Both the position numbers and the translations under genes were made by a program. A stretch of 64,000 bases of DNA from Amphirosellinia nigrospora (taxonomy: Eukaryota; Ascomycota; Sordariomycetes; Xylariales; Xylariaceae). Position 1 is the stretch's first letter. Every line of letters begins with the position of its first letter. The stretch is taken from assembly GCA_004123355.1 (NCBI GenBank), contig SCHM01000002.1:1-64000 (forward strand). Direction: 5' to 3'. Positions 1 to 64,000 of this stretch are shown piece after piece. Below the pieces are notes generated by a model, which worked only from the letters and a program-made list of their open reading frames with translations, did no database searches and was not told where the DNA came from.

Positions 1-3000
1 ACCGCTTAATAAAATAACCTAACAATATAATAAAACATTGTTTAACGTACTAATATTTTTATATTATAAAAAGTTCGTACTAAAAAATAGTAAAAATATT
101 TTAAATATATATATAATATTAATATAATATTAAATATTAAATATATGTTTAAGTTTTAAATTATATTTAAAAAATAAATATATACTTAAGCAGTAAATAA
201 ATAATATATTTTAAATAGTTTTAAATTATTATAAGTTTTATATTATATTATTTAGTTAAAAATAAAAAATAATAATATTTAAAAAACCTAGTTAACTAAA
301 TATCAAAACTAAGGTAAATAAAATTAAAATATAATAAATTAATTATTTAGTTATCCGCGTATAAAATAATATTTTAAAATATTTTATAAAAGTTTTAAAT
401 ATAAAACTATAATATATTAAATAAGCTTTTTTATATATAATATTATAATAATATTATAAATAAAACTATATAAATAAAAATATTATTATAGTTTAATAGC
501 TTATATTTTTTTATAGTTTTAATTAAAATATAATAAAATATATTAAAATTTAAAGTTAATATTATATTTTTTATAAAAATAAATTATTTTGTTTAAACGT
601 TAAATAAATAATTAATAAAAATAAAATATTAAATAGTATTATTATATTAAAATTATTAAATATAAATATTTTTATAGTTATATTTTTAGCTATATATAAA
701 CTTTTAATAATATTATAAAAGCCAATATTAAAAATAAAATCGGTAAATTAAGTTTTATTTTTATATATTAAAAACTACTGTATTTATATTTATTAAATTT
801 TATAGTTATATAATATTTTTAAATATATTTTAAATAAAATATAATAAACTTTTTATTAAAGTTAAAATTTACTATTAAACTTTAAATATTTAAGTTATTT
901 AAATAATAAATAGTTGCTTAAACAGCTCTAGTTATTTTTGCTAGCTAATATTTTTAGTTTGTTTATATTATTATTTAATTTTAAACTATGCTAGCTTTAA
1001 ATAGTACTTAGAAAAATTATTGCTTAAATTATTAATTTACGGAGATTATATTAATATATAATATACTTTTATTAAAAAAACATTTAAATTAATAAAAAAT
1101 ATTATATAGCTTTTATATATAAAAAAAAAAGCTTTAAAAAATATATTATTAAACTAATAACGTTTTAAAAATAAAATAATATATTTTAATATATATATAT
1201 TTAGCTTAAAATTAATAAACGTTAAAACTAAAACAGTTATTATATTATTAAATTTAAATTTTATTTATTAATAAATTTAAATTATTCGGTAAATAAATTA
1301 TATTTATATTATATAAAATAAGATTTTTTAATTATATAATAATAATATATAAATTTTTTAATATTAATTATTATGATTATTATTAAATAATAATTAATTA
1401 TTAATAAATAATTTATTTAAAAATATATATAAATAAAATATTATAAAATAATTTTATTAAAATTAAACTTTATTAACTTTATATTATAAAGCTTTTATTA
1501 AATTATAACTTTTATAATATAAATTTTAATTATATTATTTCGAGCTAATTTTATATAATTATAGTTATTAAAACTATTAAAAAAAAGCATACTTTTTTAT
1601 ATAGCTAAAATAAATAGTTTTATTAAAATATAGCTTTTATAGCTTTTTATTTAATATAAATAAATAAAATATTATAATAATAGCTTTTTAATAAGCTAGC
1701 ATATTTAATTTAATATAATATGCTTTTTTTTATATTTAAAAATATTTAATTTAAATATTTATATTATAGTAGTTTTATAAATTTTTTTAAATATTATTTA
1801 GCCGATATTATAATATTAATATTTTTATATTTAAAAATAAACTTTTTATAGATTTTATTTTTTTAATTTTATTATTTAGCTAAAGTTTTATAATAAAAAA
1901 TATTGCTAGCTTTAATAAATATTATTTGCTATTTAGCTATTATTTATTAGTTATATTATTATATTAAAAGCTTTAATAATTTTATAAATATATAAGCTTA
2001 TATTTAAAAAAAGCACCTAAACTATAACAATAAAAAAAAAATAAAAAAAATATAACATATTATTAAATTATAAAAATTATATTTAAAAACTATACGTAAT
2101 AATTTAATAAATTTAATCTAAATAAAGCTAGCTAATATTTTAAAAAAAAACTTTTTATAAAAAAACGTTAAAAAATAATATATATAATATTTATAAATAT
2201 TAATAAAAATAATAAAACCTAAAAAATAATATTATAAAATAATAAAAAAAAAAATATATAAATTAAAGCTATTTATTAAGTAAATTATTAATAAAGCTTT
2301 AAAATATAAAGCTTAAATAAATTTTATTTTTTTTATAAATTAAAATAAAAAATAATAGAAAATTTTTAATAATATTAAATAAAAATATAAAATAAACTAA
2401 TTATTATTTAAAATTCTATTTATTATTATTTATTTTTAATAATAAGCTTTTTATTAATAGCAATATATTAATATAATAATAAAATTTTATTTTATAGCTT
2501 ATAAAAATTAAATTATTATTTTATTATAAAATAGTTTATTAACTATTATTTATATTTATAGTTATATTTAACTTAGCTATTTTTTATATTTATAGTTATA
2601 TTTAACTTAGCTATTTTTTACGTTTATAGTTATATTTTATTAAACAATTTTTATTATTATTATATTATTTAATATTATAAAATATATTAAAAAGCTTTTT
2701 AACTTTTACTTAAACTATTAGCTAAAATAATTGTTTTTTTTTTAAAACTAAAGGTTTTATAAAATATATAAACTAAATAAATTTTATTTTTTTTATACTA
2801 GTTTAAATATAGCTTTTTATAGCATTTATTACTTTTAAATAATACTTTAATATTTAGTTAAAAATTAAAACAAAATTAATTATATTTTTAGCAGCTATAA
2901 CTAAAATTTAAATAAAAAAATTTAAAATTATATTATATAGTTTAACGTATTAAATAAAATTAAAATAGCTATAAACTTTATATAGTAATATTTCGAAATA

Positions 3001-3079
3001 AATTATATATTAATTATTTTTTTAGTTTTAATTAATAAATAAAATATTTTTTAAATAAAGCTATATAATATTACTTTTA

Positions 3080-3175
3080 AGCTAAAATAATAATAATAAT
3101 AAAGCTAATAATAATAATAATTATAATAATAATAACGATAATAATAATAATAATAATAATAATATTAACTATAAT
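3080..3175. repeat. (TAA)n microsatellite, left-arm copy
   Basis: A run of AAT/TAA trinucleotides, interrupted by a few other bases, lies in the left arm. Its reverse-complement partner is the TTA run at about 37,895-37,990 in the right arm, which gives an independent anchor for the inverted repeat. Confidence 0.75.
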
Positions 3176-5479
3176 AATAAAAATAAAACGTTAAAACTAA
3201 TAATATTAATATTATTAATAAAAAAAATAATATTTAACTTTGTTTATTTAAGCGAAAATATAACGTTTAAACGTTTAATATAAAATTTAATACTATTAAA
3301 AAAATATAAAACTTATAAGCCCGATAAAAATATATATTTATTATTTTTTAATATAATATTATAATTATTATTATATTATTTATGTAAAAATATATAGTTA
3401 TATTAATTATTATAACTATAATATTTTATATATAGTTTTAACCGGTTTTTAATAATAAATTAATAGTTTTTTTTTTATATATTAAGGAGTATTTATTTTA
3501 GCTACTTTTTATATTTAAAATAAAACTTAGCTTTTTCGGCGCGTTTATATAAGCTTTATAAAAACTTTATTTTTAAAATAAATATAATAAAATTTTTAAA
3601 ATAGTATTATTTTTTAATTTTTAATATATTTTATTATATATTATTAAAAATAAATAAAAATAAAAAATAAACTTTTAAATAAATAATAAAGCAGCTATTA
3701 TAATATTTTATATATAAAACTAAAATTTTAATAGTTATTATAGCTTTTTTTTTTTTGTTTTTTTTATATTTATAATTTTTAAAAATATTTATAAAAAGCT
3801 AATAAAACTTTTATAAACGTATTATTATTATTAACTATTTAATATGTTTATTTATTTAATATTTTTTTTGCTATTATATTTTTTTAACTTTAATATATTA
3901 AATAATTATTTAGTTATTTTTATTCGCTATATAATTATAGCTTATTTTTTTCGACGAAATATATTTAATATAGCTTTATTAATAATATATTATCCGTAAA
4001 GTTTAACTAATTAGTTAATAAAAATATTTCTAGCTTTATTTATATTTATTTTTAAGCGTAAAAAAACTTATATATATAAAAAATATTAATTTTTAATAAT
4101 ACGCTTATTAATAATAAAACTACTACTTTTAATATTATTATTTTTAATATTATTATTATAAATATTATTATTTTTATTAAAATTATTAATATATTAAAAA
4201 ATAATAAAATATATTTTTATTTATTAAAAAAATTATTAATATATTTAATAAAATAAATAATTTAACCGAAATTATTATAAATATATTTTAAAAAATAATA
4301 TATTATTAAAATAGTATTAAAAATTTTTAAATATAAATATTATATTTATAAAATTTAGTATTAAATAAAAATTTTAAAAAAAAAAATATATTATTTTTAA
4401 ATAATAAATAAAAAAATTATATAATAAAATTTATAATAATATTATAAAAAAAAAATATAAAATTAAAAACTAAAAAGTAAAAATAATTAAATTTTTAGTT
4501 TTATTAAAAGCTTTTAGTCCGCAGTTTAAATATTTAATAAAATTAAAATTATAATTTTTTAACGTATTATAAAACTAAATAGCCCGTTATAACTTAAGTT
4601 ATTTTTTTGCTATAGCTTTATTTAATATATAAATATATTATTAAATTATATTAAACGTTACTAATAAGCAAAATATTTAAAAAACTTTTAATATATAGCC
4701 GATTAATATAAAAAGCTTTAAAAATATTATTTATTAAACTAAACAATAAAAAAATAAAACGGTTTAAATATTAATTAGCTTATATAAGTTTTTAATTAGC
4801 TAAATATTATATTTATATTTACGTTTATAATAAATAAAAAATTTAATAAAACTATCGAATTTTTTAAAATAACAAACAAATAGCTAAATAATTTTTTTTA
4901 TATAAAATTAACCTAAAATTAAAAATAATAATAATATAGTATTTATAAAATAAAAAAAGCTTATATTAATAAAGTTTAAAACGTTTAGCTTTATTATTAA
5001 ATATTTTTACGAAAATATTATTTTATAAAATTAAAATAGCTTTTAATAATATATATTAGTTAATAAAATATAATTTTAAAACTATTATAAAATAAAATAA
5101 TAAAATATAAGCTATATATATAATTATTATTAAATTTAGCTTTAATAACTTTAGTATAAAATAATTAAAATAAAAATCGGATTAAAACTATTTAATCGAA
5201 AAAAAATTAATATATATATAAATAAATATATAAATTAATAAAAGCTTAATATTAAAAAAGATTTTTTTAATATAAAAAAAGCTTAGTTTTTTTTAAAATA
5301 ATTTTAGTTTAATTAAGCTTTTAAAACGTAAAATATTAAACTAAATAATAAAAAAAAGCATAAAATAATAATTAAATATATATATTTAAAAAATAAAAAT
5401 AAATAATAGCTACTAAAAATATTAGCTTTAGCTTAAAATAAAAAAATAACTGTTTATTATAGCGTTTATTATTTAAGTG

Positions 5480-5610
5480 CTATATTAAGTACTATATAAA
5501 GATTAAAAACCGGATTAAATAAAAAACTTTTTATATATAGCTATATAATTATATAAAGCCTATAAAAATAACTTTATTAGTTATTTATATAATAATAAAT
5601 ATTTATATTT
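5480..5610 (+). repeat. Dispersed repeat copy in left arm
   Basis: About 110 bp containing GATTAAAAACCGGATTAAAT followed by an AT-rich tail ending near TATAAAGCCTATAAAAATAAC. Close copies in the same orientation occur at about 47,890-48,010 and 50,600-50,705. An inverted copy is expected near 35,470-35,600 in the right arm and is visible there. Identity unknown; it may be a recurring internal block of the large element. Confidence 0.55.
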
Positions 5611-7465
5611 ATTTTTATAAAAATTATAATATATAAAGCTAATAATTATTATTTTATTAGTTTTTATATATTTAAGTAGGTTTTTTTAAAATAAACATAA
5701 ATTAAAAATCGCTAATAAAGCTAAGCTATATATAAAAAAAAACCTATTATTTTTTTATTTTTTATTATTTTATAAACAATAATTAAAAAGTTATATTAAG
5801 TACGTTTTATAATATTATAAAAAACGCTATTTAATATATTTTTTAAAAATAAGCTAAAATAATATAAAACGTTTAAAAATTATTAAGCTTTTAGCGCTAA
5901 TAATAATAATAAGTATAAAAAAGCGCTAGCTTATTTATTATTATTATTATAGTTTTTTTTATAAAAATATTATAGTTTTTTATATAAAATAGCTAAATAT
6001 AAAAATATTTAAATATATATATATAAACTAAAATATTACTATTATACGATTTTTTAATAAATTATATAAATAATAGCTAATAAAAAAATAGCTAAATAAT
6101 ATTAACGTATATTATTATATATTATTGCCCGGATTTATAAAAAATTAAAAAAATAGAACTAAAATATTTATTGTTTTTTTTTTTTTTTTTATTTAAAATC
6201 TGGTTTAAAAAAACATTTTTTTCCGGTTTAATTTTAAAACTTTTTTTTTTATATTATTATTATTATTAAAATTTATCGGTTTTATTATTTTAATTTTATA
6301 TTAAACTAGTTTATAAAACTAGCTAAAACTTTTTTAAATAATATTTATAGCTATTTTTTTTAAAACTTTTAAATAATTTATTTTATTAAAAAATTAAAAT
6401 TATTTATAAATATATTATTTTACTATTTAAACTTAAATATTAATATAAAATATTTATAGTTTATAATAACGATTTTAATAATTTTTTTGCTTAAAAAAAG
6501 CAAAATTTATAATAGTAAATAAAAAAGCTTAATTTTTAAACTATTTAATAATATAGCTTTAATATTTATTATTATTAATATATAACTAATTAATAATTTA
6601 ATTATAAAAATTTTTTATAAGTTTATTAAAATTAAAAACCTAAAATATATAAAATATATATTATAATTTTACTTATTAAATAAAGCTATATTTAAGTTTA
6701 AAATAATATATATTAACTATTAGTTTTAATATATTTAAAATAATATAAAAACAAAAAGTATTTATATAAAAATATATTATTAAATAAATATTAAAAAGCT
6801 ATATAGCTTAGTTTTTTATTATTATTATTGTTTAAAAAAGTATATACTATTAATTATATATAATATAATTTATTAATAGTTATAATAAATATGTTTTTTT
6901 TTATATTTTATTCGCGTTTTATTTATATTTTTATTTATATTTAGTATAATAAAGCGTTAAAGTTTTTTAAATTAATTATAATAGCTAAAAAATAGTTTAA
7001 CGGGTTAAATAATTAGCTAATTAATATATTTTTATAAGTTATTATTTATAACTTTATTTACGTTATTTAATACGCTTAATAAATTAGCTATTTAGTTTAT
7101 TATTTAATTAATTATAGCTTAATAATAAAATAATTTTTTTATTTTTATTATATTATTAGTTATATTTATTTTACTATAATAAAACTTAAATAAAAGGCCT
7201 AAAATAAGTTTAAATTAATTAATAAATAATAATAATGCTAAAAGTGCTATAAAGATCTAAAACTAGCTATAAAACCTAGCTATAAAAGCTATATAAACCT
7301 TTAAAAACTTTTATAAAAACTTAAAAAGCCAATATTACCTTAACTATTTTTATAAGCTAAAGCATATTATATTATTGTTATAATATTATTTAAAATAGCT
7401 TTAAGCTTTTTCGAAGAGTTATACTTTAAAAAGTTTATAGAAAAAAGTTTTAAAATTCGGCTATA

Positions 7466-7726
7466 TGTCACAGCCCTACTCTTTTAACCCACTTATCTAT
7501 AGCTATGGCTGCACTGTGGCTGCCCCACAGGGAATGTGTAGCAGTACTAGGCTAAGCGGTGTGTAATAGTAATACTAGGCGGTATAAGGTATATACCCAC
7601 AAATATTTATTATTACTTATAAGTTAATATATTAGTATTTTTTTTTTTTTTTTTAAGTAAAATATTAGCTTTTAATATAAAGTAAATTAAGTATTTAAAC
7701 TTTTTGCTTATATTATATTTATTATA
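7466..7726 (+). repeat. 5' LTR of the Gypsy element
   Basis: It begins TGTCACAGCCC and ends at TTATTATA. It keeps much more G and C than its partner at 21,618-21,876, which reads TATTATAGCCC at the same place. Confidence 0.85.
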
Positions 7727-7970
7727 ATATTTTATTTCGATTATATTATTATTTAAAAAAACAATAAATTCTTATAAAATAAAAAAAAACTAAATCGGTT
7801 AAATTTAGCTAACTATATAATAAAATACTTAAAAAAGCTTTTAATAAAAAAATAATCGTTATAGCTTAGCAATTAATATAGTTTAATATAAATTATATAG
7901 CTAAAAATATTTACGTAAAATAAACTTTATTAATAATAGCGCGCTTAAATACGATTTATTAAATAAGTTT

Positions 7971-8287
7971 TGTCAGCATATAGATCTAGTGCTTAATTGG
8001 CCCAGTGATGGATTACGTAATCACTGGTGCCTGGGTGGCTGTGTGGCACAGTGGTACGTGGCTTTGTGTGTGCGCTGGATACTGCGCGGCACGCGTGAAA
8101 AGAGCCCTTTCTACGCAGGATAAAAGAAGTATTAAGCTGCCGTAGCTACCTAGGCAGATTTTCTAGTATTTAATAAAAAAATAGCTTACTTAGTTTATAA
8201 CTAAAAAATTAAAAATATATAATAGTACGAATATATTAATTAAGCTAACTAACCTAATATTACTTTTTAATATTAATATTATTTTTA
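7971..8287 (+). repeat. 5' LTR of the Copia element
   Basis: It begins TGTCAGCATATAG. Bases up to about 8,165 keep near-normal GC content, unlike the 3' LTR copy, which shows the same sequence with most C and G replaced by T and A. Confidence 0.85.
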
Positions 8288-10134
8288 TATAATAGCTAGC
8301 GCATTTTTACGATTAATCGACTTTTAAAAAGCTTAATTAATATATTTTAGCTATTTCCGGTTATTAACTTAAATTAGTAAATACTAACTAAAAAAAGTTA
8401 AAAAAAATTATTATAAATCTAAAAATTAAAATAATAAAATATTAATATTTATTCGATAAAATAATTAATTAATAAATTAATACTTAATAATAACTAAAAG
8501 TAGTAATATATAACCTTAAAATATATAAAAATAAGCTATACCGGAAAGAAAAAGAATATAATAAAGTTACTAAAAACTTTAAAAAAAAATCGAAAAATAA
8601 TTTATTAATTATAAATATAAAATAAAACTTATAAAAAATAAATTTAACGAAATTATTAATAACTTAAAAAAGTTAAATAGGTTAAATAAAAGGTTAGTTT
8701 TAGTTAATTTAATTAATTTAGTTAATTAAGTTAATTTAGCTAGTAAAAATATATTCGAAGTATTTAATAATAAATAAGATTATTAAGAAAATAATTAAAA
8801 AGTATTAAGCTTTTTAGATAAAGCGGCAAAAAAATAAATAAATTTTTTAAAAAGTTTAAATCGATCGATTTTAAAAAGAAGAAACTAAAGCGTGATTTTA
8901 TTAAAAAAGAGTTTAAAAGCAAAAAAAAAAAAAAATTATTTTTATTTTAAATTTAGACTTAAATTTATTAGATTTGTTATTATTATTGTTAGATTTAAAA
9001 GAATTTAATAATATTTATATTAAACATAGGTATTATTTATCGCGGAAGAACTTAAAAAAGCTTTTATTTATAGATAAAACTAAGCTAAAATAGCGCAAAT
9101 TTAAACTAAAGTTTAATAAAAAAAACTATTTAAAAAAAGCTTAAAACTAATTAATATATTAACGTAATTTATACTTTACTATAAAAACTATTAAATATAA
9201 TTTTAAAAATTCTATTAGTTCGTATAAAGAACTAGTATTAGTATAAGTAATTACTAGCATATTAAAACCAGCTTTTTTAAACCTAATTAAAAACATCAAA
9301 AAAAGGTTATATATATTAAAGATCTTTGGTAAAACTTATAGTATAATAGGCTAAATATACTAAAAAAATATATAGAACAATATTATTAATTATAAATATA
9401 ATAAAAAAAATTTAATACTTTTTATATTTAAATTTTTTAAAAATATAAAATAGTATAAAAACTAAGAAAAAAATAAATATAAACTAATAAGTTATAATAT
9501 TTATAGCTACAATAAAAAATAAAGCAACGGTTTAATATAATATTACTATTAAAGTTATAAAGCATAAAGAATATTATATTTAAAATCTAATCGATAAATT
9601 TAATAATAACTTTAAAAACCGTATAAAAAAAAAGCCCGAGTTAAAAGACTATAAAGAAAAAAGGTCTAATAATAATATTACTAATAAGAATAAGGGTTAT
9701 AGCAAGGGCAATAGCAAAGGCAAGAATTATAAATTAAACTTTAAATCGAACTTTAAAAAAAAGAATTACGATAAAAAAAAAAGGCCTAAATGCTTTAAAT
9801 GCAGCTAATAAGATTATATTGCTAAAAATTACCCTAATAAAGGTAATAATAACTAAAATTAGAACTTTAAACGATTAAAAACTTATAATATTTATAATAA
9901 ACTTATTAAAAGTTAAAAACTATTTATAAGCTTTAAAAATAACTTTAGTTATTTTGCTTATATATAAATATTTTATAAAGTCTAATAAATTTTTATAACT
10001 ATAAAATATTACTTTTTTTTTTTTATACTTAGTTTATTTTTTTTACTTTAAATAATTATAATATTATTAATTATAAATAAAACTGTATTATATAAAGTAA
10101 TTTTAAGCTAAAAAGTTACTACGGCTTAAAAAAC

Positions 10135-10215
10135 TTTAACTTAAAAAACTTTAATTTAAAAAATTTTAATTTAAAAAACCTTAACTTAAAAAATCCTAAC
10201 TTAAAAAATAACTTT
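10135..10215 (+). repeat. 15-bp tandem repeat inside the Copia element
   Basis: About five head-to-tail copies of a unit close to CTTTAACTTAAAAAA, differing mainly by C/T. It lies in the internal region after the zinc-knuckle remnant. Confidence 0.7.
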
Positions 10216-10249
10216 AGCCTTAATAATTACATTAAGCTAGAAAAAAACA

Positions 10250-10385
10250 ATAGCGGACCCGTTTATAAGGAAGATCACTACAGACCTTTTTACGGAAAAG
10301 AAAACAACGGCGGACCCGTTTATAGGGAAGATCACCGCAAACCTTTTTACGGAGAAAAAAACAACTGCGGACCTATCTGCTACGG
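10250..10385 (+). repeat. About 63-bp tandem repeat, little mutated, inside the Copia element
   Basis: Two and a part copies of a unit containing CGGACCCGTTTATA, GAAGATCAC and CCTTTTTACGGA. GC content is clearly higher than in the surrounding element, so this patch largely escaped mutation. Confidence 0.7.
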
Positions 10386-13300
10386 CAAGCCTGTTTATTA
10401 ATCAAAAAATAACGGACCTTTTTATTAAGTAAAAGCTAGCTCTAGTAGTAATAAATCTAGAAATAATTCGAAGCTAATTATTATTAATAATTCGAAGCCG
10501 ATTATTAAGCCAGTTATTAAGCAGAAAACCATAGTAGTAGTACTTCTAACTATATTTACCCTTATATTCTCGCTTTTAACGGCAATTCTAAACAACTTAG
10601 GTTAAAAAAACATACTAAGTATTAAAGTTATTAGTAGTAGCAAACTAAATATTAAGGTTATTATATAAAAAAACAATAGTACTTTTAAGTATACTTATAT
10701 TTTAAAAAATTATTATATTTTAGTATATAAACGTTATATTTATTTAATATAAAGTTAAATATAAAAATATATATAATAAAGCCGACTTTAAAAAAAAATT
10801 AATAATAAATTTAATTAAAAAAATAAAAAATATATAGTTTATATAAAAAGTAAACTTATATAAATTAAAAAAATTAGCACTATTATAAAGAACTTTAAAA
10901 CTTTTAATAAAAATAAATATAATATAAGCGTAAAATATATTTTATTTATTTTATTATTTATTAAATATATTTTTAAAAAAATAACTATATAAAATAAAAA
11001 ATTATTTAAATAAATATACTATAAAAAATAGCTGTAAAATAGCTATTATAAATCTTAATATATAATAGCGTAGTTTTTTTATAAATATATAAAAAAAAAA
11101 GCTTTATATAATATATTAACTTTAAAAAAAGCTATAAAAATTCGCGCTAAATATAATAAATAAAATTAAAGCGTTAAAAGAATTATTGCTTAAATTATTA
11201 TTAAAGAAAAAAGTAAAAATAATTTTTAAAATTTAAAATAAGCTAATTTTTAATATTATTAGCTATACTATTTTAGTATTAAAAAGTTAATATAAATAAT
11301 TAAATATATTATAAATATTAATATCGAACTTAAAAAAGTTAAATATTTTTTTTGCTTTGTTTATAATTAAGCTAAAGCTAAGAAATATATTTCGAAAAAA
11401 GCTATCGAAAAAGCTGATTATTTAAAAGAAATAACCTAAGTAAATTTTAGCTAGATTAAACTAGTTTTAATTAAAAAATATAAGTATTTTTTATTTATAG
11501 TAAATAATAATAGTAAGTATTGTATTTTTAAGGCATATAAAACAAAAAATAAAGCAAAAAGTGTTGTTAAAATATATTTATAATAAATAAACAAAAAATT
11601 AATATTTTAAATACCTTAACCTAATAAAAACTACTAAAAAAATGCCGCGTTTTATATATAAATAGTGGCAAAAAGTTTAATATAAAAGATCTAAAGGTAT
11701 TTTATAATAAAATAAAAGTAACTATTATTATTTTGTTATTTATAAATTAATACTAAAATAGTATAATTAAAAGATTAATAGATTTTATTTAAAATAAAAC
11801 TAAGGCTTTATTTTTATAAACTAAATTACTAATTATATTTTAAGTATATAACGTTTTAGCAACTATATATGTTTTTAATAAAACTAGTTAATTTATAATA
11901 AAAAGAATAACCTCGGCTAAAAAGTATTTTAACTATTTAAATTAAAAAAAAATAATAGATTTAACTTTAATAATTTATAAATAATAAATATACGTTATAT
12001 AGTATTTATTAACGAATTTATACGCGTATTAGTTAAAAAGCTAAAAGCTAAAAAAACTAATACTATATTCTTAGATTATAAAAGTATATTTAATTATATA
12101 GTCTAGCTTACCGAAAGTAATAAAATGTTATATATATTGTACGTTTTTTATAAAAGTATTAAAAATATAAATAACGCTTATAATCTTAAAATATTGTACG
12201 TTTATTATTTTTTAAAGTATAGCGTAAACTTAGGCGGCGTTATTAAAAGATTAAAAATCTTACTTAAATATAGAACTGCGATCGTAATATCGTTAAAAAT
12301 AATATTATAGATAATAAAAACAAACTAAAAAAATATAGCTAACTGTAAAAATAAGCTATTAAATTAACTTATTATTAAGCGTAATAAAAAGAGACTTTAA
12401 AAAAACTTAGTTAAAAGTTTATATTTATTATATAAAACAAATAAAAATTATTTTAATATAATTTATATTTTAAATATAATATTAAGCTAAAAAAAGCAAA
12501 ATATATATATAAATAATTTTATAAGCGATTTAAAATATAAAGCTAAAAAAATAAATTTAAAATTTAAAAAATTAATATAATATTTATAGTTTATAAAAAG
12601 CTAGATTAAATAAACTAAATTATTTTTATATTTTTAAAAAGCTGCTTTTATATAAATATTTATAAAAATTATTAAAAAAATTTATAGTAAAAATATTTAT
12701 TTTTAATAAATTTATTTTAAAAAAAATATTTATAAAAAAAAAAAAAAAAATAGCTTAAAGCTATATTTAAAAAAATACGTAGTTTATTTAAATATAATAT
12801 TTTAAAATTCGTAAAATATATAAAAGCTATTTATAGCTATTTTATTAATTTTATATAAATATTTAAAAAAATATTTATTAATTAATAAACTAGATAAATA
12901 TAAAGCTAGAATTTATGCTTATAGGTTTATTTAGCGTAAAAATATTAACTATAATAAAACTTTTTTTTATAGCTTAAATAACGTTATAGAGGATTTTAAT
13001 AGCTTTAATAGCTGCTCGAAAATAATACGTTATTTAAATCGATTTTATAACAGTATATTTTAATAGAGCTTTTTATAAAAGAATATTTATAAAATAGTTT
13101 AAAATATTAAAAGAATATTTTAAAACTTTTAAATTAAAACAAAAAAATATAACTAGCTAATTAAAAAAATTATTAAACTAATAAAGCTTTTATATAGTTT
13201 TAAATAATTAAAATATAAATAATAAATTAAAGCTAAAAAAATCGTAAATAATTAGATTAAGTTTATAATTTTTAATAACGCTATATATATTAACTATAAA

Positions 13301-15024
13301 ACAAAAAAGTTATAATATTTTATGTAATAATTTTTTAATTATAAGATTTAACTTAGATTATTTAAAAAGTATTGCTATAAAAATTAATAAAATAGTTTTA
13401 GCGAATAATTTAAGCTAAATTAACTAGTTTTTAAGCGTATAAATCGTAAAAAATAAAATTAATAATAATATAAGCTTTAATTAAAAACAATATATAACTA
13501 AAGTATTTAATTTTATTAGTTTAAGTTTAATACGTAAATATTTTATATTTATAAATATTAAAGGGATAATTTACGTTATAAAGTATAAAAAAAAACTTGT
13601 TTTTAAAAATAAAATATTTAATTATACTTTTTTATTTAATAAGTTAAATTTTTTACTTAAATTATAAAGCTTAATATAAGCTTTATTGCTTTTATTTAAA
13701 TAAGATTTATAGCAAATTTTTCTAATAAATATATTAAAAGTATAAAACGATTAGCTAAATATATAAAAAGTACTTTAAATATATAAATTAAGTATAATAA
13801 GCTAAAAAAGGCTATTTATATAGAATTTATAATAATATAGGTTTATTTGCTACTATTAATATTATTTTAGTATTAAATTTATAAAATAATAAGTTATTAA
13901 TAAATATATTGTATTTTTAAATAGCGCGCTAATATTATAGCATTTTAAACTATAGTTAATTATAATAAAAAACTCTACTAAAAATAAATATATTATAATA
14001 AACGAAGTAATAAATAATCTAGTATAAGTAAAGAACTTTTTAAGTAAACTTAGAATATTATTAAATAGTTTTATTATTTTTTTATATAATAAATAAACTA
14101 TAAGTTATTTGAATATATAATATTAAATAAAAAAATAAAAAATAATATTATATTTAATAAAAAAATATAGTACTATAAAAATATTATATATTATATATAA
14201 TTAAATATAAGCTTAATTATCTAATAAGCTAATAATATAAAATTAAAAAATAATTTAGCTAATAAGTTAATTAAACTATTAAAAAACTAAACATAAAAGT
14301 TTTTATTTTTATTTAATTTATAAATTAAAAAAATTAGCAAAAAAAAAAATAAAACTAAGCTTTTTTAAAACTTTATATAATAAGTAATCAATAGTTTAAA
14401 CCCGTTTTTACTACTAAAAAAAGGATTATTAATATATTAACTTTTTAAAAAGTAGTTAACTTAGTACTTTAATATTTATATACCTTAAACTTATAGATTT
14501 TATATATAACTAATTCAATTTATTTTATTATATAATTAATAAGCTTATTAAATATTAATAGGAATAATATTTAGCTAGAAATAACTAGTATTATTTTATT
14601 TATTTTTTAGATCTAAGGAAGTCCTAGGGGTTTAAATCTAAAGGGGTCGGGGTCCTAAAAAATAGCGCTATTAGTTTTTTAATAGTACTTGGATAAGTAT
14701 AAAAAAACGGTGCTATTTTGTTTTATATACTTTATAAAAAATAAAATATTTTAAAAGTTCTTTTTTTAAACTTAAAATAAATAAAAATTATATTAAAATT
14801 ATAATAGTAAACGTTTATAAATAATAATCTTAAGCTAAGTAAAAAATAGGTCCGTTTTAAAATAAATATATAGTTTATATATATACGTAAATACTACGTT
14901 TAGTTTAATTAGTTAACTATACTTTTAGTTATAAAAAAAAGGTTTAATTATAGCACTAAATTAACTTAAAGTTTTTTATTTTTTTTTTCGAAGCTTATAA
15001 ATATAATACTGCAGCTAAAAAGGG

Positions 15025-15334
15025 TATTAATATATAATCTAGTGTTAATTGGCCTAGTAATAGATTACTAATTATTAATGCCTAGGTAGCTATGTGCATA
15101 ATGGCACGTAGCTTTATATATGCGCTAGATATTACGTAGCACGTATAAAAAAAACTTTTTCTACGTAAAATAAAAAGAATATTAAACTGCCGTAGCTGCT
15201 TAAATAGATTTTTAGTATTTATAAAAGAATAGCCTATTTGTTCATAACTAGAAAACTAAAAATATATAATAATACAAATATACTAATTAAACTAACTAAC
15301 CTAGTATTACCCCCTAATATTAACACTATTTACA
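15025..15334 (+). repeat. 3' LTR of the Copia element
   Basis: Aligns over its whole length with 7,971-8,287. Most differences are C-to-T or G-to-A in this copy. It ends TTTACA and is followed directly by the AGTTT target duplication. Confidence 0.85.
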
Positions 15335-15339
15335 AGTTT

Positions 15340-18300
15340 TACTAATTATTTATTAAAAACAATAAATAATTAATTAAAAATATACTACAATTAAAACTAT
15401 AATAAAAAAAACAATAATTAATTAAACTTAAAACTTATATATTAATATAATAAATAACGCTTTATTAAATAATAAAGCTATAAATATTATAAATAGTTTA
15501 TCGCTTTAATTATAAAAAAATAATTATACATATAAACTATCCGAAATAAAAAAAATATAAAAATAAAATTAAAACGTTTATTAAATATTTTTAATAAATA
15601 AAAAAACTATAGTTTTTTTTATCGCTATTATTATATTAAAATAAAAAACGTAGTTTATTTTTAATTCGTTATAATAATTATTAATTTATAAAATATTTAA
15701 AAAAACTTTAACGTTTTTTTTAACAAATATAAAATTAAATTTTTTTTATTTATTATAAAAATAATATTATTAAAAATTTATATAATATTATAAAATTATA
15801 AATATTATTATATAAATATAAAATATTATTTTAATAAATAGTTTATTATTTCGTTTAAGTTTAAAAAAAACTATAATTTAAATAAAGCTAAATTTTAGCA
15901 AATAAAACTATAATTATAATATTATTTTAAAAAAAATAACCGAACTATTTATAAAATATAAAAAAATAAAAAAACTATTAATATATTTAAAATAAAATAG
16001 TTTAATTAGCTGCTTTATAAACCTATAAAAATTAAACTTATTATTAAATAATTTATAGTTATTTTATATAATATATTTTAAGCAAAAAAATATTTTAGCT
16101 ATTATTTATATTAAATAATTTATACGAAAATATTTATAACTAATAAAAATTAATCTATAAAATAAATATTTTTTATTTTTATTTTTAATAACTTATAAAT
16201 AATAAGCTTAAAGTTAAATTTAAATACTAGTTTATATTTTTAGAAAAAAAACTTAAAAAAATACTAATTATTAATTAAGCAAAAAAAAAAATTATTATAT
16301 ATTAGTTATATAAAAAAAACTATATTTAAAATTTAATACTATTTATTTAAAGCTATAATTTTAATAGTTTGTTTATATTAATAACTTATAATAAAGTTTA
16401 AAATATTTATATAATTAATATTATACTTTAATAAATATAAAAAAATATTTATAATATAATATTTTATAATAAAAGCTTTTAATAAGTTTTTTAAATTTAA
16501 AATTTAATTTATTCGATAAACTAGCTTAATATAAATTAATAAAACTAAATATAAATTAATATAATATATTGTTTTAATATTTAAATAAGCTTTATATTAT
16601 TAACTTAATAATTTAAATATATTTTTTTAAAATATTAATTATATTACTATATATAATTATTAATAATAAAAGAACTTTTTAAAATAATAATAAAAAAAAA
16701 AAAAACAAAACTATTAATAAAAAACAAAAACGCCGCAATTAATATAATATTTAAAACTTATTTTAAAATAAAGCTATTAAAAACTATACTTTAAACATTA
16801 TAATATTATTTAAATAAAACTATTAATAATAAATAAAAAATATATATTAAGTTTAACTTTAAATAAATAAAGTTATTAATAATAAATTAATATTTTATTT
16901 ATTATAAGCAAATTATTATAATAATATTTATTTTATAAAAACTAACTAAAAGCAATTAAATATTATTTACGTTAGTAAAATTGTCGTAAAAGTTATAAAA
17001 AATATTTATCCGAACAAACAGCTAAAAAACTACGCTTAAAATAGTTTTTTTTTTTTAAAATAATTAAAATATTAGCGTTAAAAATAAAAATATAAAAAAT
17101 TCCGTATAACTTTTTAAAAAAATTTTAAAAAAAACCTTTTATTTATAAAATATATAATAATAAATAATAAACTTATATTATTTATACTAGCTTTATTTAA
17201 TATAAAAATAAATATATATTTATTAATAAATATAAATTTATAATATAAATTATAAAATATTTAAAGCTAAAAAAATAATAAAGTTTTAACTTAATATAAT
17301 TATTAAATATAATAAAAAAACAACTTAAACTATAACTTAGCTTTTCGATTATATTTTTAGGTTTAAAAATATTTATATTTAATATACCGCTTTAATAATA
17401 AATAAAATATAATATAATTATTAAAAAAAGTTTTTTAATTATTATAATATATTAATAAATAGCCGCTAAAAAAATTATTATTTTTTTTTAATTAAAAGCT
17501 TAAATATTATTTAAAAAATATACTAATAAATAAAATAAAAAATTTAATTTAAAACTTTAGCTATTAATAAAATATAAATCGTTAAAAATAAATAATAAAA
17601 CTTAAAAATAAACGTTATTATAATAGTTGTTTAAATTAAAAACGTTATATATAAAAAGCTATTATATTACTTTAAAACTATAACTATATTATTAACTATT
17701 AAAATAAACTTAAAAAAAATTTTATAAACTAATAAAATAAAATAAAAACCCGCTATAAATATATTTTTAAAAGCTAAAAAATTAAAAAAATATATAAAAT
17801 TTATATTTAAATAATAAAATAATTACGCGATAAAATTATAAAATTAAAATAAAAAGCTAAAAAACTTTTAAAAAAGCTTTTATTAAAAGCTTATTATTTT
17901 AAAATATTTATTACGATTTTATAATTTTTACGAGCTAACTTTAATTTAAAAAATAACTATATAATAAAAAGTTAATTATATAGTAAAATATTAAATAAAA
18001 ATTATAACTATTTATATAAAGTCTTTTTATATAAAAATTATAAATAAACTTAAAAAAAAGTTATTAAAAATAAATATAAGCTATATATATAAAATAAAAC
18101 GTTTTAGTTAATATAACAAAAACTTATATAAATCGTAACTATTAACGTTTTTATTTTCGCTATAATTTTATATTAAAAATATAATTATATATAGTTTTAT
18201 TTTATTATATAAAATCGAAAAAATTATTAATAAAAAGAAAAACGAACTATTATTTAAAAAATAAAATAAATTACGTAAAAAAGTTTACTACGAAATATTT

Positions 18301-21300
18301 AAATAATATTATAAATATTTAAATATATTTAATAAAGTAGCTTCGGACGAATTATTTTTTTAATAATTAAAAAAACTATAAAATTATAATTAAAAAAAAG
18401 CTAAAGTTATTAAAATATAGCGCTTTATATAAAATATTACTAAATAAAACTAAAGCTTACTAAAAATATATATAAAAAACTTATTTAAAAATTTTATTAA
18501 ACTTATAAATATATTATAAACTGCTTTAATACTATTTATTATAAAAATAATAAATTATATAGTTTTATATAAACTACTATAAATTAAATAATATTATTTA
18601 AAAAGATCGATATTTTTTATTATTAGTAAAAAAAACATTGTTCCGATTAATTAAAACTAAGGTTTATATTAAATTAATATTTGCTAAGCTTTTATTATAT
18701 TTATATATAAAAAGCAATAAATTTTAATTGTTTTTATATATAATAATATTTATTAGTTTAAAATATTATTATTTAGTTTTATTAATAAACTATTAATATT
18801 TTAACGTTTTATTAATAATATTTTAAGCAAATATTTAAATATTTTTTATATAGTATATATTATAATATTTTAATTTATTTTAATAATAAGCTAAAATATA
18901 AAATATATAAATAAAATATTAGCTTGTTTTAAAAAGCTAAATTATAAGCCGATTTAAAAAAATATAAATTTTTTATTATTTAAATTAAGTTTTTAAGCTT
19001 TATTATAAAAATAAAAAATATAAAATTAACTAGGACAAAATAAAAATTATTTAATATTAATAACTACTAATTAAAAATAAAAAACTATATTATAAAAAAT
19101 ACGTTTTTTTTAAAATTTATAACTTTTATAAACATTTTATTAAAAAATACGGGCGTATTATTAAACTTTTAAATAATTAATTAATAAATATAAACTTAAT
19201 ATAAACTAAATAATTAATAAGTTTTCGATATTTTAAAAAAGTTTAATATTAGCTTTTATTTTTAATATTTTTTATATAAATCGGAAATTTATATAAAAAC
19301 TAATATATTAAATAATATAACTATAAATATTATTATAATATAATAAGCTTAATAACTTTTAAAAACTAATTGTTTTTTATTTAAAAACGTTATAAAAAAA
19401 AAGCTTAATTATAGTATTTTTAATAAAAAAACTTATTATTATAAAAAGTTTTTTATATTAAAAAGCTAAACTTATAAAACTTTAAAAATAAAAGCTTTTT
19501 TATAATTATTAATTATATTATATTAGAATATTTTAATACGAAAAAATTTTAAACTTATAATAAAAAATAAGCTAAATTAATCGTTTAATATAATTTTATA
19601 ATTATATATTAATTAAAATTAAAAAATATTATAGCTAATATTTTATTCTAAATATAAAAATAAAAATATAAAAATAAATTTAAAATAAATAATAAACGAT
19701 AGTTTTATTTAAGTTTGCTATAAACGTTTAATTGTTAAAAAATATAATAATTTATATTTTTAAAAACTTCGAACTATTATTATTATTAAAAATAATTAAT
19801 CGATATTATTTTAGCGGCTAATTATAAAAATATTAGCTTTAATAATATTAAACTTAAGTTTATATTAATATATATTTTAATTAGTTTATACTAAATAATT
19901 TGTTTTATATAAAGAAAATTTACGGTATTAAAAATAAATAACTTAAAAATATAAATAATTAAAAAAGCTTACGTATATAATAATAGCGTATTTAAATAAA
20001 GGCAAAACGCGCTATTAGTTTTTTAAAAATATTAATAACTAGGGCTATATAGCGATATTAAATGCTATATTATAAATTATTATTATTAACTATTTAAAGT
20101 TTTATATAATAAAACTTTTAAAAAGCTAATATTTAAAAATCTTAAAATATTTTTAATATATTATTATTAATTTTAAAAGTTTTTTTAAAAATAAGTATAA
20201 AAATAATATAATTTTTTATATATTAATTAATTAATTAAAATTTTTTAAATAATTATATAAAAACGAGGTTATTGCTAAAAAAGTAGCTAAAATATATTAT
20301 TAAAGTTTTATTAAGTTTTAAATAACTAAAATCGTTTATAAATAATTAAAAATTATAATTTATAGCCGATTTTATAGACGAACTTTTTAAAATATATAAA
20401 ATAAAACTAAACTTTTTTTTACTGGATATAAACAAATTATTAAATAAATCGAAATTATATATTAATAAATAAATTAAAAGCTATAACTTTTTATAAACTA
20501 TTTCTAGAAAAATTAATTAAAAGCGCTATTTATTTTAAATATAATATAAATATTTTTATTTTATAAATTATTTAGTAATTTAACGCTAAAAAAAATCTTT
20601 ATAGGCCAATTTATAAAAATAACGTTTAATTAAAAATTTAAAGCTAAAAAGCTAGTTAATTATTTAGCTAAAAAAAATTAAACAAAAAAAAACTTAAATA
20701 TTATATAGTATATATAAAAATACGTTAAAATTGCTAAATAAAACGTAAAAAAAACATAATAAAAATAATTATTTAAGCTAATAAATATAAAAAAGATTTT
20801 AATTTTATTATTAAAAACTATATTTATATATATAAAAAAAGTAATAGATTAATTGTTTTAATAGTAAGCTAAATTATTTTATAACGAAAAATTATTATAA
20901 AATTAAAAATATAATTAGATAATTTTAATATTTTTTAACTATAACTGCTTAATAGCTAGCGTAAAAAATAATAATTTTATGCCGATTGTTTATATAAATA
21001 CCCGAATAATTTTTTTTAAGCTAAAAATATAAACGACCGGAAAATAAAATAGTAAACTTTAGTTTTAAAAAAAAAAGTAAAAAATTAAAAAAATATTATT
21101 TTTATGTATTTATTACTATAAATTATACTATAAAATAGCGTAAAAAAGATTAAAATATAATAATAAATAATATTTAGCTATAAATTTACGTAATTTTATA
21201 AAAAAACTAAAAAAATATATAAAGCGAATTTAAATATAATAAGCTTGCTATTATAACTAAATAACTAGTTAAAAACTATAAAAAGGATAAGTTTATAATA

Positions 21301-21617
21301 AAATATAAAAATAATAATAAGTTATAAAAACAAATATATAAAAAATAAAAAAAAATAAAAAGCTTACGTAATAATAATAAATATATTAAATAGTATAGTT
21401 ATTATATAATTAATTGTTTAAATAGCTAGTAATATAACGGGGATATAAAAAGCTTTATAAATTTATAGCTACTAAAAATTAAGAAAACTTTTTAGCTTAA
21501 AAATATTAATTTTAAAAATTTACTGTTTAATTCTTTATATAAAAGCAAATAAACCTACGGTTTTTAAAGCCCTATATACTAATAAACTAAGGTCGAATCT
21601 TTTTTAAAAGGGGGGGT
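15340..21617 (+). other. Main internal part of the Gypsy element
   Basis: AT-saturated sequence that continues the Gypsy element after the nested Copia insertion. The only remnant I can place is an integrase-like stretch near 20,350-20,480. I see no repeats of note and no intact gene. Confidence 0.6.
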
Positions 21618-21876
21618 TATTATAGCCCTATTTTTTAACCTATTTATTTATAGCTATAACTATATTATAGCTACCCTATAAAGAATATATAGCAGTACTA
21701 GGCTAAGCGTATATAGTAGCAATACTAGGCAGTATAAAGCATATATTTATAAATATTTATTATTATTTATAAGTTAATATACTAGTATTTCTTTTTTTTT
21801 TTTTAAGTAAAATATTAGCTTTTAATATAAGGTAAATTAAATATTTAAACTTTTTACCTATGTTATATTTATTATA
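21618..21876 (+). repeat. 3' LTR of the Gypsy element
   Basis: Partner of 7,466-7,726. The two align from TATTATAGCCC to TTATTATA, and this copy is the more AT-converted. The CTATA target duplication follows at 21,877-21,881. Confidence 0.85.
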
Positions 21877-22329
21877 CTATAAATTAAAAATATAAAAAAA
21901 GTTATATTAAAATTAAAATAAAAAACTAAAGCTTTTAAAAACTTTAAAAGATTATTAGCTAAATTAAACTTTAAATTTTAAATATTTAAATATAAGCTTT
22001 AGTTATATTTGCTTTTTATTAAACTATTTTTAAATATAAAACTTTATTATTTTTTTTTTTATAGTTTTATAAACTTAAATAAAAACTTTTATAATCGAAA
22101 GCTAAATATTTTAATATTTAAGTTTAGTTTAATATTTATTTAAAACTTATTATAGTTTTATATAACTATTTAGCTTTATAACGTAATATTTAGCGGACTT
22201 TAAATAAGATTTATATAGTATATATAATATATTAAACCTAGATTTACGTAATATTTATAAATAGTTTTTATAGCTATTTTAATTAAAAAGTTAAACTAAT
22301 TTAATTTATAAATAAATATTTATTTAAAC

Positions 22330-22880
22330 GTTAAGCTTTTAATTTTAATATATATATTTTATATATTATTTAAAGCTTTTTTTGCTAAACGTTTATTAAA
22401 AAATATAACTTAAATATTTATACTTTTTTTAAAGTTTATATTTATTTTTTATATAAGTTTAAAGTTTGTTTTATTAAATATTTATTAAATAATATAACTT
22501 AAATATTTATATTTAAAGTTTATATATATTTTTATATTTTTTTAAAATATTTTTCGTTAAACGTTTATTAAAAATATAATTTAAATATAAATATTTTTCT
22601 AAATTTATATATATTTTTTATATATTATTTAAAGCGTTTTTTAATAAACGTTTATTAAAAAATATAACCTAAATAATTATATTTTTTAAAGTTTATATAT
22701 ATTTTTATATATTATTTAAAGCTTTTTTATTAAACGTTTATTAAAAATATAATTTAAGTATAAATTTTTTTTAAAGTTTATATATATTTTATTATTTTTA
22801 AAGCTTTATTTATTAAATATTTATTAAAAAATATAATTTATATATTATACTTTTTTTAAAGTTTATAATATATTTAAATA
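22330..22880 (+). repeat. Minisatellite of about 85 bp units, left-arm copy
   Basis: About six tandem units, each with a core like AAACGTTTATTAAAAA followed by AACTTAAATATTTAT and TTTAAAGTTTATATATATTT. The mirrored array is at about 32,540-33,150. Units within one array differ from one another, so the array probably predates the inverted duplication. Confidence 0.7.
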
Positions 22881-25800
22881 ACGTTAAAATAAAACTTAAA
22901 AAAAAATCTTTTTTATATATTTTATATATAAAAAACTTTTATTTTTATATAATTATAATTATAATAAATTTAAAATAAATATTAAAAATAAAACTTTTAA
23001 CTATAGTTTATATTTAAATATAAAAATAGTTTAAGTTTTTTATAAAAAATAAATAAATAAAACTATAGTTTATTTTTTAAATTTGTTTAAACGTTATAAA
23101 ATTTATAAAAATATAGTTAATTTTAATAAAACTATAATATTTATTTAAGCTTTTAGTTTTATTAATAATTTTTAATTATTTAAATATTATTTTTATTTAT
23201 TTAAATTTATAATTATAATTAAAATCTATTAAATTAAAAAGTTTATATATTTTAATTAATTATTTTTAATTAATTTTTTAAAGTTTTTTTTTATAGTTTA
23301 AATAAAATAATTTTAAAAAAAATATTTAATTTTATAAAATTTTAGAAAAATTTAAATATTAATATAGTTTTTTTGTTTTTTTTTAAAAAGCTAAACTTTT
23401 TTTTTATTTTTTAAATAAAAACGCTAAAAAAATAATAAAAAATATTAATAATATTTACTTAAATTTTGTTAATTTTTTTATATTATAGTTTTAATAAAAT
23501 TATTAATAAATATTAAATTAAAAATTATAATATAATAAAATTTATCGAAATTTTTAATTAAATTAAAACTTATTTAATTAAAATATTTATTAAAATTAAA
23601 TATATTATAATATTATAATTATATTTTTTATATAAGCTATAATAATAAATATTTTTAAATAAAATATAAAAAAGTTTAAAATTATTATTAATAATATATT
23701 TTATGTTTTAATTAACGTTTTTTATATTTTTTTTTTTAAATTATATATTATAAAAATTATTAGTTTTATAAAATTAAAATTAAACTTATTTAGCTTAAAT
23801 TTTTTAGCTTATTTATTATATTTATTTTTATAAGTTTTAAAAAAACTTTAATTAAAATTAAAAAAAATTTTATTTATTTTATTTTTAAAATAAAAAATAA
23901 TATTTAAAAAAAACAAATAAAAATATTTTTTTTAAATAAACTTTTAATAATATATTAAGCAAAAAAGTTTTTTTTTATTATATTATAAATATTATAACTA
24001 TTAAAAAATACTATATAAAAATTTTTATAATTTTAATATATAATAAAATATAATAATAATTTTATAATTATATAGTTTATTATTAATAGTTATTTTAATA
24101 AAAGCTAAATTTAATATTTATATTTATTAGTTTTTATTATTTTATTTTTAAAATATTAAATAATAATAGTTTTTGTTATTTTTAATATATTTTAAATTTT
24201 TAAACTATTTAATATTAATTATTAAATAAATTATTTTATATAATTTAATAAAAAACTACTAATATATTAAAATAACGTTATATTTATTAATATATTAAAT
24301 AATTATTGTTTTATATTATTTTTAACTAAATTATTTTATAAAAATATTATTATAAATAAAAAAACTATTAAAGCTTAATTTTTTTTGTTTAGTTTAAATA
24401 ATTTTAATAAATATTAAATTAATTTTTAAATAATAGTTTAATTAACGTTTTAGTTTAAAATAGTTTAGTTTTAGCTTAAAATAGCTTAGCTTTAGCTTAA
24501 ATAGCTTAATTTTAGCTTAAAATAGCCTAGCTTTTATAAGCCTAGCTTTTTTAAGCTTATTATAAATATATATTTTAAAAAAACTATAAATAGCTTTAAA
24601 GTTTATAAAAACAATAATTTATATATACGCTAAATATTATTTTTTTATTATTTAAAATATTAATATTATATAGTTTATTTTTATAATATTTATAAAAACT
24701 TAAATAAATTAATTTTAAATTCTAGTTTTAATTTAATATTAATTTATATTTTTATTATATATAGTTTAATATAACGTAATAATTATAATTTAAATAAATA
24801 ACTATTTTATAACGTTTTAAAAAATATATTAGCTTTAAACTTTAAATAAAATATTATTATTATATTTAATAGCTAAAATTATATATTAATATAAAAAATA
24901 TAAACTTTTTTATTTTTTAACTTAATAGTTTTTTAAATAGTTTTTTAATAAAAATTATTATAATAAGCTTTATTTCGGATTAAAATAATACGCTAGTATA
25001 AAACTTTAGCTTAAAATTACTAAAAATAATATTTTTTACTTTTATCGAATTGTTAATTTAAAACTTTAGCTGTTTAAAACTTTTATTAAAACTATAATCT
25101 ATAATTTAATAATAGCTAAAAAAAATAAGCTTAATAATAAAATAAATTAATAAATAAAAATATTATAAATAAATTAATAAAAAAAAAAACAATTTCTATT
25201 AAAAAAAAAAATATTTATATATAAAATAAAAAACTAAATTAAAAAATTAATTATTTTAATATTATAATTAACTAAATAACTAAACTTAAAACTAAATTAA
25301 AAAATATAATTAATTTAATATTATAATTAGCTAAATAATTAAATTAAAAAATATAATTATATTTAATATTATAGTTTTTATATTTAAAATAGCTTTATAT
25401 TTATTTTTTAGCTTTATAAATTTTCGTAAACTTATATAACTATTTATTTATTATTTTATTTAAATAAAATAACTTTTTAATTTTTATTTAACTATTTTTA
25501 AACTATTTAAAGTTTTTAAGTTTATATTTATTATATTTATAATTTTATATTTTATTATATAAAAACTAAAATTAGTTTTATTTTTATAGTTTAACGTTAT
25601 TAAAACTAAATTATAAATATATAATATAAACTAGCTATAATATTTATTATTATTTAATAGCTAATAAAAACTATTTTTTAGATCTATTTTAGTATTAGCT
25701 AATAAATTATTATAGCTATTTAGCGAATAAAATATTATATATTTTTTAAAATATTATATATTTTACGCTTTTAGTGTAGCTATTTTTATTATTATAGCTA

Positions 25801-26600
25801 TTAAAACTTTTATTATATTTAAATATAAAATATTAAATTTTATTAAAATATTTTATAATAATATTATATAAAGCAAATATAACTAAAGTTTACTATATAA
25901 TATAGTTTAAACTAATTTTAAAATAATAATTTTAAGCTTTTAAATTATATTATAAATCGCTAAAAGTAATATTAAATATTTATATCGTTAATAATTTTAT
26001 ATTAAGTTTTTAAATTTTTTTAGTAAGTATATTAGCAATATTATTAAATATTAGCTAAGTTTTTTTATAAAATTAAATAATTATATAAATTATAGTTCGT
26101 ATATATATTTTAAACAAAATAGTTTTTAAATTTTATTATAGTTATTAATATTTTTAACTAATAATTATTAATTTATTTAAACTTATTTATTTAATTAATA
26201 GTTAAACAAAATAAGTTATTTATAGATAATATTAAACTAATTATATATTTAACGCGTTTTTATTGCTTTTTTTAGTAAAAATTTTAGCTTAAAAGGATTT
26301 TATAAAACTTAAAAACAATAATATTTATAAAATAATATTTTAACTTAATATTTAAACTTTATAGCTTAATAGTACTATAGTTTATTTAAGTAAAAACTAA
26401 ATATTTAATAGTTATTACGATTAAATCTTTTTTTCTTTTTTCCGAACTTATATTATATAATTATTTTAGCTTGTACTATTAATTAGTATTACTTAGTATT
26501 TTTTAAATTAATATAATAAAAGCATATAATAAATATTATAGGTTAAAACTTACTATATAATATGTTAGCTATATATTTATTTTTGTTTTAGTATAAAGTT

Positions 26601-26614
26601 AGAACCTAGGTTCT
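26601..26614. repeat. Perfect 14-bp palindrome AGAACCTAGGTTCT
   Basis: A self-complementary 14-mer in the subterminal part of the left arm. Degraded relatives (for example around 28,850-28,870) occur near the inner end of the right arm. It could be a protein-binding site of the large element, but that is inference. Confidence 0.6.
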
Positions 26615-26744
26615 GATCTGTTATATTTGCTGCATGCTTTTTTGTTATACTTGCTTGTACTTTTTACTATAGAGCTGAGCTTTTTTTGTTATAATCTAGT
26701 TCAGAGTAGAACCTGAGGCATTTGTGTAATACACTAGATACGCA

Positions 26745-26782
26745 ACTCACGAAACAGACTCACGAAACAGACTCACGAACAG
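26745..26782 (+). repeat. Three 13-bp direct repeats next to the element end
   Basis: ACTCACGAAACAG twice, then a 12-bp variant ACTCACGAACAG, directly inside the terminal motif. Subterminal direct repeats are common in DNA transposons as transposase sites; the role here is inference. The right arm shows only a degraded single trace. Confidence 0.65.
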
Positions 26783-26838
26783 TGTCTCTAGAGCTGAGAT
26801 CCTTCCGAAATAGGAAATCGTTGACTCGGGGTTAGGCT
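26780..26838 (+). repeat. Terminal motif, right end of the left copy
   Basis: Contains CTCTAGAGCTGAGATCC, TTCCGAAATAGGAAATCG and CTCGGGGTTAGGCTG in order. The reverse complement of 28,615-28,675 matches it almost base for base, apart from G/A and C/T changes and one C. The element ends here and normal GC composition starts within a few bases. The exact last base is uncertain by about 15 bp. Confidence 0.7.
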
Positions 26839-26869
26839 GTGACCGCGAGGGAGCAGCGTAGACGGGGCT

Positions 26870-26877
26870 TATATAAA
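26870..26877 (+). promoter_or_regulatory. TATA box of the peroxidase gene
   Basis: TATATAAA, 80 bp upstream of the proposed start codon at 26,957. The whole upstream region available between the repeat end and the start codon is only about 120 bp, so any distal promoter lies in, or was replaced by, the repeat arm. Confidence 0.45.
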
Positions 26878-26956
26878 CCTCTCACGAGCCGTCGCAGACG
26901 TCGTAGAAAAATAGTAATAATTAATACCACTACACTCTCGTCAGACACGCAGAAAG

Positions 26957-28611
26957 ATGCGCACCTCATCTCTCGGACCCTCGCTCTTGTCGATGCAATC
27001 GTGCATGCAAGCGGCGACGGCCATGTCTACTACCCGAGCCCCCAGGTATCGCAATTAGAACACATCCTGGTCGACAACTGGGACGCATACGCGTCCAACT
27101 TCTCTCGGCATCACGCCGTGCACGCGGTACGTGACGGAGACCGGGGCGCCGGCCGACGACTCGGGGCGCACCACCTCGGCGCAGTGGCTGCGCGTCGTCT
27201 TCCACGACTTCGTCACCGCCGACGGGGGCCGGACCGGCGGCGTCGACGCCAGCATCGGCTTCGAGACCTTCCGCGACGAGAACAAGGGGAGGCCTTCAAC
27301 GATAGCTTCACGTTTTGGCGGCCGTTTGTGAATGAGTTTGTTCCCAGTAAGCTGGCTTCTTTTCTTCTTTTCTTTAGATATGATTACATAATACAATTTC
27401 TATTCTATTTCTCTGGCGATAAACATGGGACGGGGCTGGTAGGAAAGGTCGTGATATGATAGTAGCTTGTATTGATGGCTCAATATCTAACATGATTACA
27501 GTGGCGGATCTCGTCGCTTTGGGTACCGTCATGTCCGTTAACCTTTGCGGGAGATACATACCCTTCCGGCCCGGGCGCATTGATGCCGTGGCGGCCGATC
27601 CTACAACCGGGTCCGGAGCCGGGGACGAGTTTAGAAGAGACGCTCCAACAGTTCGAGCGAGCCGGCATTAACCAGGAGGAAGCCATCATCTTAACAGCTT
27701 GTGGTCATACACTAGGGTAAGTAAAAAAAAACTACATGAATTAACAATGCCTTGGTCTGAGGTATGAGAGAAAAGAAAAAAATTAAGAAAGACGAGACTT
27801 ACTTACTTAAAACATCACAGATCTGTCCACCACAGCGGCTTCCCCGACGTCTCGGACGACTCGATGGTATCGGAGAACAACACGAACGGGGCATCAACTT
27901 CGACTCGACACGGGGGATGTTCGACGCGCGCGTGGTGGACGAGTACTCGACGGGACCGGGAACCGGGGCGGGGCCTCGTGACGAGCTTCAACGAGACCAG
28001 CCGCTCCGACCTCCGGCTGTACGAGAGCGACGGCAACGCCACGATGAAGACGCTCTCGGCCGGGGGAAGACGGGTTCCTCGACACCTGCGTGGATTTGCT
28101 GGGCCGGATGATCGACACCGTGCCCGCGCGCGTTAAGCTTCAGGACGCCATACAGCCGATGGGTATCAAGCGATTAATGTGACGTGGGACGTGGCTGAGG
28201 ATGGTGCGCTGGCGCTATCAGGGAGAATAAGGGTATGTGCATGGAATACGCCCATACTAGATACGACAGATAGATGACTTACTCTGAATGCAGATTCTAG
28301 ACAAAGCTACGCAGGAGGGAACAGTTACCATTGAATTCTCGAACGGGTACAAGGAGAACCTGACAATCGAGGACGCGACGGCACGTCCGTATTCGGCGAA
28401 ACCCGATTCGCCCGTTTGTGATCGATCATTCCAGAATCAACAGTTCTTCATCCTTCTTGATAGCAACCGGGGCCTCAGGATCCAAAAAGTTCGCCATCCA
28501 GGACGACTATTCATCATGCCAAGCCTGTCTACGATCCAAGGTACATCAGCAAAGGTGACGATAGCGGTTCGGAAGGGGGCGGATGATTCGGGTTGTCGGC
28601 CCGGATCGTAG
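26957..28611 (+). CDS. Secreted fungal haem peroxidase (class II-like, WSC-peroxidase type), 3'-truncated
   Basis: This gene resembles the fungal extracellular haem peroxidases that often carry WSC domains. Such enzymes use hydrogen peroxide to oxidise organic substrates; the substrate here is unknown. Key signs are the distal-haem motif QWLRVVFHDFVTAD (about 27,179-27,220), GGVDASIGFETFR, and the proximal histidine motif LTACGHTLG (27,690-27,716) continuing after an intron as SVHHSGFPDV. Further on are LVTSFNETSRSDLRLYESD and an Ig-like tail ending near PSLSTIQGTSAKVTIAVRKG. Introns are inferred at 27,347-27,501, 27,717-27,820 and 28,233-28,293. The ATG at 26,957 begins a likely signal peptide and follows AGAAAG. 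The frame slips repeatedly by one base at short runs (27,286-27,289; 27,609-27,614; 27,888-27,891; 28,171), as in the other genes here. The long C-terminal part with WSC domains is missing: the stop comes a few bases before the repeat. It may be a pseudogene. Confidence 0.7.
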
Positions 28612-28614
28612 TTC

Positions 28615-28675
28615 CAGCCCAACCCCGGAGTTAACGATTTCTTATTTCGGAAGGATTTTAGCTCTAGAGATACTG
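28615..28675 (-). repeat. Terminal motif, left end of the right copy (inverted)
   Basis: Reverse complement of 26,780-26,838: CCGGAGTTAACGATTTC, TTATTTCGGAAGGATT and AGCTCTAGAGATACTG. It starts within or directly after the last codons of the peroxidase, so this element end interrupts the gene. The outermost bases CAGCCCAAC could be either element or gene. Confidence 0.7.
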
Positions 28676-31600
28676 TTTTGTAAGTTTATTTTAAGAGTTA
28701 TATACCTAATCTAGTATACTAAAATTATATTACTTTATTAATTTATTTTTTATATAAAGCTGAACTTTTTTTGTTCTAGTATAAAGTTAAAACTTAAGTT
28801 TTAATTTATTATGCTATATGTTTTTTTATTATAATTTAGTTTAGAGTAAAACTTAGGTTTTAACCTATAATATTTACTGCATGCTTTTTTGTTATACTAA
28901 CCTAGAAAGTATTAAAGCAATACTAGCTAACAGTACAAGCTAGAGTATTATATAATATAAGTTCGGAAAAAAAAAAAAGGATTTTAATTGTAATAATTAT
29001 TAAATGCTTAGTTTTTATTTAAACTATATTATTATTAGGCTATAAAATTTAAATATTAAATTAAAATGTTATTATATAAATATTATTGTTTTTAAGCTTT
29101 ATAAAATCTTTTTAAGCTAAAATTTCTATTAAAAAAAGCAATAAAAGCGCGTTAAATATATAATTAGCTTAATATTATTTATAAATAATTTATTTTATTT
29201 AACTATTAGTTAAATAAGTTTAAATAAACTAATAATTATTAATTAAAAATATTAATAATTATAATAAAGCTTAAAATAGTTTATTTAAAATATATATAAA
29301 CTATAATTTATATAATTATTTAATTTTATAAAGAAATTTAACTAGTGTTTAATAATACTATTAAATATATTTGCTAAAAAAAACTTAAAAATTTAATATA
29401 AATTATTAACAATATAACTATATTTAACGTTATTTAGCGATTTATAGTATAATTTAAAATTTAAAACTATTATTTTAAAATTAGTTTAAACTATATTATA
29501 TAATAAAGCTTTAGCTATATTTATTATATATAATATTATTATAAAATATATTTTAATAAAATTTAATATTTATATTTAAATATAATAAAAGTTTTTATAG
29601 CTACGATAATAAAAATAACTACGCTAAAAATATAAATATATATATATTTTAAAAATATATAATATTTTTTTACTAAAATAGCTATAATAATTTATTAGCT
29701 AATATTAAAATAAATTTAAAAAATAGTTTTTTAATTATTAAATAATAATAAATATTATAACTAATTTATATTATACGTTTATAATTTAGTTTTAATAGCG
29801 CTAAACTATAAAAACGAAACTAATTTTAGTTTTTATATAATAAAATATAAAATTATAAATATAATAAATATAAACTCGAAAACTTTAAATAATTTAAAAA
29901 TAATTAAATAAAAATTAAAAAGTTATTTTATTTAAATAAAATAATAAATAAATAATTATATAAGTTTATAAAAGTTTATAAAGCTAAAAAATAAATATAA
30001 AAATTTTTAAACATAAAAACTATAATATTAAAATAATTATATTTTTTAACTTAGCTATTTTAGCTAACTATAATATTAAAATAATTATATTTTTTAATTT
30101 AATTTTAAGCTTAGCTATTTTAGTTAATTATAATATTAAAATAATTATATTTTTTAATTTAGTTTTTATTTTTATATATAATTATTTTTTTTTTTAAAAA
30201 AAATTTTTTTTTTTTTTTATTAATTTATTTATAATATTTTTATTTATTAACCTATTTATTATTAAATTTTATTTTTTTTAGCTATTATTAAATTATAGAT
30301 TATAGTTTTAATAAAAGCTTTAAATAGCTAAAGTTTTTAAAGTTTAATAATTTAACCGAAATAAAAATACTATTTATTTAGCGATTTTCGAGCTAAAGTT
30401 TTACGCTAGCGTATTATTTTAGTCCGAAATAAAACTTATTATAATAATGTTTATTAAAAAGTTATTCGAAAAAACTATTAAGTTAAAAATAAAAAAGTTT
30501 ATATTTTTTACGTTAATATATAATTTTAGCTATTAAATATAATAATAATATTTTATTTAAAATTTAAAACTAAATAATATTTTTAAATATTATAAAAAAA
30601 TTATTTATTTAAACTATAATTTATTAATTATATTAAACTATATATAAAAATATAAACTAGCGCTAAATTAAAACTAAAACTTAAAATTAATTTCGCTTAA
30701 GTTTTTATAAATATTATAAAAAACGAACTATATAATATTAATATTCCGAACAATAAAAAAATAATATTTAGCGTATATATAAGCTTGCTGTTTTATAAGC
30801 TTTAAGGCTATTTATAGTTTTTTTCGAAATATTATATATTATAGCAAGCTTAAAAAAACTAGGCCTATAAAAACTAAATTATTTTAAATTAAAACTAGGC
30901 TATTTTAAGCTAAAGCTAGGCTATTTTAAGCTAAAACGTTAATTAAGTTATTATTTAAAAATTAATTTAGTATTTATTAAAAATTATTTAAACTAAACAA
31001 AAAAAATTAAGCTTTAATAGTTTTTTTATTTATAATAATATTTTTATAAATAATTTAATTAAAAATAATATAAAATATTAATAATTATTTAATATATTAT
31101 AATAATTATTTTAATATATTAGTAGTTTTTATTAAATTATATAAAATAGTTTATTTAATAATTAACGTTAAATAGTTTAAAAATTTAAAATATATTAAAA
31201 ATAAATAAAAATTATATATTATTTAATATTTTAAAAATAAATAATAAAAACTAATAAATATAAACTATTAAATTTTAGTTTTAGTTAAAATAATTATTAA
31301 TAATAAACTATATAATTATAAAACTATTATTATATTTTATTATTATATTAAAATTATAAAAATTTTTATATAATATTTTTTAATAATTATAATATTTTAT
31401 AATATAATAAAAAAGATTTTTTGTTTAATATATTATTAAAAGTTTATTTAAAAAAAATATTTTTTGCCCGTTTTTTTTTAAATGTTATTTTTTGCTTCGA
31501 AAAATAAAATATAAATAAAAAATTTTTTAATTTTAGCTAATATTTTTTAAAACTTATAAAAATAAATATAATAAATAAGCCGAAAAATTTAAACTAAATA

Positions 31601-32539
31601 AATTTAATTTTAACTTTATAAAACTAATAATTTTTATAATATATATTTAAAAAAAAAATATAAAAACGTTAATTAAAACGTAAAATATATTATTAATAAT
31701 AATTTTAGATTTTTTATATTTTATTTAAAAAATATTTATTATTTATAGCTTTATATAAAAATATAATTATAATATTATAATATTATTTAATTTTAATAAA
31801 TATTTTAATTAAATAAGTTTTAATTTAATTAAAAATTTTAATAAATTTTATTATATTATAATTTTTAATTTAATATTTATTAATAATATTTATTAAAACT
31901 ATAATATAAAAAAGTTAGTAAAAATTTACGAATAATATTATTAGTATTTTTTATTATTTTTTTTAGCGTTTTTATTTAAAAAATAAAAAAAAAGTTTAAT
32001 TTTTTAAAAAAAAAAGCAAAAAAATTATATTAATATTTAAATTTTTTAAAGTTTTTATAAAATTAAATATATTTTTTTTAAAACTATTTTATTTTAAACT
32101 ATAAAAAAAAAACTTTAAAAAATTAAAAAAATAACTAATTAAAATATATAAACTTTTTTAATTTAATAAATTTTAATTATAACTATAAATCTAAATAAAA
32201 TAAAAATAATATTTAAATAATTAAAAACTATTAATAAAACTAAAAGTTTAATTAAATATTATTTAGTTTTTATTAAAAATAATTATATTTTTATAAATTT
32301 TATAACGTTTAAATAAGCTTAAAAATAAATTATAGTTTTATTTATTTATTTTTTATAAAAAATTTAAGTTATTTTTATATTTAATTATAAACTATAACTA
32401 AAAGTTTTATTTTTAATATTTATTTTAAGCTTATTATAATTATAATTATATAAAAATAAAAAGCTTTTTTATATAAAACGTATAAAAAAAACTTTTTTTT
32501 CCGGTTTTTATTTTAATACTATTTATAAATATATTATAA

Positions 32540-33150
32540 ACTTTAAAAAAATATATATATTTAAGTTATATTTTTAATAAACGTTTAATAAAATAAGCTT
32601 TAAAAATATATAAAAATATATAAACTTTAGAAAAAATATAAATATTTAAGTTATTATTTAATAAACGTTTAATAAAATAAGTTTTAAATAATATATAAAA
32701 AATATATATAAACTTTAAAAAAATATAATTATTTAAATTATACTGTTTAATAAACGTTTAATAAAATAAGCTTTAAATAATATATAAAAATAATATAAAC
32801 TTTAAAAAAAATATAATTATTTAAGTTATATTGCTTAATAAATATTTATTAAAAAAAGCTTTAAAAACTATATAAAAAATATATATAAACTTTAAAAAAA
32901 TATATATATTTAAGTTATATTTTTTAATAAACGTTTAATAAAATAAGCTTTAAATAATATATAAAAATATATATAAACTTTAAAAAAAGTATTTAATTTA
33001 AGTTATACTTTTTAATAAACGTTCGGCAAAAAAAGCTTTAAAAAATATATATAAAATATATATAAACTTCGGAAAAAATATAAATATTTAAGTTATACTG
33101 CTTAATAAACGTTTAATAAAAATAGCTTTAAAAAATATATAAAAATATAT
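32540..33150 (-). repeat. Minisatellite of about 85 bp units, right-arm copy
   Basis: About seven units with the core TTTAATAAACGTTTAATAAA, mirrored by the array at 22,330-22,880. One unit has GTTCGGCAAAA in place of the usual core and looks less mutated. Confidence 0.7.
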
Positions 33151-36100
33151 ATTAAAACTAAAAGCTTAACGTTTTTAAAATATATTTATTTATAAGTTAA
33201 ATTAGTTTAACTTTTCGATTAAAATAGCTATAAAAACTATTTATAAATATTACGCAAGTTTGCCGTTAAACATTATATTATAAAGCTAAAATAATTATAT
33301 AAAACTATAATAAATTTTAAACAAATATTAAAGCTAAACTTAAATATTAAAATATTTAGCTTTTAATTATAAAAGTTTTTATTTAAGTTTATAAAACTAA
33401 AAAAAAAAATATAATAAAGTTTTATATTTAAAAATAGTTCGATAAAAATAAAATATAACTAAAGTTTATATTTAAATATTTAAAATTTAAAATTTAATTT
33501 AGCTAATAATCTTTTTAAAGTTTTTAAAAGCTTTAGTTTTTTATTTTAATTTTAATATAACTTTTTTTATATTTTTAATTTATAGCTAAATTTTAAAACT
33601 TTTTCTTTATAAACTTTTTAAAATATAACTCTTTAAAAAAGCTTAAAGTTATTTTAAATAATATTATAACAATAATATAAATACTTTAGCTTATAAAATA
33701 ATCGGGGTAATATCGGCTTTTTAAGTTTTTATAAGAGTTTTTAAAAGTTTGTATAACTTTTATAGCTAGGTTTTATAGCTAGTTTATATAATAATAAAAA
33801 AAAAAGTTTTAAACATTAAAAAACATAAAATCTTACTTTTTAAAAATAAAAAATTAAATTTTTATAATACTTTTAATACTATTATTATTTATTAGTTAAT
33901 TTAAACTTATTTTAAGCTTTTTATTTAAGTTTTTATTTAATAAACATAAATATAACGAATAATATAATAAAAATAAAAAAATTATTTTATTATTAAGCTA
34001 TAACTAATTAAATAATAATTAAATAGTTAACTTATTAAACGTATTAAACGATATAAAAAATTATAAATAATAACTTATAAAAATATATTAATTAGCTAAC
34101 TATTTAACCTGTTAAGCTATTTTTTAGCTATTATAATTAATTTAAAAAACTTTAATGCTTTATTATATTAAATAAATAGAAATATAAACAAACATAAGCA
34201 AAATATAAAAAAAAAACATATTATTATAACTATTAATAAATTATATTATATATAATTAATAATATATATATTTTTTTAAATAATAATAATAATAAAAAAA
34301 CTAAACTATATAGCTTTTTTAATATTTATTTAATAATACGCTTTTATATAAACGTTTTTTATTTTTACGTTATTTCGAATATATTAAAACTAGCGGTTAA
34401 TATATATTATTTTAAACTTAAACGTAGTTTTATTTAGTAAATAAAATTATAATATATTTTATATATTTTAAGTTTTCGATTTTAATAAACTTATAAAAAG
34501 TTTTTATAGCTAAATTATTAATCGGCTATATATTAATAGTAATAAATATTAAAGCTATATTATTAAGCAGTTTAAAAACTAAGCTTTTTTATTTATTATT
34601 ATAAATTTCTTTTTTTTAAGCAAAAAAATTATCGAAATTATTATTATAAACTATAAATATTTTATATTAATATTTAAGTTTAAATAAGTAGTAAAATAAT
34701 ATATTTATAAATAATTTTAACTTTTTTAATAAAATAAATCGTTTTAAAAGCTTTAAAAAAATAATTATAAATATTTTTAAAAAAGTTCTAGCTAGTTTTA
34801 TAAGCTAGTTTAATATAAAATTAAAATAATAAAGCTAATAAGTTTACGATAATAAATAATATAAAAAAAAAAAAGTTTTAAAACTAGGCCAAAAAAAAGC
34901 GTTTTTTTTAAACTAAATTTTAAATAAAAAAAAAAAAAAAAACAATAAATATTTTAGTCCTATTTTTTTAATTTTTTATAAGTCCGGGTAATAATATATA
35001 ATAATATACGCTAATATTATTTAATTATTTTTTTATTAGCTACTATTTATATAATTTGCTAAAAAATTATATAATAATATATTTTAATTTATATATATAT
35101 ATTTAAATATTTTTATATTTAGCTATTTTATATAAAAAGCTATAGTATTTTATAAAAAAATTATAATAGTAATAATAAATAGGCCGGCGTTTTTTTACGC
35201 CTATTACTATTATTATTAGCGCTAAAAGCTTATAATTTTTAAACGTTTTATATTATTTCGGCTTATTTTTAAAAAGTATATTAAACAGCTTTTTTATAAT
35301 ATTATAAAGCATACTTAATATAGTTCTTTAGTTATTATTTGCAAAATAGCAAAAAAAGCAAAAAAATAATAGGTCTTTTTTTTACGCGGCTTAGCTTTAT
35401 TACGTTTATTTTAAAAAAACCTATTTAAGTATAAAGGCTAATAAAATAATAGTTATTAGCTTTATATATTATAATTTTATAAAAATAGTATAATATTTAT
35501 TATTATATAAATAACTAATAAAGTTTTTATAAGCTTTACGTAATTATATAGCTATATACGAAAAGTTTTTTTATTTAATCCGGTTTTTAATTTTTATATA
35601 ATATTTAGTATAATACTTAAATAATAAGCGCTATAATAAACGGTTGTTTTTTTATTTTAAACTAAAATTAATTTTTAATAGCTATTATTTATTTTTATTT
35701 TTTAAATATATATATTTAATTATTATTTTATTTTTTTACTATTTAGTCCGATATTTTATACTTTAAAAGCTTAATTAAACTAAAATTATTTTAAAAAAAC
35801 TAAGCTTTTTTTATATCGGAAAAATTTTTTTTAATACTAAGCTTTTTATCGACTTATATATTTAATTTATATATATAATTAATTATTTTTTTAATTAAAT
35901 AGTTTTAGTCCGATTTTTATTTTAACTATTTTATACTAAAGCTATTTATAAGCTAAATTTAATAATAATATATATATAGCTTTTTTATATTTATTATTTT
36001 ATTTTATAGCGGTTTTAAAATATTATATTTTATTAATTAATATATATTATTAAAAACTACTTTTAGTTTTAATAATAAATTTTTATAAAAATATTTAATA

Positions 36101-37894
36101 AAAAACTAAACGTTTTAAGCTTTATTAATATAAGCTTTTTTATTTTATAAATATTATATTGCTATTATTTTTAATTTTTAATAAGTTAGCTTTTATAAAA
36201 AAATAATTGTTTAGCCGCTTGTTTGCCCGTTTTAAAAAATTTAATAGTTTTATTAAATTTTTCGTTTATTATAAATATAAATATAAACGTAAATATTTAG
36301 CTAATTAAAAACTTATATAAGCTAATTAATATTTAAGCTATTTTTATTTTTTTATTGCTTAGTTTATAATAAATAACGTTTTTAAAGCTTTTTATATTAA
36401 TTATTATATTAAAGGTTTTTTAAATATTTTATTTACTAGTAATATTTAGCGTAATTTAATAATATATTATATATTAAATAAAGCTATAACGAAAAAATAG
36501 CTTAAGTTATAGCGGGCTATTTAGCTTTATAGCGCGTTAAAAAAATTACGCGATTTTAATTTTATTAAATATTTAAACCGCGGATTAAAAGCTTTTAACG
36601 AAACTAAAAATTTAATTATTTTATTTTTTAGTTTTTAATTTTATATTTTTTTTTATAATATTGCTATAGATTTTATTATATAATTTTTTTATTTATTGTT
36701 TAAAAATAATATATTTTTTTTTTAAATTTTTATTTAATATTAAATTTTATAAATATAATATTTATATTTAGAAATTTTTAATATTATTTTAATTATATTG
36801 CTTTTTAAAATATATTTATAATAATTTTAGTTAAATTATTTATTTTATTAAATATATTAATAATTTTTTTAATAAATAAAAAATATATTTTATTATTTTT
36901 TAATATATTAATAATTTTAGCAAAAATAATAATATTTATAATAGCAATATTAAAAATAATAATATTAAAAATAGTAGTTTTATTATTAATAAATATATTA
37001 TTAAAAGTTAGTATTTTTTATATATATAAGTTTTTTTACGTTTAAAAATAAATATAAATAAAAAGCTAAAATATTTTTATTAGCTAATTAGCTAGATTTT
37101 ATAAACAATATATTATTAATAAAACTATATTAAATTTATTTTATTAAAAAAAATAAGCTATAATTATATAGCGAATAAAAATAATTAAATAATTATTTAA
37201 TATATTAAAACTAAAAAAATAATAATAAAAAAAATATTAAATAAATAAATATATTAAATAGTTAATAATAATAATACGTTTATAAAAGTTTTATTAATTT
37301 TTTAAAATATTTTTATAAAATTATAAAATATAAAAAAACAAAAAAAAAAAAACTATAATAATTATTAAAATTTTAGTTTTATATATAAAATATTTAATAG
37401 CTATTTTATTATTTATTTAAAAGTTTATTTTTTATTTTTATTTATTTTTTTAATATATAATAAAATATATTAAAAATTAAAAAATAATATTATTTTAAAA
37501 ATTTATTATATTTATTTTAAAAATAAAATTTTTATAAAGCTTATATAAACGTACTAAAAAACTAAATTTTATTTTAAATATAAAAAGCAGTTAAAATAAA
37601 TGCTTTTTAATATATAAAAAGAAAACTATTAACTTATTATTAAAAACCGGTTAAAAATATAAAATATTATAGTTATAATAATTAATATAATTATACGTTT
37701 TTATATAAATAATATAATAACAATTATAATAATATTAAAAAATAATAAATATATATTTTATTAAGCTTATAAGTTTTATATTTTTTAATAGCGTTAAATT
37801 TTATATTAAACGTTTAAACATTATGTTTTTGTTTAAATAAACAAAGTTAAATATTATTTTTTTGCTAGTAATATTAATATTATTAATTTTAACG

Positions 37895-37992
37895 TTTTTA
37901 TTTTATTATTATTATAGTTATATATTATTATTATTATATTTTATTATTATTATTATTATTATTTTATTATTATTATTATTATTATCGGTTTT
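37895..37992. repeat. (TTA)n microsatellite, right-arm copy
   Basis: TTA trinucleotide run with few interruptions, mirror of the TAA run at about 3,080-3,175. Confidence 0.75.
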
Positions 37993-39216
37993 ATTATTAT
38001 TATTATTTTAGCTTAAAAATAGTATTATATAGCTTTATTTAAAAAAACGTTTTTATTTTATTAGTTAGAACTAAAAAAATAATTAATATATAATTTATTT
38101 CGAAATATTATATATAAAGTTTATAGTTATTTTAACTTTATTTAGTACGTTAAACTATATAATATAATTTTAAATTTTTTATTTAAATTTTAGTTATAGC
38201 TATTAAAAACGTTAACTAATTTTGTTTTAATTTTTAGTTAAACGTTAAAATATTATTTAAAAGTAATAAATGCTATAAAATAGCTATGTTTAAATTTATA
38301 AAAAAATAAAAGCTTATTTAGTTTGCGTTTTTATAAAACCTTTAGTTCTAAAGAAAAAAATAATTATTTTAGCCAGTAGTCCGGGCAAAAATTAAAAAAC
38401 TTTTTTAGTATATTTTATAGTATTAAATAAATAATAATAAAGAATTGCTTAATAAAATATAATTATAAACGTAAAAAATAACTAGGTTAAATATAACTAT
38501 AAACGTAAATAATAATTAATAAATTATTTATAATAAAATAATAATTTAATTTTCGTAAGCTATAAAATAAGGTTTTTATATATTATACTAATATATTGCT
38601 ATTAATAAAAAGCTTATTATTTAAAAATAAATAATAATAAACGGAATTTTAAATAGCGATTAGTTTACTTTATGTTTTTATTTAATATTGTTAAAAATTT
38701 TCTATTATTATTTATTTTAATTACTAAAAGCCCCTTAATTTAGGGGCAAAAATACTTAAGTTTTTAAAAACCACATATTTAAATTAATAAATAAGTTATA
38801 GTTACCGGTTATACTAGTTCGCTCTTTTTAATAAGTTATATATAGTAAAACTTACTATTTTATTTAATTTATTAACCGTAATATCTTGTTTTTTTATATA
38901 ATTATATAATTATATTATAAAAATATTCGGCCGTTTAGTTAATAATAATAATAAATTTACTTATAAATATAAGCGTTAATATAAATTTTTTATATATTTG
39001 TTTTATTAATAGTAATAATATACGCTAAATTATATTATTGTTTATAATTAAACTATAATTTTAAGCTATAAAGCAAAATTAAAAAGTTAGATATTATAAC
39101 AAATAATTAATTTTTATTTTAAATAAAAAAAACTTACTATAATATTAAAATTTTTAAAAAAATTTTTAACCTAAATAAAATTAAAAAAGTTCTTTAGTAA
39201 GCATAAATTACTATTT

Positions 39217-39305
39217 TAAATTTTAAATATAACTACGAACTATTTTTAATTTTAAATATAACTATAAACTATTTTTAATTTTAAATATAACTATAAACTT
39301 TATTT
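39217..39305 (+). repeat. About 32-bp tandem repeat in the arm-specific insertion
   Basis: About three copies of TTTTAAATATAACTATAAACTA-like units (first copy with ACGAACTA), differing mostly by G/A and C/T. Confidence 0.65.
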
Positions 39306-39367
39306 TAAATAATAGCGCTATTATAAAATATATTAATTTTTATAACATATTAAACTTTTATTTTTTT

Positions 39368-39600
39368 CGAAAAAAGCTTAAGTTTATTAATAAATCTAAA
39401 AAAAACCTTATAAATTAGCTAAAACGTTTAAAAAAAAAAACTTTTTAAAAAAAGCCTAAACTTACTAATAAATTTAAAAAAAACTTATAAACTAACTAAA
39501 ACGTTTAAAAAAAAAAACCTTTTAAAAAAGCTTAAGCTTATTAATAAGTTTAAAAAAAACTTTATAAACTAGCTAAAACGTTTAAAAAAAAAAACTTAAA
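39368..39600 (+). repeat. About 80-bp tandem repeat in the arm-specific insertion
   Basis: Three units, each with GCTTAAG(C/T)TTATTAATAA, a purine-rich AAAAAAAACTT segment and AGCTAAAACGTTTAAAAAA. It lies entirely inside the 38,728-40,316 insertion. Confidence 0.7.
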
Positions 39601-42600
39601 AACCTAAAAAACGCGTTTATTACGATCGATTTAAAGCTTTAAAATCTTCAGAGATTTAAAAACTACGTTTAAATATTATAATAAAAAGCAAAAAAATAAG
39701 CAAAAAAGTTATAAATAAATACTGCGTAAAAAATACTGCTATATTTATTACGCTAATATAATAGCTAATTTTATAATAACCGTAGTTTTTTAAAAACAGC
39801 TTAATAAAAATTATATTAAAGCAAAGTTTATAATAGTAATACCGGTTTATAACCTAAAAATAATAAATATTTAAATTAATATTAAATTAAAAAAACAAAA
39901 AATAAAATAACTATAAATATAATTAAACAAATAATATTAAATAATCGCGTTTAATATAACATATAATTATTAAATAATTAGGTTTAATAAAACGTAATAT
40001 TAAATAATTAAATTTAATATAAAATTAAATTTAATATAATTTATAACAAAAAAAAAATTAAAAATAAACCTTATAATTTATTTATATTATACTATTATTT
40101 TAATATAAATATTTAACTTTAAATTATTATTAAATTTATAATTATCCGTATAATAAAAATAAATACTAAAACTAAGTATATACAATAAGTAAAAATAAAA
40201 AGGTTCTTAATTCGGGTAAAAGAATTTTTATTTAAGATATAAAAAACAAAAAATTTTTTATTAACAAGAAAACCTTCCTTTTACTTAGTTATACCTCCTT
40301 TATAAAACTTAAGCATTATAAAAAAAATATAAGATTTATTTAAGCTTTATATCTTAAAGCTTTATTAGTAATATTGCTTAGTAAATAGTTTTAATTTATA
40401 TACTTTTTTTTTTATTAGCTTATAATATTACTTTTTAAGTTTTATTATTTTTATTAATATTTTATAAATACTATATATATTACTTTTTAACGTTTTTTTA
40501 TAAAAAGTTTTTTTTTAAAATATTAGCTAGTTTTATTTAAATTAAATTTATTAAATTGCTACGTATAGTTTTTAAATATAACTTTTATAATTTAATAGTA
40601 CGTCTACTTTTTTTATTTTTTTTTATTATAGTTTAAATGTTTTTTTAAATATAAGCTTATATATTTATAGGGTTATTAAAGCTTTAATATAATAATATAG
40701 CTAATAAATATAGCTAAATAGCGAGCAATATTTGCTAAAACTAGCAATATTTTTAATTATAAAACTTTAGCTAAATAGCAAGATTAAAAGAAATAAAATC
40801 CGTAAAAAGTTTATTTTTAAACATAAAATACCGGTATTATAATAGTCAGCTAAATAATATTTAAAAGAGCTTAAAATTATTATAATATAAATATTTAAAT
40901 TAAGCATTTTTTAAACATAATAAAAAGCGTACTATATTAGGTTAATATACTAGCTTATTAAAAAGCTATTATTATAGTATTTTATTTATTTATATTAAAT
41001 AAAAAAAGCTATAAAGCTATATTTTAGCAGGATATTTATTTTTAGCCGCAAAAAGCACGCTTTTTTTTAATAGTCTTAACAATTATAATTATACAAAATC
41101 GGCTTAAAAACAATATAATTAAGATTTATATATAAAAAGTTATAATATTAATAAAAACTATTTAATTTAATAAAGTTTAATTTTAATAAAATTATTAAAT
41201 TTTACGCCCGTTTATAGCTATTTATTAAATTATATTATTACCTAGGCTATTATAGTAATAATTATTAAAAAATATATTTATTATTATATAATTAAAAAAA
41301 TTTTATTTTACGTAATATAAATATAATTTGTTTATTAAACGATTTAAATTTACTAGTAAATAAAATTTAAAATTTAATAACGTAATAATTATTTTAGTTT
41401 TAACGCTTATTAATTTTTAAGCTAAATAATATATATTAAAATATATTATTTTATTTTTTAAAACATTATTAATTTAACGATATATTTTTAAAGCTTTTTT
41501 TTTTGCTATATAAAGCTATATAATATTTTTTTGCTAACTTAAATATTTTTTTAATAAAAGTATATTATATATTAATATAATTTCTATAAATTAATAACGT
41601 TTAAGCTAATAATTTTCTAAATATTATTTAAGCTAATATAATTTTAAGATTAAATAATAATATAAGCAAGCTAAAAACATTAACTAGTAAAAATAACTAG
41701 AGCTGCTTAAATAGCTATTTATTATTATAAACAGCCTTAAATGCTTAAAATTTTAGTAATAAATTTTAACTTTAATAAAAAGTTTATTATATTTTATTTA
41801 AAATATATTTAAAATATTATACAACTGTAAAGTTTAAATATTAAATATTAATAGCTCTTAATATATAAAAATAGATTTAATTTGCTAATTTTATTTTTAA
41901 TACTACTTTTATAATATTATTAAAAGTTTTATATATAGCTAAAATATAACTATAAAGTATTTATATTTAGTAATTTTAATATAATAATACTGTTTAATAT
42001 TTTATTTTTTATTAATTATTTATTTAATATTTAAATAAAACAATTTATTTTTATAAAAAATATAATATTAACTTTAAATTTCGATATATTTTATTTATAT
42101 TTTAATTAAACTATAAAAAATATAACTATTAAACTTATAATAATATTTTATTTATATAGTTTTATTTTTATAATTTATTATAGTATTATATAAAAACTTA
42201 TTTAATACGTTATAGTTTTATATTTTAAAACTTTTATAAAATATTTTAAATATTAAATATTATTTTATACGCCGGACAACCGGACAGTTAACTTATTATG
42301 TCCTTTTAATTTTATTAACCTTGGTTTTATATTTAATTAACTAGGTTTCTTAGGTATTATTATCTTTTGTCCTTAATTAAGTTGGTGGATATAAAATCTC
42401 ACGGCAATTTAAAACTACCTAGAAATTTACTTATTGCTTAAGCATATATTTATCCTTTAAACGTAAACTTAAACTTTAAGCATATATTTAATATTTATAT
42501 GTATATTTAACATTTATATACGTATTTAATACTTATATATATTTAATATTTTATATATACTTATAAATATTTTTTACTATTTTTTAGTACGAACTTTTTA

Positions 42601-43548
42601 TATTATAAAATATTAGTACGTTAAATAATATTTTATATTATTAAGCTATTTTATTAAACGTATAGTTTTTATTTTATATTTTTAGCTTTTTAAAGTATAT
42701 ACGCTATTAAAGTTTTGTATAAATATTATATTAATAATATATTTTATATTTAGTAGCTTTTATTGTTTTCGATAAGTATTTTAATAAATATTTAATATTC
42801 GAAAAGTATTTTTTAATATTTTTAATAGCTATATTAATATTATAGATAATATAGTTATTAAGTATATTAAATAATATAATATATTACGAACTATTAATTA
42901 TTAAAATTTTTTATATAATAGTTTTAAAGTAAATTAACGCTAATAGTTATAGTTTTTCTATTAATTTAAAACAAACGAATTTCCCGGAAAAAAACTAGGA
43001 TTAAAAAGGATATTATAACAAAAACTTAGATAAAAACCAGAACTATAATTATGCACTATTTAATAAATAACAATATATTATTAATTTAATTCGGACTAAT
43101 AAAAACGAAAAAAACGAAAGTAAAAAATATATAAGGTTATAAAGGACAAAAAAACCAGAAAAATAATAAAAAAAAAAAAAAAAATCTTTTATACTAAAGT
43201 AAATATATTATATAATTACGTAAGTTTAGTTTAACGATTATTATAAAATATATAAAGTTATAGTTATATTTATATTTTAAATTATTTTATTTTATACTTT
43301 TTAACTATTTTTTTTACGTTAATATAAATATATTTATCTTAAAGTTTAAAAATATTTTAAGTTTTTATTTTTTTTGCTTCGTTAAAAATATAAAAAAAGC
43401 TATTATAATTAATATTAAAAAATTAAACGAACTATATTAATTTATACGCGTATAGTTTGATCTACTATTATAGTGCTTTAATTATTTATTTTTGCTATAA
43501 AGCTAATAAAGTATTAATTTATTTAACGTTAGAATTTATGCTTTCTCT

Positions 43549-43626
43549 AGTAATAGCAATAGCAATAGCAATAGCAATAGCAATAGTAATAGCAACAATA
43601 ATAGCAACAGCAACAGCAACAGCAAT

Positions 43627-43673
<47 letters not shown>

Positions 43674-43674
43674 T

Positions 43675-43728
<54 letters not shown>

Positions 43729-43806
43729 GCACAGCAACAACAACAACAACAACAACAGCAACAACAATAGCAACAACAACAGCAACAACAATAACAATAA
43801 CAACAA
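43549..43806 (+). repeat. AGCAAC/AGCAAT hexanucleotide microsatellite grading into AAC repeats
   Basis: About 180 bp of AGCAAT and AGCAAC units, followed by CAACAACAA runs broken by CAG. Every reading frame is open here, giving artificial Ala-Thr, Leu or Cys homopolymer peptides on both strands, so the long frames at 43,457-43,893 are not genes. The CpA-rich array and the following 100 bp keep their C bases although all surroundings have lost theirs. Confidence 0.9.
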
Positions 43807-44129
43807 ATACTGCCCGATCAAACTACGGCTCTGTTCTTGATATGCTGTATTAATATTACCGCTTGTTACTTGCGCATACGTGTTTAAGAACATGTGGATT
43901 TATAATAAAAAAAAAAAAGCCTATAATAAAGCTAAACTATAATTCGGTTATTAATATAGTATATATGTTCTTAGACAAAAAAACATAAAGCTCTTTACTT
44001 TTATTATATAGTTATAGCACTAGTAGTTTTTACCTACTGTTTTAAAACTTTATTATAATTAGCAAAATTAGATAAAAAATAGTTAAATTAAAAACTAAAA
44101 TAAGTTTATTTAAATATAATATAGCTTTT

Positions 44130-44605
44130 ATTTTATTTTACTATTTAAAAAGTATGTTTTATTTTATTTTAGCTTAACTATTTAGTATAAATAAAAAGTG
44201 CTTTAAAGCGGCGAAAATAAAACAAGCATAAAAGAAAACTTTAGTGTTTAAAGAGCGTTTTTACTTTGTTATTTAAAAAGCATATTTTATTTTTTTTAGC
44301 TTAGCTACTTAGAATAAAATAGAAAATGCTTTAAAGCGGCAATAATAAAATAAGGCATAAAACTTAAAAAAAAACTTTAATGTTTAAATAGCGCTTTTAC
44401 TTTGTTGTTTAAAAAGCATGTTTTATTTTATTTTAGCTTGGCTATTTAAAACGAAACAAAAAATGCTTTAAAGCGGCAATAATAAAACAAAGTATAAAAA
44501 AAAACTTTAATATTTAAACAGCGCTTTTATTTTATTGTTTAAAAAGCATGTTTTGTTTTATTTAGCTTAGCTATTTAAAATAAAACAAAAATACTGTTAA
44601 AATAG
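44130..44605 (+). repeat. About 127-bp tandem repeat, nearly four copies
   Basis: Each unit has TTTAAAAAGCATGTTTTATTTT, then a TTAGCTTAGCTATTTA-like segment, then TGCTTTAAAGCGGC and ACTTTAATGTTTAAA. Units begin near 44,140, 44,267, 44,397 and 44,525. The copies differ at scattered C/T and G/A sites. Confidence 0.75.
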
Positions 44606-45509
44606 CGGACATTTAAAGAATAATATATTAGTTAGCAATATATAACGTTATGTTCGAAAATCTATTTTTAATAATATATATACCTATATATATGTATATA
44701 TTGTAGGGGAAATTTATATATAAAAGTATAATCATTGTTTTTATTACTAATTAATTCTTGTTTATAACTTGCGATTTAATTACGCTAATATTATATATTT
44801 TTTAAACTTTTTTAATATAAAAGCGAACTTTTTTACGAACATATTTAACGTTACGTTATTAATTATTTTTAGATAGTACGTTTATAATAAATAGCTTGCT
44901 TAAGTTATAACTAAAATATAGTTTTACCCGAGCTATAAAACTAAAAAATACGCTAGCTAGCTAGTATATAAGCCTAGTTATAGTTTATTTGTATATAATA
45001 TATTAATAAGCTATTTATTTATATATATAGTAATAATAAAAGTTAAAAGTACTATTAAATTATACTTTAAAAATCGGTAATAGTTTTTATTTTTATTTTA
45101 AAAAATTAGTTAATTAGCGCGTTTTAAAAACTTATATTAGTTAAAATAGTTTTAAAATTATATAGTTTTTATAAACTTCGATTTAAAACTAGCGTAGCTA
45201 AGATAATAATACGTTTAAAAAAGCAAAAAAAACATATATAGCGGAAGCCGGGGTTATAAATTAAGGTTTTTTAATAATAATTAGCCCGAGTATGAGCACG
45301 AGCACAAGCATAAGCTTTAGCCCTAGCCCTAGCCCTAGTTTAAACCTGAGCCCTAGCTTTGTAAGCCTAAGTATAACTTTGTTTATCTATAAATAAATAA
45401 CTTGTTTAGCAATCGATATATTCTAAATATTTTAACCTAGCTTTTATATACTAGCTTTAATAGTTATATTTGTTATATTTTTATTTAACCGCTAAATATT
45501 TATTTAATT

Positions 45510-45945
45510 AGTTATTTTTTAGCTAGTATATTTGCTAATAATAATAGCGCTACGAAGTTTTTTATTAACGATTAATTATTAGTAAAACCGATTTTTCGTA
45601 TTTTAGTTTATTTAGTAAATAATTTAAATAAAATGTTTTAGTTTATTAGTTATTATATTTTAACGTTTTTAGAAATAATAATTATATTATAATATTAGTA
45701 TTTTAATAGCTAAATATTTACGTAATTAATTATTTTTTAGTTAGTATATTTATTAATAATAATAACGTTATAAAGTTTTTTTATTAATAATTAATTATTA
45801 ATAAAACTAATTTTTTATATTTTAGTTTGTTTAGTAAATAATTTAAGCTAAATATTTTAGTTCGCTAGCTATTATATTTTAATATTCTCGGAAATAATAA
45901 TTATATAATAGTATTATTATTTTAATAGCTAAATATTTATGCAAT
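45510..45945 (+). repeat. Tandem duplication of about 215 bp
   Basis: The block starting TTATTTTTTAGCTAGTATATT and ending AGCTAAATATTTA is repeated head to tail once. The two copies differ mainly by C/T and G/A (for example CTCGGAAATAATAATTATA against TTTAGAAATAATAATTATA). Confidence 0.7.
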
Positions 45946-46554
45946 TAAACTTATATAAAATAATATTTTTAATAATATTAATAATAATTTAAGCTTAATG
46001 TTTATATTAATATTTATTAAAATAGCTAGTTAAGTATTATATAATTAGCGCGTTATTTTTATAGGTTATTTATTTTAATTTTTTAGCGAAAAACCGCTTA
46101 TTATAAATAAACTTTTTATTAGTTAAAAGTTATTTATTATAAATAAAGTTTTTATAAACTTAAAAAGTTTAAATATAATATTATTTATTAATATATAGCT
46201 TTTTTTAGCTAAAAATAAATTTTTAATAAATTATATTTATAAAATATAATTTTTATTAATTATATTTATAAGTTATTAGTTTAAAAGCGTATTATAATAG
46301 TTTAAAAGCTTATAATACTCCGTTTAAAAATAATACCGAAAAAATTATATTTTTTTTATAAAATTAATATAAAGCTTTTTAATAAAAACTAGCTTTTTTA
46401 TTATTACGTTTAAAGCTTTTAAAAATATTAATATTAAAACTAAAAATATTTATATTTAAAATTTTAAAAATAACTTTAATTATAAAACTTTTATAGTAGC
46501 TTTAATAAATTTAATGTTATTATTAAAACTAGCTTTTATATTTAGTAAAATATT

Positions 46555-46990
46555 ACTAAAATTTTTATTTTTAAGCTTTTAGTTATAATTAATATTTTTT
46601 TCCGTAATATAGTTACGCTTAAAATAATATTTCGATAAAAAATCCCGCTTTTAAACCTTTAGCTATAACTAATATTTTTTTTTTATAATATAATTATGTT
46701 TAAAATAATATTTTAATAAAAAATCTATTTTTAAACCCCGGCTATAATTAATGTTTTTTTTTTATAATATAGTTAGCTTAAAATAATATTTTAATAAAAA
46801 ATCTTTTTTAAACCCCCGGCTATAATTAACGTTTTTTTTTATAATATAGTTATATTTAAAATAATATTTATAATAAAAAGTTTTTTTTAAACTTTAGCTA
46901 TAATTATATTTTTTTTTATATATAGTTATATTTAAAATAATATTATAATAAAAAGTTTTATTTTAAATACTTAGTTATTCTAATGTTTTT
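46555..46990 (+). repeat. Tandem array of about 80-95 bp units, five to six copies
   Basis: Units contain GCTATAATTAA(T/C)(A/G)TTTTTTTT, then a stretch resembling ATAATATAGTTA and ending AAAATAATATTT, then TAATAAAAAATC and TTTTAAACC. Later copies are shorter and more degraded. Confidence 0.65.
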
Positions 46991-47889
46991 ATTTTATAGC
47001 TTTATTATATTATAATATTATAATAAAAAATATTTATAAGTACGCTTTTTACGCTAGATATATTTTACTAAAATAAAGTTATTTTTTTATTAATAAATTT
47101 TAAAAAAAAAAAAAATAGTTAAAAAAAATAATACTAAAAATTTTTTAAATAATTATAAGCTTATAAAGCTATATAAATAATATAAAAAACGTAAAAAATA
47201 AAATAAAATAAAAAGCTAATCTATAAAAACTAATAAAACTATTTTAAACCTAAATTATAAGCTTATAAACTTATTAAAATTTATAAATATATTAACTATA
47301 TATTATTCGTTTAGCAAAAAAAAAAATTTATAAACTTTATTATTATTTTAAATTAAATATTTAAAGCTTTAAAACTAAAAATAAAAATTAATAAAAAAAT
47401 AATTTTATATTAGCTACGTTATTTAATTTAAAGTATTTTTTATAAAAATATATATAATTATTAAAAACGTAATATTATAATATTTAAAATAATTAAATAA
47501 AGCGTAGTAAAAAATAATAGTTTTAACTTTTGCCGCTTTTATAAAATATTAATAATATTTAAATATTTATATTAATATAATATAAAAAACTTTGTTTAAT
47601 ATATTTTATATACTTAAATAATCTTATATAATAGTTATAAATTATAGTATTTATAATTTTTACTTATAATAACTGCTACTTATAGTAAATAATACTTATA
47701 GTAAATAAAAATAAATATAAACAGTAAATATATTTGTTTTACTAAATCGCAAATATATAAGTAGCTATTTATAGCGTAAAGTTAAACTTTTTTTCTTTTT
47801 TTTTTATTTATAGATTTTATATATAATATATTAATAAAAATCGATAAAACTTAAAAACTTTTTAGCTTATATATTAAATATAAAAATAA

Positions 47890-48010
47890 AATATAAAATG
47901 CTAAAAATAAAGATTAAAAACTAATTAAATAAAAAAACTTTATATATATTATTATATAATTATATAAAGCTTATAAAAATAACTTTACTAGTTTTTTATA
48001 TAATAATAGA
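47890..48010 (+). repeat. Dispersed repeat, second copy
   Basis: GCTAAAAATAAAGATTAAAA followed by the same tail as 5,480-5,610 and 50,600-50,705. Confidence 0.55.
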
Positions 48011-50459
48011 TATTTATACTTTATTTTTACGAAGATTATAATATAAAAAGAATTTTATTTATATTTTTAAAGTTTATTATTTAAGATTTTATTTATATAT
48101 TAAATAAAACTATATTATTTTAAAATTTAAAAAAAATTAATATATATTTTTTATCCTATTATAAAACTAAAATAAAACCTATAATAATTATTTACTTTTT
48201 AAATATAATAATAAATTAGTAAAAATAAATAAAAGTAAATATAGCTAAAATAGTATATTTAACTTTTAATAAAAATATAGCTAGATATATATTTTTTTAT
48301 ATTTTTATTTTATTTATTTTAGTTTTTTATAAGCTATATTAGATTTAGAATATTATTTATTGCTTTTTTTTGCTTTTTATTTATAAATAAAATTAATTCG
48401 GTTTTTTTAAAAGCGGTTAAGCGTATTTTATAGCAAAAAACAATTTATAAATAATTTTTACCGAAAATAAAAATATTAAAACTATAATAATAAACTAAAT
48501 TATATATAACTTAAATATATTTAAAGCTAAAAAAAAAATTATAAAACGTTAATTTTATATTAATATTATAATTAAGTTTAATTATTATAAAATAACGTTT
48601 GCTAAATATTTTAAAAAATTAATATTAAAAATAAAAATATAGCTAAAGCTTAAATTATTAGCGTTATTATTTAATACTAGCGTAAAGCTATTAATTTTAA
48701 TAATATAAAGCTTATTAATAAGAACTTTAACGCTAATATAGCTAATAAAAATAAAACTATTAATAAAAGCATTAATAAAGCTTTAAAAACTTTTTTTTAT
48801 ATTTCGAACTTAAGTTTTTAACGTTTAATAATATATTTTTTTAATTAGCGCTACTACTAAATATAATATATATATTTTCGTAATTTTAAAAAATTTAGCT
48901 ATTAATATTTATTTTATAAAATAATTATTTATAAGCTTTATTTATAAGCAATATTGCTAAATATTAACCCGAAGTCCTTAGTTTTATTATAAACGTATAT
49001 ATTAAGCAATTAGGTTTTTCCTTAAGTTTATGCTACTTTTTTAAAATATAAAAAACCGTACGCTTAATAAAAAAAAATAGAATTTTTTATATTAAAAATA
49101 AAAATATAAAATAAACGGCTTAACTAGCTTTATTATTTATTAAAACGTATTAAAGCTAGAAATATTATTAAATATATTTAATAAAATAGTCGAAAACTAA
49201 TATAATTTAATATTTATACGTAAAAAATATAACTATAAAATTAATAAAGCTATTTAATAAATCGGTTTTATTGTTTATATAATTATTTTATTTTTTAACC
49301 TAACAATATTAACGTTAAAAAGTTGCTAAAAGCTTTATATAAATTATACTTTAAACAGGATATATATTATAGGTTACGAAATTAAATAGATTATTTTTTT
49401 ATAAAAATTTTAATAAAATATTATATAAAATATATTAAGCTATAAAATTAAAAATAAAACTTAATAAGCTTAAATATAATAAATTTTAAGCTTAAGTTTA
49501 TTTAATATATAGCTATTAATTAATTATTATTTATAAATAAGCGGAACTTTTTTAATACTTGTTTTTAAATCTATTAATAACTTTTAAATTTAAACTTTTT
49601 AAAATTATATTTTAAATTTTTATATAAAACTTTTTTAATTATAATTATTTAGCTAGATTTTTTTTTTAGATTTATTTTAGATTTAGCTATTTAATTTTTA
49701 ATTTTTATTTAATATATTTATTATAATTATTTGCGATATTTTTTAGTTATAGCTTTTTTATTTTATAAATAATACTAGTTTTATTTATGCTTTATTTATT
49801 ACTTTTTTATTTAATTAGTTTAGTTTTATTTTTTTATTATTATTAATAGCTATAATAATTTTAAATTATTTAAAAAAGCTTTATTTAATATAGATTTTAT
49901 TAAATAAGTCCGTTATTTTATAACATAAGTTAGCTTATATAGCTATATAGTTTTTTTTTATTTAAAAAGTAAAAAAAAAAAACTATATTTATATAATAAG
50001 CTTTTATACGTTATTAAAATATTTAGTAAAATTATTAATAATAATATTAAGCTTAAATATTATTAATTAAATAATTTTATATAATTTTTCAAATTTAGGT
50101 TAATATTATATAGCTATATTTAAATTTTTTTATAAAGTTATAAAAAGCTAGATTTGTCCGATTTTTATTTTTTGTTAGCTTTATTACGCGATTTTTTTAA
50201 AAAATAAAAATAATATAAACCTATTTAGCTTTTATATTTAAGCTTTTATTATTTTTTCGTTTAAAAAACAATATTATATAAGTAAAAGCAGCTATATATA
50301 AAAAATAATATTTAGTATAATAAAAAGCTTTATAAACTTTATAAAAATAAGGTATAAATATTTATTATTATACGGAAAACTAGTAAGGTTATTTTTATAA
50401 GCTTTATATAACTATTTAACTATATAAATAAAGAGTCTTTTTGTTTTTAGTAAGCTATA

Positions 50460-50960
50460 ACAGTAATATAGGTTGGTTTAATAACGTGTGGCTAGTAACT
50501 AAGGGTAACGTATGCTTTTGTGGTATTTATCTTTAAAACTATGTGGGCTGAATATTTTAGCGGTTAATACTTATATTTAAAATCTGTTTTTCGTTAGTTA
50601 ATTAATGCTAAAAATAAAGATTAAAGACTAGTTAAACAAAAAAACTTTTTATATATAGCTATATAATTATATAAAGCCTATAAAAATAACTTAATAATAA
50701 ATGTTTACTTTATAAAGATTATAGCAAAAGGTCTTAGTAAAAAGTATTTTATAAAATGCCAAGAAATCATTAAACCAATAGCTAATTTGCCCGTTAGCTA
50801 TTTCTCTGGCTAATATATAGGTTTAGGAAATCATAAGGGTATTTGTAGGGCGAGATAACGCCTAGTATAATATTAATGCCTAAGGATATAAATTAGCAGC
50901 ATTTATTCTTTAAAACCCGCAAAAACGTCTTTTTTAATCTTAGCACCTTTTTGTTAAAAT
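50460..50960. other. Less-mutated patch inside the AT block
   Basis: Retains words such as GGTTGGTTTAATAACGTGTGG, GCCCGTTAGC, TTCTCTGGC and AGGGCGAGATAACGCC amid otherwise C/G-poor sequence. It contains the third copy of the dispersed repeat (50,600-50,705). No coding remnant is recognised. It may be a younger insertion or a patch that paired less often during RIP. Confidence 0.4.
50600..50705 (+). repeat. Dispersed repeat, third copy
   Basis: GCTAAAAATAAAGATTAAAG and ATAAAGCCTATAAAAATAAC, matching 5,480-5,610 and 47,890-48,010 in the same orientation. Confidence 0.55.
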
Positions 50961-52474
50961 TTTAGCTCGACTTTATAGCTATTGTAGACTAAAACCCTAT
51001 TATTATATTTTTTTATTATTAATTCTTTATTAAAATTATAAAGTTTATTATTAATAAAATAGATTTTAATATTATTTTTAATTTAATAAAAGCTTTTAAT
51101 TTATTAAGAGCGCTTTTAGAAAAAAAAGCACTTAAAGTATTATATATATTTGTTTATTAGCAGCATTTTTAAAAGCTTTCCGAAAATTTTTTAGTTTATT
51201 ATATAAAGCATTTAAAATAAATAATTTTTTAGCTTAAATAGAATAGCTAATTATTAATTTATATATTTTAGATCGTTATTTTTTTTCGGGGTTATTATTG
51301 TTTTTTAATAATTTAAATAATAAAAGTATAATATTTATAATATTTTTTTATTTTTATTACTTTATAAACTTTAAAACTATATTATTAGCGCTATAACTAA
51401 GTTTAAAATAATTTTTAGCTAATATAAACTATTTTTTAATTATTTGCGGCTTATAATATATAGATTTTTTATTTTTTAAGGATAAAAAATTTTTTTATTT
51501 TAGGCTATTTTTATAAATAGCTAGTTTAGCGTTTATAAAATTATACTAAATAAATCGATTAGTGTTTAAAAAAAAGCTTTAGAAATTAAGTATATAATTA
51601 TTATATTTTTATTTTAAAAAACCTAGTGTATATTTTTTTTATTTATAAAGTAATATTAATTTATTTGCTTTATATATTTATATTTTTTATAAAAAATATT
51701 TTGTTAGTTAATATCGATTTTTGTTTTTTTTCGGGAAATATGCTATATATTTTAATACGAAGTTATAAGTTTGACTAAGCTTTATATTTATTAAAAATAT
51801 TTCTAAAGCAAATTATGCTGTTTTTTTTTTGCTGCGGCTTATAATATAGTAAGCTTAATAGAAAAGATTTTTATAAAGCTAGAACGTTATACGATTAATA
51901 AATAATAGTTAATAATTTAAGCGTTATTATTATTAATTATTTTTAAGAAAAAATATATAACTACTAAAAAAATAGATTAGCAAACGTTTTTTTTTTTTAG
52001 TAAAACATAAAGTTTAAACGATAAATATTATAATAGCTATAAAAAAGCGCGTTATATTTAATTATTTTAACGTTAATATATTATTTTAGTTATATAAAAA
52101 CTTGTTTTTATAAAACTACGTTAAAGCGAGAGAATTATATAATATTTTAGATTTTAATAAAAAAGCTAGCTAAACGTCCGACTATAAGTATCGATTTTTC
52201 TATTAGTACAACGTTAATAACTACTATTAGGCAGACTATTTACTTAAAGTACCGTTTTTATAATAAATTACGTACAAATATAATTATTTTATTTTATTAT
52301 TTTTATTTGGGGTAAATAATAAACTGCGGTTAGTTTTATATAGTATAATAATATTTGTTTTTTTTATAGTATTAAAAGCAAACTTTTAATAATAAAGAAA
52401 ATATTTAAAATATATATACTACGTTAATATTTAACGCTCGTTAACTTATATAATAGCTCTAGAAATATATTTTT

Positions 52475-52519
52475 AAAGCTAAGATCTTACCGAAAATGGC
52501 AAATTGTGCCTCCGGGAGC
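52475..52519 (+). repeat. Terminal motif at the right edge of the AT block
   Basis: AAAGCTAAGATCTTACCGAA, then AATGGCAAATTGTGCC and TCCGGGAGC. It aligns with 26,791-26,832 over about 40 bp at roughly three quarters identity, in the same orientation, and sits at the switch from AT-saturated to normal DNA. It is therefore the likely right end of the element whose left end is at 28,615. The flanks AGCCCAA (before the left end) and AGCTTAA (after the right end) could be a mutated target duplication; this is speculative. Confidence 0.5.
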
Positions 52520-52538
52520 TTAAAAAACGGCTCAGCCA

Positions 52539-52730
52539 TTGACGTTGGGACCCAAGATGAGCTCGGCTGAAATCAAGTTGCAGAAAGTCCCCGGTAGGCC
52601 TCGCGGTTTCGTCTTTTGGCAAGGAAATGTCGAAATTAAGCGAGCTATTGGTGCAGTGAGCGTACGACTTGTGAGAGACGGGGAAACACTTGACACTTTT
52701 TTAGTTGATGGTGGGACTGCTGGCTGGTGA
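52539..52730 (+). CDS. Small hypothetical frame at the repeat border
   Basis: A 63-codon frame beginning MTLGPKMSSAEIKLQKV and including RPRGFVFWQGNVEIKRAIGA. Base composition is normal and coding-like, and the start lies only 20 bp beyond the repeat edge. I recognise no family and see no signal peptide or membrane segment. It may be the surviving 3' remainder of a gene truncated by the large element, or chance. Confidence 0.25.
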   Translation: MTLGPKMSSAEIKLQKVPGRPRGFVFWQGNVEIKRAIGAVSVRLVRDGETLDTFLVDGGTAGW

Positions 52731-53529
52731 ACTATACACCGTAAAGATATATTAATTGCGTGTCTTAGACGTTGAATACATATATATTTAGTAATGAAGC
52801 CGCACAGGTTTACCTAATAATGAGCCTTCACGTTTTATACTTCTGCTTCTCAAATTTATTCAAGATGATGAAGTGACATCTAATTACTATCGCCGGCTAG
52901 GCGGTTAGGTTTTTATTATTATTGGGAAATGCACCAAAAGAGAAGACAAGGATTTCACAATGTAAAAAGTTAGATAGAAAAAATAATTTAAAGATTTAAT
53001 CGGGAATGGCAGCTCTATTGCTGCAGTTTAAAAAACAGCATAAGTGGTGTCATGAAGTCACGCCACATTACCCCAGCCACATTACCCCAGCCACATTACC
53101 CCAGCCACATTACCCCAGCCACATTACCCCAGCCACTTCAGGAACAAAGAGATCTTCTGTATATAGTCTAGTTACGCCTACGGAGGTGGTTTAGAGACCT
53201 TCGCGCAACAACAAGTATAGATGACCTACCCCATACTACGAGGTCCCTGACAAGTGGGATCCTAATTTGAATGATAAGAAATCACATGAACTACAGTCAT
53301 TTTTGGGTATATAGCGTTTATTTGACGTCTCGTTTAGGCCCTCTGTCCGATTGTACATTTTGTTTTTGCAAAGTGCGCCGCCTTCGTCACCCCCGAATGG
53401 GCTCGAAGACTAGAAATGGCAAGAAGTTGGGAAAAAGTTATGTACAAAGTTGTAATGTTGAAAATCCCTGTACTAAGCCACTGAGCTCGAGTAACTGGGT
53501 CAATTGTTGCGTCAAGCTAGTGTCATAGT
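52731..53529. other. Intergenic region before the AA11 gene 3' end
   Basis: Normal composition, with only short spurious frames. It holds a 14-bp minisatellite (53,063-53,132). The last part is probably 3' untranslated sequence of the minus-strand AA11 gene. Confidence 0.5.
53063..53132 (+). repeat. 14-bp minisatellite, five perfect copies
   Basis: CCACATTACCCCAG five times without a mismatch, followed by a partial CCACTTCAG. Five identical units suggest recent expansion or active homogenisation. Confidence 0.95.
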
Positions 53530-54919
53530 TTACCACTGGCGATGGGCACCCCGGCGAAACCGGTGACGGCTCATGCCAAGAGTGTTGCTCATTCCGACAG
53601 TGCAGGTTGTTCCTTGCGCCAGCTTCTGCGGGACACTCCACTGGCCGGAGGCACATCGCTGGAAAGATGAGCCACCAATGCAGTTCCAAGCGCCTTCGTT
53701 GGTGCATGCTCCCGTTTGTGCTCCAGCGGCACCACCGCTAGGGGCTGGCTGCGAGACCACAGTGGTCGAGGTAGCAGCGGGTACCGAAGATGCGGGTGCA
53801 GAAGTCACAGAGGGAGAAGACACCGCTGCCGAAGATGTTGCGGCGACCGATGACGACGCGGCGGCCGATGACGACGCGGCGACTGATGACGAGGTTGCCG
53901 TGACGAGGGTTGTTGGGACAGCGGCACCACCGGTGGTCAAAAAGACTCCGCCTGTTGGCGTACTAGAAGGGATGGTCAGTTCAGACGTTGTGACGGGAAT
54001 GACACTTAGGAAATCGGAGGTGGTTGTGCTCGTAACAAGTTTCTGTGTAGACGTGGGGGTCACAGAAGGGGAAGTAACATACGCTGCAGCCGAAGAGGAG
54101 GCGGTCGAGACTCCAGCAGGAGCAGACGAAGAGCCTGGAGCAGACGAGGAGGCTGGCGCAGACGAGGAGCCTGAACCCGAGCCAGAGTCCGAACCTGAAC
54201 CAGAACCGTTTGTAGGAGCTTTCTCTCCTGTCGCGCAAATCGTGGCAGGGCCGAGGCTGGCACCTGGCTACCTCGACGTCCGGGCCGGGGTCGGGAAATT
54301 CGGTGTCGACACCTTCAGCGGTACAGTATTTACCACCGAGGTTGGCCTGGAAGACCTGTGGACGATCGGCGAAGGCGACGCTGGCACGCTTCGCGTTAGG
54401 GTCGATAGCGCGCTTTCCACCACCCGCCTTGATGTTCACAACGGCACATGACATGTAATATTCACGGTTACCCGTCTTGTTGACCCAGGTCCAGGCGAAG
54501 ACGACATCATTGCCTTCTGGGGCATCCGAGGGAATGGTGAAATCGAACTTCTGGCCGCTCGAGGTTGGGCAACCACCGTGGAAGGACTTGATGACCGTGA
54601 AAGTAGTTCCCTTGTCGTAAGAAAGAGACAACTGGCACGATCCGCCGTTGTGAGGTGCACCACCCTCAACGGTCATGGTTGTCTGCTGACCAGGAGAGTA
54701 GGTCACGACAGGAGTCCCATCGGGAGTGCCCAGAAGTTTGAGGTTATTCTTGCACGGATACTGGGCGGCGGTGATCGGAGACGTGATGGAGTAGTCCTTG
54801 TTTGCCTCCTGTGTGTTGGGGTTGCCCTTGTAGCTCAGAGGAGCTGGGTCATTCATGTTCATGTGGGCCATGGCTGAACCAGCAGCCAAGATGGCCATGA
54901 ACCCTGTTTTGAACAGCAT
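53530..54919 (-). CDS. AA11 lytic polysaccharide monooxygenase (chitin-active type) with Ser-rich linker and X278-like C-terminus
   Basis: Secreted copper enzyme family that cleaves chitin oxidatively. The ATG at 54,919 gives an 18-residue signal peptide (MLFKTGFMAILAAGSAMA) with cleavage exposing His19, the first copper ligand of the histidine brace. The second is His90 in PHNGGSCQLSLSYD, and the axial Tyr155 lies in GNREYYMSC. The catalytic domain ends near CTAEGVDTEFPDPGPDVE. A Gly/Ser/Ala/Thr-rich linker follows, with Gly-Ser repeats and long Ser/Ala runs. The C-terminal module has CTNEGAWNCIGGSSFQRCAS and TTCTVG, like the X278 module known from AA11 and GH18 proteins and thought to bind chitin. 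The frame changes at about 54,251-54,266. Two one-base losses in C runs explain this best; a 50-bp intron is the alternative. An upstream in-frame ATG at 54,997 would hide the signal peptide and is rejected. A possible role is remodelling its own chitin or attacking arthropod or fungal chitin. Confidence 0.85.
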
Positions 54920-57900
54920 GGTGAGTGTGTCTAAGTCTAATTGGTGTGTTGTTGGTGAAGAAAAAAAATGCCGACTAGCAGCAGCCTGGCTTCTCAAAAG
55001 GTCTCGGTGTGTTGTAGTTGGCGAATGAAGGAGGAATGATCAGAGCAAGATGGCACCGTAAATCAGGCCCAACTTATAATCGATCAAGAGTTGCCTGCGA
55101 CACTCAAAGGAATGGCGAGTGTACAAAGACGGTGGTGCGAATCGCTTGTTGAGGAACCTTTTATGGCACGAAATTGTGATGGACGGTTGGGACTGGAACA
55201 ATGCAGGCTGTTCTCAAGTCAAGATTCCACAAAACGGCTGTAACAATTCACAAGTGACCGAGTGAAAGGGAATGGATACCACCAGGGAAAATGCCGCGTA
55301 AACGCGTAAGTGAAGAATAGAAAAAAGAAGGCGGGAGAGTTGTAGAATGCGGTATTGCCCAGGCAATAGAGGTGAGGGATGGGAATGTAGAAAAGAGGTG
55401 GTGGGCGGTTGCGTTTGTCTATATATGCGGGAATGGATGGAGAGGGAGGGCGGCCGAGGCGTGATGGGCGCCGGAGCGGGAGACCCTCTGAGACCCGCTA
55501 CAGGTACAACAAAGAAACGGAAAGCGCGTATCTTGCCTAAGTTGGTAGGTGGGCAGGTACAGTAGGTACATCTGCACATATGTACCTACCTACCGCTCTC
55601 ACCTGCCCACCTGCCCACCTCCAACCACTTACACAACGATAGGGGTCGGCTTATTCACAAACCAATTGCCATCACTTGCCACGCATTCAAGTTTCACCAC
55701 GACGAACGGATATCTTTCTCATTGTTTAGAAGAAGCAACTGGCAAGAAAGACAGCACAAAGGACTCCACGAACCGACATACTTGTCTGCCTTAGGTTGGG
55801 AGAAACATTGGGTTGATCGGGTCGATTGGACTGCTCGAGTCGAACCATGAGACACTCGAGCAGGAACAGATCAACCTATGTAAAAAGACTATCCACACTT
55901 AATGCTAGTAATATGGAAAGTCATAATAAGAAACATTGGGTAGGGTAAAGGACAGGGTTAGCGGAAGTATCTCGGTGCAGGAGAAGCCAAGCGACAACTC
56001 TACAACCGCCGTGGAGCCGCCCTCACCCCTGAGTCTGCGTTTCTGTAGTGTAGGTCCCGGCATGTGGTCGTGATAGTATGTATGTATGCGTATAAGCTGA
56101 AAGGCCTCCTGGGTCCTGTCCTGGTACTAAGTAACTCTCTACAGCCAAGACTTTCCTAGCGCATGAATGTTCAGGCAGATCATCGAGGCTTAGGATGAAC
56201 GATTGACTAGGCGCATAGCAGTCAGTGGCCGAGAACTGTCGGTTTACTAAACACTAGGTACAGAATCCTAACCTCCGTTCACGGTAGTAAAGCGATGCGC
56301 GAGACGATCATCGTCTACTATCTGCGGGAAGTAGGTATACCGAGCAATGTCTCTCGGTTCTAAGGTAGACCAGCTTAGAGGGGTCTGCACTTGTCGTTTG
56401 AAGCCGTGGAATGGAATGCCACTGAAAACGCCACCACAAAACGAGGGTGGGGACTGGAATCAGTGGCAGTCGTACCTGCATTGGTGAAACCGCGGTGGGC
56501 CAGTGATTGGCTGTAACCTTGCGCCTCTCGATGATCGACCGGGAAACAGGGTCACCGCAAAGGAGAGCGCCAATACACTGGTCAGTGGCTTCCGATCGTC
56601 TAGTGCAGCACAACACACTGGCGGCACAGCTGGCGCGCATGCATTTGCCGGAGCCCGCCTAAGGACACACATTCGTCCTACACTAGGCAATATAAGATGG
56701 GGTAACTGAAGAACGACCGCTGCCCGGGAGGGGCCGACGACGAAACCAATTCACCGGGGCCAATAAAAATCTCGATAGCGCGCTCTTGAAATGTATTTCT
56801 CATCTTGACGATGCGTATGCGTCACCGAGGCAGAATCGAGGATCTTAAGCCCGTAAGGTACCTACCTACTACTAAGGTATAATAAACCCCAACCCTTAGT
56901 TTTGGCTAATTGAATAGACTCTGCTACTTCTCTACTAATAATAGAACGGGCTGGGCTATAAACCGCCGTAGAATAGAAAACCATGCTGCAGCATTGATCA
57001 ACTGATGATAGAATGCTTCTAGATCATTTCCTTTTAACAATGCAATATCAGGTCTTTGCTTCTTCGGTGACCCCGCGTGAGAAAACACCGCAAATAAGTC
57101 CGAGTTTTCGTAGCATACGAACAAGTTCCAAGACCAGTCCTACAGACTCAATCAGGCACCTAAAACCCTATTGGAATCTTTTCTTTCTTTTTTCAGAAGG
57201 CGAGGAGAGGGTGTCAACTCCAAATACTATTGGATCAACCATGTACAGCATTAGTCGGCCAGTGCTTTGTGATTGGCCCCTTCAACCGCTGATGTTTCAA
57301 ACACTCCCTTCTTCGACTGATGATAGGCTAGCATAGTCTTGGCTACAAGGGCGGGGCATCGGGGCCTCGTTTCAAGTTGTTGCTAGACTGCTGGTGGAGA
57401 TAATATGCACGCTAGAGTATAGGGTAGCTTACCTAAGGTCATCCTCAGGCAGGAGCTCAGGGGGCTGGTTAGCGAGTACTATTTCGCCATGGACACTACA
57501 CATAGACCATCAACGTTTCAAAGCTCGTTGCATCGGTTGGGGTTTCTTCTTTCACTTATTCAGGCACCTATCGAGGACAACAACTTTGCCTTCCACCCAA
57601 ACTCAAAGGCACAACCTTTGTTATATCTTGACGGACTATTGTTACCCTTCTCTCCGTTGAGTGGTCTGTCTGTTGCATGCCGAAATACCGGCCGCAACAA
57701 CACGCTTGACAATGCATGAGGGTCAGGTCTGCGCCTCCTCCCCTACTTTCATACACAACACTAAACCACGGGCGACAGTGGGTGCAGCGGTCTGGACTAT
57801 TAAATCGTAAGGCAGATGTTCCAATAGATAAATTGAATGGATATATTCTTGTGAGAAGTGGCCTGTAGAAGAGCCCACGGAACAGCCTCACCATTGACCT

Positions 57901-58863
57901 ATCCTCGCCAGCTCTTATTCATATCAAACTACACCGGTGCTTCAGATTGCGGTGACTGTTCGATAGCGTTTTTAGTTAAATCCCTTCCGGCTTTGTTGGT
58001 ATATCTGCCCGAACCCAAGTCACAGGGGTTTTAACATCAAATTGAATATGTCCGATAGCGCCTCGAATCAATCGCACAACGCTTGTTTATGTGTTGATGG
58101 TTAAGACTTCGGCTAACGTAGGTGGTATATGCGGTTCTAGCACCCACGACACGTAGTGGCATACATATCAGCGACGAACGGGCCTTCATTGTCTTGCGCT
58201 CTCGATCTTTAGATCTAAGATACAAGTGTCCATCTCCGTCGGCAGAGTCAATCCCATTGTTCCTTGCATTGCTTCCCAAGGCCTTTCTCTTCTTGTGTCT
58301 CAAGTAAAGTTCAGGCCAATGGATTTGTAGTTCCCCATGCCAGGGGCAAAGGAGACCATTTGGACCAGAGCTAGACATTTCCTTTTTTTTCGCTCGTCTC
58401 CTTTGCAACCCCTCCCTGGAAGCTGAACACTGCTTCTTCACGTCAGCCTTCGCCCTCCTGGACTACTCCAATTTACCACTTCTTCCTGGCCAGTGTCTTA
58501 CGTCAGTATCGAGTGGCAAGAAGCATCAGAACAGGGTGATATCCTACGAGCCAAGATTAGAACGGCAACATAAGATACCTATAACCTGTAGGTTTGTTCA
58601 AGATCCAGCAGGCTTTTGCAGAAGCGGATCTCCAACCAGGGCGCCCTACCGACAAAGGATGCCATGGACTACTTCGACCTAGATCGTGGACAGCCGAGCA
58701 CTCACGTATGCATAACCGACCAGCTGCTATGATCACAGCTTCAACAGCATGGCGCCAAATCAGGTGAGAGGAATGCCGTTATGGTAATTCTGGGTTCAGT
58801 GGGAAATGTGGGCGCTCAGAACGCGACGCTGGTATCCTTTGCTGGCAACCGAAGTGACAGCAT
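54920..58863. other. Long non-coding region between the AA11 gene and PBP1
   Basis: Normal base composition. Several frames of 60-130 codons exist on both strands (for example 58,037-58,441 minus, 57,568-57,894 minus, 56,308-56,640 minus). None shows a recognisable domain, consistent codon use or splice signals extending it. The AA11 promoter should occupy the left part; a TTATAAG word on the minus strand near 55,073-55,080 is a weak TATA candidate. The right end probably holds the PBP1 3' untranslated region. I see no RNA gene. Confidence 0.45.
55544..55621. repeat. Inverted repeat built on GTAGGT / CCACCTGCCC words
   Basis: GGTAGGTGGGCAGGTACAG is followed by GTAGGTACATCTGCACATAT and then TACCTACC and CACCTGCCCACC, so most of the left half pairs with the right half. 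TACCTACC-type clusters are frequent in intergenic DNA of many Sordariomycetes; no function is known to me. Confidence 0.7.
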
Positions 58864-61800
58864 TCACTTAGCTTCGTCAGGACCTTCGGATGTTCGACCC
58901 TGGGGGCCGGTAGGAGCTGTATGGGTATTCGGGCCATGGTGCTGATTGTGGTTCTGATAATTTTTGTTGTAATTACTGCTTCCATTGCGGTGAGGTGGTC
59001 CCGCGTATTGGTGCATCTGCTGAGGGCTGCTGCCATACTGCTGCGAGCCGGCACCGTTATAAGATGGGCGCATATTATTTACTTGTGTTTTGCGTTAGCT
59101 TCCGGTTCTTGCGCAATTCGTATGACGTGGGTTTTTTGGTAGACATACTTTGACCTTGTTGCGGCGCATAAGGCTGCTGATATTGCATACTCGGACTTTG
59201 CGCGTACAAGACTTGCCCTTGCGACGAGCCTCCTGGTACCATCATCGGTGCTGACGGCGACCGGGCTGGGATATCCGTTGGCGGCCCCAGGCATGGGCTG
59301 GGGAGTAGCGCCTGGGGTATAAAGGGTTGACCGCTAGCATACATGTGCATCTGGGGAGGCCCGTTAACCATGCCAGGTGCCATGAAATGAGGCTGCATCA
59401 TCATCGGGGCCCCCATAGCTCCGGATTGTTGAGGCATAAACTGGGCATTATTCGACAAACTTCTATTGAAGTTATTCATCTGAGGTGCCCCTGGTCCCAT
59501 AAACGAGGGCATCATGTGTTGACCATAAGGCATTTGGGGGTGGAGTGCATAGTAGCTGCGTATGGCATTGGAACTTGATGACCCATCCTAGGAGAAGAGA
59601 ATGATTGTTGTGAATTAGAGTGCATCATCCTATGGTCATCAGCGCCATTGAAAGGAGCTTGAGGGACCGGAGAATGTTGAACTCCATGCATCTGAACAGG
59701 AGGCACATGAGGCGAATGTCGCGGTCCAACATTATGACCACCATGTTGCATGTGTAAAGGTAGTTGATGTTGATGCGCCATGTGCTGGGGAAGAATATGA
59801 GGTGGATTGGGTGTCGGTTGAGTAGCGAAGGGCTGGCGCTCAAAAATTCGTTATAGGTTAGATGTATCGTAGAGTCGGGTTTCTCATCATCTGTAGGTGA
59901 ACGCCAGGTGGGTGGCGTGTCATAAGAAGGTCTCAAGTTCCCATTCTCACCCCGTTCTTTGTCTCCGGAGGCTGAATCGTTTTCGCAAAAGCCAAGATGT
60001 TGCATTTTTGGGGATCCGGCTTTCTACCCTTCTTGCCAATCACAATGGGTACGGTGACATGAGTGGAGGCACTTGTGGGAGGGCCATTAGCATTATTGAT
60101 AGCAGATCGAGGACTTGAGCCCGCACTGGGGTGTCCGTTCGGGCTAAAGCTCGGTGCGAACGCATTTGGTCGAAACTCGTGGCTGTTGGGGTTCAACTTA
60201 GCAGCGCCCAAATGACCGGTTGGACCCATGCGGTGCGTAAAGGGAGGATTGATGGCATTAGCTGGCCCAGTCGGAGGCATTCGCATCTCCTGGACTGCGA
60301 CTTCTGTGATTCTCTTATACGGTGGCCAAGACCACCTTGTCTGCCAGCCTGAGCCATGTGCTGTGCGCCTGAGCGATTGTTCGAATATGATTGGTAGTTA
60401 GGAGGTGCACGCCCCCCTTGGTTGCGCATGGGCGCGGACGGTCCGGTTGTCGATGTAGTGTTTGCATTACGAGATGTTCTGCTTTCGACAGGTGCCGTGG
60501 GGTAGCGTTTGCTTGAGATTCTGCCGAAGTCCCAGTAGGCTCCTTTTTCTCTTTCTCCTTCGCCTCTTCAGCTTTGCGCTTAGCCACTTCAATCGCATCT
60601 CGATTGGCCTTCTCCTGGATCTCACGTTGCTTCGCAGGGTCTTTGGCAATGATACCAATCAAGTCGAGCGGAACAGGGGTCGGCAGCTTAAAATTATCAG
60701 CGAATCTCTTCAGCTCGATCAGCTTAACCTCCTTATCCGCTTTAGCTTTAGTATGTCGCGCCTTATCGACCGTCATACGTTGTTGTTGGGCGAAACTCTT
60801 AAACTCCTTGAGCACATCACGTTCAACTGTCGAGGTTGCATTCGGAATAGCGTTGTGTGCGTCCTTCGCCCGGGGAGATATGGTTCGACTAGTTGCAGCG
60901 GATGGCTTCAATGGCGTAGATACCTGGTTCGTTGGCTTCACTTCCGCAGATCTTTGCAGGCCCTCGGCCTTTGCATCTGATCTGGGCTCAGGGGTTTGTG
61001 TAGACAGGGGTATTGGTGTGGTCTCAGCTACTGGTGTCGCTTGGGTCTTGCTTTCGTCTTGTTTGGGTGTTGCTTGGGGCTTTTGAGTGCGCAGTTGTGA
61101 TGATATTATGGCAGGGTCAATAGGAGCACCTTTTACAGTTGAAGCGGCTGCAGGCGCTCGTCTGGCCGGAGGCGTGTACTTGGTCTCGCGATTACTATTT
61201 CCGAGAGCAGGGAAATCCTGCCTCTTCACACCACTATACCTGTAATAGGGTCAGCTAGTAATTCACAACCTCGTTCAAAATCAGAGCTTACTTTTCCTCC
61301 TCGTCCTCCCTGCGTCATCGCCGCCGGCAAAATTCATCTGCCGCTCTTCAGCGTGGTGAGCGGTAGTCGTGGCGCTATTCTCGATCTCTTTAGCTGCCTT
61401 ATCTGCTTTGGCCAGTCTCTCCTTATACTGAGGGTGGCTTTTATCGATAGCAGTTGTGTAAATATTCTCGTCATAAGTTGTCTTAATCCCAAACTGACGT
61501 TCGTTCACAGCAAACTGATCCCATGATCGACCACCTGTTGATTTCTCTAGTGTCATGTCGATCCCTTCGGAGCCGCTAGGAGCCACCCAGGGTTGAAGAA
61601 CCCGTTCACGATTGGGACGGGATGATGAGATAGCCGTGTCTGTACGGAAGTTGGAGGGGGTGCCTGTAGGCGTCGTGTTAATACGTAACTACTGCGGCAT
61701 GCCACATTCAACTAACCATTGGGCTTGTTGTTGCCTTGCCACTGTTGCCGCCGGTCGACCGGCTGTCCGGCGTATCTCTCTTCTGAAAAGACATCCTGGG

Positions 61801-61946
61801 TAATTCCTTGCTAGTGTTTCCGTTCACGGTATTATGAGAGTTCTTCTTATGCTGTACCATTCTCAGGCGACAGATAGAAGCGCTCAAGAAGATCAGGCGG
61901 CCTTCGAGCTCGATACCAGCCTTTAGATATCTCCAACCCTTTCACC
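58864..61946 (-). CDS. PBP1: Pbp1/ataxin-2 homologue (LsmAD domain, PAM2 motif), N-terminus unresolved
   Basis: Cytoplasmic RNA-associated protein of the ataxin-2 family, which binds poly(A)-binding protein and acts in mRNA stability, translation and stress granules. The LsmAD domain is clear at about 61,340-61,540 (SWDQFAVNERQFGIKTTYDE and IYTTAIDKSHPQYKERL). Next come YSGVKRQDFPAL, KYTPPARRAP and DPAIISSQL, a charged helical stretch (ERDVLKEFKSFAQQQ to KQREIQEKA), a PAM2 motif LNPNSHEFRP at 60,167-60,196, and a Pro/Gln/Met-rich disordered tail ending EGPDEAK before a TGA at 58,864. Introns: 61,664-61,716 (53 bp), 61,240-61,291 (52 bp), 59,082-59,148 (67 bp, branch GCTAACG). About ten one-base losses at short base runs split the frame (near 59,256; 59,263; 59,311; 59,536; 59,842; 59,950; 60,292; 60,499; 61,308; 61,734), each restoring family sequence if counted. 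The Lsm fold should lie upstream. Only RLRMVQHKK-like sequence (about 61,860-61,890) and HDKLAY (62,198-62,215) hint at it, probably across an intron with donor GTAAGT near 62,183. Confidence 0.85.
60167..60196 (-). other. PAM2 motif in PBP1
   Basis: LNPNSHEFRP fits the PAM2 consensus (LNxxAxEFxP, with Ser at the Ala position), the peptide that binds the MLLE domain of poly(A)-binding protein. It supports the ataxin-2 assignment independently of the LsmAD domain. Confidence 0.75.
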
Positions 61947-62220
61947 CTATTTAGGACAATAGGTGAGTTATAATTCGTTTCAAATGCAGTAATTCAGGCT
62001 ACCCATGTGCAATTAAGGTGTCGATTTACGGCGGGCTCAATGCAGACTTGCGAAGGGAGGACGATAGAAGGGCTATTCAAGATGCTGGAGCCACGCAGCA
62101 AAAGCGAAGCAAGTCCGCGAATTGAATATCTTTGAAAGGCAAAGCAACGCAGGCTTGGTAGTCAAATAGCCGAGCCGACTTACTTCGCAAAAGAATTAGA
62201 ATATGCTAGCTTGTCATGCG
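61947..62220 (-). other. Possible intron and first Lsm residues of PBP1
   Basis: A GTAAGT donor word lies near 62,183 and a CTAAATAG acceptor at 61,947-61,954, giving a candidate intron of about 235 bp. Just upstream of the donor the minus strand reads HDKLAY, the usual start of the Lsm fold in ataxin-2 proteins, but no start codon is connected to it in frame. Frame slips like those in the rest of the gene would explain this. Confidence 0.35.
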
Positions 62221-64000
62221 AAAACAAGCTGCGTCAAGTAAAGACGAATCGGGAGCTGATGGCGTCGCCGATATGGGGAATAGTCGGCGGGTGAGGAGGT
62301 GGCCACTCTACTTGCTGTTGGAGTTCTCGAGAGCTGTGTCTGGGGTGGGCAAAGGAGGGCGACGGTCAGCGCACAGAATTGGAAAGACGGTGAGTGCAGA
62401 AGATTGCAACGAGTGATTGAATGAGCGGTAGAAAAAAAATAGCTTCGCTGGGACGAGATGAGGGAGGTGGTCAAGGGGCACAAAGGCCGTAAATACAAGA
62501 GCGTGGCCTTGGGGGGGAGGAAGTGTGCTTTGTTGTTGACAAGGCCAACTCCAACAGAAGTTGCAGCAGACTGGAAGTTGCCAGCAAAAAAGGTTGGTCC
62601 AAGTCGCTTTCTGCTCTTGGTGGCACTCCTGCTCCAGCTACTGCGCACACGGACACGGACACATCCTGACCTGACACTCTTGCGAAGGGGAGAAAAAGGA
62701 CAGGGCGGTGCGGGCCAGCTGTTGGCTATGGGTACGATACCCTGCTACATTACCTAAAATACATGGGCGATGGCAAGGTATGGGGGAAGAAAGGAAACCA
62801 TGTCTCACCTCGGAGGGCTGGCTGTGCAAGACCCAAGACCTACCCAAGACCCTGATACTGTGCTGGGCGCCGCTGCTGCTGCTGCTGCTTGCTGTTCCGT
62901 CAATTCTCACCCACTGACGTGCCCCCGCGTGATGATGTACGGTAGTGTAGGGCCTCGCGAGGGACAACGATGCGTCGAGGGTCCGAAAGGCGCTGCGATG
63001 GTGGATGATCCGTTTCGCGGGAAAGGAGGAGCGTTGAGGACGTGGAACGTCTGGAAAAAAAGACTGGGGTTGGCGAGATGGATGGATGGACTATGCTATG
63101 GGCGTCCTGGGAGTTGACGAAGCTTCAGGGACCCGTGTGGAGTTAGTGGTGGTCTTTGGGGGTGCCAGCCAGCATCTGCCCACCATGGCTGCACGCGCTA
63201 GGCCTTATTAGGAATAGGTAGTATCGACTAACTCTCTGGTCCGTGTTTGCTTTTCTAAACACCGTGAGGTTCCGCCCGTTAGTTCACGATTTAGCGAGTG
63301 GGCTGGTCGTTGCTGTTGCTAGGTAGAACCCAGAAGGTGCCACCGACAGATAGGTACGCAGTATAACTGGCTGGCCAACAGCAGAAGGGAGGCACAGTGC
63401 GCCATTAGAAACCCTACTCTCCCTATCTAACCTGGTAAGCACGGCACCAAGGCGATAACATCGTTTGTTGTTTATATTCTAGGGTGAGGCTTACCATAAG
63501 GGCGATTTCCTTTCCGTCGAATAAATTAAATTACTCCTTAATGGTTAAGCTTCTATGTTCGAATTCTAGACAAGAGGTAGATAGGTACTGTGATATGAAA
63601 TTCAAGGAATCGTGGTACAGCGCCTCATAATATTTCACGATATCTCGAAACACCAAGGGTTTAAAGGTAGGCAACTCTGTGTATGATGAAAAGGCTACCT
63701 ACCTACCTATGTAGAGAAATATAATCAACACTGTAGATACCTAACTTTGTAGTTTTAGAAGATGTAACGAAGGCACATCCGCCCCCTCCTCCCTCGAAAT
63801 GACGCCAGACATTTATTCATAAGTACCTACCTAGCTAGGTATCTACCTACCTAGGTAGGTCAAACACATGTAGTTCATAGATAGATGTGTTGACAGAACA
63901 GGCCGTTTTGAGAAACTATAAGTAAATAAACGCTTCCAATTCACAATATAATTTAGCTCATTATTTCCACCAAACTAGAGTTGCCCCAGCTTGTGTGCAA
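62221..64000. other. PBP1 5' region and distal intergenic DNA
   Basis: The first 500 bp are pyrimidine-rich on the minus strand, as expected of a fungal promoter or leader. Frames at 62,214-62,648 (minus), 62,458-62,757 (plus), 62,638-62,967 (minus) and 62,770-63,117 (plus) show no domain and overlap one another, so I do not call genes. Beyond 63,100 I see only a TACCTACC cluster and no gene. Confidence 0.4.
63823..63860. repeat. Palindromic TACCTACC/GGTAGGT cluster
   Basis: TACCTACCTAGCTAGGTA is followed by CTACCTACCTAGGTAGGT; each half is close to self-complementary. A smaller copy (CTACCTACCTACCTATGTAG) lies at about 63,700. Same word family as the 55,544-55,621 repeat. Confidence 0.75.

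Follow-up and report, generated by a model that had tools for sequence, protein, structure and literature searches.

A giant inverted repeat around a peroxidase gene in AT-rich DNA of the fungus Amphirosellinia nigrospora

We identified an old, giant inverted repeat in the first 64,000 nucleotides of contig SCHM01000002.1 of Amphirosellinia nigrospora (GenBank assembly GCA_004123355.1), a stretch that we refer to as the window. Two extremely AT-rich arms face each other across a short GC-rich loop that carries a haem peroxidase gene in pieces. To the origin of this structure by inverted segmental duplication within an AT-rich block, followed by repeat-induced point mutation (RIP) of the arms and sparing of the single-copy loop, we give about an even chance of being correct.

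Self-BLAST of the window revealed a collinear antidiagonal of more than 42 kb, centred at about 27,726. The initial annotation had proposed a giant inverted repeat at 1-42,665 with a single antidiagonal centred near 27,730, and both claims held: the best self-match scored 5,142 bits, compared with 108-140 bits for the best self-matches, all of 62% identity or less, in five surrogates drawn from a 4th-order Markov model of positions 1-42,665. The left arm occupies the forward strand from base 1 to about 26,838; a nested LTR insertion of 14.4 kb splits it into an outer part (1-7465, 9.5% GC) that runs off the window and an inner part (21877-26552, 8.3% GC). The right arm is its inverted copy, placed by self-alignment at 28854-42665 on the reverse strand; it extends overall from about 28,613 to 42,665 and carries an insertion of about 1.6 kb. 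The arms measure about 12.4 kb (left, LTR insert excluded) and 14.05 kb (right), and since the left arm touches base 1, the outer end of the palindrome lies beyond the window.

The antidiagonal comprises blocks pairing 91-2337 with 42537-40319 (83.4% identity; a second comparison extended this block to base 3), 2331-7260 with 38729-33854 (87.4%), 7248-7465 with 33796-33581 (88.6%), and 21877-26552 with 33585-28854 (85.9%). Aligned arm against arm, the two copies are 88.6% identical over 12,079 columns. The two large breaks are the LTR-bounded insert and the 1.6-kb insert that had been named beforehand; eight smaller gaps of 15-89 bp each are also present. A tandem array with units of about 86-89 bp, inside the inner part of the left arm (22337-22875), has its right-arm counterpart at about 32511-33152.

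The loop (26839-28612, forward strand) had been described as a gene-sized GC island with a peroxidase gene, and it indeed spans 1,774 bp at 54.7% GC, with weak matches to the peroxidase family PF00141 at 27131-27328, 27426-27668, and 27496-27717. Based on these matches, the loop is predicted to encode a haem peroxidase, whose gene may or may not be intact. A PDB sequence search with the piece at 27131-27328 returned no match, and the piece at 27496-27717 returned twelve weak ones, of which nine were to catalase-peroxidases (E between 0.19 and 0.95) and the others to three designed proteins (E 0.013, 0.025, and 0.94). Frame changes recur along the coding sequence of both the loop and the right flank. 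By eye, a likely start codon lies about 120 bp past the end of the left arm, the loop contains a TATA-like motif near 26,870, and the peroxidase coding region is directly followed by the right arm. Self-comparison of the 64-kb window found no second copy of the loop.

Both arms carry insertions of their own. Fungal LTR retrotransposons are characterized by pairs of LTRs and 5-bp target-site duplications (TSDs). The insertion in the left arm (7466-21876, forward strand, 14,411 bp) is bounded by LTRs at about 7466-7730 and 21618-21876 that are 84.6% identical, with an exact 5-bp TSD, CTATA, recognized by eye at 7461-7465 and 21877-21881. Nested within it is a second LTR element (7971-15334, forward strand) with TG...CA ends and an exact 5-bp TSD, AGTTT, also recognized by eye, at 7966-7970 and 15335-15339. 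The left-arm LTR pair noticed in the initial annotation was therefore borne out, and its 1.6-kb insert corresponds to a 1,596-bp insertion of 14% GC in the right arm (38723-40318, boundaries within about 10 bp). Searching all six frames of the LTR insert against Pfam, with stops read as X and E up to 1, recovered no family. We classify this heavily mutated insert as LTR-retrotransposon-like only, as no reverse transcriptase or integrase domain was recognized in it. An 8-bp target duplication considered for the 1.6-kb insert was dropped, being an overlap in AT-rich sequence that was unclear by eye.

RIP is a premeiotic process that recognizes duplicated DNA and requires the fungus's RIP genes; in Pezizomycotina, it produces C:G to T:A transitions in the duplicates. 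The expectation that the arms diverge mostly by C/T and G/A differences agreed well with the alignment, in which 994 of the 1,375 mismatches are of these types. Estimated survival of C was lowest at CpA (34% in the left arm, 44% in the right), followed by CpG (39% and 54%), CpT (62% and 67%), and CpC (58% and 86%, respectively), so that a CpA preference is present but only slight relative to CpG. The arms are 8-13% GC overall and about 5-14% per kb, against 54.7% in the loop. They belong to an AT-rich block that, the loop apart, spans about 52 kb, has its left end outside the window, and stops sharply at 52.5 kb. Within the window, the duplicated sequence is AT-rich and the single-copy loop GC-rich, as RIP would leave them. 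Because the arms are duplicates, RIP is the probable agent of their mutation, judging from these substitution patterns.

We also estimated the composition of the progenitor by capture-recapture of surviving C and G. The apparent progenitor GC was 17% for the arms, and 33% and 44% for the two LTR pairs, which served as controls, both short (259 and 321 columns). Such a low value would fit a duplication of DNA that was already RIPped and immobile. RIP before duplication, as read from this estimate, is nevertheless not a decisive conclusion, as site-rate heterogeneity reproduces the overlaps equally: simulation from an un-RIPped ancestor of 50% GC with gamma-distributed site rates (shape 1) yielded similar overlaps, in one run per setting. 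The initial annotation's view that RIP hit both arms after they arose may not cover all of the RIP.

The self-BLAST match stops at 26,552, yet homology resumes beyond it: the left inner end (26553-26838, forward strand, 35% GC) is the less mutated copy, and its counterpart (28613-28853, reverse strand, 23% GC) the more mutated one. A stretch of about 190 bp near the loop aligns poorly, matches the right copy partly in direct orientation, and is followed by about 100 bp of clear inverted repeat up to the loop; at the loop edges, the inverted match reaches about 10 bp further into the loop on each side. The apparent progenitor GC of the inner end, where the alignment is poor, was 38%.

The same sequence of about 60 bp forms both inner arm ends, and a suggestive third copy lies at the edge between AT-rich and GC-rich DNA (52460-52527, forward strand). 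This arrangement would be accounted for if two opposed insertions of one giant transposon flanked the peroxidase gene, an alternative that we consider possible but rather doubtful. The right copy may then span from 28,613 to the edge at about 52.52 kb, a length of about 24 kb. With the right end as query, the best match elsewhere in the window is this edge, near 52.47 kb, oriented as a terminal inverted repeat would be; only one of 120 surrogates did as well, and BLAST of the arm end against 52300-52800 alone gave an E value of 2e-4. However, the match was significant with one of three queries. For the 64-bp left-end query, 33 of 120 surrogates reached its score, and for the 49-bp left-end query, the edge was outscored by a site at 61,177, which was itself reached by 20 of 120. 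Neither end was significant in a gapped test (left, 68 against shuffled-query bests of 72-92; right, 61 against 50-74). Moreover, no TSD for the right copy, from 28,613 to the edge, was recognized by eye.

Mobility genes were sought with Pfam in all six frames of the right arm and of 42,666-52,470. Under the settings used for the LTR insert, the right arm returned no family. The region 42,666-52,470 returned nothing convincing: New_glue (E 0.00037), Nop14 (0.0072), TFIIA (0.37), and MUCL1 (0.96) all fell below the Pfam cut-offs and were taken as low-complexity matches to a trinucleotide-rich stretch near 43.5-43.8 kb. Scans of the window for Rfam families (gathering threshold) and for tRNAs gave no matches. 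An LTR-like direct pair was likewise absent from the arms in a search that included a positive control: tandem arrays aside, the best spaced pair scored 91.5 bits, compared with 278 and 236 bits for the real LTR pairs under the same scoring.

The lack of an LTR-like pair in the arms and of a Pfam family in the right arm supports segmental duplication over transposition, although sequence at about 10% GC may have lost recognizable domains. Conversely, the motif at 52.47 kb and the inner end's apparent progenitor GC of 38% count against duplication and would suit transposon termini. Under the segmental duplication that we favour, a progenitor no shorter than 12.4 kb, situated within or next to an AT-rich and probably heterochromatic block, would have come to flank one peroxidase gene twice in opposite orientations, most likely by inverted duplication. 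RIP would then have mutated both arms while the gene stayed at 55% GC. The insertions presumably followed the duplication, rather than reflecting loss from one arm: an LTR element into the left arm, a second into the first, and an element of about 1.6 kb into the right arm. The palindrome itself may well be passive, with no function of its own.

Compatible with either origin, but in our view unlikely, is the proposal that the AT-rich block serves as a regional centromere whose core and inverted repeats are formed by the palindrome. In its favour, a 1.77-kb core lies between 12.4-kb arms inside a block that measures about 52 kb and ends abruptly at 52.5 kb, and the available text of one study (PMC5469131) describes, in Trichoderma reesei, four AT-rich centromeric scaffolds with a 1-2-kb core in inverted repeats of 2.5-5 kb and notes similar large inverted repeats in Fusarium graminearum. 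However, according to the same text, the T. reesei regions are 10-40 kb long, 76% AT, and gene-free or with dubious genes only, whereas the block here is larger and more AT-rich and its core is a GC-rich gene. The centromeres of Magnaporthe oryzae (57-109 kb, AT-rich) are, in the portion of PMC6667624 available, described as lacking centromere-specific motifs or repetitive elements. A regional centromere would also be expected to be poor in transcription, to be occupied by CenH3, and to be present once per chromosome. A still bolder version, a filamentous-fungal centromere of the fission-yeast type, in which inverted repeats at least 12 kb and perhaps 24 kb long flank a RIP-spared single-gene core and RIP itself maintains the AT-richness of the arms and their contrast with the core, seems to us improbable.

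Very improbable, in our view, is a single foldback-like mobile element whose terminal inverted repeats are very long and which holds the peroxidase as captured cargo; in its favour are the likely start codon and TATA-like motif inside the loop and the right arm beginning just past the coding region, but both outer ends lie outside the view, no second copy is known, and no mobility gene was found in the frames scanned. Least credible is an assembly artefact that mis-joined two AT-rich regions at the peroxidase gene: the repeated frame changes in the loop and right flank suggest that the assembly may carry many indels, but the inverted match reaches about the gene edges on both sides, and the arms differ by 11%, mostly by transitions, and hold different insertions, so that neither arm merely duplicates the read of the other, which argues against a fold-back read artefact, though not against every mis-join.

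A single-copy gene between RIPped arms offers a natural experiment on how abruptly RIP stops where homology ends, to which the little-mutated left inner end and its more mutated inverted copy are directly relevant. The arms share with other RIP-affected DNA of Pezizomycotina the transitions in duplicates, the lowest C survival at CpA, and the spared single-copy gene, and differ in their very low GC and in their arrangement as one large palindrome. The left-arm insert and its nested element resemble fungal LTR retrotransposons in their LTR pairs and 5-bp TSDs; unlike them, the insert has no recognizable protein domain in six frames. Should the block prove to be a centromere, it would be informative as to whether the centromeres of filamentous fungi are defined in part by inverted repeats, a question raised and left unanswered in the available text of PMC5469131. 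That text is the sole description of core-plus-inverted-repeat structures in filamentous fungi in the literature searched, and the initial view that palindromes this large are rarely reported in fungi needs the qualifier that inverted repeats with a 1-2-kb core have been reported in T. reesei, and similar features noted in F. graminearum (PMC5469131). As described there, the T. reesei centromeric regions share with the palindrome an AT-rich composition, a core of 1-2 kb, and flanking inverted repeats, but their arms are shorter (2.5-5 kb, against at least 12.4 kb here) and the regions are called gene-free, where the candidate centromere core here is a GC-rich peroxidase gene. With smaller mirror repeats already on record from centromeres of another fungus, the palindrome is a striking variant and not a new kind.

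The window has an overall GC content of 20.6%, with about 5–25% GC per kilobase across some 52 kb and about 50% from 52.5 kb on; within the AT-rich 52 kb lies a GC-rich island at about 26.8–28.7 kb. Self-comparison of the window recovered the collinear inverted repeat proposed in the initial annotation, with a left arm (1–26,838) and a right arm (28,613–42,665) enclosing a loop (26,839–28,612). Leaving out the LTR-bounded insert, we aligned bases 1–7,468 and 21,881–26,838 against 28,613–42,665 and obtained 88.6% identity over 12,079 columns. The best self-match in Markov-simulated surrogates did not exceed 140 bits (five trials; fourth-order, modelled on 1–42,665). Since the left arm reaches base 1, the palindrome may be larger than what is seen in the window.

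The predominance of C/T and G/A differences between the arms, also claimed initially, held up: these account for 994 of the 1,375 inter-arm mismatches. C or G was kept in both arms at 705 sites, in the left only at 398, and in the right only at 596, corresponding to an apparent progenitor GC of 17%, compared with 33% and 44% for the two LTR pairs of the left arm. At face value, the segment was GC-depleted before its duplication. This cannot be concluded, because simulations starting from an un-RIPped ancestor of 50% GC (one run per setting) approximated the observed sharing of 477 CpT sites under gamma-distributed rates (457 with shape 1 and 546 with shape 0.5); equal site rates yielded too few (189). 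Inter-arm identity per 100 bp had a variance of 24, versus a binomial 9.7, and the longest identical run spanned 94 columns, versus about 62 expected under uniform identity, so nothing indicates that gene conversion has recently acted over long tracts of the arms.

As to how the arms arose, we put the chances of an inverted segmental duplication at about even, and two opposed transposon insertions are a more doubtful explanation. In a direct-repeat search of the arms, whose positive control was the real LTR pairs (278 and 236 bits), no LTR-like pair was found under scoring that recovers both controls; the direct matches, scored identically, were tandem arrays and weak spaced matches of at most 91.5 bits. 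No Pfam family was detected in six frames of the right arm, where a GC of about 10% could make a domain unrecognisable. At the inner ends, the BLAST alignment of the arms stops at 26,552 and the reverse-complement match resumes in the roughly 100 bp adjoining the gene; the approximately 190 bp in between match partially in the same orientation, suggesting that a small segment lying amid short repeats was inverted locally. Of the two inner ends, the left has been mutated less (35% GC versus 23%). In a RIP-tolerant scan, the best other match of the right-end query was at 52,468, where the AT-rich block ends, and 1 of 120 surrogates scored as high. A 64-bp left-end query also matched best there, not significantly (33 of 120 surrogates), and for a 49-bp left-end query 61,177 outscored 52,468, with 20 of 120 surrogates reaching the 61,177 score. 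Gapped tests of the end motif were not significant (68 versus 72–92; 61 versus 50–74). As a mark of transposon termini, the 52,468 match is a lead and no more.

Three insertions are each confined to one arm, and most simply entered once both arms existed: an LTR-bounded element in the left arm (7,466–21,876; exact target-site duplication CTATA), a second one inside it (7,971–15,334; ends TG...CA, duplication AGTTT), and, from the arm alignment, a 1.6-kb insert in the right arm (38,723–40,318), possibly a small non-autonomous element. By eye, the latter carries CTTAAGTTTT in inverted orientation close to both ends and a short hairpin with a 6-bp GC-rich stem close to one end. Tandem arrays of the same kind occupy both arms (22,337–22,875 and 32,511–33,152). 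A dispersed repeat of about 60–90 bp recurs in each arm and in the AT-rich sequence outside them (47,897–47,985, with copies 81–91% identical to it at 50,604–50,692, 50,388–50,451, 5,496–5,574 and 35,524–35,597). Further tandem repeats lie in less mutated sequence at 43,548–43,806, a trinucleotide-like run translating as poly-Q, poly-S/N or poly-A/T, and at 44,131–44,591.

The loop (1,774 bp, 54.7% GC) has no second copy within the window. Of seven pieces searched against Pfam, three matched the peroxidase family PF00141 (E = 0.0024, 6.4e-5 and 8.5e-6), each below the curated whole-protein cut-off; one of these also matched Vps8 RING (E = 0.29), and the remaining four had no Pfam match. The peroxidase reading frame shifts several times. 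So, apparently, does that of a gene in the right flank (59,078–61,688, minus strand) with an LsmAD match at 61.3–61.7 kb (E = 1.2e-22), which presumably resembles Pbp1/ataxin-2 proteins; its continuation through several frames, placed by this resemblance, suggests introns and probably assembly indel errors. In both genes introns can explain some of the frame changes, and assembly indels likely contribute, so the breaks give no ground for calling the peroxidase a pseudogene. Just outside the AT-rich block, the ORF at 53,984–55,039 (minus strand) has a weak, below-cut-off LPMO_10 match (E = 0.00076) and resembles a secreted lytic polysaccharide monooxygenase.

A centromere with a core and inverted repeats is a candidate reading of the AT-rich block, though an unlikely one; the probabilities overlap because this reading is compatible with either the duplication or the insertions. 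Four T. reesei centromeric scaffolds have 2.5–5-kb inverted repeats enclosing a 1–2-kb core, in gene-free regions of 10–40 kb and 76% AT, and similar large inverted repeats are noted in F. graminearum (PMC5469131); M. oryzae centromeres span 57–109 kb and are AT-rich, without centromere-specific motifs or repetitive elements (PMC6667624). The block is like T. reesei in layout and M. oryzae in size; it differs in having a gene as its core and in an AT content above that given for T. reesei. The palindrome is therefore classed, as a variant, with the inverted repeats already known from AT-rich fungal DNA affected by RIP.
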